From: a virus
Direction: 5' to 3' (one strand)
Virus record (IMG/VR): IMGVR_UViG_3300027791_000074
Coordinates: 1-33,635 of that record
Length of the DNA stretch: 33,635 nt
Shown here: positions 1-33,635 of the stretch, in pieces
How positions within the stretch are numbered: the first letter of the stretch is position 1
Layout of the letters: each line of letters starts with the position of its first letter
Program-made: the position numbers and the translations under genes
Notes under the pieces: generated by a model
Database searches by the model: none
Told to the model about the DNA's origin: nothing
The model's input: the letters and a program-made list of their open reading frames with translations, nothing else

Positions 1-25
1 TTTTATTTTTTTTTAAAAAAAGTTC

Positions 26-53
26 TTGACTTAGATGATCAAGTCTGCATGAT
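26..53 (+). promoter_or_regulatory. Promoter fused to the ATG at 61
   Basis: TTGACT (26-31), a 16-bp spacer and CATGAT (48-53). Only 7 nt separate the -10 box from the ATG at 61, so the predicted +1 is the start codon itself. No Shine-Dalgarno sequence fits. This is the first of about 21 such promoter-start fusions in the window. Confidence 0.7.
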
Positions 54-60
54 TGTGGGC

Positions 61-777
61 ATGATTAAGCCAAAAAATATATATCCACTATCTCTAGGTG
101 CAGACGCCAAAACTGTAAAAGGTCAACTATTAGGTTATGCTACAGGTATACTTTATCTAGCTCCCGTAAAAGAAGCGGGATTTGGTAACGTTTGCCCAAA
201 TGCCTCAGCGGGTTGTGCCTCTTCTTGCCTCTTTACAGCGGGACGTGCTAGAATGTCCAGTGTTCGCAAGGCCCGTATTGCTAAAACTCAACGCTTTTTC
301 AAGGAAAAAGATGCATTTCTGGCCGATATTAGCTCTGCTATCGTAAAGATGTTTAGCTATGTAAAGAAGATGGAGTACAGCTTTGCAGTTAGATTAAACG
401 GCACCAGTGATTTACCGTTTGAAAAATTCGGGATTTTTGACAAGTTCGAAGATATTACCTTTTATGATTATACCAAGTCTAAAAGAAGAATGATGGCTTA
501 TCTTAAGGGAGACATGCCAAAAAATTATTCTCTTACTTTCTCACGCAGCGAGACAAATCACGATGATTGCATGGAAGTTTTACAGGCTGGCGGCAACGTG
601 GCCGTAGTATTTGCAACTAAAAAGAAGAAAGAGTTGCCGACTGACTGGAAAGGCTTTAAGGTTGTGGATGGAGACAAATCTGATTTAAGATTTTTAGATG
701 ACAAAAACGTTATTGTTGGCTTACGTGCAAAAGGCGACGGAATTAAAGATGAAAGTGGATTTGTAGTAAAAGTATAA
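61..777 (+). CDS. GP88-like phage protein
   Basis: A 238-residue protein resembling the phage GP88 family (Pfam GP88, first named in mycobacteriophages), whose function is unknown. The N-terminal half carries the family signature: LSLGADAKTVKG at residues 10-21, a GILYLAP segment, and a cysteine cluster C45, C52, C56 followed by TAGRAR. The cysteines could bind a metal, but that is inference. An in-frame ATG at 49 lies inside the -10 box of the promoter, so the ATG at 61 is the start and the mRNA should be leaderless. The stop codon overlaps the next start (TAATG). Confidence 0.8.
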   Translation: MIKPKNIYPLSLGADAKTVKGQLLGYATGILYLAPVKEAGFGNVCPNASAGCASSCLFTAGRARMSSVRKARIAKTQRFFKEKDAFLADISSAIVKMFSYVKKMEYSFAVRLNGTSDLPFEKFGIFDKFEDITFYDYTKSKRRMMAYLKGDMPKNYSLTFSRSETNHDDCMEVLQAGGNVAVVFATKKKKELPTDWKGFKVVDGDKSDLRFLDDKNVIVGLRAKGDGIKDESGFVVKV

Positions 778-1004
778 TGAAATATAAATTAAAAATAAGT
801 GAAAACTATTTGGATCGAGAATCTGAACGGATGTTACAATATAATGGTCTATCTTTAAAAGAATGGATCGAGAAATATTGCAAAAAAAATAAAATTAAAT
901 TAAATACTGATGATGACCTGACTCTAGGTTTTAAATCAGAAAATCAATTAAACTGCTTTACACGGCGCGGAAATGGGATTTTTCCTTACTTCGAGTTTCT
1001 ATGA
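777..1004 (+). CDS. Small hypothetical protein, coupled to GP88-like gene
   Basis: 75 residues, not recognised. The ATG uses the last A of the upstream TAA stop (TAATG), so translation is probably coupled to the GP88-like gene. The protein is charged and lysine-rich in its middle, with a short aromatic C-terminus (FPYFEFL). No membrane segment or known motif is visible. Coding is supported by tight packing and phage-style overlap rather than by family recognition. Confidence 0.65.
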   Translation: MKYKLKISENYLDRESERMLQYNGLSLKEWIEKYCKKNKIKLNTDDDLTLGFKSENQLNCFTRRGNGIFPYFEFL

Positions 1005-1051
1005 CAATATTAATCCTTGTAATAATTATGTTATTCATCTTCGGGGATTAG
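1001..1051 (+). CDS. Candidate 16-residue hydrophobic microprotein
   Basis: A 16-codon frame, MTILILVIIMLFIFGD, overlapping the upstream stop as ATGA (1001-1004) and ending 2 nt before the next -35 box. Almost every residue is hydrophobic, so it would be a minimal transmembrane peptide. A similar 14-residue frame sits at 18293. Too short to prove coding from sequence alone. Confidence 0.3.
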   Translation: MTILILVIIMLFIFGD

Positions 1052-1053
1052 CC

Positions 1054-1081
1054 TTGACAAACCTAAATATATGTAAATAAT
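1054..1081 (+). promoter_or_regulatory. Promoter fused to the ATG at 1088
   Basis: Perfect TTGACA (1054-1059), a 16-bp spacer and AATAAT (1076-1081), then 6 nt to the ATG at 1088. A leaderless transcript is predicted. Confidence 0.7.
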
Positions 1082-1087
1082 AAACTT

Positions 1088-1255
1088 ATGAAATATAACC
1101 ATATGTATGACGTAGCCTTTTCTATCGAGTCAAATAACGAAGAAGAGGAGGTTACTGTAGATGAATTAATTGAGGGTCTTGAAAAGAGGGTAATTCAATT
1201 AAAGCATGAAAACGACATTGAATCCTTCGGGTATTGTGATTCTTTTGAAAATTAG
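1088..1255 (+). CDS. Small acidic phage protein
   Basis: 55 residues, below common ORF cut-offs. MYDVAFSIE at residues 6-14, then an acidic run, a V-x-V-x-E-L-I helix with a basic stretch, and a C-terminal ESFGYCDSFE. This layout matches a small, widespread phage protein family of unknown function (DVAFTVE ... ELI..LERR ... EAFGxCDTYE). The start sits 6 nt behind a perfect TTGACA promoter, and the stop is 2 nt before the next -35 box. Confidence 0.75.
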   Translation: MKYNHMYDVAFSIESNNEEEEVTVDELIEGLEKRVIQLKHENDIESFGYCDSFEN

Positions 1256-1257
1256 TC

Positions 1258-1286
1258 TTGACAGCGGTAAATAAGAATAGCAAAAT
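1258..1286 (+). promoter_or_regulatory. Promoter fused to the ATG at 1293
   Basis: TTGACA (1258-1263), a 17-bp spacer and CAAAAT (1281-1286), then 6 nt to the ATG at 1293. The spacer is 17 rather than the usual 16, and the -10 is weak. Confidence 0.6.
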
Positions 1287-1292
1287 GATCAC

Positions 1293-1838
1293 ATGAATAT
1301 ATTCGCTCTATCAACCGACCATGAAGTCGCCGCAAAATGGCACAACGACAAGCATTGCGTCAAAATGGTTACAGAAATCATGCAATGTTTATCTTGTGCT
1401 GTCATACGGCATGAGACTCCAACCGAGTTATTACCACTAAGTAAGAAGGGCACACCAGTAAAAGGTGGTTACCATCATCATCCTAGCTCTATTTGGGCGG
1501 GAAATACTAAAGGAAATTTCGAATGGTTGTGTCATCATGGCATTTCGTTAGCCAAAGAATACACAAGACGCTATAACAAGACTCATTTTTGTGAGGGTGT
1601 TATTACCAGACTCTTTTCTTTGATTGATTATATCCCAGAGGGAAACATGGAAGATTTTGCAGTTGCTATATCAGAAGACTCAGAATGTCGCAAAATAAAT
1701 AGCTTTGAAGACCTTCATCCAGTAACGAAATATAGATTATATTATAAGATTGATAAGGCACATCTGGCAAACTGGAAAGCCAACAAGCCTCATTGGTATG
1801 ATTACTCGATAGAAAAAATTATTGAAACATCAATTTAA
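1293..1838 (+). CDS. Conserved phage protein (DKHxVKMxxE family)
   Basis: 181 residues. It opens with MNIFALSTDHEVAAKWHNDKH followed by CVKMVTEIMQ, the hallmark of a phage family common in cyanophages and other marine phages. Conserved His residues follow (HHHPSSIWAG near residue 61), then an NFEWL segment and a KAHLANWKANKPHWY tail. The family is often annotated hypothetical. The His/Asp-rich N-terminus suggests metal or nucleic-acid chemistry, but that is inference. Translated from a predicted leaderless mRNA, with the next promoter immediately downstream. Confidence 0.8.
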   Translation: MNIFALSTDHEVAAKWHNDKHCVKMVTEIMQCLSCAVIRHETPTELLPLSKKGTPVKGGYHHHPSSIWAGNTKGNFEWLCHHGISLAKEYTRRYNKTHFCEGVITRLFSLIDYIPEGNMEDFAVAISEDSECRKINSFEDLHPVTKYRLYYKIDKAHLANWKANKPHWYDYSIEKIIETSI

Positions 1839-1841
1839 TGG

Positions 1842-1869
1842 TTGACAATGGGGTTAAACCCAACATACT
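1842..1869 (+). promoter_or_regulatory. Promoter fused to the ATG at 1876
   Basis: TTGACA (1842-1847), a 16-bp spacer and CATACT (1864-1869), then 6 nt to the ATG at 1876. The same CATACT -10 box recurs at 4525, 11644 and 12037. Confidence 0.75.
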
Positions 1870-1875
1870 GTAGGT

Positions 1876-2328
1876 ATGAATAAATTAACCACACCTCTCT
1901 CCGCCTTCTTAGTAGTAATAGTATTTATAATTTTTACCATCGTTGCAGGCTCGTTGCAAGGCGCAACAATAACAGATGTTATTTATGCCATAGAGAATGT
2001 TGAGTCAAATTGTAAACCTTATGCTATAAATACAAAAGAAAATGCTATTGGTTGCTTGCAAATACGACCAATTATGATTGCCGACTACAATCGGATTACT
2101 GGAGAAGATTTGTCACACGATGTTGCATACGACAGGGCAATGGCTTATATCATTGCATCCGCAATCTTTAATCATTATATGAAAGGTATTGACAAACCTA
2201 ACGCAAAGCATTTAGCTTTTATATGGAATGGTGGTGGCTCAGCTTGGAAACGAGTAAATAACCCTCAAAACGACCAGAAGCAGAAAAATCTTGAAATATA
2301 CTGGAAAAAAGTAAAAATACATTTATGA
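1876..2328 (+). CDS. Membrane-anchored lytic transglycosylase-like protein
   Basis: 150 residues. A hydrophobic N-terminal segment (about residues 8-29) is a signal anchor or signal peptide. A lysozyme-like transglycosylase domain follows: the catalytic Glu is probably E43 in ENVES, then GCLQIRP (59-65) and a FIWNGGG motif (residues 115-121) in place of the usual AYNGG. It would cleave peptidoglycan from the periplasmic side. It is far from the holin-like gene at 29.4 kb, so it may be an early muralytic protein rather than the main endolysin. Its stop overlaps the next start (ATGA). Confidence 0.75.
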   Translation: MNKLTTPLSAFLVVIVFIIFTIVAGSLQGATITDVIYAIENVESNCKPYAINTKENAIGCLQIRPIMIADYNRITGEDLSHDVAYDRAMAYIIASAIFNHYMKGIDKPNAKHLAFIWNGGGSAWKRVNNPQNDQKQKNLEIYWKKVKIHL

Positions 2329-2498
2329 ACAAAGAGTCAAAAAAGATTGAAGAAGCAATTGAATATGCAGATGCCAAAGTCGCACAAAGAATGGGCGATT
2401 CAAGATGGACGGAAACAGATGGCACAGAGCATTATACAGACAGAGCACAAGATTTGTTTAACAAATACTATGATAGCTTTCAAAGACTAATAATATAA
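2325..2498 (+). CDS. Small hypothetical protein
   Basis: 57 residues, not recognised. It starts at an ATGA overlap with the transglycosylase-like gene, so it is translationally coupled. The sequence is charged and mostly helical (KKIEEAIEYADAKVAQRMG), with an acidic and polar centre. It ends 12 nt before tRNA-Lys. It could be a cytosolic partner of the membrane enzyme, but nothing in the sequence proves it. Confidence 0.6.
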   Translation: MNKESKKIEEAIEYADAKVAQRMGDSRWTETDGTEHYTDRAQDLFNKYYDSFQRLII

Positions 2499-2510
2499 AT
2501 TAAAATTTAC

Positions 2511-2586
2511 GCATCCTTAGCTCAATCGGTAGAGCAGTTGACTTTTAATCAATTGGTTCTGGGTTCAAGTCCCAGAGGATGTACCA
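2511..2586 (+). tRNA. tRNA-Lys (UUU)
   Basis: A full cloverleaf of 76 nt with encoded CCA. Acceptor GCATCCT/AGGATGT (first pair G-U), D arm GCTC/GAGC, anticodon loop CTTTTAA giving UUU, T arm CTGGG/CCCAG with loop TTCAAGT. AAA codons are abundant in this AT-rich phage, so it plausibly supports phage codon use. Confidence 0.96.
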
Positions 2587-2592
2587 TACTTA

Positions 2593-2669
2593 GCCCCTAT
2601 CGTCTAGTCTGGTTAGGACACCGCGTTTTCATCGCGTCAACCACGGTTCGAATCCGTGTAGGGGTGCCA
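2593..2669 (+). tRNA. tRNA-Glu (UUC)
   Basis: A cloverleaf of 77 nt with encoded CCA, 6 nt after tRNA-Lys. Acceptor GCCCCTA/TAGGGGT, D arm GTCT/GGAC, anticodon loop TTTTCAT giving UUC, T loop TTCGAAT. The anticodon stem has one mismatch at its outer pair. It reads GAA, frequent in the small acidic proteins nearby. A T-rich stretch follows. Confidence 0.95.
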
Positions 2670-2686
2670 TTTTTTTTAAAAAGATC

Positions 2687-2714
2687 TTGACACAACCACA
2701 ATCTTCAACATTAT
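2687..2714 (+). promoter_or_regulatory. Promoter fused to the ATG at 2722
   Basis: TTGACA (2687-2692), a 16-bp spacer and CATTAT (2709-2714), then 7 nt to the ATG at 2722. Confidence 0.7.
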
Positions 2715-2721
2715 AGATAAC

Positions 2722-3039
2722 ATGAATGCAGAAAAAGTAAAAAGCTTTATTAGAAATAAATGCCTTAAAGCAGTCGAGGCAAAGCCCAATGAGGATGGTA
2801 TCCTTGTTTTAAGTCGCGATGAAAACGATGCATACTCAAGTGTTAAGAGTAGGTGGGAAGGCTTTTACAAATCATGTGAATTCTGGAACTGGAACTACGG
2901 ATATGCCGAAGTAGCCAAAGATATTATAGATAACTACGGTGAATGGGAGAGGAAAGACCTATATGAGTTTATTAACTTCTACTTCGAGGATGATAAGTAT
3001 TCTGGGGAAATAGACCAAATAATTGAAGTTTTTGAATAA
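2722..3039 (+). CDS. Hypothetical acidic protein
   Basis: 105 residues, not recognised. Rich in Glu, Asp and aromatic residues (EGFYKSCEFWNWNYGYAEV in the middle, YEFINFYFEDDKY near the end). No metal or nucleotide motif is visible. It is transcribed alone from a fused promoter, and the next promoter starts 5 nt after its stop. Small size and acidity fit a host-takeover type early protein, but this is inference from position. Confidence 0.7.
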   Translation: MNAEKVKSFIRNKCLKAVEAKPNEDGILVLSRDENDAYSSVKSRWEGFYKSCEFWNWNYGYAEVAKDIIDNYGEWERKDLYEFINFYFEDDKYSGEIDQIIEVFE

Positions 3040-3044
3040 AATAG

Positions 3045-3072
3045 TTGACAACTTCAATAAAATCCGTATTAT
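3045..3072 (+). promoter_or_regulatory. Promoter with a 31-nt leader
   Basis: TTGACA (3045-3050), a 16-bp spacer and TATTAT (3067-3072). The first ATG of the downstream gene is at 3110, so this mRNA has a leader of about 31 nt, A-rich and without a Shine-Dalgarno motif, ending in AATATATTATG. Confidence 0.7.
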
Positions 3073-3109
3073 GTGTAAATAGTAGTTCACAAGTAAAAAA
3101 AAATATATT

Positions 3110-3244
3110 ATGAAATATGTAACAACAGCAATCAACTGGGTGAAAGCCAATAAAAAGAAAACAGTAATCGGACTCGTAGTCGCACTAGTCGTATTAAACC
3201 TATTAGGTGTAATCGGTGGTGGCTCCGCAGTAATCGCAGAATAA
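3110..3244 (+). CDS. Small single-pass membrane protein
   Basis: 44 residues. A basic segment NKKKTV (residues 14-19) precedes one transmembrane helix (about 19-38, VIGLVVALVVLNLLGVIGGG). The positive-inside rule puts the N-terminus in the cytoplasm. The start context is AATATATTATG. It is followed after 2 nt by another membrane protein gene, suggesting the two are made together. Function unknown. Confidence 0.65.
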   Translation: MKYVTTAINWVKANKKKTVIGLVVALVVLNLLGVIGGGSAVIAE

Positions 3245-3246
3245 CC

Positions 3247-3447
3247 ATGATCATAGAAATCTTACTAATCCTCGCAGGCTTTATTGCAGGTATCTTAGTT
3301 GCTCGTAACAACGCAACAAAAGTTAACCGCGCAGTTGAAGATGTGGCTGAACTTTATGAAAAAGCTCAAGCAGAAATTGCTGAACTTAAAACTAAAGCTC
3401 AAAAGCCCGCGAAAAAGACCACAAAAAAGCCGACCAAAAAGTCGTAA
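3247..3447 (+). CDS. Membrane-anchored coiled-coil protein with Lys-rich tail
   Basis: 66 residues in three parts: an N-terminal transmembrane helix (2-19, IIEILLILAGFIAGILVA), a helix with heptad-like pattern (25-50), and a basic tail of Lys, Pro and Thr repeats (KKTTKKPTKKS). The tail could contact nucleic acid or acidic lipids at the membrane. It begins 2 nt after the stop of the 44-residue membrane protein, so the pair is an operon. No family recognised. Confidence 0.7.
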   Translation: MIIEILLILAGFIAGILVARNNATKVNRAVEDVAELYEKAQAEIAELKTKAQKPAKKTTKKPTKKS

Positions 3448-3669
3448 TCGTTCTTTGCAATTTTGCAAATAATATAAAATACTATTCGCGAGGGTAACAT
3501 TTTCGGATGCCTCGTGGTAAAGCCCAACTCAATCGAGATAGAAGCATGTGCAAATATGTGATAAGGGTGTGTTAGGTTTTATATTATACTATTTGTCTTG
3601 AATGGATGGAATCATGTATGAGAAAATAATTTTGTTAATTAAATTATTTAGAAGATGTGAACTTCATTC
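3448..3669 (+). other. Non-coding stretch with stem-loops
   Basis: No convincing ORF. A perfect 7-bp inverted repeat TTTGCAA/TTGCAAA (3454-3469) follows the upstream stop without a T-run. A 7-bp stem CGCGAGG/CCTCGTG (3487-3493 with 3510-3516, one G-U) encloses a 16-nt loop. The unusual GC content of 3487-3530 against AT-rich flanks suggests RNA structure. It could be the 3' UTR of the membrane-protein operon or a separate small RNA. Confidence 0.35.
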
Positions 3670-3698
3670 TTGACAAATAACATCTTAAAGAGTAGCTT
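3670..3698 (+). promoter_or_regulatory. Promoter without a downstream ORF
   Basis: Perfect TTGACA (3670-3675), a 17-bp spacer and TAGCTT (3693-3698). No start codon with a usable frame follows, so it likely drives the candidate RNA at 3705-3943. Confidence 0.5.
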
Positions 3699-3704
3699 GT
3701 TTGG

Positions 3705-3943
3705 ATTGATTAATATTAATTAATATCAGTCTTAGAGTCTTGGCTTGAGGCGGTCAATTGATAATAACTCGGAAATAATGCCTTATTTTTCTGCAGAAGC
3801 CCAAACAAAAAGGGCAAATAAATAGGAGGTAATTACCTCGCCTAGGCTGACGAGCCTTGGAAACACAAAAAGAGAAGACGGCAGTCTGAGGGAGGTGATC
3901 AACCCCAAGAAAAAAAGGAGGCATCCATTGATCATATTTTTTT
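3705..3943 (+). ncRNA. Candidate small RNA with three Shine-Dalgarno-like motifs
   Basis: About 240 nt without a + strand gene, bounded by a TTGACA promoter and by a stem TGATCAA/TTGATCA (3896-3902 with 3928-3934) followed by a seven-T run (3937-3943), which looks like a terminator. Inside are a stem AGGCT/AGCCT (3844-3857), a 14-nt palindrome GAGGTAATTACCTC (3826-3839), and three anti-SD-complementary motifs: AGGAGGT (3824-3830), GGAGGTGATC (3891-3900, 10-nt complement of the usual 16S 3' end) and AAAGGAGG (3914-3921). Most phage genes here lack Shine-Dalgarno sites, so the clustering is odd. Function unknown. Confidence 0.4.
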
Positions 3944-3952
3944 AGAAAAGTA

Positions 3953-3980
3953 TTGACAGATGTAATTAAAGATACATAGT
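3953..3980 (+). promoter_or_regulatory. Promoter fused to the ATG at 3988
   Basis: TTGACA (3953-3958), a 16-bp spacer and CATAGT (3975-3980), then 7 nt to the ATG at 3988. Confidence 0.7.
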
Positions 3981-3987
3981 TATCGCT

Positions 3988-4170
3988 ATGAAAATCACAA
4001 TCACACAAAAACAACACTACGGGACTTACTACTTTTATCCTAACTGCGACAATTCTGAACTGTTTATAAAACTAACTGGCAGAAAAACCTTGACATTCGA
4101 TGATATCAAAGTTATCAAAGGTTTAGGCTATGAAGTCGAGGTCGCTCAAGAAAGCGTTGTTAAATTTTAA
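3988..4170 (+). CDS. Small conserved phage protein (MKITI...FYPxC family)
   Basis: 60 residues. The arrangement MKITITQKQ, YGTYYFYPNCDNS, TGRKTLTFDDIKVIKGLGYEV matches a small protein seen in many phages (start MKITIxQK, then a FYPxCxN segment and KTLT...LGxE/I-V). Function unknown. Monocistronic: fused promoter upstream, terminator-like hairpin at 4198-4235. A predicted leaderless mRNA begins at the ATG. Confidence 0.75.
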   Translation: MKITITQKQHYGTYYFYPNCDNSELFIKLTGRKTLTFDDIKVIKGLGYEVEVAQESVVKF

Positions 4171-4197
4171 TCTATACTTTTGGTGTAGTCTAGGTTC

Positions 4198-4235
4198 CCG
4201 ATAATCCTTTGTGGTGAGAAAATCGGTTTTTTTTT
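4198..4235 (+). terminator. Weak intrinsic terminator
   Basis: CCGAT (4198-4202) pairs with ATCGG (4222-4226) around a 19-nt loop and is followed by nine T. Stem short and loop long, so efficiency is uncertain. Confidence 0.5.
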
Positions 4236-4251
4236 ATTAAATAATATACTT

Positions 4252-4506
4252 ATGAATGAAATAACTGAAATTACCTGCTCTGCCGTCGATGAGGCCGTAA
4301 AAAAATTAAATAAAATAAGACTTAATAATAAGGATTCGTGGGTATTTGCTTTTGTAAATCTGAACGGCCTAGAATTTAAATTTAAATTTTATAACACCTA
4401 TATTCAGATTGCTGAAAATCCAGATGGCTTGCGTGGCAACGCAGGTATGGAAATGGATGTTGGACAATTTAAATCTTATTTACTTAATTTTTTAAAAAAG
4501 GCTTGA
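4252..4506 (+). CDS. Hypothetical protein
   Basis: 84 residues, not recognised. Mixed alpha/beta composition: a charged N-terminal helix (VDEAVKKLNKIRLNNK), then beta-like segments (WVFAFVNLNGLEFKFKFYNTYIQI) and a C-terminal MEMDVGQFKSYLLNFLKKA. The stop TGA (4504-4506) is inside the TTGACA of the next promoter. The start follows an AT-rich AATATACTTATG context without a Shine-Dalgarno motif. Confidence 0.7.
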   Translation: MNEITEITCSAVDEAVKKLNKIRLNNKDSWVFAFVNLNGLEFKFKFYNTYIQIAENPDGLRGNAGMEMDVGQFKSYLLNFLKKA

Positions 4507-4530
4507 CAAAAGAATTATGGTGTGCATACT
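4503..4530 (+). promoter_or_regulatory. Promoter whose -35 contains the upstream stop codon
   Basis: TTGACA (4503-4508), a 16-bp spacer and CATACT (4525-4530), then 10 nt to the ATG at 4541. The TGA of the -35 box is the stop codon of the preceding gene. Confidence 0.75.
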
Positions 4531-4540
4531 GATAAGCACC

Positions 4541-4942
4541 ATGACTAAACTATATCAAAAACTAGCCAAAGAGTCCAATGCACTCAACGAATACAACGAC
4601 TGTGCCGTAAAGGCCATAGCAATCGTTTGCAACATCAAGTATAAAGAAGCTTGGAGCCTAGCCAAAAAATTTGGCAGACGTCCTCGTGGGAGAACAAACT
4701 CTCTCAATGTCACCTACCCTGCGATCAAATCGAAGGGGTTCGACTGCACTCAGTTGGAGAATCATAAGATGAACAAGGCTAAGACCATCAGAGGTCTCAA
4801 GGCTTTGATCCCATCAAGGGGAGTGTTCCTAGTCTTCGTCAGAGGTCACATACTCGCCGTAAGAGGTGGAGAGATTCACGACTGGACTGAAGATCGTTGC
4901 CATCGAATCCAACTAATTGTAAGAGTGTCAAAAAAAGCTTGA
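4541..4942 (+). CDS. Papain-fold-like phage protein
   Basis: 133 residues. NDCAVKAIAI has Cys21 at the start of a helix. FVRGHILAVRGG has His103, and EIHDWTED has Asp114. The order Cys, His, Asp with this spacing resembles small papain-like/C39-like folds, and the whole layout is familiar from phage proteins of unknown function. Peptidase activity is an inference from these residues only. An earlier in-frame ATG at 4517 lies inside the promoter spacer, so 4541 is chosen. The stop TGA lies in the next -35 box. Confidence 0.75.
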   Translation: MTKLYQKLAKESNALNEYNDCAVKAIAIVCNIKYKEAWSLAKKFGRRPRGRTNSLNVTYPAIKSKGFDCTQLENHKMNKAKTIRGLKALIPSRGVFLVFVRGHILAVRGGEIHDWTEDRCHRIQLIVRVSKKA

Positions 4943-4966
4943 CAAACGCTAGAAAGTCCACAGTAT
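4939..4966 (+). promoter_or_regulatory. Promoter whose -35 contains the upstream stop codon
   Basis: TTGACA (4939-4944), a 16-bp spacer and CAGTAT (4961-4966). The TGA at 4940-4942 ends the preceding gene. The downstream ATG is at 5002, giving a leader of about 30 nt with a weak AAAGGA motif 8 nt before the ATG. Confidence 0.65.
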
Positions 4967-5001
4967 GGACTAAACATTATTAACTCAACCAAAGGAAAAC
5001 T

Positions 5002-5583
5002 ATGCCAAACTGGTGTCACACAGATATAATTATAAGAGGAACCGCGAAAGATATCAAATGGGTATCTGATTTAATTCAAAAACATAATGATCGCAAAGAA
5101 GACTCAATGGGATTCTTTGAAACAATTATTCCATCTCCTAATTGGGATAAGACACCCAACGAAGATGGGGAGTTGCCTGTTCCTGATCCTGCTAGGGATG
5201 CAGATGGCAACATCACTTTTATGTTTAGCAAGTTTCCAGCTACTGGAAGGAATGATGATAGGTGGTATGATTGGAACATTAACAACTGGGGAACTAAATG
5301 GGAAGTAGGCGAAATAGAGGTAACTGACTCAAGCGATACTGAACTCTATATGTATTTTGATACCGCTTGGAGTCCTGTTATTCCTATTTTTGATAAGCTA
5401 GTTGAGCGTGGCTTGGATGTCGAAGCTGAATTCAAGGATGAAGGTTGGATGTTCGCAGGTAAATATGATAATGGGGAGGTAGAAGATTATAAAATTGAAT
5501 TCGTTGAAAGAGATGAAGACGACGACGAATATACTGAAGTCGTCGTTTATTCAAAGGAATATCCTGAAGGAGAATATCATTAA
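5002..5583 (+). CDS. DUF1281/Api92-like protein (YubB ferredoxin-like fold)
   Basis: 193 residues. It opens with MPNWCHTDIIIRG, the hallmark of the DUF1281/Api92-like family found on phages and plasmids, then FFETIIPSP near residue 38. A central WYDWNINNWGTKW and TAWSPVIPIFDKL near residue 125 complete the family pattern. The domain has a ferredoxin-like fold of unknown role. The C-terminus is extremely acidic. This gene has a real leader and a weak Shine-Dalgarno-like AAAGGA, unlike most neighbours. Confidence 0.85.
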   Translation: MPNWCHTDIIIRGTAKDIKWVSDLIQKHNDRKEDSMGFFETIIPSPNWDKTPNEDGELPVPDPARDADGNITFMFSKFPATGRNDDRWYDWNINNWGTKWEVGEIEVTDSSDTELYMYFDTAWSPVIPIFDKLVERGLDVEAEFKDEGWMFAGKYDNGEVEDYKIEFVERDEDDDEYTEVVVYSKEYPEGEYH

Positions 5584-5621
5584 AAAATTCTAGGGAGAGG
5601 GATTAATTTCTCTAAATAATT

Positions 5622-5783
5622 ATGACTACAAGAGAAAGAATGAAAGCTTGGGAGGATCTTGGCTTACCAAAACCAGACTGGGAAACGTTCAAGAGGATGC
5701 TGCCGTTCTGTAATAATAATTCATTATTAGTTCGGACACTGTGGCTGAAAAAGAATTCAAAAAAAGGTGAACAAAAGCCTTGA
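5622..5783 (+). CDS. Small basic hypothetical protein
   Basis: 53 residues, not recognised. Basic, with MTTRERMKAWEDLGLPKPDW then a WLKKNSKKGEQK tail. The start has the AATAATTATG context typical of downstream operon genes here, so it is probably co-transcribed with the DUF1281-like gene 38 nt upstream. The stop TGA (5781-5783) lies within the -35 TTGACA of the next promoter, which supports the frame being real. Confidence 0.6.
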   Translation: MTTRERMKAWEDLGLPKPDWETFKRMLPFCNNNSLLVRTLWLKKNSKKGEQKP

Positions 5784-5807
5784 CATATGCAAAAAGAGTA
5801 TCATGCT
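5780..5807 (+). promoter_or_regulatory. Promoter whose -35 contains the upstream stop codon
   Basis: TTGACA (5780-5785), a 16-bp spacer and CATGCT (5802-5807). The downstream ATG is at 5845, so a leader of about 31 nt is expected, containing the AACCACA stretch found in several leaders here. Confidence 0.65.
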
Positions 5808-5844
5808 AACGATCTCTTAATACAAACCACATAGAACACACATT

Positions 5845-6147
5845 ATGAACAACGAAACCATGCAACAACTATTCAAGGTATCATCAACCGAGCCACACAC
5901 GATGGAACTTATAGAACGTCCAGAGCTTTTCGGTTGGCAAAAGATTTTCAACTTCGAAAACGGCTATGGTGCTTCAGTAGTCTCACATGATTCTTCGTAT
6001 GGCTTAGAGCTTGCGTTGATGGATGATACTGGACACATAGCTCAACACCCAGACATTACAGATGATGTCGTAGGATTTCTTAATGCCGATAGTGCTAACG
6101 ACTTGCTACAAAAAATTTCAAAACTTGAAGTGTGTTCATGTGTATAG
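5845..6147 (+). CDS. Conserved small phage protein (GYGASVV family)
   Basis: 100 residues. The central NFENGYGASVVSHDSSYG ELAL and C-terminal ITDDVVGFLNADSANDLLQKI match a small protein repeatedly seen in phages and of unknown function. No catalytic motif is visible. It has its own promoter with a short SD-less leader. A strong hairpin begins 2 nt after the stop, and the tmRNA-like RNA follows. Confidence 0.75.
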   Translation: MNNETMQQLFKVSSTEPHTMELIERPELFGWQKIFNFENGYGASVVSHDSSYGLELALMDDTGHIAQHPDITDDVVGFLNADSANDLLQKISKLEVCSCV

Positions 6148-6149
6148 CA

Positions 6150-6181
6150 GTCGTCTCGCCTTGTGGTTAGGGCGGGGCGAC
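6150..6181 (+). other. 11-bp stem-loop between a gene and the tmRNA-like RNA
   Basis: GTCGTCTCGCC (6150-6160) pairs with GGCGGGGCGAC (6171-6181) across 11 bp with two G-U pairs and a 10-nt loop. No T-run follows, so it may act as an attenuator, a 3' end stabiliser or a processing signal for the downstream RNA rather than a terminator. Confidence 0.55.
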
Positions 6182-6208
6182 ATTACACAAATATAGAATA
6201 ATTTATAG

Positions 6209-6277
6209 GGGGGTGTAAGGGTTTCGACTCAAGCTATTAGTTTGAACACGGTGGTTCAACTCCACCCACCTCCACCA
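6209..6277 (+). ncRNA. Minimal tmRNA-like RNA (tRNA-like domain only)
   Basis: A 69-nt element with both ends of a tmRNA and no tag-coding middle. The acceptor stem GGGGGTG/CACCTCC has the G3-U70 pair of alanine tRNAs and tmRNAs. Discriminator A and an encoded CCA follow. The T arm is perfect (GGTGG/CCACC with loop TTCAACT). The D region is GGGTTTCGAC, the tmRNA signature instead of a D arm. In place of the mRNA-like domain and pseudoknots there is one short arm, TCAAG/TTTGA with loop CTATTAG. Read as a tRNA it would be a D-armless tRNA with anticodon AUU. Normal tmRNAs are about 350 nt. A charged, SmpB-binding decoy is a hypothesis. Confidence 0.72.
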
Positions 6278-6308
6278 TAAATTTTATTCTTTTTTTTGAA
6301 AAAAAGTA

Positions 6309-6336
6309 TTGACTTCGCTAAACGACCACTCATAAT
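6309..6336 (+). promoter_or_regulatory. Promoter close to the ATG at 6345
   Basis: TTGACT (6309-6314), a 16-bp spacer and CATAAT (6331-6336), then 8 nt to the ATG at 6345. Confidence 0.7.
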
Positions 6337-6344
6337 GCAGGACA

Positions 6345-6686
6345 ATGAAAACAATACAACTATCACTACACCGCTCCGAAGACGAACCTTTTATCCAGAA
6401 ATGGGAGGTCGCCCGCAAATGCGTTTTCTCTGCTCGACTTAATGCAGAACATATCGACTATCCAAATGCTCCCGCCAAGTTAGCTGAGCTTTTGTTTCAC
6501 GTTACAAATGCGCCAATTGAAATGTTGGATAAGGTGCATGAAAAAATCCTTTTGGCTCTCTGGGAGAACTGTTCTGACAAAAAAACCTTTCACTCAACTA
6601 GCGTGGGCGACGTGATAAAAGTAATTGACAACGACGGAGAAAAGACTACTCTAATGTGTAAATCAGCTGGATGGGAGGAACTATAA
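6345..6686 (+). CDS. Small phage protein with a TSVGDVI motif
   Basis: 113 residues. The C-terminal part FHSTSVGDVIKVIDNDGEK then CKSAGWEEL is a small beta motif widespread in phage proteins and resembling YodL-like sequences. The N-terminus is charged, with a PNAPAKLAELLFHVTNAP helix-rich middle. Function unknown. The gene ends in WEEL, whose codons include GGGAGGA (6673-6679), serving as a Shine-Dalgarno site 6 nt before the next ATG. Confidence 0.7.
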   Translation: MKTIQLSLHRSEDEPFIQKWEVARKCVFSARLNAEHIDYPNAPAKLAELLFHVTNAPIEMLDKVHEKILLALWENCSDKKTFHSTSVGDVIKVIDNDGEKTTLMCKSAGWEEL

Positions 6687-6859
6687 TGACAATCGAAAAA
6701 ATAAATTCATATTGCTACGAACACTACGAAGAAGGTGGCGACATTGTTGTTGAGGCAATGGACGACGAAGAAAAGCTTGGTAGGTTTAAAACCTTGGAGT
6801 CTCTTAAAGAATACATTCAGGTTCAACACGAGCATAGGCTAGAGATTCAATCGTGCTAA
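6686..6859 (+). CDS. Small acidic hypothetical protein
   Basis: 57 residues, not recognised. Acidic N-terminus (YEEGGDIVVEAMDDEEKLG) and a helical, charged C-terminus. Its ATG overlaps the preceding stop as TAATG and is preceded by GGAGGA (6674-6679) at a 6-nt spacing. This is one of the few clear Shine-Dalgarno sites in the window. An in-frame start at 6671 would place the site inside the gene and is less likely. Confidence 0.7.
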   Translation: MTIEKINSYCYEHYEEGGDIVVEAMDDEEKLGRFKTLESLKEYIQVQHEHRLEIQSC

Positions 6860-6865
6860 AAAACC

Positions 6866-6893
6866 TTGACATCTACTTATCGAACACTATAAA
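6866..6893 (+). promoter_or_regulatory. Promoter fused to the ATG at 6901
   Basis: TTGACA (6866-6871), a 16-bp spacer and TATAAA (6888-6893), then 7 nt to the ATG at 6901. The in-frame ATG at 6853 is upstream of the -35 box and is not the start. Confidence 0.7.
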
Positions 6894-6900
6894 CATACTC

Positions 6901-7050
6901 ATGAATACAGAAACAATACCTAGTGACGAACTATACGATCATTCGATCAGTCTAGTAGATAGCTTTAACAAACAAATTAAAGAAGCCTATGAATACGAAA
7001 ACGAATCATACGAAAATCAAATTATATCGTATCGAATGGAAATGGTGTGA
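6901..7050 (+). CDS. Small hypothetical protein overlapping the next gene
   Basis: 49 residues from the ATG abutting the promoter, not recognised. Acidic, with EAYEYENESYENQI near the end. Its last 62 nt overlap the next gene in another frame. Starting from the promoter-linked ATG, translation would reach the internal ATG at 6989 while still in this frame, so the short protein may mainly serve to couple translation of the next one. Confidence 0.5.
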   Translation: MNTETIPSDELYDHSISLVDSFNKQIKEAYEYENESYENQIISYRMEMV

Positions 7051-7285
7051 CGACTCTGATGATTCATCACCTCCAACCCTAGTAGCAGTCGGGGCTAATC
7101 CCTATGAAGTTTGGGGCGATGAATACGAATGGTCAGACAACCAATTTGGGTTTGATAACGACATACATTACTGGTTTGAGGATATGGACGAACTAAAGTC
7201 TTATTGCGTAAATGACGGTAAGGGCGAGTGGTATATTGAATCATACGAGTTTCACCAGGACAATGATCTAAAAGAAATTAATTAA
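6989..7285 (+). CDS. Acidic phage protein
   Basis: 98 residues. LYRIEWKWCDDSDDSSPP near residue 12, then VAVGANPYEVWGDEYEWSDNQFGFDNDIHYWFEDMDEL: very acidic and aromatic. It resembles small phage proteins with a YRIEWxWCDDSDD opening, function unknown. The start at 6989 lies inside the upstream gene and has no Shine-Dalgarno motif. Translation may depend on reading through from the leaderless upstream frame. The homologous part begins about ten codons in. Confidence 0.65.
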   Translation: MNTKTNHTKIKLYRIEWKWCDDSDDSSPPTLVAVGANPYEVWGDEYEWSDNQFGFDNDIHYWFEDMDELKSYCVNDGKGEWYIESYEFHQDNDLKEIN

Positions 7286-7289
7286 TATT

Positions 7290-7460
7290 ATGAGTGAAGC
7301 ACAAAAAATTAAATTAGCCTTGCAATGGATGGAGGACGAAGGTATACCTGCCCACGAAGATGACGGAAGTATTTACATTACTACTGGCATAGATAGTTAC
7401 GATCTACAAATTTCAACTGCAGAAATTAATTACAGGGCAGACTTACAACTACAAGTATAA
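7290..7460 (+). CDS. Small hypothetical protein
   Basis: 56 residues, below the usual ORF cut-off, not recognised. Begins MSEAQKIKLALQWMEDEG and continues with a beta-rich acidic part. The ATG has the TAATATTATG context that replaces a Shine-Dalgarno site in many genes of this cassette and lies 4 nt after the preceding stop. Part of the operon from the promoter at 6866. Confidence 0.6.
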   Translation: MSEAQKIKLALQWMEDEGIPAHEDDGSIYITTGIDSYDLQISTAEINYRADLQLQV

Positions 7461-7463
7461 ATT

Positions 7464-7745
7464 ATGAGCGCAAAAAATAGTCACTTAACAATTAGGGAAG
7501 AAGTAATTGAGCAAGGTCTTGCCGTTCCCGTATCTCTACTATCTTTAGATGGAGATGATCCTCTTTACATCCAAGATACGCCATACTTAAATATTGATTG
7601 CGAGTATTGCTCTGATCATTGTTTAGATGATAGTGGCTCGAACTTATTAGTTAAAATTACTGACCCTACTCAATTTGATGGGGAAGGAAAACCTTTGAAA
7701 AATAGGCTTGCATTTGCTATTAATGCAGATTACCATTGGAACTAA
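7464..7745 (+). CDS. Hypothetical protein with clustered cysteines
   Basis: 93 residues, not recognised. C48-x2-C51-x4-C56 style clustering (DCEYCSDHCLDD) could bind a metal, though a fourth ligand is not obvious beyond the nearby His. The protein is acidic and ends with LAFAINADYHWN. It starts 3 nt after the previous stop (AAATTATG) and its stop overlaps the next ATG (TAATG). Confidence 0.65.
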   Translation: MSAKNSHLTIREEVIEQGLAVPVSLLSLDGDDPLYIQDTPYLNIDCEYCSDHCLDDSGSNLLVKITDPTQFDGEGKPLKNRLAFAINADYHWN

Positions 7746-7963
7746 TGATAGACCTAACTAAAAACGAACCTAAAATATATCCTTTTAATGAGGGTGAAGA
7801 ATATTGGACTGTTTACAAGGGAAGACTCCACATCTCTGTTTGGGATGATGAATCAGAAGTCTTGCACGATGAAGATCCAGATAAGGAATATTATACATAC
7901 GAAGAAGCTGACGAAATGGCTAGATTAAACGGAATACCTCTTCGACCACATAGTTATGAATAA
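7745..7963 (+). CDS. Acidic hypothetical protein
   Basis: 72 residues, not recognised. MIDLTKNEPKIYPFNEGEEYW then beta-like HISVWDDESEVLHDEDPDKEYYTYEEADEMARLNG. The ATG overlaps the stop of the previous gene (TAATG). An in-frame TTG at 7736 is less likely. Co-transcribed with its neighbours. Confidence 0.7.
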   Translation: MIDLTKNEPKIYPFNEGEEYWTVYKGRLHISVWDDESEVLHDEDPDKEYYTYEEADEMARLNGIPLRPHSYE

Positions 7964-8105
7964 CCCAGGGCAAATCCAGGTTGAAGATATTTCTGATAAT
8001 ATTATTGACAAGCTAGATAAAAAAATGCATGAATTAAAGGGAATAGGTCTTTCCGATATTGATATTTATATTATAAAGTATGCAATATCACTCACCAAAA
8101 AATAA
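7956..8105 (+). CDS. Small hypothetical protein
   Basis: 49 residues, not recognised. It overlaps the previous gene by 8 nt in another frame. Composition is helical with alternating charged and hydrophobic residues (NIIDKLDKKMHELKGIGLSDIDIYIIKYAISLTKK), which could pack as an amphipathic helical hairpin. Kept because it fills the gap before the next gene in the compact style of this cassette. Confidence 0.5.
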   Translation: MNNPGQIQVEDISDNIIDKLDKKMHELKGIGLSDIDIYIIKYAISLTKK

Positions 8106-8121
8106 AACAAAATAAAACACC

Positions 8122-8325
8122 ATGAAATATAAATACGTTGTTACAGTAGGCGACCACCCTTACGAAGAATTCAAATACTTTATGAAGGAAGACCGGGCTC
8201 AGAAATATATGGAAAAGAAGTCCAGTGAGTATGTAAATACCGATGTGAATATGTTCAAGTGGGACAAGTCCGCCAATGATTGGGAGCAGGCTTCGTTATC
8301 AGCGACATTATCGTGGAGTAGTTAA
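8122..8325 (+). CDS. Small hypothetical protein
   Basis: 67 residues, not recognised. MKYKYVVTVGDHPYEEFKYFMKEDRAQKYMEKKSSEY.. suggests a beta strand followed by a charged helix, as in small ferredoxin-like or RHH-like phage proteins, but no family can be named. It is the last gene of the operon that begins at 6866. The A-rich leader contains no Shine-Dalgarno motif. Confidence 0.65.
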   Translation: MKYKYVVTVGDHPYEEFKYFMKEDRAQKYMEKKSSEYVNTDVNMFKWDKSANDWEQASLSATLSWSS

Positions 8326-8351
8326 TTAAAATTTATTTGCGAAAAAAAGTC

Positions 8352-8379
8352 TTGACTTAGACTTTGCCTCAACTATGAT
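8352..8379 (+). promoter_or_regulatory. Promoter fused to the ATG at 8386
   Basis: TTGACT (8352-8357), a 16-bp spacer and TATGAT (8374-8379), then 6 nt to the ATG at 8386. Confidence 0.75.
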
Positions 8380-8385
8380 GGCGTC

Positions 8386-8907
8386 ATGAAAATTGCACTT
8401 AAAAAGATACAACACTCTGAGTTTCAATCACAAGAAACTAACTGTTTCAAGGCTGACCTATACGTTGATGGAAAGCCTTTTGCCATTGTAAGTAACGATG
8501 GTATCGGTGGATGCGATATGCATTACAAGCACCCTAAGAACCTTCAAACTATTAAAGAGTATCACGAGGAATTAGATCGCGTTTTCAAGTGGCATAAAGA
8601 TAATACTACCTATGAAACTGAATTCGACGATAGGGGATATAGCGAAGGCAGTCTAGATATGACAGTTGGCGATTTGCTGACAGACTATCTAATTACCAAA
8701 GATGTTAAAAGTTTAATGTCTCGATCTATGATTGTATTTGAACAGGGTCAAGAAGGCTATTACAAGTTTGGCAAAAAGAAATATGGAATAGTTCAAGAAA
8801 CTATGGATGCTTTCAAGGCTAAACTTAATAAATGGTATGGAGACAAGTGGGTATGCATAAATGATATGCCTATTACCGAAGCAGTTGCTTACTATAAAAG
8901 TAATTAA
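8386..8907 (+). CDS. Conserved phage protein (SQETxCFxAxLYVDGKPFA family)
   Basis: 173 residues. KKIQHSEFQSQETNCFKADL followed by YVDGKPFAIVSNDGIGGCD near residues 24-44 matches a phage protein family usually annotated hypothetical, in which a Gly-Gly-Cys-Asp turn is followed by a His-containing HYKHPK segment. A helical middle and a C-terminal VAYYKSN follow. Enzymatic function is not evident. The start abuts the promoter, so a leaderless mRNA is predicted. Confidence 0.8.
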   Translation: MKIALKKIQHSEFQSQETNCFKADLYVDGKPFAIVSNDGIGGCDMHYKHPKNLQTIKEYHEELDRVFKWHKDNTTYETEFDDRGYSEGSLDMTVGDLLTDYLITKDVKSLMSRSMIVFEQGQEGYYKFGKKKYGIVQETMDAFKAKLNKWYGDKWVCINDMPITEAVAYYKSN

Positions 8908-8911
8908 TATT

Positions 8912-9088
8912 ATGCAAATAACACAATCACAAGTCGAATACTGGTTAGGAACTAATAAGCCATTAGACGAAGCAATCGATACACTGGTCGATATTGCGAA
9001 TGGCAAATATGATCCCGAAATATTTAAGGAGGAAGTGTTTTGTCAAAACATATATCCTACTCTTCGTAAGATTGATTCTCCAAGTTAA
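8912..9088 (+). CDS. Small hypothetical protein
   Basis: 58 residues from the ATG in a TAATATTATG context, 4 nt after the previous stop. MQITQSQVEYWLGTNKPLDEAIDTLVDIANGKY looks helical. An in-frame ATG at 8861 would overlap the conserved upstream gene by 47 nt and is rejected. Short C-terminal part with one Cys. Not recognised. Confidence 0.65.
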   Translation: MQITQSQVEYWLGTNKPLDEAIDTLVDIANGKYDPEIFKEEVFCQNIYPTLRKIDSPS

Positions 9089-9120
9089 TGTTATAAGTTA
9101 AAAAAAGATGCATTTAGGGC

Positions 9121-9148
9121 TTGCTTTTATGATTTTCTCTGATACGAT
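9121..9148 (+). promoter_or_regulatory. Promoter fused to the ATG at 9155
   Basis: TTGCTT (9121-9126, imperfect -35), a 16-bp spacer and TACGAT (9143-9148), then 6 nt to the ATG at 9155. Confidence 0.6.
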
Positions 9149-9154
9149 GCCTGT

Positions 9155-9391
9155 ATGACCACAACACAAATCAAATCTGGCACAGAAGCCATTCTCGACC
9201 TTTCCACTCCTGTCTTCGTCGCTGACGTCAAAGATGGTCTAGCTTGGGTCTTAGATGACGACGGTGGAGAACAGTGGGTTGGCTTCAATCGCCTCGACGC
9301 TGTTGCTCCGATTCCTGTTCCTACTCAAAAGGAAATCGATGACGACCTTTGGGACACGATGGAACGCGAAGAAAGAATGTCAGATTTCTGA
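9155..9391 (+). CDS. Small acidic hypothetical protein
   Basis: 78 residues. A short beta-rich domain (AILDLSTPVFVADVKDGLAWVLDDDGGEQWVGFNRLDAV) resembling a small SH3-like barrel, then an acidic tail. The 54-residue protein at 11657 has the same layout (VEVLGIDGTNAIVIDEDGQDSEVCVDRLDNI), so the two look like distant paralogues, each expressed alone from a fused promoter. Function unknown. Confidence 0.7.
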   Translation: MTTTQIKSGTEAILDLSTPVFVADVKDGLAWVLDDDGGEQWVGFNRLDAVAPIPVPTQKEIDDDLWDTMEREERMSDF

Positions 9392-9409
9392 TCTTTTTTC
9401 TTAAAAGTC

Positions 9410-9437
9410 TTGATAGTCTTATAAAATTAACCACACT
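9410..9437 (+). promoter_or_regulatory. Promoter fused to the ATG at 9445
   Basis: TTGATA (9410-9415), a 16-bp spacer and CACACT (9432-9437), then 7 nt to the ATG at 9445. The sequence between (ACTAACC) resembles the one at 12043 (ACAACC). Confidence 0.55.
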
Positions 9438-9444
9438 ACTAACC

Positions 9445-9639
9445 ATGCCAACATACAACATATCAAGAGAAGTTACTCATATAGAATACTTTGATGACGT
9501 TCACGCGGAATCACCCGAAGAAGCCAAACTACTTATAAAGGAAGGTTACTATCTTGACCACGAAGAAGTGATTAATGAAAAAGAACCTGAAATTCTTTCG
9601 TGGGCGGAAGTTATAGAACATCCAAACTCTTCAGGGTAA
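9445..9639 (+). CDS. Small acidic phage protein
   Basis: 64 residues: MPTYNISREVTHIEYFDDVHAESPEEAKLLIKEG, then an acidic C-terminal half with ILSWAEVIEHP. The pattern of a beta strand, V-x-A-x-S-x-E-E-A-x-x-L-I/A helix is common to small phage proteins of the DpdA-neighbour or DUF-type kind, with no assigned function. The in-frame ATG at 9349 lies inside the upstream gene and is not used. Confidence 0.7.
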   Translation: MPTYNISREVTHIEYFDDVHAESPEEAKLLIKEGYYLDHEEVINEKEPEILSWAEVIEHPNSSG

Positions 9640-9657
9640 AAAAATAAATTAAAATAG

Positions 9658-9685
9658 TTGAAATAAAACTATTTTATATCATATA
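9658..9685 (+). promoter_or_regulatory. Probable promoter fused to the ATG at 9692
   Basis: TTGAAA (9658-9663), a 16-bp spacer and CATATA (9680-9685), then 6 nt to the ATG at 9692. The region is so AT-rich that other -10 choices are possible (TATAAT at 9684). Confidence 0.45.
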
Positions 9686-9691
9686 TAATAT

Positions 9692-9880
9692 ATGAGCACA
9701 GAGTCAATATTAATTTTTACAATAGTTGCTTCAGGATTTATAGGGTTTCCATTATTTTGTTTTATTTTTTATATATGGTATGAGTATAAAGAAGACTACA
9801 TAGCCAGGGCTTGCAGAAGGGCTGATAAAAGATATTACAAGTGGGAACAGGATAAAAAGAAAAAGACAGATAAGTCTTGA
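9692..9880 (+). CDS. Small single-pass membrane protein
   Basis: 62 residues: one transmembrane helix (about residues 5-29, IFTIVASGFIGFPLFCFIFYIW) and a strongly charged, Lys-rich cytoplasmic tail ending DKKKKTDKS. Orientation N-out, C-in by the positive-inside rule. No family recognised. The stop TGA (9878-9880) is inside the next promoter's TTGACA. Confidence 0.65.
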   Translation: MSTESILIFTIVASGFIGFPLFCFIFYIWYEYKEDYIARACRRADKRYYKWEQDKKKKTDKS

Positions 9881-9904
9881 CATTATACTTTCTATCAGTA
9901 GAGT
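9877..9904 (+). promoter_or_regulatory. Promoter whose -35 contains the upstream stop codon
   Basis: TTGACA (9877-9882), a 16-bp spacer and TAGAGT (9899-9904), then 7 nt to the ATG at 9912. A leaderless transcript is predicted. Confidence 0.75.
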
Positions 9905-9911
9905 CGTAAAC

Positions 9912-10166
9912 ATGACTACTACTAAAATCACATTTGACAACTTCGAGCCTAGCAAACTAACACCTGCAGACCAAGTCCCTTGGCCTCACCCAGACTGCGC
10001 GGACTTAAACGACTGGATGTTCGAGAACGCAACAGAGGTGTTCGAAGCAGTTCGTTACCTCTCTATAAGCCAATACGATCTTGCCTTGTCACTTTGGCAT
10101 CACGCTGGTCGTCCTATTGAAGGCTTTGAGTCTGCACTTTGGACAAAAGAAGAGGCACTCGGTTAA
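9912..10166 (+). CDS. Hypothetical protein
   Basis: 84 residues, not recognised. An N-terminal loop with TPADQVPWPHPDCADLNDWMFENATEVFEAVRYLS, then a helical C-terminus with SLWHHAGRPIEGF. No metal site is clear, although two His and one Cys are present. Monocistronic, between two fused promoters. Confidence 0.7.
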   Translation: MTTTKITFDNFEPSKLTPADQVPWPHPDCADLNDWMFENATEVFEAVRYLSISQYDLALSLWHHAGRPIEGFESALWTKEEALG

Positions 10167-10173
10167 AAAAGTC

Positions 10174-10201
10174 TTGACATTGGTTTTTCAATCCACAGAA
10201 T
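10174..10201 (+). promoter_or_regulatory. Promoter close to the ATG at 10211
   Basis: TTGACA (10174-10179), a 16-bp spacer and CAGAAT (10196-10201), then 9 nt to the ATG at 10211. It leads a run of eight small genes up to 11642. Confidence 0.7.
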
Positions 10202-10210
10202 AGATAAGCA

Positions 10211-10432
10211 ATGAAAGAATTAAAACATTATTTTGCCAGTGTGCTTATCCGCACGGGGGAACACGAAACTTATAGCGACTACTGCTTTTCTGCACCTAAC
10301 ATAGAATCTGCAAAAAAAGAAGTAAACGAAGGTTACGACATAGGCGGAGACGACTGTGAGAGAGTTGCTGAACTTTATAGGCTTGACGAAGTTTCCGAAG
10401 CAGAATACAATGTCCTTAGAAAGTATATATAA
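10211..10432 (+). CDS. Small conserved phage protein
   Basis: 73 residues. YFASVLIRTGEHETYSDYCFSA then an acidic helix and ELYRLDEVSEAEYNVLRKYI. The pattern (beta strand with RTG, later EV-S/T-x-E-x-x-V-L) is familiar from many phage small proteins of unknown function. First gene of an eight-gene operon of very small proteins. Confidence 0.75.
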   Translation: MKELKHYFASVLIRTGEHETYSDYCFSAPNIESAKKEVNEGYDIGGDDCERVAELYRLDEVSEAEYNVLRKYI

Positions 10433-10433
10433 A

Positions 10434-10604
10434 ATGGATGAACAACTAGAAGAACTTTGGGAGCGTGAATTAACGCAAGACGACGTGATTGGAATTTTCG
10501 AAAACCACTCACAGACGGCTAAAGAAATAGCTTTATTTTTTAAACACTTGGGATACAGAGACATGTATATCGGATCAGAAGTATTCATTTGGTTAGGATA
10601 TTAA
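10434..10604 (+). CDS. Small acidic hypothetical protein
   Basis: 56 residues from the ATG 1 nt after the previous stop. The in-frame ATG at 10356 lies inside the upstream gene and is rejected. Helical: MDEQLEELWERELTQDDVIGIFENHSQTAKEIALFFKHLGY. Not recognised. Confidence 0.6.
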   Translation: MDEQLEELWERELTQDDVIGIFENHSQTAKEIALFFKHLGYRDMYIGSEVFIWLGY

Positions 10605-10606
10605 TT

Positions 10607-10750
10607 ATGGGAAAAGTAGCAACAGCAATTATTCAGATACTTTGGATTCCAATTGGCTTGACAGGGGCGATATTTGGTTTAGTATCAGACTACATAGAAG
10701 CATCGCATCTAAAAATTTGCGATTTCGTAGAAGTGGTAAAAAAAATATAA
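10607..10750 (+). CDS. Small membrane protein
   Basis: 47 residues with one hydrophobic segment (about 5-28, ATAIIQILWIPIGLTGAIFGLV) that can span a membrane, then a polar tail with one Cys. The start is 2 nt after the previous stop in a TTAATTATG context. Function unknown. Confidence 0.55.
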   Translation: MGKVATAIIQILWIPIGLTGAIFGLVSDYIEASHLKICDFVEVVKKI

Positions 10751-10754
10751 AGTA

Positions 10755-10919
10755 ATGAGAGATTCAGCTATAAACAGGCTACAGTCCGAAGTCAAGGACG
10801 GACGCATGGTTGAAGACGAAGCATTGGATTTTCTTTCTCTTTTCGATGAGGAGGCGGAGGAACATTCCGATGAATATGCTTATGATAATTTAATTCAATC
10901 ATTGGAGGATATAAAATAA
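10755..10919 (+). CDS. Small acidic hypothetical protein
   Basis: 54 residues, about a third acidic, helical throughout (SEVKDGRMVEDEALDFLSLFDEEAEEHSDEYAYDNLIQSLEDIK). Four nt after the previous stop. Its strong negative charge would suit a DNA mimic or a protein inhibitor, but nothing specific is visible. Confidence 0.55.
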   Translation: MRDSAINRLQSEVKDGRMVEDEALDFLSLFDEEAEEHSDEYAYDNLIQSLEDIK

Positions 10920-10925
10920 TATATT

Positions 10926-11093
10926 ATGACAATAGAAGAAAAACTAGCAGATTGTTTGTTCGACGCAATCGATGCACGTAAAGCACTTAGCGATACCGCT
11001 TTGAATCAACTTAAGGATGCAGAGGGAACTGAAACAACAGTCGGTGATTGTTTAGATAATATTATTGAAACACTGCGGGAGATAACATATTAA
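10926..11093 (+). CDS. Small acidic hypothetical protein
   Basis: 55 residues, not recognised. MTIEEKLADCLFDAIDARKALSDTALNQLKDAEGTETTVGDCLDNIIETLREI: two probable helices with two Cys residues. The start context ATAATATATTATG is the usual operon-internal one. The stop TAA is separated by one nt from the next ATG (TAATATG). Confidence 0.55.
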   Translation: MTIEEKLADCLFDAIDARKALSDTALNQLKDAEGTETTVGDCLDNIIETLREITY

Positions 11094-11094
11094 T

Positions 11095-11322
11095 ATGACA
11101 ATAGACATACCAGTTGAAGTATATGATACAGACTATGTATTATTTGACGAACAGACACAGAGACCTCTTGGAAATTTAGATATAATTTATTCTTACGAAT
11201 CAGTTATTGAGTTGGTTAACGATGGATTTGCTCTTGGCGAAAACGAAGTCTTTGTCAAAATGATAGACCTTCCAAAAGAATTGCTCCAGGAATATGCAAC
11301 TCAAATAATAAAAAATAAATAA
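11095..11322 (+). CDS. Small hypothetical protein
   Basis: 75 residues, not recognised. Beta-rich first half (IDIPVEVYDTDYVLFDEQTQRPLGNLDIIYSYESVIELV) and a helical, basic C-terminus. One nt after the upstream stop, so probably coupled. No motifs of known function. Confidence 0.6.
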   Translation: MTIDIPVEVYDTDYVLFDEQTQRPLGNLDIIYSYESVIELVNDGFALGENEVFVKMIDLPKELLQEYATQIIKNK

Positions 11323-11331
11323 AATAATATT

Positions 11332-11496
11332 ATGGAATATGTCGTAGACGTAGGCAGTTTTAATATTGACGAAATAACATATAATAAAATCCAGTCAATG
11401 GACTTCCAGGACCAGAGAAAATGGTTATCTAAAAAAGTAATTGATGGTTATTGTGACATTGATCGGATTATTGAAGATATTAAAGATTTAAAATAA
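11332..11496 (+). CDS. Small hypothetical protein
   Basis: 54 residues, not recognised. Starts in an AATAATATTATG context and ends with the acidic/basic mixed helix DIDRIIEDIKDLK. A WLSKKVIDGYCDID segment contains the only Cys. Supported by operon position and start context only. Confidence 0.5.
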   Translation: MEYVVDVGSFNIDEITYNKIQSMDFQDQRKWLSKKVIDGYCDIDRIIEDIKDLK

Positions 11497-11504
11497 TATT
11501 ATAC

Positions 11505-11642
11505 ATGAATAACTATAAAAAGCTAGAATGGATACATTTCGCGATTCAAGAAGCAATGAATGGCAATGTTGAGGAATTAAACCAAGCGATTAAATTTGTT
11601 GAAGATTTAAGAGAAAATTACTTGACACCCGCAGAAAAGTAA
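11505..11642 (+). CDS. Small helical protein overlapping a promoter
   Basis: 45 residues: MNNYKKLEWIHFAIQEAMNGNVEELNQAIKFVEDLRENYLTPAEK, a predicted helical hairpin. Its last seven codons contain the -35 TTGACA of the next promoter, read as Leu-Thr. Not recognised. Confidence 0.5.
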   Translation: MNNYKKLEWIHFAIQEAMNGNVEELNQAIKFVEDLRENYLTPAEK

Positions 11643-11649
11643 TCATACT
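11622..11649 (+). promoter_or_regulatory. Promoter fused to the ATG at 11657
   Basis: TTGACA (11622-11627), a 16-bp spacer and CATACT (11644-11649), then 7 nt to the ATG at 11657. The -35 lies inside the preceding ORF. Confidence 0.75.
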
Positions 11650-11656
11650 GTAGGGC

Positions 11657-11821
11657 ATGATTACAGCCACACTAGATAAAAACACATGGGTCGAAGTCTT
11701 AGGCATCGACGGGACTAATGCAATAGTAATTGATGAAGACGGACAAGACTCAGAAGTTTGTGTTGACCGCCTAGACAACATCGAGCATCAAGATTTAGAT
11801 CTAACTCCATTGGAGTGGTAA
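11657..11821 (+). CDS. Small acidic protein, paralogue-like to the 9155 gene
   Basis: 54 residues, below the usual ORF cut-off. MITATLDKNTWVEVLGIDGTNAIVIDEDGQDSEVCVDRLDNIEHQ: strand-rich and acidic, with the same order of motifs (W/V-x-V, D-G, V-D/DDDG, RLD) as the 78-residue protein at 9155. Both have their own fused promoter. Function unknown. Confidence 0.65.
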   Translation: MITATLDKNTWVEVLGIDGTNAIVIDEDGQDSEVCVDRLDNIEHQDLDLTPLEW

Positions 11822-11827
11822 AAAAGC

Positions 11828-11855
11828 TTGACAGCCACATAAAAAAAACTATAGT
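11828..11855 (+). promoter_or_regulatory. Promoter fused to the ATG at 11863
   Basis: TTGACA (11828-11833), a 16-bp spacer and TATAGT (11850-11855), then 7 nt to the ATG at 11863. One of the best matches to consensus. Confidence 0.8.
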
Positions 11856-11862
11856 ATTAATC

Positions 11863-12018
11863 ATGAACATAGAAGAGTTTACAAACTTAGAAGATAGCGG
11901 TTGGGGCGATGAGGAAATCATCAAAGAGATCGAGATACGTTGCGGGCTGAACAACTCAGATGCTTCTCGATTATATCTTAAATTAAAATATCAGAGATAT
12001 ATAAACGAAAAGGCTTGA
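11863..12018 (+). CDS. Small hypothetical protein
   Basis: 51 residues from the promoter-abutting ATG. The in-frame ATG at 11815 is upstream of the -35 box. GWGDEEIIKEIEIRCGLNNSDASRLYLKLKYQRYIN has the length and spacing of a small three-helix or helix-turn-helix unit, but this is weak. The stop TGA (12016-12018) lies in the next TTGACA. Confidence 0.65.
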   Translation: MNIEEFTNLEDSGWGDEEIIKEIEIRCGLNNSDASRLYLKLKYQRYINEKA

Positions 12019-12042
12019 CAACCTTATAAAAGTAACCATACT
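12015..12042 (+). promoter_or_regulatory. Promoter whose -35 contains the upstream stop codon
   Basis: TTGACA (12015-12020), a 16-bp spacer and CATACT (12037-12042), then 6 nt to the ATG at 12049. Confidence 0.8.
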
Positions 12043-12048
12043 ACAACC

Positions 12049-12267
12049 ATGACCACATCCAAAAACTACTACAAATTAGAGATGCTACCAACTGCATCTT
12101 CTCGCAAAGTTGAAATCTTTCACTTCGGCAAATGCCGTGAGGGTTTAGAAACGGCTTACAGTTACTGCTCAAACGCTTGTGCTTGGCGTATCACTAGCGG
12201 TGGATTCACAATCGAAAGCTCTAACACAACGCTTTTAGACTTGCAATCACTTTCCGCATACGTATAA
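12049..12267 (+). CDS. Small hypothetical protein
   Basis: 72 residues, not recognised. Polar, with CREGLETAYSYCSNACAWRITSGGFTIESSNTTLLDLQSL. Three Cys are present without a metal-binding spacing that can be named. Begins a three-gene operon, and its stop overlaps the next ATG (TAATG). Confidence 0.65.
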   Translation: MTTSKNYYKLEMLPTASSRKVEIFHFGKCREGLETAYSYCSNACAWRITSGGFTIESSNTTLLDLQSLSAYV

Positions 12268-12509
12268 TGAAAACCATGAACATTAAACAATACTACGCAC
12301 AACGTTTTCCCGAAGATGGTCTAGGCAGTGAGATAAAAGAAGATGTTACCTTTCTCGGCTTGTTAGATATATTATTTAGAAACTTAGATGTCTATGATTA
12401 TATGGGCGTAGGAGACAGCCTTGTAAGGGAAAGAGTGTTTCAAGGATTATCGGGATATACTAATTTAGATTATAGCTTCATCTATGATCTATGGTTGCAA
12501 AAAAAGTAA
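12267..12509 (+). CDS. Conserved phage protein (YDYMGVGDSxVRERVF family)
   Basis: 80 residues. The central LDVYDYMGVGDSLVRERVFQGLS and the C-terminal YSFIYDLWLQKK match a small phage family (VYDYIGVGDSxVRERLFE ... YDYIYDQWL) of unknown function. The ATG overlaps the stop of the previous gene. A short upstream segment FPEDGLGSEIKED is variable. Confidence 0.75.
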   Translation: MKTMNIKQYYAQRFPEDGLGSEIKEDVTFLGLLDILFRNLDVYDYMGVGDSLVRERVFQGLSGYTNLDYSFIYDLWLQKK

Positions 12510-12520
12510 TTAATAAAAAT

Positions 12521-12700
12521 ATGGCTAAAATATATAAATGCACGGCTTGTATAGAGGTAACAGTAGAAGCGGAAGATGAATACGATGTAGCATTCGAGGC
12601 AGGAATGCATCTAGACATTGGAGATATTGATTGGGATTTTGAAGAAGTCAAAGAAGTCGAACCTAACTCTCAATCTCTGACGAATGTCACGATAAATTAA
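12521..12700 (+). CDS. Small acidic hypothetical protein
   Basis: 59 residues: MAKIYKCTACIEVTVEAEDEYDVAFEAGMHLDIGDIDWDFEEVKEVE. Beta strand then helix, with the V-x-A-x-D-E-x-D-A pattern found in small phage proteins of the 9445 type. An earlier in-frame ATG at 12491 would overlap the upstream gene, so 12521 is preferred. Not recognised. Confidence 0.65.
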   Translation: MAKIYKCTACIEVTVEAEDEYDVAFEAGMHLDIGDIDWDFEEVKEVEPNSQSLTNVTIN

Positions 12701-12724
12701 TTTATTTTTTTCTTTAAAGAAGAC

Positions 12725-12752
12725 TTGACTTTATTTTTTGTGTAACTACAGT
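12725..12752 (+). promoter_or_regulatory. Promoter fused to the ATG at 12760
   Basis: TTGACT (12725-12730), a 16-bp spacer and TACAGT (12747-12752), then 7 nt to the ATG at 12760. Confidence 0.75.
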
Positions 12753-12759
12753 AGTAGAC

Positions 12760-13119
12760 ATGAAAGTAAGAGTATACCGCAACCTACATAAGAAATGTCT
12801 CTCAGTTCAGACCATGACAAAGAAGGGCTGGAGAGTAACAAAGCACGTTCAATCAATTTGCTTAAAAGACGTTTCATTTAAAGTATCTGAAGCTGGACGC
12901 CAAAGAGTTCTTAAACAGAAGCGTAAGAATGTCCACGCTTTAGTAGAGGGAGAAGAAATAGATCAGTTTAATAGCTCAACGTCACAAGTCAGCTACAACC
13001 CTTACATTTCATCTAATTTTTTCTTAAAGGAAGATCCAAATAAAAAAATACTTAAATCATACAGAGCCAAAGTCATGACAACTGGGATTGAGGTTGAAGA
13101 CTATAAGTTGAAAAACTAA
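12760..13119 (+). CDS. Conserved phage protein (MKVRVYRNLHKKCxSVQ family)
   Basis: 119 residues, basic. MKVRVYRNLHKKCLSVQTMTKKG then WRVTKHV, FKVSEAGRQRVLKQKRKNVHALVEG matches a protein family widespread in cyanophages and other tailed phages. Function unknown. The cluster of Arg and Lys (GRQRVLKQKRKNVHA) would suit nucleic-acid binding, as an inference. Monocistronic, predicted leaderless. Confidence 0.8.
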   Translation: MKVRVYRNLHKKCLSVQTMTKKGWRVTKHVQSICLKDVSFKVSEAGRQRVLKQKRKNVHALVEGEEIDQFNSSTSQVSYNPYISSNFFLKEDPNKKILKSYRAKVMTTGIEVEDYKLKN

Positions 13120-13140
13120 TTAATTTTTAAAAAAAAAGAC

Positions 13141-13168
13141 TTGACTCAAGGTTATTGTCTGCTAGATT
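13141..13168 (+). promoter_or_regulatory. Promoter fused to the ATG at 13175
   Basis: TTGACT (13141-13146), a 16-bp spacer and TAGATT (13163-13168), then 6 nt to the ATG at 13175. Confidence 0.75.
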
Positions 13169-13174
13169 CGTTAT

Positions 13175-13354
13175 ATGACCACAGTTATTGACTACCTAAC
13201 ATATCGCAACTATTGCCACAACAGAATGCTTTCTCCTAGTATTCCAGCAGAAAAATGGATTAGAATTTATAAGGATCAGCCAACTTTTGAAAAACTTTTT
13301 CAAAAAGAATACAAAAAACAGTTGACAAAGAAAAAGAACCTGTCATTGTCTTAG
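13175..13354 (+). CDS. Small basic hypothetical protein
   Basis: 59 residues, below the usual ORF cut-off. MTTVIDYLTYRNYCHNRMLSPSIPAEKWIRIY then a Lys-rich end (QKEYKKQLTKKKNLSLS). Basic, in contrast to the acidic neighbours. The -35 box of the next promoter lies inside its last codons. Not recognised. Confidence 0.65.
   Translation: MTTVIDYLTYRNYCHNRMLSPSIPAEKWIRIYKDQPTFEKLFQKEYKKQLTKKKNLSLS
13322..13349 (+). promoter_or_regulatory. Promoter inside the preceding gene, with a leader
   Basis: TTGACA (13322-13327), a 16-bp spacer and CATTGT (13344-13349). The downstream ATG is at 13392, so a leader of about 36 nt containing AACCAC and A-rich sequence is expected, without Shine-Dalgarno. Confidence 0.65.
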
Positions 13355-13391
13355 TTAGTTAACCACTTAAACCAAAAAACAAACTACTATT

Positions 13392-13652
13392 ATGGAAATG
13401 CAAAACACACTCACACTCGGACAAGCTTACATCGTCGATGACAAACCTATGGTCTTACACACACTCGACAATGGTCGCTTCGGCTTCACAGATGGTCGCT
13501 ACGGCTTCGGTCGCACACTTGGTGGTCGTGCTAGCGACGTAGAGATTCTAAACAATTTAAAGGTAGCCGAAGGCGTAGATGCCAAAGCTATACTTGACGA
13601 GCTTGAGAGAAGCGTCAATGACATGGCAACATTTAATCGGTCTAGATATTAA
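13392..13652 (+). CDS. Small hypothetical protein with Gly/Arg repeats
   Basis: 86 residues. The middle has two similar turns, NGRFGFTDGR and YGFGRTLGGR, separated by a few residues, suggesting a small repeated beta hairpin. The C-terminal half is helical (AILDELERSVNDMATFNR). Not recognised. Codon use is richer in C and G than in neighbours (GACGGT, CGCTTC), as in the genes of the 14-21 kb block. Confidence 0.7.
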   Translation: MEMQNTLTLGQAYIVDDKPMVLHTLDNGRFGFTDGRYGFGRTLGGRASDVEILNNLKVAEGVDAKAILDELERSVNDMATFNRSRY

Positions 13653-13668
13653 AAAAATGAAAATTGGC

Positions 13669-13696
13669 TTGACAAAGTCAATTTAATTAACATTGT
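13669..13696 (+). promoter_or_regulatory. Promoter fused to the ATG at 13704
   Basis: TTGACA (13669-13674), a 16-bp spacer and CATTGT (13691-13696), then 7 nt to the ATG at 13704. Confidence 0.65.
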
Positions 13697-13703
13697 TATC
13701 ATT

Positions 13704-13856
13704 ATGAATATAATTACTCCAGAAACGCTAGAGGAAAAAAAAGAATTAAAAAAAGCTATTGACATGGTTTTAAACGAAGCAGAAATTTCTGCTTTAGGCG
13801 ATAACAATAAAAAAGTTATGGAAGCCGTAGATTTAGTTAAGAAAAATTTTGTTTAG
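13704..13856 (+). CDS. Small helical hypothetical protein
   Basis: 50 residues, below the usual ORF cut-off: MNIITPETLEEKKELKKAIDMVLNEAEISALGDNNKKVMEAVDLVKKNFV, two charged helices. It lies directly after a fused promoter and is followed 69 nt later by a T-run terminator, so it is a complete one-gene unit. Not recognised. Confidence 0.65.
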   Translation: MNIITPETLEEKKELKKAIDMVLNEAEISALGDNNKKVMEAVDLVKKNFV

Positions 13857-13925
13857 TTAAAAAAAGTTATCAATAAACTTTCGTGGTGAAAAAATTGAAT
13901 TAAAAAAACTTCGGAAAGGTTTTTA

Positions 13926-13955
13926 ATGCTAACTCAAAAAGTTAGTATTTTTTTT
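13926..13955 (+). terminator. Intrinsic terminator
   Basis: ATGCTAAC (13926-13933) pairs with GTTAGTAT (13941-13948) with one G-U pair and a 7-nt loop, followed by eight T. Confidence 0.8.
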
Positions 13956-13976
13956 GTTTTTTCTTGACATCGTTAA

Positions 13977-14033
13977 AAAAAAGAAATATATTTCTTAAAT
14001 AACAATTAATTTTTTATCAGTCAGGCTGACTGA
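13977..14033 (+). repeat. First hairpin repeat unit
   Basis: The palindrome AGAAATATATTTCT (13982-13995), a TTAAATAAC bridge and a hairpin TCAGTC/GACTGA (14017-14022 with 14028-14033). It has the unit layout of the large arrays at 16.7, 18.4 and 19.4 kb but with a different stem sequence. A perfect TTGACA (13964-13969) precedes it without an adjacent ORF. The rest of 13857-14102 shows no gene. Confidence 0.6.
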
Positions 14034-14102
14034 CTACTAGACTATTAAAATTTAGATTAGCTTTTAATACATAAATAAAAAAATATTTATATTAAATAAT
14101 GC

Positions 14103-14130
14103 TTGACTTTCGCAAATAAATAATCATTAT
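14103..14130 (+). promoter_or_regulatory. Promoter fused to the ATG at 14138
   Basis: TTGACT (14103-14108), a 16-bp spacer and CATTAT (14125-14130), then 7 nt to the ATG at 14138. Last leaderless-type promoter of the + strand cassette. Confidence 0.7.
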
Positions 14131-14137
14131 CCTTAAT

Positions 14138-14374
14138 ATGTTAACCACATTTCACCAATGCGTCGAAGAGGCTAAAAAGTTTCTCGCAAAAAATAACATA
14201 GTTTGTTCTGAATTCGAGGGCAAATTATTTACTGGAGGTATTACCTATGGTCAAAGCATGTCTTGGCATTTCGAGATTGATCGTCTCAAGGGCAGATTTA
14301 CTAAACAGTTTTTTCACCTTGTCGTCAATCGACGGGATGATGGATATTATGAGGTGATTAATTATGCTTTGTAA
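14138..14374 (+). CDS. Hypothetical protein
   Basis: 78 residues, not recognised. A helical start (HQCVEEAKKFLAKNNI), then a beta-rich, aromatic part (GGITYGQSMSWHFEIDRLKGRFTKQFFHLVVNRRDDGYYEVINYAL), like a small alpha/beta domain. Monocistronic. Confidence 0.65.
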   Translation: MLTTFHQCVEEAKKFLAKNNIVCSEFEGKLFTGGITYGQSMSWHFEIDRLKGRFTKQFFHLVVNRRDDGYYEVINYAL

Positions 14375-14426
14375 GTTATTGATTTATAGCTACTTAGAAT
14401 TATTTTCATCTTTTTTAAAAAAAAAC

Positions 14427-14476
14427 TTGCAATCGGTGTTTTTTGTGCCATTGTATTAAACATAGCACAACTGCTA
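14427..14476 (+). promoter_or_regulatory. Promoter and hairpin-capped leader
   Basis: TTGCAA (14427-14432), a 16-bp spacer and CATTGT (14449-14454), so transcription should begin near 14461. A hairpin TAGCA/TGCTA (14463-14467 with 14472-14476) sits at the very 5' end. The remaining leader to 14514 is A/C-rich, unstructured, and has no Shine-Dalgarno motif. Confidence 0.6.
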
Positions 14477-14514
14477 CATCGCCAACCACGGCAAAAAACT
14501 AAACACCACATATC

Positions 14515-14754
14515 ATGAATCACCTAGAACAAATCGACGCAATCAAGTCAGAAAAAAGACTTGAGCTTATTGGATCAATCGCCAAAAAACTTAAAGGCAA
14601 AAAAGTTGAGCCTAGCAGTTTCTCAAGTGCAATGCACGAACTAGCAGAGAAAGACAACTCATCTGCTTTTATCGCCCAGTCAATCGACAGTCTAAAAGAC
14701 TTCCAGACTTATGAGAAGCCAGATGAGAATATCTTATCTGAAATGTTTGGATAA
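14515..14754 (+). CDS. Small helical hypothetical protein
   Basis: 79 residues, charged and helical (LEQIDAIKSEKRLELIGSIAKKLKGKKVEP, then HELAEKDNSSAFIAQSIDSLKDFQ). Not recognised. First member of the 14-21 kb block: its own promoter, a leader beginning with a hairpin, and a perfect terminator 9 nt after the stop. Confidence 0.7.
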   Translation: MNHLEQIDAIKSEKRLELIGSIAKKLKGKKVEPSSFSSAMHELAEKDNSSAFIAQSIDSLKDFQTYEKPDENILSEMFG

Positions 14755-14763
14755 GATTTAACC

Positions 14764-14796
14764 AAATCCCCCTTTAGAAATTTAGGGGGATTTTTT
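14764..14796 (+). terminator. Strong intrinsic terminator
   Basis: A perfect 10-bp stem AAATCCCCCT/AGGGGGATTT (14764-14773 with 14784-14793) followed by T residues. Confidence 0.9.
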
Positions 14797-14877
14797 CATG
14801 TCCGTAATAAAATATTAATTTAAATAGTTGACAGATCAAAAAAAATAGACTTAAATAAATAATATAAATTAAAAAAA

Positions 14878-14942
14878 AATAAAAAAAGAAATATATTTCC
14901 TGAAATAATGTATCAGAAATCCTGATACAGCTTGGCTGTATC
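14878..14942 (+). repeat. Hairpin repeat unit with two competing stems
   Basis: AAAGAAATATATTTCCTGAAATAAT leads into GTATCAG (14910-14916), CTGATACAG (14922-14930), CTTGG and CTGTATC (14936-14942). GATAC in the middle can pair with the upstream GTATC (7 bp) or the downstream GTATC (7 bp), but not both. Same unit as in the arrays at 16.7, 18.4 and 19.4 kb. No gene in 14797-15086. Confidence 0.75.
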
Positions 14943-14985
14943 AAAAAACAAATCTAAATAAAAAAAATTATTCTATATTTTCATC

Positions 14986-15024
14986 CATTAGCAATTCTTA
15001 TGATATGTATTAGCCAGGCTTATG
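14986..15024 (+). repeat. Paired YATTAG-N5-CTTATR element, copy A
   Basis: CATTAG-CAATT-CTTATG (14986-15002) and TATTAG-CCAGG-CTTATG (15008-15024), starts 22 nt apart. Each can form a 6-bp hairpin with a central T-T mismatch and a 5-nt loop. Followed by GGGCAGTAAAATTTTATTC, which resembles the sequence after copy B. Confidence 0.7.
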
Positions 15025-15086
15025 GGCAGTAAAATTTTATTCTATATTATGCTCTGATCTTTTTTTAAAAAAAACTGTTTTTTTTC

Positions 15087-15143
15087 TTGCTACCGAATAA
15101 CCAATCTACATTCTCGTGATTGTTGAGGCAATTCAGTTTCAAC
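15087..15143 (+). promoter_or_regulatory. Promoter and hairpin-capped leader
   Basis: TTGCTA (15087-15092), a 16-bp spacer and CATTCT (15109-15114). The predicted start near 15121 is followed at once by a stem GTTGA/TCAAC (15122-15126 with 15139-15143). AACCACACAT then leads to the ATG at 15155. Confidence 0.6.
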
Positions 15144-15154
15144 AAACCACACAT

Positions 15155-15373
15155 ATGAAAAGAACCACATCAGTTAAAGAGTTCGGCAAACTGCTGGATG
15201 ATCGCATGAAAGAGTTGAATCGTGAAAACGATCTCTCTCTCCGTATTCTCTCTGTATCGTCTCCGAAGTCTGGTGGCGATGTCGAGATCGTATTCGATGA
15301 CAACAAGGCTATAACCTACCGTTCTGACGGAACATTCACTGGTTTAAGCTACTGGCACGAATCGCAGATCTAA
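15155..15373 (+). CDS. Small hypothetical protein
   Basis: 72 residues from the ATG. The alternative GTG at 15116 in frame lies at the predicted transcription start and is rejected. MKRTTSVKEFGKLLDDRMKELNREN is a charged helix, then beta strands (LSLRILSVSSPKSGGDVEIVFDDNKAITYRSDGTF). Not recognised. One-gene unit with a strong terminator. Confidence 0.7.
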   Translation: MKRTTSVKEFGKLLDDRMKELNRENDLSLRILSVSSPKSGGDVEIVFDDNKAITYRSDGTFTGLSYWHESQI

Positions 15374-15388
15374 TATCTCAAACATTTC

Positions 15389-15419
15389 AAGTCCTCTCAA
15401 ATAGAGAGGGCTTTTTTTT
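15389..15419 (+). terminator. Strong intrinsic terminator
   Basis: AAGTCCTCTC (15389-15398) pairs with GAGAGGGCTT (15404-15413) over 10 bp with one G-U pair and a 5-nt loop AAATA, followed by eight T. Confidence 0.9.
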
Positions 15420-15444
15420 GGCGTAATAGTTAGAATTGCCCGAA

Positions 15445-15525
15445 ATAAACTAAATAAAAAAAATATAGATCTAAATAATCCTAAATAAAAGAAAAATACT
15501 TTTAATAACCCTAAATAAGTATAGC
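15445..15525 (+). repeat. CTAAATAA tract
   Basis: Five spaced copies of (C)TAAATAA in an otherwise AT-rich spacer (for example near 15449, 15470, 15480 and 15511). Similar tracts lie at 17168-17210 and 20124-20195. The motif resembles the TATAAATA late promoter of T4-like phages, but no gene follows in the right position. The spacer 15420-15697 has no ORF. Confidence 0.45.
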
Positions 15526-15558
15526 CAGGATAAAAAAATAATATAATATATTTCCGGC

Positions 15559-15597
15559 CATTAGCGTTGCTTATGATATGTATTAGTTAGACTTATA
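15559..15597 (+). repeat. Paired YATTAG-N5-CTTATR element, copy B
   Basis: CATTAG-CGTTG-CTTATG (15559-15575) and TATTAG-TTAGA-CTTATA (15581-15597), starts again 22 nt apart. GATATG between the two hairpins is identical to copy A, and so is the following GGCAGTAAA. Confidence 0.7.
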
Positions 15598-15697
15598 GGC
15601 AGTAAATTCTATTCTATATTATCCCTTTTTATCTTGATACCAAGGTAACGCTGCTCTTCTTATTTTAAAAAAAAACAGCTTATTTAACCCTATGAGC

Positions 15698-15726
15698 TTG
15701 ACTCGTTTTAAAAACTAGTTTATTTT
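15698..15726 (+). promoter_or_regulatory. Promoter of the first DUF932 gene
   Basis: TTGACT (15698-15703), a 17-bp spacer and TATTTT (15721-15726). Transcription should start near 15733, directly before the structured leader shared with the second DUF932 gene. Confidence 0.65.
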
Positions 15727-15732
15727 ATAGGC

Positions 15733-15815
15733 CGTTCCTTCTCAGTTTTCCGCAAGTCATGAATCTTTTCCTCGACGGGATTTGAAGACGCTTGGACTGA
15801 GATATCTAACCACAA
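15733..15815 (+). promoter_or_regulatory. Structured leader shared by the two DUF932 genes, copy 1
   Basis: Outer stem TCTCAGT (15740-15746) with ACTGAGA (15796-15802), then CAAG (15753-15756) with CTTG (15791-15794), enclosing a variable apical part. The 5' half CGTTCCTTCTCAGT..CCGCAAGT is nearly identical to the leader at 17391, while the apical sequence differs, as expected for an RNA whose structure and conserved bases matter. It could be a metabolite- or protein-sensing leader. No Rfam family is recognised from memory. Confidence 0.55.
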
Positions 15816-15835
15816 AAAAAAGTAAGTTATATATT

Positions 15836-16648
15836 ATGAAAACATCAATCGAAACACTACTGTCTTGGAATCCAACTGCTACGCCTCTCTCTGATGAGTT
15901 TGGCAAAGTTGGTTACCAGTCTATCCGCCGCGACGACAACAATTCTCTAATTGGAGTAGTTGGTCAAAAGCGTTCCATTATCTCGAATCGCGAGTGTGTT
16001 CAGTCTATCGTAGACATGGCAAACTCGTTAAACGTTCCATTTGGAAACCCTTATGTTAACGAGTTTAACGGAGGCGGAAAAATTCACGTTTCTTTTCCTT
16101 TACCAGAGGAGAAGATACAAGGTGATTCCTTTAATCCAGAATTGCGTTTTACTTTCTCACATGACTCTAGCGAGCGTAGGAGAGTCTATTTCGCTTATTC
16201 ACGCAACGCTTGCTCTAACATCTTTGCAAGTGCTGTTAAAAAAGGAGAAGGAATTTTTGCCAAGTTTTCTCTGAATCATTCGGAGAATTTCGCAAATCGC
16301 ATTTCTGGTTTTCCAGAGAGAATTAAAGAATTAAAATTCGAGACAGACAGTGCTATTCAGCATTTGCAGTCAATCAAAGTAGTTGACCCAATGCCTTATA
16401 TCAAACGCCTTATAAAAGGCGAAGGCAAACGTTCCGATACGATCAGAGAAGAGATCGAAACTCTTTTCCGTTCTGGTCGTGGTAACGTAGGAGAAACCGC
16501 TTATGATATCTTCAACGGTTTTACTGAGTATTTAAACCACTCAGCGACATATAAAGAAACCGAAAATAAGACATCGGCTGAAAATCGCATAAGTAGATTA
16601 GTTAACACCGATATCGTAGATGTCGCGAGAGAGTTAGCTAAAGTCTAA
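15836..16648 (+). CDS. DUF932 family protein, copy 1
   Basis: 270 residues. DUF932 proteins (TIGR03299, phage/plasmid-like) are common on phages and plasmids and lack a firm function. Typical features: an N-terminal region with GYQSIRRDDNNSLIGVVGQKR, a middle with FSHDSSERRRVYFAYSRNACSNI, and the C-terminal GEGKRSDTIREEIETLFRSGRGN followed by ETAYDIFNGFTEYLNH and TYKET. The in-frame TTG at 15782 lies inside the leader, so the ATG at 15836 (ATATTATG context) is chosen. A divergent paralogue follows at 17484. Expressed alone between its leader and an 11-bp terminator. Confidence 0.85.
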   Translation: MKTSIETLLSWNPTATPLSDEFGKVGYQSIRRDDNNSLIGVVGQKRSIISNRECVQSIVDMANSLNVPFGNPYVNEFNGGGKIHVSFPLPEEKIQGDSFNPELRFTFSHDSSERRRVYFAYSRNACSNIFASAVKKGEGIFAKFSLNHSENFANRISGFPERIKELKFETDSAIQHLQSIKVVDPMPYIKRLIKGEGKRSDTIREEIETLFRSGRGNVGETAYDIFNGFTEYLNHSATYKETENKTSAENRISRLVNTDIVDVARELAKV

Positions 16649-16655
16649 AAATTAC

Positions 16656-16692
16656 AAGGTCGTATCGGAAATTCTGATACGGCCTTTTTTTT
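16656..16692 (+). terminator. Strong terminator built from the repeat motif
   Basis: AAGGTCGTATC (16656-16666) pairs with GATACGGCCTT (16676-16686) over 11 bp, followed by a T-run. Its core GTATC..GAAATTCT..GATAC is the same as the spacer repeat units, which links the arrays to terminators. Confidence 0.88.
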
Positions 16693-16726
16693 GGCGTAAT
16701 AATATGAAATAATTTTTTTTCAAATT

Positions 16727-17123
16727 GTATTTGAAATCTGGATACAAAAAATAGAAATATTTTTCCCGTAATATTGTATTTGAAATTCTAATACAGCTTG
16801 GCTGTATTAAAAAAAAGAAATATATTTTCTGAAATAACGTATCAAAAATTCTGATACAGATATTATCTGTATAAAAAAAAGAAATATATTTTGCGAAATA
16901 ATGATTAATTTTTTATTACAGAGCTTGGCTCTGTAAAATAGAAATATATTTTCTTTAATAACGTATCCAAAATTCTGATACAAAAAATAGAAATATATTT
17001 TCCGTAATAATGTATCCAAAATCTTGATACAGATTTATCTGTATCTAAAATCCTAATACAAAAAATAGAAATATATTTTCTGAAATAATGATTAATTTAA
17101 TATTACAGAGCTTGGCTCTGTAA
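16727..17123 (+). repeat. Main hairpin array (about seven units)
   Basis: Tandem units of 50-75 nt: a link AAATAGAAATATATTTTC plus TAATAATG-like bases, then GTATC-(8-9 nt)-GATAC, often extended by a second hairpin with loop CTTGG or TTTA. Stem variants include GTATT/AATAC, GTATC/GATAC and TTACAGAG/CTCTGTAA (17103-17110 with 17116-17123), so the pairing is kept while the sequence changes. GATAC is often shared between a left and a right partner. No ORF is credible here. The whole 16693-17354 gap holds this array, a CTAAATAA tract (17168-17210) and the paired element C. Confidence 0.8.
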
Positions 17124-17218
17124 AAAGTTTTTAGCCTTTAAATAAAGCGCCAGAAGAAAAAAATAATACTAAATAAATAAGCGCGTATAAATAAGCGTAT
17201 ATAAAAGAATAAAATTTT

Positions 17219-17290
17219 CCTGGTGCCGAGTCAAACCGGGTATTAGCCGGTCTTATACCCAGCATTAGCTAAACTTATGGTGCCACCAGG
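17219..17290 (+). repeat. Paired YATTAG-N5-CTTATR element in a three-way junction, copy C
   Basis: TATTAG-CCGGT-CTTATA (17241-17257) and CATTAG-CTAAA-CTTATG (17263-17279), 22 nt apart. The first stem extends by GGG/CCC. Both hairpins are enclosed by CCTGGTG (17219-17225) with CACCAGG (17284-17290), giving a closed three-way junction. This outer stem is not seen in copies A and B. Confidence 0.7.
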
Positions 17291-17354
17291 TCTGCCTTGC
17301 CATTATTGAGTGAAAACTTTTTTTAATTATTTTTCTCTATTTGTGCCTATGGAC

Positions 17355-17384
17355 TTGACTCGCTCTAAAAAACTATGCTATTTT
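17355..17384 (+). promoter_or_regulatory. Promoter of the second DUF932 gene
   Basis: TTGACT (17355-17360) and TATTTT (17379-17384) with an 18-bp spacer, or CTATTT with 17. It aligns with the promoter at 15698 (TTGACTCG start and TATTTTAT). Confidence 0.6.
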
Positions 17385-17390
17385 ATGGCT

Positions 17391-17468
17391 CGTTCCTTCT
17401 CAGTTTTCCGCAAGTGATGTATCTGCCTTTGATCGGGTAGGGGAAACTTGGACTGAGATACTAACCAC
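17391..17468 (+). promoter_or_regulatory. Structured leader shared by the two DUF932 genes, copy 2
   Basis: Outer stem TCTCAGT (17398-17404) with ACTGAGA (17452-17458), then CAAGT (17411-17415) with ACTTG (17446-17450). The apical part can pair CTGCC with GGTAG. Sequence identity to copy 1 is high in the outer and 5' parts and low at the apex. Ends in CTAACCACAAAA, also shared. Confidence 0.55.
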
Positions 17469-17483
17469 AAAAGAAAGTAACTA

Positions 17484-18293
17484 ATGAAAACACTAAATGC
17501 ACAAAACGCACTTGAACTGCAAATCGTCGAAACAAAACTCAATTGTGAGTTTAAGCAAATCGACATTAACGGTGAGTATGCCGCGACTGTAGGAATCAAA
17601 CGTTCGATTCCAACATTCGAGAATTTACTCGATCCATTCGTTCATCTGTCTAACGGCTTGCAAGTCGAGTTCGATCCTAAGGTTGAGCTTTTCCGATCTA
17701 AGTTCGGGACTGAGGGCGCATCCTACGCGATGTCAATGCCACTTGGTAAAATCGATCTAGGCGGACGTGAGACAGAAACTCGCATCATTCGTCGAGGATC
17801 ATTCAATTCATCCGCTTCCGATTCATTCGGAATTCAGATGATGGTAATGATTTGTTCAAACGGGATGATGGGATGGAAAGCCGAAAGCGAAAGCGGACGC
17901 GCTAAGAGTCGCTTCTCACTCAACTGGGAATCAAACGCGGGAAGTAAAATCGATGCAATGCTAGACGGCTTTTCGTCAATGCAGAATCGATACATACGAA
18001 TCGCGGACGAACTTAAAGAGACTCAACTCTCTAAAAAACAAGTCGATGCAAGACTTGAAAAGTTGTTCGGTAAAGATTCAAAGCAGTCGAATCGAGTGCG
18101 TGAACAAGTCGAAACGCTGTTTGTTTCGGGTAAAGGTAATCGTGGAGAAAACGCATGGGATTTATTCAATGCCGTCACGGAGTATCAAAACCACGAACGA
18201 ACTTATAAAGAGACTTCAGTTTCGTCCGATGAAAATCGTCGAAAGGGAATTCTAGATATCGACTTCGATCAACTTGCAGAAATCGTAGGATAA
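17484..18293 (+). CDS. DUF932 family protein, copy 2
   Basis: 269 residues, divergent paralogue of the 15836 gene. Shared blocks: [15 protein letters not shown], the middle [31 protein letters not shown], and the C-terminal [40 protein letters not shown]. Function of the family is not established. Codon use is GC-richer at third positions than in copy 1, which suggests a separate origin or a different expression level. Preceded by the same structured leader. Its stop overlaps a 14-codon hydrophobic ORF (TAATG), and a strong terminator follows. Confidence 0.85.
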
Positions 18294-18337
18294 TGGAAAT
18301 TATAATTCTTACTTTCATTCTGCTAGTCTTGTTCTAA
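18293..18337 (+). CDS. Candidate 14-residue hydrophobic microprotein
   Basis: [14 protein letters not shown], entirely hydrophobic after the second residue, starting in the TAATG overlap with the DUF932 stop and ending 6 nt before the terminator stem. Parallel to the 16-residue frame at 1001 in size, composition and overlap. Coding is uncertain at this length. Confidence 0.35.
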   Translation: MEIIILTFILLVLF

Positions 18338-18343
18338 AAATCA

Positions 18344-18376
18344 AAGTCTCACTCGAAAGGGTGGGACTTTTTTTTG
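18344..18376 (+). terminator. Strong intrinsic terminator
   Basis: AAGTCTCACTC (18344-18354) pairs with GGGTGGGACTT (18359-18369) over 11 bp with a GAAA tetraloop, followed by eight or more T. Confidence 0.93.
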
Positions 18377-18398
18377 TGCCTAAAAACCGGTAATAGTT

Positions 18399-18650
18399 GT
18401 ATCGAAAATTTTGATACAAAAAAAGTTTTGTAAGTCTAAATAGTGTATCGAAAATCCTAATACGTCCAGGCGACGTATAAAAAAATAGAAATATTTTTCA
18501 CGTAATAGTGTATCGGAAATCTTGATACAGATTTATCTGTATCGAAAATCGTAATACAAAAATAGAAATATTTTTCCCTAAATAACAATCCATTTTATAT
18601 TATAGAGCTTGGCTCTATAAAGGTTTTTACTGTATCGAGAATCTTGATAC
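18399..18650 (+). repeat. Hairpin array, second copy
   Basis: Units of the same type as at 16.7 kb: GTATC..GATAC (18399-18417), TACGTC/GACGTA, GTATC..GATACAGA..TCTGTATC, a TATAGAG/CTCTATA hairpin with loop CTTGG (18601-18617), and a last GTATC..GATAC (18632-18650). Links AAATAGAAATATTTTTC recur. Confidence 0.75.
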
Positions 18651-18659
18651 AATCACCGG

Positions 18660-18830
18660 TCCCATTAGCAAAACTGATTCTTAGTATTAGAAAATTTAAT
18701 AGCTTTTTTATTTGACAGCCCCGGATTTTTATGGTAGCCAAAAACCTTGGTACTAGCGCAGGGGTGGTAGTTCTCCCGAACGTTTGATCGCACCCTTAAC
18801 TATTACAATGATTACTTTTTTGTGCTTTGC
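18660..18830 (+). other. Degenerate paired element and possible small RNA
   Basis: CATTAG-CAAAA-CTGAT (18663-18678) and TATTAG-AAAAT-TTAATA (18685-18701) keep the 22-nt spacing of the paired element but have lost the right arms. TTGACA (18712-18717) follows. The sequence 18740-18800 can fold: CCAA/TTGG, and GGGTG/CACCC around an inner GTTC/GAAC hairpin, ending in a six-T run near 18815. No ORF. A promoter-driven RNA is possible but unproven. Confidence 0.35.
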
Positions 18831-18905
18831 AAGTTTTATTTTATTTTTTTTTATTTTTATTTCCGGGCCTGGACCTGGCGCTTATAAAAAAAAAGATTAA
18901 TTTAT

Positions 18906-18957
18906 TTGACATGCCATTATAATTCTATTCTATTTTAGAGCATAGCACCTCTGCTAT
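18906..18957 (+). promoter_or_regulatory. Promoter and hairpin-capped leader
   Basis: TTGACA (18906-18911), a 16-bp spacer and TTCTAT (18928-18933), start near 18940. The leader begins with ATAGCA/TGCTAT (18942-18947 with 18952-18957, 4-nt loop). AAAAAAAAGATTAATTTAT upstream of the -35 is repeated before the promoter at 19663 and may act as an UP element. Confidence 0.6.
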
Positions 18958-18999
18958 TTTCAATTCAAAGGTCGCGATCTCCTCAATCGCCTTTCAACT

Positions 19000-19365
19000 A
19001 TGTCATTCACCTACGATCACCTAATCAGCACCTTCGGAGAAAACAGCTTCGAAGGACAGGACGTTTCAATCGACATCTCCTTAAAAGAGTATGGTCTCGC
19101 ATGGCAAGTCCTTGGAAGTAAAACGAAGTTCGTTTATGGCGTCGAATGGGACGGTTCCAAGGGCGAGTTCAAGTCCTTTGATCACTCCTTCTTAGATAGC
19201 GATATCGATGTCTTATCAGACTTCGATTGGGCGGACTTCGATGCCATCTACTCATACACTGGTCTAAGTGCAGATCAGTGGAAGGAGCTTTCAGTTCCAC
19301 AAAAGATCACTGACCTAGTATCATACTACGGTCGAGAAAACATCTTTGGCATGGCAAGCGTGTAA
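19000..19365 (+). CDS. Acidic hypothetical protein
   Basis: 121 residues, not recognised. Acidic and aromatic: VYGVEWDGSKGEFKSFDHSFLDSDIDVLSDFDWADFDAIYSYTG, then a helical end with VPQKITDLVSYYGRENIFG. No catalytic motif. One-gene unit with its own hairpin-capped leader and terminator. Third-position C and G are frequent, as in the other genes of this block. Confidence 0.7.
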   Translation: MSFTYDHLISTFGENSFEGQDVSIDISLKEYGLAWQVLGSKTKFVYGVEWDGSKGEFKSFDHSFLDSDIDVLSDFDWADFDAIYSYTGLSADQWKELSVPQKITDLVSYYGRENIFGMASV

Positions 19366-19376
19366 GTTGAAAATAG

Positions 19377-19412
19377 CGTGATCGGACTTTATATCTGATC
19401 ACGTTTTTTTTT
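19377..19412 (+). terminator. Strong intrinsic terminator
   Basis: CGTGATC (19377-19383) pairs with GATCACG (19397-19403), with further GA/TC pairing inside, followed by nine T. Confidence 0.9.
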
Positions 19413-19423
19413 ATTTAAATAGT

Positions 19424-19562
19424 GTATCCAGGTTTATGATACAAAAAAAGTTTTTGTGATCTAAATATTGTATCTGGATTTATGATACGGCCAGGCCGTA
19501 TAAAATAGAAATATTTTTCCCCAAATATTGTATCAGAATTTCTGATACAGCTTGGCTGTATC
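19424..19562 (+). repeat. Hairpin array, third copy
   Basis: GTATC..GATAC units at 19424 and 19470. The second is extended by TACGGC/GCCGTA (a near-perfect palindrome with loop CAG). A last unit GTATCAG..CTGATACAG-CTTGG-CTGTATC ends at 19562 and is almost identical to the one at 14910. Links AAATAGAAATATTTTTC recur. The rest of 19563-19662 shows only weak stems. Confidence 0.75.
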
Positions 19563-19662
19563 ATAGTGACTTGTATCGACCTGGTGCTACCGGTGATCAG
19601 ACGTTCACTGCTATGTTAAGATTCGGCTATGATGGCCACCGAAAAAAAAGATTAATTTTTAT

Positions 19663-19717
19663 TTGACACCCTATCTGACTGCACTACCTTCTCTTATGTC
19701 GGGGAGCAATTCAGCTC
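19663..19717 (+). promoter_or_regulatory. Promoter and hairpin-capped leader
   Basis: TTGACA (19663-19668), a 16-bp spacer and TACCTT (19685-19690), start near 19697. The leader begins with GAGC/GCTC (19704-19707 with 19714-19717). AAAAAAAAGATTAATTTTT lies upstream, as at 18890. Confidence 0.6.
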
Positions 19718-19739
19718 AAACAACTCGACCTTATACACC

Positions 19740-20069
19740 ATGACTAAAGCAATACTATTAGACCCGCAAACATCCACCATCTCAGAGACTGAGGTCGATG
19801 GCTTCGAAGACATCCAACGCAAGATTGGTTGCCGTTGTTTCACATGCGTTCGCTTCCCAGATGGCAAGCACGTAGCCTACGTCGATGACGAAGGTCTTAT
19901 CAATGGCACCGAGTATGGCACGGTGTTCTCAGATGACATCTACCCAGAGCCTCTCGCAGGTCGTGTTCTCATCCTAGGAGATGACGGAGCAGGTGGAGAT
20001 GCAGACTGCGAGCTGACTGGCGCAGACATTAAGAAGATGGTGAAAGGCACCGTTCAGTTTCAGCACTAG
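19740..20069 (+). CDS. DUF3846 family protein
   Basis: 109 residues. DUF3846 pattern: an opening AILLDPQTSTISETEVDGFEDIQRKIGC, then FPDGKHVAYVDDEGLINGTEYG, and EPLAGRVLILGDDGAGGDADCEL. The family is common on phages and plasmids and of unknown function. The spacing of the DDEG turn and the GDD...D end is typical. Expressed alone between its hairpin-capped leader and a G/C-rich terminator. Confidence 0.85.
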   Translation: MTKAILLDPQTSTISETEVDGFEDIQRKIGCRCFTCVRFPDGKHVAYVDDEGLINGTEYGTVFSDDIYPEPLAGRVLILGDDGAGGDADCELTGADIKKMVKGTVQFQH

Positions 20070-20079
20070 TCATGCTTTG

Positions 20080-20115
20080 GGGGAGTCGGCAAACAGTCGG
20101 CTTCCCCTTTTTTTT
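20080..20115 (+). terminator. Intrinsic terminator
   Basis: GGGGAG (20080-20085) pairs with CTTCCCC (20101-20107), with GTCGGC direct repeats in the loop, followed by eight T. Confidence 0.85.
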
Positions 20116-20123
20116 CTTGGCCT

Positions 20124-20237
20124 AAATAAGAGTTTTTAATAAGATAAATAAAAGTTTTAATAAGCTAAATAAAAGTTTTAAATAACATAAATAAATGTGC
20201 GGCCTGGGTCTGCATGCACAGATGGACCGGGCTTTTT
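20124..20237 (+). repeat. CTAAATAA tract followed by a terminator-like hairpin
   Basis: Four CTAAATAA or ATAAATAA copies at about 22-nt intervals with TTTTAATAA between (20124-20195). Then GCCTGG (20202-20207) pairs with CCGGGC (20227-20232) and TCTG with CAGA inside, followed by TTTTT. It would end transcripts that passed the first terminator, or those of an unseen RNA. Confidence 0.45.
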
Positions 20238-20271
20238 CGCGTGTAGTGGGTTTTCCGATACACTTCGCGGG

Positions 20272-20319
20272 TATTAGCCGGTCTTATGCTGGACGGGCTT
20301 CGTATTAGATTTGCTTATA
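20272..20319 (+). repeat. Paired YATTAG-N5-CTTATR element, copy D
   Basis: TATTAG-CCGGT-CTTATG (20272-20288) and TATTAG-ATTTG-CTTATA (20303-20319), 31 nt apart. The second stem extends by CG/CG to 8 bp. The first loop CCGGT is identical to that of copy C. The rest of 20238-20370 has no gene. Confidence 0.7.
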
Positions 20320-20370
20320 CGGGGTAAAGTAGTGAACAGGTGAACACCGAAAAAAAACTAATCTTTTTTC

Positions 20371-20421
20371 TTGTGGTATGCGGAAAACTAGTCATTCTTT
20401 TGATCATACCAATTAAGGTAT
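20371..20421 (+). promoter_or_regulatory. Promoter and hairpin-capped leader
   Basis: TTGTGG (20371-20376, weak -35), a 16-bp spacer and CATTCT (20393-20398, the same -10 as at 15109). The predicted start near 20405 is followed by ATACC/GGTAT (20406-20410 with 20417-20421). AACCACATCATATAA then leads to the ATG at 20441. Confidence 0.55.
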
Positions 20422-20440
20422 ATTAAACCACATCATATAA

Positions 20441-20878
20441 ATGAAAAAAATCGAAGCACTACAAAACCTACGCAAGGGCACTTTCGCCATTGCTCGAATC
20501 GTCTCAACTAAAAAGCCACTTAAGGCATTTGCTCAGCACGACATTAAAAAAGTTGTCTTGGCAACTGTTCGCACTGGAGTTGAGTTCAAGAATCTTGCAG
20601 TCAATGCGGATCGTCAAACTGGATCGCTTCCTTGGGGCGAGTGGGAAACATACCCATACGCTATAACTCATAAAGGCAATCGTTACATTCGCCTTTACCT
20701 TGGCAACTCAATGAAGGTTCTTTACTTCGTGGACGGAGTGAAAGTTGCAAGCCAAGTTGCAAAAGCAATGCTTCCTAAGAATAACTCAACTGGCAAGCCA
20801 AGTTGCATCACAGTTAAAGAAGGCGGACTTGTCAGCATAAAGCAAAACGGAAAGGAGTTGCTAAATGGAAACTCTTAA
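20441..20878 (+). CDS. Conserved phage protein (LPWGEW family)
   Basis: 145 residues. RKGTFAIARIVSTKKPLKA, a GVEFKNLAVNADRQ, SLPWGEWETYPYAITHKGNRYIRLYLGNS block near residues 60-92, and a C-terminal VSIKQNGKEL. The same order is seen in phage proteins annotated hypothetical. Basic and beta-rich, so nucleic-acid binding is possible but unproven. The next gene starts inside its end. Confidence 0.7.
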   Translation: MKKIEALQNLRKGTFAIARIVSTKKPLKAFAQHDIKKVVLATVRTGVEFKNLAVNADRQTGSLPWGEWETYPYAITHKGNRYIRLYLGNSMKVLYFVDGVKVASQVAKAMLPKNNSTGKPSCITVKEGGLVSIKQNGKELLNGNS

Positions 20879-21011
20879 GGCAGTAATCGGTGGAGGGCTT
20901 TTAGCCCTCTGCCTTTTCCTTACTTTTGTCGTTGCCGAAAAGCGTGAAGAAAACCGGCACGAGTTGGAAAAGAAAAATTGGATCGAGCAAGGATTTGAGA
21001 TTAGCGAATAG
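20865..21011 (+). CDS. Small membrane protein with a Shine-Dalgarno site
   Basis: 48 residues: one transmembrane helix (about 4-24, LKAVIGGGLLALCLFLTFVVA) and a charged cytoplasmic tail (EKREENRHELEKKNW). It overlaps the previous gene by 14 nt. AAAGGAG (20851-20857) lies 7 nt before the ATG, a classical spacing that is rare in this window. Function unknown. Confidence 0.7.
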   Translation: METLKAVIGGGLLALCLFLTFVVAEKREENRHELEKKNWIEQGFEISE

Positions 21012-21040
21012 CTTGTATTAAAAAATCCACTACACGACAA

Positions 21041-21075
21041 GGGGAGTTGCCAAAAAAAGGTAGCTCCCCTTTTTT
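21041..21075 (+). terminator. Strong intrinsic terminator
   Basis: GGGGAGTTGCC (21041-21051) pairs with GGTAGCTCCCC (21059-21069) over 11 bp with two G-U pairs and an A7 loop, followed by six T. It ends the + strand block. 21076-21261 shows no gene, only a nine-C tract near 21186. Confidence 0.92.
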
Positions 21076-21261
21076 GAGAAAAAATACAGGTTGTCGCGTC
21101 ACATAATAAGTTGGGGGTACTCCACGTACTAGACCGAAAATTTAATTTTTCAATTTCTACCTTATCTATTGTTTATTCTTATTTACCCCCCCCCTTTATT
21201 ATAAAACTTGGTAATTTACAAAGGTCTGCTTATATAGGTTGGATTAAAAAAAATCGGGGGG

Positions 21262-21777
21262 CTATTTTGACTTTGAGGATTCTACCCATTGGATAAAGTC
21301 CCCTATGTCCTTTAGGTCTTTATATTCTATCTCATATCTTCCTTGATCATAGACAAAGTTGTTTGTTTTAGTGCCAGCTGGTTTTAGTTCAGCAATATTA
21401 AGGAATCTTTTCTTAGATATTATGCCAGCTATCCAAACTAGGCTAAAATCATTCATGACTCTACTGAATATGTAATAGTCTGTGGCGCGATTTACCTGTT
21501 CTTCATATAATGTGGCGCTATAATAACTTTGGGGCTTTGAATTGCAGCCCTGAGCCTTGGAATCAATCGTATTGTCCTGAAATGTAAAATCTACTTCCCA
21601 ACTATCTGAATATTCTAAAGGATATGCAGATTTTATGGCAGATTCTGCAAGGTAGCCAGTCATTCTTTGACGTTCATTGGTTCTATGGGTTCCATGATTG
21701 CCGAATTTATCAAAAAATTCTTTATTTCTTTCTTTTGCTTCTTTTAATATTTTTTCTGTTACTTTAATTTCTATCAT
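21262..21777 (-). CDS. PD-(D/E)XK nuclease-like protein
   Basis: 171 residues on the - strand. MTGYLAESAIKSAYP (E45) followed by SWEVDFTFQDNTIDSKAQG (D63, then D72-x-K74) has the order E, D, (D/E)-x-K of PD-(D/E)XK nucleases. YYSATLYEEQVNRATDYYIFSRV and LVWIAGIISKKRF fit the following strand and helix of that fold. It could be a resolvase, repair or restriction-like enzyme. Activity is not proven from motifs this short. It is alone on this strand, convergent with the + strand terminator and divergent from the next gene. Confidence 0.65.
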   Translation of the reverse strand: MIEIKVTEKILKEAKERNKEFFDKFGNHGTHRTNERQRMTGYLAESAIKSAYPLEYSDSWEVDFTFQDNTIDSKAQGCNSKPQSYYSATLYEEQVNRATDYYIFSRVMNDFSLVWIAGIISKKRFLNIAELKPAGTKTNNFVYDQGRYEIEYKDLKDIGDFIQWVESSKSK

Positions 21778-21842
21778 AGTCTGAAGTTTGGCAATAATGT
21801 TTAATAATTGAATATTTTCTGTTTTTCTTTATAATATTATTA

Positions 21843-22403
21843 ATGGATGGATACATTTCTTATCTTCTTGATAAATACTCTACAATTTCTGACGAAATAA
21901 TTATTGAATGTCAAAATGAGATAACTGCAGAAGAAGTTTCTAACTTTTTGAGTATAGCACGAGAAGAAACAAAAGTCAAGGGTAAGAGGGAGGATATTTT
22001 TAATAAAGTAGTTCCAATTGAAAGATATGGTGAATATCATGCCTATCAAATGGAAAATTTGCTACCTATTATTATCAAGCCCGAAAAGGATGATAAATAC
22101 TTTGCGGCGATCTTAGATTTAGAGGGAAGTTTCAAATGGAACAAAAAAGATGATAAAATGTATCCTATCGCTGCATTTCGTAAAAAAAATATATTAGAAG
22201 ACCTGTGCAGCTTTTTAAAGAAAAATTATAAGGACGGCATTAACATTCAAGGTAAAGAATTGCTTTTTGTATTAGATCGTCTTAAAGATAGTCTTGTTGT
22301 GAGGAAGAAAGAAGCAGAACTAATGGTTGACTGTCTCATGGAGCCAGATAATCCATACTATGCAGAGGCACTCGAAAAATACACGAAAAGTAAAAAGAAG
22401 TAA
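21843..22403 (+). CDS. Hypothetical protein
   Basis: 186 residues, not recognised. A helical, acidic N-terminus (ISYLLDKYSTISDEIIIECQNEITAEEVSNFLSIAREE), then a middle with IIIKPEKDDKYFAAILDLEGSFKWNKKDDKMYPI and a basic tail ending KYTKSKKK. The middle is beta-like. It opens the + strand packaging block. Its upstream region is AT-rich (TATAATATTATTAATG) without a TTGACA promoter. Confidence 0.7.
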   Translation: MDGYISYLLDKYSTISDEIIIECQNEITAEEVSNFLSIAREETKVKGKREDIFNKVVPIERYGEYHAYQMENLLPIIIKPEKDDKYFAAILDLEGSFKWNKKDDKMYPIAAFRKKNILEDLCSFLKKNYKDGINIQGKELLFVLDRLKDSLVVRKKEAELMVDCLMEPDNPYYAEALEKYTKSKKK

Positions 22404-22444
22404 TAAATTAAATTAATAAGAAGGATATAACTGTAATAATAAGT

Positions 22445-23173
22445 ATGGCAAAAAAAAGCGCTGTTAAAAAACCTCAGGAGCTAAAAGAAGCTTCATTTGA
22501 TTTTAGTAAATATCATTTTGATATAGATCAAAAATTTAAATTAACTAAAAAACAATTAAAAATTTTAAAAACATGTCAGAACCCAGATACAAGAATGATT
22601 ATTTTGGATGGACCAGCAGGAGTGTCAAAAACTTATGTTGCAATGCTGATTGCTTTAGAGAAACTAAGGGATAAAAAAGTTAATGGTATAACTGCTTTAA
22701 GATCTTCTGTAATTTCAGCTGATTCTGAGATAGGATTCTTGGCTGGCACCATTGATGACAAAATGAAGTACTTTGCTAACCCGTTTGGTCAAAAATTAAA
22801 AGAATTGCTTAAAAACTCAGATGTAGAAGTTATTTCCAAAAAACTTTTGGATGTTTTACCAGTTTCGTTTTTACGAAGCTATTCTTTTACTAATGAATGT
22901 TTAATTCTTAGTGAGTCGCAGAACGTGATGAACGAATCACTCTTTTTGTGCGCTTCTAGGGCCGGTGAAGGATGTTTCGTGATTATGGAGGGTGATAGCC
23001 AGCATCAGAACGATCTTGGCAAAAAAAGCGGTTTTAAGAGATTCTGTGAAGTGTTCGATGATAAAGAATCTAGAGATAATGGAATTCATTATTTTAAATT
23101 TGGAGTTGAAGATATTGTTAGAAGCGAATTTGTAAAATATTTGATTACCAAGAGGATTAAAGAGAATATATAA
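22445..23173 (+). CDS. PhoH-family ATPase
   Basis: 242 residues. Core of the PhoH family: LTKKQLKIL (33-41), Walker A GPAGVSKT (56-63), GFLAGTIDDKMKYFANPF (97-114) and the closing GDSQHQND (183-190). The Walker B stretch reads LILSESQN (153-160) where family members normally have an Asp (ILDEAQN), so position 156 is Ser instead of Asp. PhoH is a predicted RNA-associated ATPase/helicase and is common in marine phages. Here it precedes the sigma factor. The start context GTAATAATAAGTATG resembles the one at 24414. Confidence 0.85.
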   Translation: MAKKSAVKKPQELKEASFDFSKYHFDIDQKFKLTKKQLKILKTCQNPDTRMIILDGPAGVSKTYVAMLIALEKLRDKKVNGITALRSSVISADSEIGFLAGTIDDKMKYFANPFGQKLKELLKNSDVEVISKKLLDVLPVSFLRSYSFTNECLILSESQNVMNESLFLCASRAGEGCFVIMEGDSQHQNDLGKKSGFKRFCEVFDDKESRDNGIHYFKFGVEDIVRSEFVKYLITKRIKENI

Positions 23174-23281
23174 TTTTCTTTGATTTTTATAAAGAAAGTA
23201 ATCAAATATATAGAAATATAATATTTTTTTATAATACTTTTTCATTATTATCTTATTTAGTGTAATAATAAAGACTTTTAG

Positions 23282-23309
23282 TTGAAATTATTAATAAATT
23301 CTATATTAT
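23282..23309 (+). promoter_or_regulatory. Promoter of the zinc-ribbon and sigma genes
   Basis: TTGAAA (23282-23287), a 16-bp spacer and TATTAT (23304-23309). The leader to 23357 is A-rich and ends AATAAATTATG. It is the only TTGACA-like promoter noticed in the packaging block. Confidence 0.5.
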
Positions 23310-23357
23310 ACTTTCTATAAGGCTTCGTAAACAAAAACCCTTTAAAAAAAATAAATT

Positions 23358-23690
23358 ATGAAATATTGCATGGAATGTGGAAGTAAAGTTGAATCTTCAG
23401 GAGGTAGAATGCCTAAGTTTTGCATGGATTGTGGAGAGTCTTTGGATGGAGAGTCGAAATCTACTAATAGTGAAGCAAAAAATATTACCGCATCTAGTTC
23501 TGTTAAGCCAGATGATATTTTTCAAATTGAAGGTTCTGGTCAAGACCCAGAATCTTCTGTGTTTACCTTCGAGAAGGTATTGGGATCCAAAGAACACAAA
23601 ACCAGTTTAAATAGACCTAAAGGTTCTAAAGATATAAAAGACTTAAAAAGTCGGCTAAGAAATAGAGACTCTATAGACGCCAACCAATAA
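23358..23690 (+). CDS. Zinc-ribbon protein
   Basis: 110 residues. The N-terminus holds C4-x2-C7 and C22-x2-C25 (YCMECGSK and FCMDCGES), a zinc ribbon of the DZR or zf-ribbon type. The rest is low-complexity, Ser/Glu-rich, with a basic C-terminus (KDIKDLKSRLRNRDS). The stop overlaps the ATG of the sigma factor (TAATG), so the two are made together. It could be a partner of the sigma factor in transcription, by context. Confidence 0.75.
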   Translation: MKYCMECGSKVESSGGRMPKFCMDCGESLDGESKSTNSEAKNITASSSVKPDDIFQIEGSGQDPESSVFTFEKVLGSKEHKTSLNRPKGSKDIKDLKSRLRNRDSIDANQ

Positions 23691-24385
23691 TGTCCATATC
23701 TTTTGAACAACTTGAGCCAATTATCGATCTGATATTGGAGAAAAATCGTTCTAGGTGGAAACTTGGTGCGGTTAAGCATTTTGACTTTGATGACCTGAAA
23801 CAAGAGGTTAAAGTCCATGTTTATAATAAGCTTCATATGTGGAATAGGAAAAGGCCTTTCGAGCCTTGGGTGAGTCAGGTGATTCATAATCAAATACAAA
23901 ATAAGAAAAGAAATTTATGGAGAAATCATGAAAAGCCGTGTTCTGGATGTTACTTTAATAAAGGGATGGGGAATTGTTCCTTTACTAATTCTGGCGACCA
24001 ATGTTCTGAATGTCCAGAATTCTCTCACTGGGAAAAGAAGAAGAAAAACGCTTATGAGCTAAAGACAGCTATTTCCGTAGAAAATGAGGGTGGCGAAATA
24101 CCCTATGGTTCTCCAATAGAAATAGATCATGAAGAATTTTTAAAAAGATTAGATTTTATTTTAAAGAGCGACTTACAAAAAGATCATCTTGATTTAGTAA
24201 CTTACAATATATTTAGATTAACTTGGATTGAAAAATTATCTGACAAAGAAATCGCCAAAAAAATGGGCTACAAAACTAATGAAGAAAATAGAGGAGCAGG
24301 CTATAGAAGTTTGGCCAGCCACAGAAAGATCGTTCATAATAGGGCAAAAGAAATATTAGAAAAAGAAGATTATAATTTTATTTAA
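23690..24385 (+). CDS. Phage RNA polymerase sigma factor with zinc-binding insertion
   Basis: 231 residues. Region 2 is residues 20-80 (HFDFDDLKQEVKVHVYNKLH, PFEPWVSQVIHNQIQNKKRN). Region 4 is a helix-turn-helix at about 165-195 (TYNIFRLTWIEKLSDKEIAKKMG). Between them a Cys cluster (C84, C87, C96, C105, C108) is likely a zinc-binding linker. It would direct RNA polymerase to phage promoters and so control late genes. A conventional sigma has no such insertion, although phage sigmas of this type exist. Coupled by TAATG to the zinc-ribbon gene. Confidence 0.82.
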   Translation: MSISFEQLEPIIDLILEKNRSRWKLGAVKHFDFDDLKQEVKVHVYNKLHMWNRKRPFEPWVSQVIHNQIQNKKRNLWRNHEKPCSGCYFNKGMGNCSFTNSGDQCSECPEFSHWEKKKKNAYELKTAISVENEGGEIPYGSPIEIDHEEFLKRLDFILKSDLQKDHLDLVTYNIFRLTWIEKLSDKEIAKKMGYKTNEENRGAGYRSLASHRKIVHNRAKEILEKEDYNFI

Positions 24386-24423
24386 TTGATTATTAAATAT
24401 TTACGAAATCTTTAGTAATAAAT

Positions 24424-25533
24424 ATGAAAAACAAAAATCCAGTCGAATTAACAGATAATCAGAAAGAATGGATAATTAAGAATGGCGAATCTCTTGATTG
24501 GGGTATTAACGAAATTACAAAGAGTGTTTTCGGAGACAATACCAAAGATGGAAGGTCATTTGAGGGTAAAGCTGTAAGTAATTTTATTTTAGATCATGTT
24601 GGTGCCAAACCAAAAGTTAGAACAGTTAATTCCGATGATTATCAGGCTTTTGAGCTAGAGCAACATCAGATAGATTTTTTACTTTCAAACGCCAAAGATT
24701 TAACTACCTACGAAATTGCTTTAAACCTATTTCCAGAATTCAAAGATAAAAGCTATAAAGAGGTTGCTTTTACAAAGGAGGTAAAAAGTATACAAAGATA
24801 CATTGATAACAATTTGGGAAACGAGTATTTTATTTCCAAAAACAAACCTCTGCATGGGCAAGGTGGATTTAAGCCGCCAAAAAATATCGAGCGTTGCGTT
24901 CCATTAATATCTCAATATACTGGACTTGACATTAAGTTTAGCAAGTTAAAAGACGACGAAAAAAAGTCTATTGAGAAATTATGTAAAAATCTGAGGAGAA
25001 CTTCTTTGGGTAAGACGGTAGAACAATTTAGATCTAATAACGAAAAAGAATTATTTTTAGAAAGTTTTATTTCTGATACTTGGGATAAAAGTAATCTAAC
25101 TCCTGGTGAAGTTTCTCAATATGTTGACTTATCTGGTGAGCGAGTAAATTTATACCAGATCAAAAAATATCAACAAGATCTGCAGGAGCAGTTGGACGAT
25201 GATATGCACAGTGAAGATGGAAAACTAAGATATACACTTATTGATGCTATTGATAAGCAGATCCAGAATCGAGACAAATGCATGAACCGTATTCAGAAGC
25301 TACAAGACAGCTTGGAAGGATCAAGAACCAAAAGGCTGGAAAAAGAAGGGGGAGACCAAGTTAGTATTCTCAGTCTTTGTGAAGATCTGGCTAAAGAAAA
25401 GAAACGCATACGATTAACTAAGATGCTCGAAAAAGAGCGTGATAAAGTCGTGAAAGTCGTAAACGAAATTGAAGATATGACAGACTATACAGCAAGACTG
25501 TATGGAGCAAGCAGAGGAGAGCTTTTAAATTGA
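24424..25533 (+). CDS. Possible small terminase / DNA-recognition protein
   Basis: 369 residues, not recognised by family. Two helical modules near the start resemble each other and helix-turn-helix units: LTDNQKEWIIKNGESLDWGINEITKSVFG (9-37) and LEQHQIDFLLSNAKDLTTYEIALNLFP (77-103). The middle has LTPGEVSQYVDLSGERVNLYQIKKYQQ, and the end is a long charged coiled coil (RIQKLQDSLEGSRTKRLEKEGG..KMLEKERDKVVKVVNEIEDM). Its place directly before an ERCC4 nuclease and the large terminase suggests a packaging role. The stop TGA overlaps the next start (TTGA). Confidence 0.6.
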   Translation: MKNKNPVELTDNQKEWIIKNGESLDWGINEITKSVFGDNTKDGRSFEGKAVSNFILDHVGAKPKVRTVNSDDYQAFELEQHQIDFLLSNAKDLTTYEIALNLFPEFKDKSYKEVAFTKEVKSIQRYIDNNLGNEYFISKNKPLHGQGGFKPPKNIERCVPLISQYTGLDIKFSKLKDDEKKSIEKLCKNLRRTSLGKTVEQFRSNNEKELFLESFISDTWDKSNLTPGEVSQYVDLSGERVNLYQIKKYQQDLQEQLDDDMHSEDGKLRYTLIDAIDKQIQNRDKCMNRIQKLQDSLEGSRTKRLEKEGGDQVSILSLCEDLAKEKKRIRLTKMLEKERDKVVKVVNEIEDMTDYTARLYGASRGELLN

Positions 25534-26429
25534 GATATTCAGAATTTAAAACCGAAAAAGAGTTTAAAAAATTTTTAAGAGATAACAAGATTTTGATTAA
25601 GGATTATTTCGAGAAATTCGAGCCTCGCTATGATCTACTTACCAATACCAAACTAGAATTTAAAGATCGAAAGACTTATTTTAATATTGACTTTTCTGAC
25701 AAAAGACATATGGCCAAGTGGTTAGGTGATCAGTACAAAGACGTGCAAAGAGATTATATCTTAAAAAAGCTAAAGGTAAAATCCAAGGAAAAGGAATGGA
25801 AATTTGCACCCTCACAAGTAGAATGTCGATCAATTAAAGAGATACCATCGCTAAACGTTATTAATTACTGCGAGGATGATAAGATATGGCAAGAGTTGGG
25901 TCTTGTACGCAGATATCAATATAAGAGCTTTGAGGGGCAATTTTGTGGCATAGAGGATAGTATTCTGGCAATTGACAGTAGAGAACAAAAGCCTCTTAAG
26001 TTTAATACACAAACTTTGAAGAGTAAGCTAGATTTTGGAGACTATTGTTTTATAAACGAGCCTTATTTTTGCAATGTTTTTATTGAGAGAAAATCTATTC
26101 AAGATTTATGGGGAACAATGTCTCAGGGTTACGACAGATTTCAGCGGGAGATTGAGAGAGCTAAAAATCAGGATGGATATTTAGTAGTAGTAGTTGATTA
26201 TAATTTCTCAAAAGCACAATCTTATAATTATAATAAAAAACACTCATTGGCAACTGCTGAATTTATCTTTCATAGAATAAGAGAGCTTATGCAGGAATAT
26301 GATAATATACAATTTGTGTTTTCTGGTGGCAGAGAAAAGAGTGTGGAGTTATTCGAAAAAATAGGGATATTGGGAGAGAAGGTCAAGACTATTGATTTGC
26401 AATACTGCTTGGACATGAAGAAAATTTAA
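25530..26429 (+). CDS. ERCC4-type nuclease
   Basis: 299 residues. An ERCC4 nuclease domain lies in residues 145-235: IDSREQKPL (148-156), GDYCFI (170-175), IERKSIQDL (185-193), matching GDx(n)ERKx3D of XPF/MUS81-type enzymes. It would cut branched DNA. An N-terminal helical part of about 140 residues is not recognised. The start is TTG at 25530, overlapping the upstream stop as TTGA, with GAGGAG nine or ten nt before it. Sits between the possible DNA-recognition gene and TerL, so processing of branched DNA for packaging is plausible. Confidence 0.83.
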   Translation: MRYSEFKTEKEFKKFLRDNKILIKDYFEKFEPRYDLLTNTKLEFKDRKTYFNIDFSDKRHMAKWLGDQYKDVQRDYILKKLKVKSKEKEWKFAPSQVECRSIKEIPSLNVINYCEDDKIWQELGLVRRYQYKSFEGQFCGIEDSILAIDSREQKPLKFNTQTLKSKLDFGDYCFINEPYFCNVFIERKSIQDLWGTMSQGYDRFQREIERAKNQDGYLVVVVDYNFSKAQSYNYNKKHSLATAEFIFHRIRELMQEYDNIQFVFSGGREKSVELFEKIGILGEKVKTIDLQYCLDMKKI

Positions 26430-26431
26430 TT

Positions 26432-28333
26432 ATGGCTTTTATTGAAGGAAACTTTTCGAATGACAAAGAAGATATTATTGAAAGAATCAAGAATATCAAA
26501 GGAGATATTACAGAGGCAGAATCTAGACTGTTAGCTGCTGAAATATTTGAATCTCAGCCTGGGTTTTTATATAACCTGCTAACTGGAGAAGAGTTGTTTC
26601 CTTTCCAAATACTAAAATGCAAAATGTTCGCTGAGAGAGACATGTGCTTGGATATATCTGCTCGTGGTGCAGCCAAATCATTTACTGCTGCTGTTTTCTG
26701 TCTTTATTATGCAATTACTCACCCTGGAATTAAAATATTAGTATTGGGTCCGTCGTTACGTCAATCTGCAATCATACTGTCTTATATAATGGACATTGCG
26801 AAAAAGGAGAATGCCCATTTCCTGAGGCAATTTTTATCTAAAGATGCATACAAAAGAAAACCAGAAAGACATTCTATTCAAATAGGAGAGTCTGAAGTAT
26901 TTGCGATGTCTCTGGGTGATGGCACGAAGATTCGTGGTGCTCGTGCTCAGGTAATTATTCTTGATGAAGCTTTCGCTATTCCTAATAATATTATTGACGA
27001 AGTTATTGGTCCGATGATGGTTGTTCGTGCTAACGTTTCTGAAATTAAGAAAATACGGGAAAAAGAGAATAAGATGATTGAGGCAGGCAATATGAAGGAG
27101 GAGGATCGTCAAAAATTTGATAATAATAAGCTTATAATGCTTTCATCCGCTTGTTATGAGTTCGAACCTCTTTATAAGAGATTTAAAGATTATGTTGGAA
27201 AAATAGATAATCCCGAATTTTTAAAAACTAAGGAGCATAAAGAGTCTGAACTATCATACGGGATTGTTAACTTTGGATGGGAAGCTATTCCAGACGAGCT
27301 TCTTGCAAGGGGATATATTTTGGGAGAAAAGGCCAGAATGTCTGAAGATGCTTTCAGAAGAGAGTACGAAGCTCAATTTTCTCCAGACTCCGCAGCATAC
27401 TTCAAAATGTCTAAAATGATTGAATGTACTCTACAACCGGGCGAATACCCTACAATCGAACTTAGAGGTGATGACAGAAATAGATACGCATATATCCTAG
27501 GTATTGACCCTAATTACAAAAACTCCGAAGACTCAGACCACTTTGCAATGTGTTTAATGAAGGTGGACAAATCAAACACTAAGATTGGGCATGTAGTGCA
27601 TAATTATGCGGTTGCAGGACTTAATTTAGACTCAACAATGAGATATCTAATTTATCTAATTACCCATTTTAATATTGAATATATTTGCTTGGATGCTGGT
27701 GGCGGAGAGTCTTTCTTAGAGGGATGTAATAATTCATCACTATTCAAGAATCGAAATATAGAATTAAAAAGCTTTGATGCAGTATTCGATAAGGGAGAAA
27801 AAGAATTAAGAGAATCTAAAAAACAATATGATCCTAAAAATAACGTAAAAGTTCATATTCAGAACTTCCACTCAAAATGGATTAGAGATGCCAACGAATA
27901 CTTACAAATGTGTTTTGATCATAAAAAAGTTAGATTCGCATCTATGCCTATGGATTCAGACTTTGATTCACTAAAGAAGTGCGACATACCTATTAAAGAT
28001 ATAGACTTTGCTACTAATATAGATTTAAGCGGACTATCCGCTAACGACAAAAATAAAGAAAAGAAACGTCAGTTTATTGAACACCAAACATTCTTAATTG
28101 ACCTTACGAAGAGTGAATGTGCAAATATAAATATCACTACTACGTCCCAAGGAACTCAGTCTTTCGACTTGCCATCGGCATTGAGAAAACAAACTGGACC
28201 AGAGAAAACTAGAAAAGATAATTACTCAGCTTTATTACTGGCAAATTGGGGTCGCAAATGTTACGAAACTCTACAGGAAGTTACTGTAGATGCCGTGAAT
28301 CCTTGGGACAATTATAGGCCTGAGATGTTCTAA
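26432..28333 (+). CDS. Terminase large subunit
   Basis: 633 residues, the packaging motor. ATPase: Walker A SARGAAKS (76-83), Walker B VIILDE (174-179), coupling motif LSSA (237-240). Nuclease (RNase H-like): ILGIDPNYK with D359, then ICLDAGGG with D421. A C-terminal segment SFDLPSALRKQTGPEKTRKDNYSALLLANW completes the fold. Length and motif order fit T4-gp17-like terminases. Starts 2 nt after the nuclease gene and ends 5 nt from a convergent - strand gene. Confidence 0.93.
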   Translation: MAFIEGNFSNDKEDIIERIKNIKGDITEAESRLLAAEIFESQPGFLYNLLTGEELFPFQILKCKMFAERDMCLDISARGAAKSFTAAVFCLYYAITHPGIKILVLGPSLRQSAIILSYIMDIAKKENAHFLRQFLSKDAYKRKPERHSIQIGESEVFAMSLGDGTKIRGARAQVIILDEAFAIPNNIIDEVIGPMMVVRANVSEIKKIREKENKMIEAGNMKEEDRQKFDNNKLIMLSSACYEFEPLYKRFKDYVGKIDNPEFLKTKEHKESELSYGIVNFGWEAIPDELLARGYILGEKARMSEDAFRREYEAQFSPDSAAYFKMSKMIECTLQPGEYPTIELRGDDRNRYAYILGIDPNYKNSEDSDHFAMCLMKVDKSNTKIGHVVHNYAVAGLNLDSTMRYLIYLITHFNIEYICLDAGGGESFLEGCNNSSLFKNRNIELKSFDAVFDKGEKELRESKKQYDPKNNVKVHIQNFHSKWIRDANEYLQMCFDHKKVRFASMPMDSDFDSLKKCDIPIKDIDFATNIDLSGLSANDKNKEKKRQFIEHQTFLIDLTKSECANINITTTSQGTQSFDLPSALRKQTGPEKTRKDNYSALLLANWGRKCYETLQEVTVDAVNPWDNYRPEMF

Positions 28334-28338
28334 TTCTA

Positions 28339-28611
28339 TTATACGTCTCTACGGTGCTTATCTACAATAGTACGTTCTTGTATGAGTATTTTCAATTTCA
28401 TGTTCAAGCGTATCATATCGTTGTCTAATGACTGAATTTGTTTTTTCAACTTACCTAAAGAACTGCCTGCTGAGTCTAAAGCAGGATTTACTTTGGTGGT
28501 AACCCATTTCCAGATGTACCAAATGAAAGTTCCAACGCCTATTAAAGCGATGACAGGAAAACCGAATTTAGCGATTACGTCTGCCCAATGATTAAATTCA
28601 AATCCACTCAT
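28339..28611 (-). CDS. Small membrane coiled-coil protein, copy 1
   Basis: 90 residues on the - strand: a hydrophobic segment (about 12-32, IAKFGFPVIALIGVGTFIWYIW), then WVTTKVNPALDSAGSSLGKLKKQIQSLDNDMIRLN, a heptad-like helix. It resembles the 94-residue protein at 28865 in length, position of the helix and the KFGFPVIA/KVGLPITA motif, so they are paralogues separated by one gene. Could be a structural or lysis-related membrane protein. Family unknown. Confidence 0.65.
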   Translation of the reverse strand: MSGFEFNHWADVIAKFGFPVIALIGVGTFIWYIWKWVTTKVNPALDSAGSSLGKLKKQIQSLDNDMIRLNMKLKILIQERTIVDKHRRDV

Positions 28612-28623
28612 ATTATATCTTTA

Positions 28624-28872
28624 TTATTCATATCTAGCGTAAGTTCTTGTTAGTAACTTTCCGACTCGTATATCTAAGTCTCTTAATCTGGAACCCTGAA
28701 ACAGAAATATATTTTGATGACTTAGCATTATGACCTCGTGCTCTTCAATTATTGTTTGTTGTTCTTCAATTATTTGAGAATATTTCTTTATATCTTTGTC
28801 TAGCAGGTAAAAAGCCAGTACAATAAGTAAAAGCAACGTAGGAAAAATTAATTTTTTTATTAATTTAATCAT
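28624..28872 (-). CDS. Small membrane protein with coiled coil
   Basis: 82 residues: an N-terminal transmembrane helix (about 3-24, KLIKKLIFPTLLLLIVLAFYLL), then a heptad-like stretch (IIEEQQTIIEEHEVIML) and a basic C-terminus. The architecture resembles small spanin or i-spanin-like proteins, but no Cys or lipoprotein partner is seen. It overlaps the next gene's stop by 8 nt. Function unknown. Confidence 0.6.
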   Translation of the reverse strand: MIKLIKKLIFPTLLLLIVLAFYLLDKDIKKYSQIIEEQQTIIEEHEVIMLSHQNIFLFQGSRLRDLDIRVGKLLTRTYARYE

Positions 28873-29149
28873 CTCTGCAATCCTCTTTTCCTTCGCTAGC
28901 TACAATCCTATCAAGATTAGGTTCTACATTAAAAGCACTGGAAAATAAAGCGTCTATTTTGACAATGTCATTATTCATAACGTCACATTTATTTTCTAGA
29001 GACAGTAGGGAGTTTCCTAAGCCAGAGATTCTAGTATTAACTTGTGCTAAAATAAACTTTAAAATAATAAACAAAAACCATCCAATGGCTAATGCCGCAG
29101 TAATCGGCAAGCCGACTTTCTCCATAAAAGATAATACGTCACCAATCAT
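28865..29149 (-). CDS. Small membrane coiled-coil protein, copy 2
   Basis: 94 residues, paralogous to the protein at 28339: MEKVGLPITAALAIGWFLFIILKFI as membrane segment, then NTRISGLGNSLLSLENKCDVMNNDIVKIDAL as coiled coil. The acidic C-terminus ends EGKEDCRDD. Starts in an ATGA overlap with the preceding gene. Confidence 0.65.
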   Translation of the reverse strand: MIGDVLSFMEKVGLPITAALAIGWFLFIILKFILAQVNTRISGLGNSLLSLENKCDVMNNDIVKIDALFSSAFNVEPNLDRIVASEGKEDCRDD

Positions 29150-29406
29150 TCGCTTTCTTCTTTCTGCCTTTCAAGAATAGCTTTCTGCAATGCAAAAGGA
29201 AGTTTCTTTTGTTTTTCTGTGAGACCGCCTTCACTAACTTCATTTACCACTGGCTTCATTTTGATGTATTGCATAGCACAAGCTTTCGTAGTTTCTTTTT
29301 CATCTTTGTCTTTTGTGTCTATCAATTCGTCGTCATATTCAGAACAGACGGTCATAAAAGCTTTGTAAAGGTCTTCCTCTTCTTGATTATATTTTTTAGT
29401 GTTCAT
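29146..29406 (-). CDS. Small charged hypothetical protein
   Basis: 86 residues on the - strand, no membrane segment. MNTKKYNQEEEDLYKAFMTVCSEYDDELIDTKDKDEKETTKAC then a basic, helical LTEKQKKLPFALQKAILERQKEESE. Two Cys. Adjacent to the holin-like gene (2 nt apart) and followed by membrane-protein genes. Not recognised. Confidence 0.6.
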   Translation of the reverse strand: MNTKKYNQEEEDLYKAFMTVCSEYDDELIDTKDKDEKETTKACAMQYIKMKPVVNEVSEGGLTEKQKKLPFALQKAILERQKEESE

Positions 29407-29408
29407 GG

Positions 29409-29891
29409 TTAATTTTTTCCTGCTGGTGTAAAGTAAAACCCTACTATTGCTCCCAAAGTGGCGATTGAGACCAAAGCGATGTGCCCAGTGGTGATTGACG
29501 TTGTAATGTCTGCTCCACTGGGGAACTTAATAAGTCCCCAGATAAGAGAGATGGCTTCTTTGTTTTCTGGAGGTGTAAAGGTAACGAGTTCGACTGTGGG
29601 GTAGACGGTGCAGAGGACCGAGATGACGAAAAAGTTGAGCATCCCAATAAGAGCGATAATGCGCCTAGTACCGCGAGTAAACATACTGGTATCTTTATCG
29701 ACTTCGCCAAAAATTGCTTTTTGGAACTCGACATTTGCGTTAGCCATAGATAAATCTCTGGCCAATTCCCTTTTAGCTTTTGCTTCTCTGCCTTCATTTA
29801 TTGATTGTACGGTACCAGCAACAATCTTCAGCATACTGCCCATTCCAGTAGCGCCAAGAGTTGATAATAGCATTGTGACTAGTCCAAACAT
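29409..29891 (-). CDS. Holin-like 3TM protein
   Basis: 160 residues. A hydrophobic start (MFGLVTMLLSTLGATG), a helical charged part (QSINEGREAKAKRELARDL), then RGTRRIIALIGMLNFFVISVLCTV as a second helix and ITTGHIALVSIATLGAIVGFYF as a third. Three membrane segments with an amphipathic linker and FTPPENK match the GTA/phage 3TM holin family. It would open the membrane for the muralytic enzyme. No endolysin lies next to it, and the transglycosylase-like gene is at 1876. Confidence 0.7.
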   Translation of the reverse strand: MFGLVTMLLSTLGATGMGSMLKIVAGTVQSINEGREAKAKRELARDLSMANANVEFQKAIFGEVDKDTSMFTRGTRRIIALIGMLNFFVISVLCTVYPTVELVTFTPPENKEAISLIWGLIKFPSGADITTSITTGHIALVSIATLGAIVGFYFTPAGKN

Positions 29892-29939
29892 AAGTGTATA
29901 CTATATATTACACACTTATTTTATAAAGAAGAAACTTCT

Positions 29940-30542
29940 TTATGAATCTTTCAGGTAATCATGGAAAAGGTTGTAAATCAATTCATCGTCTTCAAATTTT
30001 TCTGTTTTTTCGTGCCACTCTGGATTAATCCATCCAACCTTAGCGTAATAGCTTTTTCCAGTTGTATCTACATTCTCATCGTTTAGTTCTAGTTTCCATC
30101 CATTATAATGGAGATCTTGAACAAATTCACCGAAATCTGTTTCAACGCAACTAGCAGTAAGTAGCTTTGAGTCGAAACTTTCTGTTTCTACTTCCCAGCT
30201 ACAAAAACTGCCTTTTTCACAGCTGTGGAAAAGCAATACTGGAACTGAGCCATGTTCGGAGTCGGTCATATAAGCTTCACGACTTATAATACAGTTAGGG
30301 GTTACGTCTTGTTCAATTTCCTCCTCTTCTCCGTCCTTGACTTCATAAACGGTAAGATATGAATCACAATACATTCCAAAGCCATGCTCTAAATCGGCAT
30401 CATCATAAAAGGTATCTAGAACTTCTTCGACCAAATCCGATTGGTCTTTGCCTGTCCATTTATTTACAAAATCTGCATCTTTGGTGCAAATTGCATACTC
30501 ACCACCATATCCTCTAGCTTCAATTTTAAATTTCTTTTTCAT
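29940..30542 (-). CDS. Acidic hypothetical protein
   Basis: 200 residues, not recognised. Acidic and aromatic: YGGEYAICTKDADFVNKWTGKDQSDLVEEVLDTFYDDADLEHGFG, then VKDGEEEEIEQDV, and a C-terminal WINPEWHEKTEKFEDDELIYNLFHDYL. Begins with a basic strand (MKKKFKIEARGYGG). Last gene of a three-gene - strand unit (overlap of 4 nt, ATGA). Its composition matches acidic phage early proteins. Confidence 0.7.
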   Translation of the reverse strand: MKKKFKIEARGYGGEYAICTKDADFVNKWTGKDQSDLVEEVLDTFYDDADLEHGFGMYCDSYLTVYEVKDGEEEEIEQDVTPNCIISREAYMTDSEHGSVPVLLFHSCEKGSFCSWEVETESFDSKLLTASCVETDFGEFVQDLHYNGWKLELNDENVDTTGKSYYAKVGWINPEWHEKTEKFEDDELIYNLFHDYLKDS

Positions 30543-30835
30543 AATTTGTCATCCTCGTGTGTGTAAATTTCTTCGTTGACCTGTAAGCCACTGATGTTTT
30601 CATATAATGTTCTTTCGAAAATTAATTCGCCCCAATCATCTTCGCCCATTTCTAAAATCCAATCGGGTGTGCCGTTAATTGTAGCACCTTTTTCATCTAT
30701 ATAATGAAGTATTGATTCGTTTGAATCTTCTTCAATACAGATTGTTAAAGGTTTACCATCAACTTCTAACTTATAATTAGTTGTATTTTTAAAGTAAACT
30801 TCTTTGGGTTCTTCTGTCAATTTGATTGTTGCCAT
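30539..30835 (-). CDS. Acidic hypothetical protein
   Basis: 98 residues. Mostly beta and acidic: IKLTEEPKEVYFKNTTNYKLEVDGKPLTICIEEDSNES, then DWILEMGEDDWGELIFERTLYENISG. The VDGKPLTI segment resembles parts of the 173-residue protein at 8386 (VDGKPFAI), a weak similarity. Not recognised. Confidence 0.65.
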   Translation of the reverse strand: MATIKLTEEPKEVYFKNTTNYKLEVDGKPLTICIEEDSNESILHYIDEKGATINGTPDWILEMGEDDWGELIFERTLYENISGLQVNEEIYTHEDDKL

Positions 30836-30838
30836 AAA

Positions 30839-31084
30839 TTAATCTTCTACTTCTAAAGTTTCTCCTGCTTGGGTTGAAATATAGTCGAAATCGTCATGAA
30901 AAAATAAATTTTCAATGGCATCATAAACCTCATCTTTTTCTGGATGTGGTTCAATAAATAGTTCCGCCCCATTATCATCTTCGTGGCGACCGATTTTATA
31001 TTCTTTGTCTTCTATTTTTGCTTTGAAAACATAGGCGATTTTAGTATATGTAATTCTGGGTGTTTCTGTAATTTCTATTTTCAT
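30839..31084 (-). CDS. Small acidic hypothetical protein
   Basis: 81 residues, first gene of the three-gene unit. MKIEITETPRITYTKIAYVFKAKIEDKEYKIGRHEDDNGAEL looks like a beta sheet of the same type as the next gene (TEEPKEVYF...). The two may be distant duplicates. Acidic C-terminus. Starts 9 nt behind a TTGACA promoter. Confidence 0.65.
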   Translation of the reverse strand: MKIEITETPRITYTKIAYVFKAKIEDKEYKIGRHEDDNGAELFIEPHPEKDEVYDAIENLFFHDDFDYISTQAGETLEVED

Positions 31085-31093
31085 TATTTACTT

Positions 31094-31121
31094 ATATTAA
31101 CATATTTTTTTTAATTGTCAA
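31094..31121 (-). promoter_or_regulatory. - strand promoter close to the ATG at 31084
   Basis: On the - strand, TTGACA (31121-31116), a 16-bp spacer and TAATAT (31099-31094), then 9 nt to the ATG. Same design as the + strand cassette. Confidence 0.7.
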
Positions 31122-31141
31122 GCTTTTTCACCTCTTTTATA

Positions 31142-32284
31142 TTAAAGTTCTAAAATATCTACAATAGTAGATGCCAATTCTTTAAACCAGTCAACACTAT
31201 TATTCCTTGTTGTTTCGGCTGATGTTCCAATTCGAATCCCACTAGTTTCGACGAATGATCTAGGGTCATTTGGAATTCCGTTTTTATTTACAGTGATTCC
31301 ATTCTCCTCAAGTAAATCTGCGGCCTCTCTTCCACTATATTTGCTATCTTTTAAATTAATTAGAATAATATGAGAATCTGTCCCTCCAGTTTGAATTGAG
31401 ACGCCTTTCTCAATAAATACTTCACACATAGCTTGTGCATTAACAATCACTTCATCAGCATAAGCCTTAAAGTCTGGTTTCTGTGCTTCAATAAATGCTT
31501 GTGCTTTTGCGGCAATAATATGCATTAATGGACCGCCTTGAGTGCCCGGAAATATAGCACTATTAATTTTACGAGTATATTTTTCATTATTCCAAAGAAT
31601 AATGCCACCTCTTGGACCTCTAAGAGTTTTATGAGTTGTTGAAGTTACAAAGTCTGCATATTGAATGGGAGATGGATACGCTTTTCCTGCAATGAGACCT
31701 GAATAATGAGCCATATCTACTAAGAGGTAAGCGCCCACCTTATCGGCAATCTCTCGGAACCTTCTAAAATCAATCTTTCGTGGATATGCACTAGCACCAG
31801 CTACAATCATCTTAGGCGAGATGTCTAGTGCTTGTTTTTCAATCGCGTCATAATCAAGCCACCCATCTTCATCTACACCATAATGATGTGAATCATAAAT
31901 TTTACCTGAAATATTAACAGATGCTCCGTGAGACAAATGACCTCCACTTGCCAAATCCATTCCAAGGATTCGATCTCCAATTTTAAGAAATGCCAAATAG
32001 ATAGCCGTGTTTGCATTCGCCCCGCAGTGAGGCTGAACGTTTGCAAAATTACATTGATAAAGACTCTTTAGTTCTTCAATCGCTAAAGATTCGATTTCAT
32101 CGGCATGATCACAACCATTATAATATCTTTTGTTAGGATATCCTTCGGCATATTTATTGGTAAAACAGCTTCCTGCTAACGCCATTACCGCTTCGCTGGC
32201 AAAGTTTTCACTGGCAATAAGCTCAATAGTATTTGATTGTCTTTCTTTTTCTCTATCAAGAATTGATTGTATTTGTTTGTCCAT
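31142..32284 (-). CDS. glyA: Serine hydroxymethyltransferase
   Basis: 380 residues, slightly shorter than bacterial GlyA (about 415). Transfers the hydroxymethyl group of serine to tetrahydrofolate, giving glycine and 5,10-methylene-THF. PLP sites: LIASENF (22-28), the NPHCGANAN-like QPHCGAN (84-90), LVDMAHYSGL (188-197, D190 and H193), and TSTTHKTLRGPRGG with Lys219 as the PLP lysine. The C-terminal TGGTDSHIILINLK and EETSGIRIGT-like VETSGIRIGTSA are conserved. In phages it can feed dTMP or hydroxymethyl-pyrimidine synthesis. Own consensus promoter. Confidence 0.95.
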   Translation of the reverse strand: MDKQIQSILDREKERQSNTIELIASENFASEAVMALAGSCFTNKYAEGYPNKRYYNGCDHADEIESLAIEELKSLYQCNFANVQPHCGANANTAIYLAFLKIGDRILGMDLASGGHLSHGASVNISGKIYDSHHYGVDEDGWLDYDAIEKQALDISPKMIVAGASAYPRKIDFRRFREIADKVGAYLLVDMAHYSGLIAGKAYPSPIQYADFVTSTTHKTLRGPRGGIILWNNEKYTRKINSAIFPGTQGGPLMHIIAAKAQAFIEAQKPDFKAYADEVIVNAQAMCEVFIEKGVSIQTGGTDSHIILINLKDSKYSGREAADLLEENGITVNKNGIPNDPRSFVETSGIRIGTSAETTRNNSVDWFKELASTIVDILEL

Positions 32285-32302
32285 AGTATTTCTTTCGATT
32301 TG

Positions 32303-32330
32303 ATTATATATTTTTAATAGAGATTGTCAA
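32303..32330 (-). promoter_or_regulatory. Consensus promoter of glyA, -35 contains the upstream stop codon
   Basis: On the - strand, TTGACA (32330-32325), a 16-bp spacer and TATAAT (32308-32303), both perfect. 18 nt to the ATG at 32284. The stop TGA of the upstream dehydrogenase (32329-32327) lies in the -35 box. Confidence 0.85.
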
Positions 32331-33166
32331 TCAATCACTGCTCGGCCTTTGTCCGATTTCCAATCTTGTTCAGGTCTATCAATGGTTTCATTTCTTGAAA
32401 TAACAGCATCGAGTATTGGTGTATTAACACCGTTTGTTTTACCGTAAGCTGCGAGGGCATGGGTGTCCTTTGGAAAACACGTTCCACCGAACCCTCGCTT
32501 CCCATCAGGTCCTGGTACCAGTGTGTGACCATCGCCAATCCTTTCATCTTGAGTAGCGATGGATCGAATAGTCTCATAGTTCAGGCCTACCTCTGTGCAT
32601 ATAGATTCTAATTCGTTAAAGAAACTAACCTTCACACTAAGGAAAACGTTCTTTAAATATTTAATCATCTCTGCTTCGCCTGGAGTTGTGCGGATCACTT
32701 TTTTATTTATCACTGAACCATTTCCATATCCATGAGCAATAGTAAACATTTTCTTTACCTTTTTATATAACTCATCATCGTTTGTACCAAGAATCCATTG
32801 TGAGCAATTCCTAAAATCTGCTTCCCAATTCTTTTCTGTTAGAAACTCTGGCATAAAATTAACGCAAAGATTATCTGCAGTGCCTGCTGGCACAGTTGAT
32901 CGAAGAACTATATGTTTATCCTTATCGATCTTTTGTATTTCTTCACACACCGAACGAACTATGTTGAGATTTGCACTTCCATCACTATTCATAGGTGTAG
33001 GCACAGCCACAAAGATGATTTCTGATTCCTTAACAAATGTAAAAATATCAAGCGTCTTAGGTTCTCTCTTGTCTTTATCTATGTCCCATACCAATACATC
33101 TATAGATGGGCGTAGTAATGTCATTGCATGACCGACGAAGCCGTTTCCAACAACGCCTATTTTCAT
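32327..33166 (-). CDS. UDP-sugar dehydrogenase-like protein (short form)
   Basis: 279 residues. Rossmann dinucleotide site GNGFVG (7-12), AVPTPMN (54-60), RSTVPAG (89-95), and the catalytic GFGGTCFPKD (225-234, C230) of UDP-glucose/GDP-mannose dehydrogenases. The protein stops shortly after the central domain, so the usual C-terminal nucleotide-sugar domain (family length about 390-450) is missing. It may work with another protein or use a different substrate. The ATG at 33166 is preferred to the in-frame one at 33193, since it has GAGGAA upstream and lies 1 nt from the preceding gene's stop. Confidence 0.8.
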   Translation of the reverse strand: MKIGVVGNGFVGHAMTLLRPSIDVLVWDIDKDKREPKTLDIFTFVKESEIIFVAVPTPMNSDGSANLNIVRSVCEEIQKIDKDKHIVLRSTVPAGTADNLCVNFMPEFLTEKNWEADFRNCSQWILGTNDDELYKKVKKMFTIAHGYGNGSVINKKVIRTTPGEAEMIKYLKNVFLSVKVSFFNELESICTEVGLNYETIRSIATQDERIGDGHTLVPGPDGKRGFGGTCFPKDTHALAAYGKTNGVNTPILDAVISRNETIDRPEQDWKSDKGRAVID

Positions 33167-33167
33167 T

Positions 33168-33635
33168 TTATTGTCTTCCTCGTAATTTAGCATAGTTATA
33201 TGATATGTAGTCTTTTAAATTGTGTTTAGCAAGCCAGCCTAACGCTTTGGTTTTATCGGTAACAACTTCACCCGTCATTCTGTTGCCATTTCTTTCAGGT
33301 AACATTTCGATGTCAGTGCCAAACATTTCTGCGACTTCTAAAATGCTATAAGGTTTATCACACCCAATGCCATAGCCATCACCTTGACCGTGTTCTCCAA
33401 TAATTATGAGAGCGTCTACTATATCATCGATGTATGTGAAATTTCTTTGTTGGGTTCCAGGTGATACTACTTTTAGTTTTTCGCCTTTGCGGATTTTTTC
33501 TAAAAACAGCGCGATTAACGTAGCGTATTTACCTTCTTTAATTTCCCTACCTCCATAAACATTATAGAAATACGTTATTGCGTAGTTGATATCATACCAC
33601 TTACCATAGTTCATAACAAGCTGTGTGTTTTGAGC
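33168..33635 (-). CDS. NAD-dependent epimerase/dehydratase, C-terminal part
   Basis: 155 codons, open to the window edge, so the N-terminus is outside. The frame continues upstream of the ATG at 33614 as AQNTQLV, consistent with the segment after the YxxxK of SDR sugar epimerases. YFYNVYGGREI is the NVYG motif, and KLKVVSPGTQQRNFTYIDDIVDAL is the typical substrate-binding region. It would act on a nucleotide sugar upstream of the dehydrogenase 1 nt away. Substrate unknown. Confidence 0.8.
   Translation of the reverse strand, partial: AQNTQLVMNYGKWYDINYAITYFYNVYGGREIKEGKYATLIALFLEKIRKGEKLKVVSPGTQQRNFTYIDDIVDALIIIGEHGQGDGYGIGCDKPYSILEVAEMFGTDIEMLPERNGNRMTGEVVTDKTKALGWLAKHNLKDYISYNYAKLRGRQ

Follow-up and report, generated by a model that had tools for sequence, protein, structure and literature searches.

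Studies of leaderless translation have mostly dealt with single genes in E. coli or with whole genomes of Actinobacteria and Deinococcus-Thermus. Among phages, lambda cI is described as a leaderless mRNA beginning at its AUG (PMC9031893, PMC3160421), and the Thermus phage phiYS40 is reported to express many genes as leaderless mRNAs in one infection, within the middle and late class (PMC3594737). In cellular genomes, a TANNNT box located some 10-12 bp upstream of the start has been presented as a sign of bacterial leaderless genes (Zheng et al., 2011; PMC3160421), and in Deinococcus-Thermus the genes with a "-10 region adjacent to the ORF" are given as about 30% of ORFs on average (PMC12340547).

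Here we describe a stretch of 33,635 nt from an uncultivated bacteriophage (IMG/VR record IMGVR_UViG_3300027791_000074, positions 1 to 33,635; hereafter the window) in which the ATG at all 22 listed plus-strand sites adjoins the 3′ end of a sigma-70-like promoter. As reported for phiYS40, many leaderless genes are predicted per phage genome: at the DNA level, 22 fused sites here, 25 in its relative G002, 41 in the distant relative G006 and 18 in L038. Unlike phiYS40, whose leaderless genes belong to the middle and late class of a phage of thermophiles, the window presents a serial cassette whose promoters combine strong -35 boxes with 16-bp spacers and A-tracts, its relatives are uncultivated, and the other starts also show no Shine-Dalgarno (SD) enrichment. 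A TerL search of 50,697 phage records matched 18, of which 15 were listed, and the organisms tallied included no Thermus phage. The -10 box abuts the start codon as in the genome-wide expression mode described for Deinococcus-Thermus but, unlike in that cellular phylum, the phage sites carry a near-consensus -35 box and a fixed 16-bp spacer. They also differ from the cellular genomes surveyed by Zheng et al. (2011) in belonging to a phage lineage and in having a C as the first base of the -10 box (13 of 22 sites), and from lambda cI, a single gene, in forming a series.

The 22 plus-strand sites and one minus-strand site listed by the initial annotation are all present at their positions, and the TTGACA-type -35 box with a mostly 16-bp spacer proposed there was confirmed: TTGACA or TTGACT occurs at 19 of 22 sites, and a simple consensus score places the spacer at 16 bp in 20 of 22. 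The -10 box had been said to end 6-9 nt before the ATG, which holds for most sites, since the distance is 6-7 nt in 18 of 22; the others have 4, 8, 9 and 10 nt, the last being site 4541. Nineteen sites thus lie within the 6-8 nt that characterizes bacterial leaderless genes, 18 at 6-7 nt and one more at 8 nt. UP elements have a known consensus, and an A-tract precedes the -35 box here, each position from -9 to -4 before TTG being an A in 14-20 of 21 sites. Taken together, TTGACA, a spacer of 17 ± 1 bp, a TATAAT-like box and A/T-rich upstream DNA predict sigma-70 promoters with UP elements.

Sixteen of 21 orthologues in G002 retain the promoter and the ATG at equal spacing (scored as TTGA plus ATG). 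In the window, the first of these sites are TTGACT-N16-CATGAT-N7-ATG at 26-63, before a GP88-like gene (61-777), TTGACA-N16-AATAAT-N6-ATG at 1054-1090, and TTGACA-N17-CAAAAT-N6-ATG at 1258-1295, before a PF03013 glycosylase-like gene, which is kept in L038 as well. They are followed by TTGACA-N16-CATTAT-N7-ATG (2687-2724), TTGACA-N16-CATAGT-N7-ATG (3953-3990), TTGACA-N16-CATACT-N10-ATG (4503-4543), where the TGA of the previous ORF (ending at 4506) lies within TTGACA, TTGACT-N16-CATAAT-N8-ATG (6309-6347) and TTGACT-N16-TATGAT-N6-ATG (8352-8388). At 9877-9914 (TTGACA-N16-TAGAGT-N7-ATG) the previous stop (ORF end 9880) is again within TTGACA, and the G002 ATG aligns one codon downstream. The remaining conserved sites are TTGACA-N16-CAGAAT-N9-ATG (10174-10213), TTGACA-N16-CATACT-N7-ATG (11622-11659), TTGACA-N16-TATAGT-N7-ATG (11828-11865), TTGACA-N16-CATACT-N6-ATG (12015-12051), TTGACT-N16-TACAGT-N7-ATG (12725-12762), TTGACT-N16-TAGATT-N6-ATG (13141-13177) and TTGACT-N16-CATTAT-N7-ATG (14103-14140). 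Positions -35 to -30 are identical in all 16 pairs (1.00), identity at -15 to -8 is 0.81-0.94, and it falls to 0.62-0.75 at -6 to -1, while downstream of the ATG conservation is codon-phased (0.88/0.92/0.72 in codons 11-20).

The arrangement is lacking in five of the 21 orthologues. Three have no promoter, namely those of TTGACA-N16-CATACT-N6-ATG at 1842-1878 (an SLT-domain gene starting at 1876), TTGACA-N16-TATAAA-N7-ATG at 6866-6903 (start 6901) and the weak TTGATA-N16-CACACT-N7-ATG at 9410-9447 (start 9445). Two have no equivalent start: for the weak site at 9658-9694 (start 9692; TTGAAA, TATATA and an ambiguous spacer, scored as 18) the G002 start is elsewhere, and for TTGACA-N16-CATTGT-N7-ATG at 13669-13706 (start 13704) the orthologue aligns from residue 3. 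No G002 orthologue was found for the third weak member of the list, TTGCTT-N16-TACGAT-N6-ATG at 9121-9157 (start 9155). On the minus strand, TTGACA-N16-TAATAT-N9-ATG at 31082-31121 has a similar site in the related record G003 and may leave a leader of 2-3 nt. In four other contigs (L033-L036) that encode homologues of the 8386 protein, no such promoter was seen within the 62 nt inspected. Moreover, not all promoters of the window are fused: on the plus strand, promoters of the same kind with TTGACA at 3045 (3045-3112), 4939 (4939-5004) and 5780 (5780-5847) place TTG 65, 63 and 65 nt ahead of an ATG, and a possible fourth (13322-13394) does so at 70 nt.

The consensus promoter score is lenient, 33% of random positions passing the cut-off used; it was therefore dropped as an unspecific detector, and significance is carried by the spacing between the -35 box and the ATG. 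In positions 1-14800 of the plus strand, 18 of 35 TTGACW boxes have an ATG 33-36 nt downstream, a value reached in 0 of 5000 circular shifts (mean 3.1, sd 1.7, maximum 11). One of the 18, the TTGACA at 2189, is intragenic and probably a chance match, and sites 10211 (37 nt) and 4541 (38 nt) fall just beyond the bin. The rest of the plus strand gives 3 of 15 (null mean 1.0) and the minus strand 1 of 23 (null mean 1.3). With the count restricted to ATGs that begin ORFs of 40 aa or more, the top 4-nt bin is 34-37 nt with 18 matches, the median bin holding 1 (bin starts 10-119). Pattern scans across viruses for fused and for spaced promoters gave at least 120 matches each, from which 80 and 70 loci were used as samples; the 70 control loci have no excess in the -35-to-ATG bin (82 observed against 82.0), so the spacing does not generally accompany TTGACW in phage DNA.

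The bases around the start codon also carry a signature. C precedes the ATG in 12 of 22 leaderless starts vs 4 of 27 other early starts (Fisher p = 0.005), in 28 of 41 vs 24 of 130 in G006 (p = 6e-9) and in 11 of 25 vs 18 of 116 in G002 (p = 0.005), where a second tally confined to the first ATG of each ORF of 100 aa or more is less clean (C6 T3 A3 G2). In G006 the preceding base is a pyrimidine in 41 of 41 vs 71 of 130 (p = 2e-9); T is also common before the other starts of the window (17 of 27). Such enrichment of C at -1 fits a transcription start on the A of the ATG. Furthermore, the ORFs are weakly folded over their first 40 nt, at -1.39 kcal/mol compared with -4.57 kcal/mol for internal stretches of these ORFs (n = 22, p = 5e-7), as expected of real starts.

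All 22 starts are ATG, the sites having been listed as ATGs, and an SD 4-mer search upstream of them gave 0 of 22, against 4 of 27 at other early starts. SD enrichment was also absent from G002 and G006 and present in control phage contigs. A hidden SD in or near the leaders can thus be rejected, the other start classes examined being likewise at or near background. The initial annotation had argued that no SD is possible at such distances, which is true but does not set these genes apart: the style of expression is SD-free, and they make up its promoter-proximal part rather than departing from it.

What is directly observed is the architecture of the promoters and its conservation. The distance from a -10 box to the transcription start is well established, and from it and the initiator signature we infer that transcription starts on the A, hence that the mRNAs are leaderless. 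Leaderless 5′-AUG mRNAs are the best reading of the fused promoters, as a prediction from DNA, because the spacing is conserved in relatives, C is enriched before the ATG and the 5′ ends of the ORFs are unstructured. The systematic arrangement put forward initially is in this way upheld by spacing statistics, cross-phage conservation and initiator signature, with the mRNA start deduced from DNA. It is probable that the plus-strand cassette (about 1-14.4 kb) is expressed from serial host-type sigma-70 promoters as 5′-AUG mRNAs in a host lineage that seems not to rely on SD pairing. In these promoters TTGACA/T follows an A-tract that resembles a proximal UP element, and a spacer of usually 16 bp separates it from a [C/T]ANNNT-like -10 box lying 6-7 nt before the ATG; RNA polymerase should then begin transcription at the A, which would make the first codon the 5′ end of each promoter's mRNA. 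Ribosomes needing neither leader nor ribosome-binding site would translate the fused genes, possibly as 70S particles or as 30S subunits with IF2, and the cassette may be an early one; as the initial annotation suggested, synthesis might continue under inhibition of canonical initiation. Since the host lineage appears independent of SD pairing, both leaderless mRNAs and SD-less downstream genes in nested transcripts could be initiated. Such nested transcripts are probable because only one terminator-like site, at 14770, was found on the plus strand of 1-15000; many genes would then also lie inside longer mRNAs, and leadered read-through copies of the fused-promoter genes likely exist.

An alternative that we hold to be unlikely, if worth weighing, is that transcription starts 1-5 nt before the ATG and that initiation is of the ordinary SD-independent type on an unstructured A-rich 5′ region, with no special pathway. 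The gap is 7 nt at 11 of 22 sites, where the polymerase could start one base earlier, and 8-10 nt at three; SD-less starts are general here, and in A-richness and lack of structure the other early starts roughly equal the leaderless ones. Nevertheless, the C at -1 fits a start on the A, and the gaps in G006 are mostly 5-6 nt (36 of 41).

It is rather improbable that long read-through mRNAs are the main source of translation, the fused promoters merely raising mRNA levels and the fusion reflecting genome compaction. The single terminator-like site agrees with this, as do the 30-66 nt between previous stop and ATG at 15 of 21 sites measured, the stops inside TTGACA at 4541 and 9912, and the three promoterless orthologues in G002. 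Compaction alone, however, predicts no fixed distance, and sites 2722, 3988, 6345 and 14138, with 197-540 nt of upstream room, keep TTG 35-36 nt from the ATG.

An extension of the initial annotation's proposal would be a phage tactic favouring 70S initiation while SD-dependent host translation is suppressed, which we judge very unlikely. Leaderless mRNAs are described in a review as initiated mostly by direct 70S binding (PMC9031893), and phiYS40 is reported to raise IF2 and lower IF3 (PMC3594737), but SD is also absent from the other genes of this phage, which therefore lacks within itself an SD-led class of competitors. As for coincidence or selective reading of an AT-rich genome, the lenient score and three weak -35 boxes leave it next to no probability against the shift test, the conservation in G002, the recurrence in G006 and the control contigs, and we consider it ruled out.

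With regard to the host, a search by serine hydroxymethyltransferase found no confirmed genome relative, the glycosylase alignment had no matches other than one Heimdallarchaeota and one Woeseiaceae MAG, and TerL, glyA, the glycosylase, the 12760 protein and DNA polymerase, used as queries against phages, led only to remote or mixed hosts. Two lineage members encode a predicted tag-less tmRNA, which could block host trans-translation; in the recount of its pairing the acceptor strand was set at the offset where it pairs best, a choice that by design favours acceptor pairing, and the search pattern itself fixed several RNA letters, including U70. A wider and decidedly doubtful proposal would see a widespread mesophilic phage lineage without SD, in which AUG-start promoters drive an accessory cassette, 5′-end ribosome capture is the main initiation route and, with the tag-less tmRNA, a coordinated takeover of translation occurs in a non-SD host.

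Lacking an SD signal and carrying some 20-40 conserved fused promoters in each genome, these phages constitute a natural matched set of leaderless and leadered genes, including orthologue pairs that switch state between the window and G002 (1876, 6901 and 9445), and the arrangement sharply predicts that +1 falls on the A of the ATG. In genomes of this kind, starts will be misplaced by gene callers that depend on SD or take the longest ORF: at sites 61 and 4541 that ORF begins upstream of the fused ATG (at 49 and 4517, respectively), so that a longest-ORF caller would miss the leaderless start.

The 22 plus-strand promoters that the initial annotation described as fused to an ATG, between 61 and 14138, and the single minus-strand case at 31084, are present as it stated. 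In the plus-strand set, the -35 box is TTGACA or TTGACT at 19 of the 22 sites (those at 9155, 9445 and 9692 being poor), the spacer measures 16 bp at 20/22, the gap between the -10 box and the ATG is 6-7 nt at 18/22, and C is the first base of the -10 box in 13/22, e.g., CATACT. Upstream of the -35 box, T-rich sequence is followed by an A-tract (positions -9 to -4 relative to TTG, each of them A in 14-20 of 21 sites), a G-rich position -3 (13/21) and a C at -1 (17/21); the pattern is similar to the proximal UP element that strong sigma-70 promoters carry. For the sites at 4541 and 9912, TTGACA itself contains the stop codon of the ORF before.

This arrangement is concentrated in the first ~14.8 kb of the window, where small ORFs are densely packed on the plus strand. 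There (1-14800, +), an ATG lies 33-36 nt downstream of TTGACA or TTGACT in 18 of 35 cases, against a mean of 3.1 and a maximum of 11 in 5000 circular shifts, while both the remaining plus strand (3/15) and the minus strand (1/23) stay near background. One of the 18, a TTGACA at 2189 inside a gene, is likely a chance hit, and two annotated sites fall outside this bin, at 37 and 38 nt. Four further TTGACA boxes (3045, 4939, 5780 and 13322) stand 63-70 nt before an ATG, and therefore leadered promoters are also present in this phage.

The record, of 33,635 bases, carries phage genes, among them those for the terminase large subunit (TerL, 26432-28333), a PhoH-like protein (22445) and an ERCC4-type nuclease, as well as two tRNAs. 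A sigma-70-family-like protein (23690-24385, +; phrog_1740, with TIGR02937 below its cut-off) is possibly a late sigma factor. A close named phage was not found by megablast of window positions 1-25000, which returned one match of 41 bases; of 50,697 phage records, 18 matched TerL, all below 60% identity, the best among the 15 listed reaching 26%. In IMG/VR, TerL has relatives in 11 loci, including one at 94% identity on the 141,669-base record of a close relative, G002, and one at 36% on the 148,420-base record of a distant relative, G006.

G002 has matches for 21 of the 22 genes, and TTGA with an ATG 34-38 nt away is kept in 16 of these 21 orthologues. Across the 16 pairs, identity is 1.00 over the -35 hexamer, 0.81-0.94 at -15 to -8, and falls to 0.62-0.75 at -6 to -1; past the ATG it becomes codon-phased (0.88, 0.92 and 0.72 over codons 11-20). 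Among the others, the orthologues of 1876, 6901 and 9445 have no upstream promoter, and at 9692 and 13704 the equivalent start is absent. The fused promoter is also absent upstream of the 8386-protein homologues in four other viral loci (L033-L036; 62 nt examined in each), and therefore the arrangement is a property of the phage lineage and not of the gene family.

Under a common rule (TTGAC followed at 33-38 nt by an ATG that opens an ORF of 40 aa or more, a NANNNT -10 box and a spacer of 15-18), the window yields 20 sites, G002 25, G006 41 and L038, a 20-kb viral locus, 18. In G006, 37 of the 41 lie on the plus strand of three consecutive pieces, so that a dedicated cassette exists there too. 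No excess appeared in 70 viral loci that had been retrieved with a pattern for spaced promoters and served as a negative control (82 observed vs 82.0 background). A pyrimidine-dimer-glycosylase-like protein (1293-1838, +) is 91% identical in L038 (17578-18120, -) and 97% in G002, and at most 42% identical to named phages among the matches listed; its gene may have been exchanged recently among these phages. The small protein at 12760-13119 (+) belongs to a family represented in 36 IMG/VR loci and in 573 phage records out of 50,697, most of these from mycobacteriophages and Bacillus phages; several homologues (L048, L052 and L067-L070) also have a promoter-like TTGAC...ATG directly upstream.

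Sigma-70 promoters usually initiate transcription about 7 nt past the -10 box, so a good initiator, a pyrimidine followed by A, is predicted at the ATG of these putatively leaderless genes. C precedes the ATG in 12/22 leaderless vs 4/27 other early starts of the window (p 0.005), in 11/25 vs 18/116 in G002 (p 0.005) and in 28/41 vs 24/130 in G006 (p 6e-9), where a pyrimidine is found in 41/41 vs 71/130 (p 2e-9); in both relatives, the start taken for comparison is the first ATG of each mechanical ORF of 100 aa or more, some false genes included. A stricter G002 subset is less clear (C6 T3 A3 G2).

The ATGs at the fused promoters look like genuine translation starts. In the 22 leaderless ORFs, the opening 40 nt fold at a mean of -1.39 kcal/mol, vs -4.57 within the same ORFs (p 5e-7), and their codons 2-5 contain 53% A and 7% G. 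Weak 5′ folding does not tell leaderless from other starts, as values are similar for 25 other early ORFs (-1.88 vs -4.42 inside) and for 22 ORFs of G006 (-1.76 vs -5.37).

In the window, a Shine-Dalgarno (SD) 4-mer precedes 0/22 leaderless and 4/27 other early starts (random 0.16); it precedes 9/83 starts in G002 (0.134) and 14/88 in G006 (0.155), vs 203/405 in control phage contigs (0.145), the last three counts covering ORFs of at least 150 aa. SD enrichment was not found in the window, G002 or G006, unlike the control contigs; expression in this lineage is therefore generally SD-free, with the leaderless genes as its promoter-proximal form, and this suggests a host in which translation would be initiated without SD. 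Terminator-like sites in 1-15000 number 10 on both strands (7.6 expected), with only one on the plus strand, at 14770; transcripts are therefore probably nested, and the same gene may open one mRNA without a leader and lie within others.

In bacteria, leaderless genes are commonly recognised by a -10 box adjoining the start codon (PMC3160421), an arrangement frequent in Deinococcus-Thermus (PMC12340547). Phage phiYS40 is reported to make most of its middle and late mRNAs without a leader, with a rise in IF2 and a fall in IF3 (PMC3594737), and 70S initiation on such mRNAs is reviewed in PMC9031893. Full-text search of the open-licence literature, as excerpted, found no mesophilic phage described as having a serial leaderless cassette; leaderless phage mRNAs being already known, the serial cassette would be what differs here.

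At 6209-6277 (+), 69 nt match the tmRNA family (model positions 1 to 374; 49.4 bits vs a gathering score of 47) with the mRNA-like domain missing, leaving only the tRNA-like domain with G3:U70 kept, U70 being among the letters fixed by the search pattern. The pattern scan recovered 38 viral stretches (L316-L353), the 70-nt G002 copy (L021, 6032-6101) among them; together with the window copy they comprise 27 distinct sequences. With the acceptor register picked for best pairing, 23 of these (63-84 nt) pair six or all of the 7 acceptor positions, and compensatory changes affect pairs 5 and 6 of the acceptor and pairs 2 and 3 of the T-stem; the other four form no acceptor stem and are probably noise from the pattern. 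In E. coli, a comparable tag-less form from mycobacteriophage DS6A is reported to inhibit the endogenous tmRNA (PMC11915505). Just upstream of the window copy, 6150-6185 (+) looks by eye like a tRNA reduced to its acceptor and D arm, and is called by no tool.

Among the loci compared, the serine hydroxymethyltransferase gene (31142-32284, -) is confined to the window with its own sub-locus L004 and to L005 and L006, which match identically, and is absent from the G002 pieces; on this distribution, it is taken as variable metabolic cargo. Two DUF932-like genes have in common a promoter and a long leader, similar in sequence (15698-15840 and 17355-17490, +), TTGACTCG...TTTTAT...CGTTCCTTCTCAGTTTTCCGCAAGT..., which differs from the fused promoters. 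By eye, the AT-rich spacers between genes in 14800-19600 contain many GTATC...GATAC-type inverted repeats, and also attagccggtcttat-like elements.

What the first reader, a model, noticed from the sequence alone, without database searches (positions are those of the whole stretch)
6209..6277. A 69-nt tmRNA reduced to its tRNA-like domain
Seen directly: the tmRNA 5' signature (GGGGGTG, then GGGTTTCGAC), the 3' half with a perfect T arm, the alanine-type G3-U70 pair, discriminator A and CCA, all within 69 nt. The mRNA-like domain and pseudoknots are replaced by one 5-bp arm with loop CTATTAG, which even has U33 and A37 as an anticodon loop would. Established: full tmRNAs are about 350 nt, and AlaRS recognises G3-U70. 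Inference: the RNA could be alanylated and bind SmpB or EF-Tu without offering a tag template. It would then block host trans-translation or end stalled chains with Ala. Alternatively it could be a D-armless tRNA that reads AAU as Ala.
Basis: partly seen in the sequence, partly recalled or inferred. Interest (0 to 1): 0.92.

Follow-up and report, generated by a model that had tools for sequence, protein, structure and literature searches.

The report
Phage tmRNA without its message part
This phage carries a 69-letter RNA gene that keeps only the tRNA-like head of tmRNA, the RNA bacteria use to rescue and tag stalled ribosomes; it belongs to a widespread, strictly conserved family of phage RNAs known so far from one published phage example, and probably interferes with the host's ribosome-rescue tagging.

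Summary
Window 6209-6277(+) scores 49.4 bits against Rfam tmRNA (cut-off 47, E 8.7e-17) with the message domain missing. It is not an assembly accident: a syntenic relative (L040) has the same RNA between the same two genes. Pattern scans of IMG/VR found about 209 distinct RNAs of this design (60-90 nt), against 6 MAG contigs in 257 Gb of prokaryote genomes. In 72 aligned long forms the single arm covaries strongly (95% of cells paired; covariation 1.04 versus 0.22 shuffled). Where the acceptor stem was left free, every fully paired sequence keeps G3-U70 while the next pair changes freely: strong evidence for recognition by alanyl-tRNA synthetase. Isolated Streptomyces phages (BRock, GiJojo, LuckySocke, pSt2308) carry it unannotated. 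Carriers lack SmpB. The arm's loop varies, so the 'anticodon' idea fails. One phage example, DS6A, was already published as 'TLD only', and such RNA inhibits tmRNA in E. coli (PMC4131195, PMC11915505). The window is therefore a new member of a known kind; the family's size, structural classes and conservation appear new. Best explanation: an alanylatable decoy that competes with host tmRNA for SmpB and stalled ribosomes. Function itself is untested.

The parts
6209..6277 (+). TLD-only (message-less) tmRNA gene, 69 nt including encoded CCA
   Evidence: RF00023 49.4 bits, E 8.7e-17; R1 model 55.6 bits
6209..6215 (+). 5' strand of acceptor stem, G3 of the G3-U70 pair at 6211
   Evidence: 7/7 pairs with 6267-6273
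6216..6228 (+). linker and tmRNA-type D-loop, GG.UUCGAC
   Evidence: sequence; conserved motif in A1
6229..6245 (+). P2-like arm: 7 bp UCAAGCU/AGUUUGA with AUU loop; replaces the mRNA-like domain and pseudoknots
   Evidence: MFE fold; twin L040 keeps the pairing with changed bases and an AUUU loop
6250..6266 (+). T arm, 5 bp, loop UUCAACU
6267..6277 (+). 3' strand of acceptor stem (U70 at 6271), discriminator A and CCA
6150..6181 (+). 14-bp hairpin just upstream of the RNA gene, kept in L040; role unknown (possible processing or termination element)
   Evidence: z = -7.0 in window, -6.4 in L040
6290..6297 (+). run of eight T downstream of the RNA; possible transcript end
   Evidence: sequence only; no terminator called
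6309..6336 (+). promoter-like site of the next gene (TTGACT-16-CATAAT)
   Evidence: consensus match only

Best explanation
It is a phage-encoded tmRNA stripped to its tRNA-like domain. Host enzymes would mature it, host alanyl-tRNA synthetase would charge it through G3-U70, EF-Tu and host SmpB would bind it, and it would compete with host tmRNA for SmpB and for stalled ribosomes. Having no tag template, it would lower host tagging and degradation of unfinished chains during infection. Shown here: the RNA's design, its conservation, the invariance of G3-U70, phage association, and absence of SmpB in carriers. Taken from the literature: a similar phage DS6A RNA inhibits tmRNA in E. coli. Inferred: charging, SmpB binding, ribosome entry and benefit to the phage.
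For: Rfam tmRNA match. 108 IMG/VR stretches matched by one strict pattern versus 6 in 257 Gb of prokaryote genomes. About 209 distinct sequences over three patterns. P2 covariation score 1.04 versus 0.22 shuffled and at most 0.18 slid. With the acceptor unconstrained, 139 of 139 sequences with a fully paired acceptor have G3-U70 while pair 4 takes five types (that set overlaps the first scan, which forced G3-U70); among those found only by the unconstrained scan 71 of 72. Streptomyces phages found by BLAST changed pair 4 to U-A but kept G3-U70. No SmpB in 49 carriers or in the window. Literature: PMC4131195 and PMC11915505 report the TLD-only RNA of phage DS6A and inhibition of tmRNA by such RNA.
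Against: No expression, charging or binding data. With the D-loop left free, only a minority keep exact GG.UUCGAC, although GG is retained, so tmRNA-like SmpB binding may not hold for all members. Streptomyces phages Riptide and Tomas carry a full tmRNA as well as a diverged short form, which does not suit a simple blocker. The gene is patchy: 3 of 50 distant relatives by PhoH/terminase have it.
Confidence: 0.55

Rival explanations
1. Tagless ribosome rescue: the charged RNA with SmpB enters stalled ribosomes, accepts the chain onto Ala, and the ribosome is then recycled (by drop-off, ArfB or peptidyl-tRNA hydrolase) without a tag. It would help the phage free ribosomes rather than block rescue.
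For: Message-less mitochondrial tmRNAs co-occur with imported SmpB, and PMC11915505 infers that they still help with incomplete mRNAs. Same anatomy here; G3-U70 kept.
Against: The only cited experiment on a phage form reports inhibition of tmRNA. No sequence feature here separates the two readings.
Confidence: 0.25
2. A charged RNA used outside tmRNA's pathway: an alanine donor, or bait for host enzymes that attack or modify tRNA acceptor ends, without need of SmpB.
For: D-loop motif varies in part of the family while G3-U70, T arm and GG stay (that pattern itself demanded G3-U70 and the T-arm core). Several members sit in phage tRNA arrays.
Against: Most members found keep the tmRNA-specific GG.UUCGAC and the GGAC junction; but two of the three pattern scans demanded the former.
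Confidence: 0.13
3. An unusual D-armless tRNA that reads AAU as alanine.
For: In the window alone, a 5-bp fold gives a 7-nt loop CTATTAG with U33 and A37.
Against: Best fold is 7 bp with a triloop; twin has one base more in the loop; relatives have GCAA, GCGA, UUCG loops or a nested hairpin.
Confidence: 0.02
4. A dead remnant of a tmRNA gene or an integration-site copy.
For: Prophages can integrate into ssrA and carry ssrA fragments (PMC9004378).
Against: Both ends are present, all stems pair, and compensatory changes run across the family.
Confidence: 0.03

Closest known systems
TLD-only tmRNA of mycobacteriophage DS6A (tmRNA Website 11587; Mao et al. 2009 as cited in PMC4131195 and PMC11915505)
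   Same: Phage-encoded, little more than the tRNA-like domain, no tag reading frame.
   Different: I could not obtain the DS6A sequence, so arm structure was not compared. DS6A was a single case; here there are about 209 sequences in two structural classes.
Message-less mitochondrial tmRNAs (jakobids, oomycetes) and ~65-bp plastid forms of Mallomonadaceae
   Same: tRNA-like domain without a coding part.
   Different: Organelle genes, with nucleus-encoded SmpB in the mitochondrial case; here phage genes without SmpB.
Full phage tmRNAs (e.g. Streptomyces phages Tomas and Riptide, marine phage Melnitz)
   Same: Same tRNA-like halves.
   Different: Those are full-size (about 270 nt in Tomas and Riptide) or two-piece with a message part; here only a short hairpin arm joins the two halves.
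tRNA-Ala
   Same: G3-U70, A73, 7-bp acceptor, T arm.
   Different: No D stem, no anticodon arm, tmRNA-type D-loop.

Membership tests
tmRNA (Rfam RF00023) | Match above the curated score, both ends of the model | tested here: met
   49.4 bits versus 47, positions 1-374
tmRNA (Rfam RF00023) | Alanine identity G3-U70 and A73 | tested here: met
   present in window; 139/139 in family with acceptor free
tmRNA (Rfam RF00023) | tmRNA D-loop GG.UUCGAC and no D stem | tested here: met
   6219-6228; varies in other members
tmRNA (Rfam RF00023) | mRNA-like domain with tag reading frame and pseudoknots | tested here: not met
   only a 17-nt hairpin, so it is not a full tmRNA
TLD-only (message-less) tmRNA | Both halves of the tRNA-like domain joined by a short arm, no coding part | tested here: met
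TLD-only (message-less) tmRNA | Inhibits or modifies trans-translation | not testable with these tools
   published for a similar RNA only (PMC11915505)
TLD-only (message-less) tmRNA | Sequence relation to DS6A's RNA | not tested
   DS6A record not held
tRNA | Conserved 7-nt anticodon loop | tested here: not met
   loop length and sequence vary

The most novel reading that the evidence does not exclude
Message-less tmRNAs are a common, virus-specific RNA family by which many unrelated phages switch off or redirect trans-translation, and the conserved inner element of the long form (AAAG bulge over a CCGC/GCGG hairpin) is a dedicated binding site not found in full tmRNA.
Probability: 0.4. Interest if true: 0.85.

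Novelty: new member of a known kind. Interest (0 to 1): 0.68.

Why it matters
Message-less phage tmRNA was, as far as the papers found here show, a single curiosity (DS6A). The data show a large, strongly selected family that standard gene finders overlook, including in isolated phages of laboratory Streptomyces strains. That makes a concrete question testable: whether phages commonly interfere with bacterial ribosome rescue, and why.

Tried and rejected
BLASTN of the region found nothing and of the 69-mer gave mainly T-arm matches to tRNAs in isolate phages. Several BLAST hits turned out to be permuted two-piece tmRNAs (SM1, QDWS595, BUCTxx99, RpAliso) and were set aside. ARAGORN gave tRNA calls over two members and a tmRNA call over a third (L031, L101, L082); these looked spurious. 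The DS6A record was sought under two accessions recalled from memory and is not held. Near-identical relatives of the window by terminase (L301-L304, L306) turned out not to contain the region, so they say nothing on presence or absence. Anticodon reading and pseudogene were considered and rejected (see rivals). The 127-nt extra stretch after the RNA in L040 matches no RNA family and folds no better than shuffles. The host of the window phage could not be named: the terminase matches isolates only at about 20-26% identity.

Full report
Observation. The 69 nt at 6209-6277(+) contain both halves of the tmRNA tRNA-like domain. Rfam RF00023 matches at 49.4 bits (cut-off 47, E 8.7e-17) from model position 1 to 374 with the middle absent. 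ARAGORN calls only the tRNA-Lys and tRNA-Glu at 2511-2669. The acceptor pairs 7/7 with G3-U70, and A73 and CCA are encoded.

Not an artefact. The window is an IMG/VR virus record. In the L040 stretch (of a 141.7-kb contig) eleven window genes have relatives at 67-95% amino acid identity, and the same RNA lies between the orthologues of ORF 5845-6147 and ORF 6345-6686. The upstream 14-bp hairpin is kept too.

A family. A strict pattern of the two halves separated by 16-46 nt matched 108 stretches of IMG/VR, but only 6 MAG contigs among 257 Gb of prokaryote genomes; two of those six carry terminase or head-protein genes. There are two classes. Short forms (about 60-69 nt, like the window) have one hairpin with loops such as GCAA, GCGA, UUCG, CUAG, AUU. 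Long forms (about 74-90 nt) have an outer helix of about 8-9 bp, an asymmetric internal loop (commonly AAAG opposite A or AG) and an inner hairpin, often CCGC/GCGG.

Structure is selected. On 72 long forms, six of seven P2 pairs change on both sides, 95% of cells pair (54% in shuffles), and the covariation score is 1.04 against 0.22 shuffled and at most 0.18 slid. The T stem pairs 5/5 in 89 of 89 sequences, its three outer pairs unconstrained by the search.

Alanine identity is selected. The second pattern fixed only C71, C72 and A73 of the acceptor. All 139 sequences with a fully paired acceptor have G3-U70, while pair 4 occurs as GC, CG, UA, AU and GU. That set includes sequences from the first scan, which forced G3-U70; among the 72 found only by the second scan, 71 have G3-U70 and the one exception is among the two whose acceptor pairs only 4 of 7. 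Streptomyces phages reached by BLAST show the same: pair 4 is U-A, G3-U70 stays. AlaRS recognition of G3-U70 is established knowledge; charging of this RNA is inference.

D-loop. With the D-loop left free, GG is retained, but the exact GG.UUCGAC motif is kept in only a minority of the 57 sequences. The earlier patterns demanded this motif, so its invariance in A1 is built in by the search.

Isolated phages. Streptomyces phages pSt2308, GiJojo, LuckySocke, BRock and, more diverged, Alone3, Riptide and Tomas carry the RNA, not annotated as such, in their tRNA arrays after tRNA-Val(tac). Riptide and Tomas also have a full tmRNA, and their short forms have lost the UUCGAC motif. None of the 41 IMG/VR carriers searched shows a full-length RF00023 match (permuted forms not searched, records mostly fragments).

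Partners and spread. No SmpB in 49 carriers or the window, so host SmpB would be needed. Phages sharing terminase, PhoH or sigma-like genes with the window at roughly 25-37% identity also carry short forms, but a search of 50 relatives picked by protein alone found it in 3: it is an accessory gene.

Known and new. PMC4131195 lists mycobacteriophage DS6A as 'TLD only' and says a similar molecule strongly inhibits tmRNA, perhaps by titrating SmpB; PMC11915505 repeats this and adds ~65-bp plastid forms and message-less mitochondrial tmRNAs. The kind is therefore known. My searches of open papers found no report of a broad phage family; subscription papers and preprints were largely not covered.

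Mechanism. I favour an alanylatable competitor of host tmRNA (0.55), then tagless rescue (0.25), then a role outside the tmRNA route (0.13). The anatomy cannot separate the first two.

Noticed in passing
window 6150-6181: 14-bp hairpin (z = -7) 27 nt upstream of the RNA gene, kept in L040 with a pair-preserving change; its loop region resembles a tRNA D arm.
   Followed up: partly
L117, L124 (Streptomyces phages Riptide, Tomas): One genome carries a full tmRNA and a diverged short form with G3-U70 kept but the UUCGAC motif lost.
   Followed up: partly
long-form members, e.g. L028, L116, L126: Conserved inner element AAAG / CCGC-NN-GCGG / A inside the arm; some members (e.g. L023) resemble the start of P2 in full tmRNA (AAACCGAAGTG), a comparison made from memory only.
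   Followed up: partly
L040 4872-4998: About 120 nt extra between the RNA and the next promoter, absent from the window; no RNA family match.
   Followed up: partly
window 31142-32284 and 32327-33193: Serine hydroxymethyltransferase and UDP-glucose/GDP-mannose dehydrogenase-like genes on the phage.
   Followed up: no
window 5780-6915: Several small genes are preceded by sigma-70-like promoter sequences (TTGACA/TTGACT), suggesting many short transcription units.
   Followed up: no
L118, L120, L121, L122: Permuted two-piece tmRNA genes in isolate phages SM1, QDWS595, BUCTxx99 and RpAliso, with no feature listed under the match in the records.
   Followed up: partly

Follow-up and report, generated by a model that had tools for sequence, protein, structure and literature searches.

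A conserved structured leader RNA at the predicted 5' ends of two DUF932 messages, one of several leader classes in a phage gene cluster

The 5' stem-loops of ompA and papA stabilise the mRNAs that carry them, and the put sites of HK022 are antitermination RNAs near the promoter. In phage T4, the translational operator of gene 32 is described as a pseudoknot bound by gp32 (PMC3014915; PMC535899), and the manA and wcaG motifs are described as 5' UTR RNAs of phages, found in cyanophages (PMC2864571). Here we analysed a viral DNA of 33,635 nucleotides (IMG/VR record IMGVR_UViG_3300027791_000074, positions 1 to 33,635; the window), in which a leader RNA precedes two DUF932 genes. Like the manA and wcaG motifs as described in that source, it is a conserved structured phage leader found by comparison; unlike them, it stands ahead of different genes and is matched by no Rfam model. 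With the gene 32 operator it shares a structure in a phage 5' leader upstream of the gene and an unstructured A-rich stretch ahead of the start codon; that operator is a gp32-bound pseudoknot, and the structures predicted here are hairpins. As in ompA and papA, a hairpin is predicted at the 5' end of the message, and two classes of neighbouring leaders (alpha and beta, below) are flush with the predicted start. The DUF932 leader differs in its 7-nt conserved tail and sequence-invariant loops, and a stabilising role is putative here.

The two genes lie on the plus strand and encode DUF932-A (270 aa, 15836-16648) and DUF932-B (269 aa, 17484-18293). Both match PF06067 (E = 2.4e-12 and 6.3e-11) and pass its gathering score of 23 bits (47.5 and 42.9 bits). 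Searched in full text for DUF932, the open PMC library yielded 10 papers, none with the name in its title or abstract, and the leader gives a first handle on this family. A first AlphaFold model from 5 sequences was too poor for use (pLDDT 36.5); the model of DUF932-B used here reached a pLDDT of 72.3. It has no significant relative among solved structures. RAD52 made up 14 of its best 50 solved-structure matches, with E-values of 0.1 or worse and rmsd of 12-24 Å. The VIA list was headed by actin capping protein (Z = 5.0) and held no Z of 8 or more, and RAD52 was absent among the best 50 matches listed. The significant viral matches include proteins annotated as DUF932 or TIGR03299.

An earlier note, made from the sequence alone, had claimed shared sequence blocks ahead of the two genes. 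CGTTCCTTCTCAGT stands at 15733 and 17391 and nowhere else in the window, and CCGCAAGT and GGACTGAGAT are indeed common to both copies. Copy A of this leader (leader I) spans 15733-15813 and copy B 17391-17468, both on the plus strand; the 3' end is AACCAC, ending at 15813 and 17468, respectively. A promoter is predicted on the same strand at 15698-15726 for DUF932-A (TTGACT, spacer of 17, TATTTT; kept in the related record G001) and at 17355-17384 for DUF932-B (TTGACT, spacer of 18, TATTTT). Since the promoter is also common to the copies, what is conserved is the promoter together with the leader. From these promoters we infer that transcription starts at 15733 and 17391. In all five leader I copies described below, the conserved block begins exactly at the predicted start, an agreement favoured by the promoter choice, which was limited to starts lying at most 6 nt beyond the hairpin. 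A terminator scan found no intrinsic terminator overlapping either leader, and terminators lie downstream of both DUF932 genes. By eye, no Shine-Dalgarno sequence was seen for the DUF932 leaders.

The element is also present in two further IMG/VR records. G001 (141,669 bases) is largely colinear with the window at roughly 85% DNA identity and has the two leaders as well as the two genes. G002 (17,799 bases) carries copy B, for a total of five copies, all ahead of DUF932. Changes that break both stems were seen in no relative. Between the window and G001, the leaders differ at 3 of 81 (A) and 1 of 78 positions (B), compared with 20 of 115 and 30 of 110 fourfold sites of the genes (Fisher, P = 0.003 and 4e-7); between the window and G002, the counts are 1 of 78 and 11 of 118. 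The leaders thus change far less than the fourfold sites of their genes, which supports the proposed selection on the leader RNA. In the upstream intergenic DNA, 83 of 269 (A) and 43 of 218 (B) aligned sites differ between the window and G001. The two genes have diverged strongly from each other (proteins 30% identical; 29 of 39 comparable fourfold sites differ) while the leaders have stayed close, as had been noted, with differences at 15 of 78 aligned sites plus 3 gap positions. The differences in the apical part, also pointed out before, take the form of A-specific and B-specific sequences that recur in both the window and G001, which dates the split between the copies to before that between the phages.

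A covariance model (R1) found all five leader I copies and no further copy in the window or the six related records. DNA searches for relatives of the leader returned six short chance matches in the phage collection (E = 0.3 or worse) and none in the plasmid collection. Gapped-pattern matches away from DUF932 (L014, L015) lay inside coding genes and were hence dismissed as chance, as was a match with 3 mismatches in G003. A looser pattern retrieved 13 stretches, namely five DUF932-B leaders and eight unrelated ones, three of the latter being one sequence repeated; the five are no independent test because the pattern was built from those leaders. One alignment (A8) with two misplaced rows was set aside.

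Both copies can pair in the same two stems, as the first reading of the sequence had proposed. P1 is formed by UCUCAGUU and GACUGAGA (15740-15747 with 15795-15802 in copy A; 17398-17405 with 17451-17458 in copy B), and its 5' strand is invariant in all five copies. P2 pairs CAAGU with GCUUG in copy A (15753-15757 with 15790-15794) and with ACUUG in copy B (17411-17415 with 17446-17450). The apical hairpin is UCC[UCGACG]GGA in copy A (15769-15780) and UCUGCCU[UUGAUC]GGGUAGG in copy B (17422-17441). The layout thus runs from a 7-nt conserved unpaired start through P1, a conserved U-rich bulge and P2 to an apical hairpin whose hexaloop reads UYGAYS. Across the five copies 62 of 81 columns are invariant, and unpaired bases are kept too. 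P1 and four of the five P2 pairs never vary and therefore have no support from co-variation; the one variable P2 pair is U-A or U-G. In copy A, one apical pair is changed on both sides between the window and G001 (UCC[UCGACG]GGA to CCC[UCGACG]GGG), and an apical pair of copy B is G-U in the window and A-U in G002. Co-variation thus supports the apical hairpin only, not P1.

The predicted folds are of ordinary stability (z between -0.12 and -1.87 for seven folded stretches). The minimum-energy fold of copy A in the window keeps P1 and loses P2 (-17.8 kcal/mol versus -13.0 kcal/mol for P1, P2 and P3 together), and both P1 and P2 are present in the folds of copy A of G001 and of all three B copies. 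In the B copies, UUUCC/GGAAA competes with P2 (-17.7 versus -21.8 kcal/mol); its 3' strand, GGAAA, is missing from copy A. Rfam 15 yielded no leader match in the window at the gathering score and, at E up to 10, weak unrelated matches only (E = 1.7 or worse). The leader constitutes an RNA family that Rfam lacks.

Scanning with the conserved C terminus of DUF932 yielded four related records (G004-G007) with two DUF932 genes each, hereafter group II. Their DUF932-B proteins are 57-60% identical to that of the window, and their DUF932-B genes follow a conserved leader (leader II) roughly 190 nt long, which has the blocks GTTC-N-TT, TTTTCC and CTTTGATCGG in common with leader I, in the same order and with similar spacing. 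The predicted start of leader II adjoins GTTC, and its apical loop is the same as in copy B. R1 found no group-II leader. In local alignments of leaders I and II, the score of copy B was reached by 1 to 13 of 1000 shuffles (six comparisons) and that of copy A by 52 to 514, so that copy A has no significant similarity to leader II; the register of the best alignment differs from that of the described blocks. Because R1 misses leader II and the alignment statistics are mixed, we grade the kinship of the two leaders as probable only. With all leaders anchored on the hexaloop, UYGAYS is found in nine of nine from both phage groups, and the third apical stem pair is U-A, C-G or G-C.

As a whole, leader II folds no better than shuffles. 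In its helix UUUCC/GGAAA, two adjacent pairs are double-changed in G005, as is a third pair elsewhere; the comparison covered three of the four group-II sequences, and the fourth is the same as one of these. In one group-II leader of 190 nt (L021, 1750-1939), GAUUCUAG and the downstream CUAGAAUU could, judged by eye, form an alternative fold. The other DUF932 gene has an unrelated hairpin leader, GUA(G/A)CUAU-CGU-AUAGUUAC, in all four group-II phages.

Structured leaders of two further classes stand ahead of single genes nearby, in the window all on the plus strand. A class alpha leader, GUCGGG-GAGC[AAUUCA]GCUC-AAACAA-CUCGAC, lies at 19697-19739 ahead of g7 (19740-20069). Class beta leaders, hairpins of 4-6 bp with a six-base loop that occur ahead of g2, g6, g7 or g8, lie at 14461-14514 ahead of g2 (14515-14754; its hairpin has only 4 bp here, as against 5 bp in G001), at 18941-18999 ahead of g6 (19000-19365; CAUAGC[ACCUCU]GCUAU) and at 20405-20440 ahead of g8 (20441-20878; CAUACC[AAUUAA]GGUAU), where the promoter scan found none. 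Alpha is present in nine full copies ahead of g7 and g8, seven of them informative because two G006 copies repeat G004 sequences. Its loop AAUUCA and bulge AAACAA are invariant, and all ten pairs are kept in the nine copies, with several two-sided changes. A copy ahead of g3 (gene at 15155) keeps the loop and not the outer helix; one string match in G007 was unrelated. The leader of g7 is alpha in the window, G001, G002, G004 and G005 and beta in G007, that of g8 is beta in the window, G001, G002 and G007, and G004 and G005 each have two g8 genes, one with alpha and one with beta. As g7 and g8 carry different classes in different phages, these leaders behave as exchangeable modules.

The tail from the predicted start is 1 nt in 7/7 alpha and 3/3 group-II p1 copies, and 12 of 13 beta hairpins begin within -2 to 0 nt of the predicted start, the thirteenth having no promoter call. 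By contrast, the predicted tail to the hairpin is 7 nt in all five leader I copies, compared with at most 1 nt in 22 of 23 other leaders. Codons ending in C are more frequent in the cluster genes (126 of 230) than elsewhere (378 of 1021; P = 1e-6), which suggests that the cluster genes are highly expressed. Leader length differed between cluster and other genes with P = 0.06, and among the 27 non-cluster genes with a -35 match, 14 have predicted leaders no longer than 3 nt (12 of 25 once two genes with mis-set starts were removed); this survey of codons and leader lengths covered 45 hand-picked genes, and its -35 list, a loose choice, included TTGTGG. Between window positions 1200 and 14200, the start codon often directly follows the promoter, and many messages may therefore be leaderless.

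Upstream of four cluster genes, both DUF932 genes among them, the motif ATTAG-N5-CTTAT occurs as tandem pairs on one strand (14987, 15009, 15560, 15582, 17242, 17264, 20273 and 20304), and three of the four pairs have a spacing of 22 bp. The motif is also present in G001, G002, G004, G005 and G007. The pairs look like candidate binding sites two helical turns apart.

We propose, tentatively and as our preferred reading, that the leader is a 5'-end module that acts on message stability or translation via a binding factor. Each of the two DUF932 messages would begin with this cis-acting RNA, one of several exchangeable structured leaders on single genes of the cluster. The RNA would set message lifetime or ribosome access for messages with no Shine-Dalgarno sequence, through its 5'-end hairpin and an RNA-binding factor, of host or phage origin, that recognises the unvarying unpaired bases. 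We propose this because the leaders lie at the predicted 5' ends of single-gene messages, their unpaired bases are kept along with their pairs, and alpha and beta leaders move between genes. Simple protection of the 5' end is weakened by the 7-nt unpaired tail, unlike the flush neighbours. Against such a module, leader I precedes DUF932 only, which fits a product-specific role equally, the folding energies are unexceptional, and the difference in leader length reaches P = 0.06 only. If confirmed, the module would show how a phage with no Shine-Dalgarno sequences in its messages picks transcripts for longer life or better translation. More broadly, the analysis adds a gene cluster whose structured 5' ends are exchanged among its genes. 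A bolder and rather doubtful extension is that interchangeable structured 5' ends mark co-regulated transcripts like RNA caps, read by one RNA-binding factor; the hairpins would lie exactly at the transcription start and be swapped between genes, and many other messages of the same phage would begin at or next to the start codon.

The main rival to the 5' module is feedback by the DUF932 proteins, each binding its own and its paralogue's leader and repressing translation as T4 gp32 does. All five leader I copies and the probably related leader of the four group-II phages precede DUF932, R1 matches nothing else in the window or the six related records, the unpaired bases are invariant, and RAD52 recurs among the structure matches of DUF932-B. 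Those matches are not significant, however, other folds fill the VIA list, and in each of the four group-II phages the second DUF932 gene lacks the leader, which makes half of the DUF932 genes in that group; we consider such autogenous control possible but doubtful. The leader probably controls message survival or translation rather than sensing a metabolite. The metabolite sensor suggested in the earlier note found no support, given that no terminator overlaps the leaders, no Shine-Dalgarno sequence was seen, Rfam offers no match and the neighbours exchange other leader classes. The first two of these points make a classical riboswitch unlikely, and the genes downstream have no assigned function. 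A compact conserved leader with invariant loops would suit a metabolite or ion riboswitch, and phage candidates are described in manA and wcaG (PMC2864571), yet we regard this as highly improbable.

An RNA acting close to the promoter to load or modify RNA polymerase, as the put sites of HK022 do, would explain structured RNA at predicted transcript starts and the terminators that follow both DUF932 genes. With single genes closed by terminators, however, read-through would gain nothing obvious, and we find this improbable. Least probable of all is a DNA-level operator, or a recent gene-conversion copy with no RNA function. In favour, the promoter is conserved along with the leader, but apical changes preserve pairs and the A- and B-specific apical parts of the window and G001 place the separation of the copies before the phage split.

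Other features of these phages were also recorded. In the window, intergenic stretches at 16700-17130 and 18390-18640 are rich in short inverted repeats (GTATCnnAAATnnTGATAC, CAGAGCTTGGCTCTG) between AGAAATAT stretches. Four phages of both groups have an RNA of 69-70 nt (window, 6209-6277; L016, 8033-8102; L045, 4482-4551; L041, 9912-9981, minus strand) whose match spans the Rfam tmRNA model end to end, and we therefore regard it as the tRNA-like part of a tmRNA with no message. Its acceptor and T arm do not vary, and two of the four copies encode the CCA end. The window further encodes a sigma-factor-like protein at 23690-24385 (phrog_1740, Sigma70_r2).
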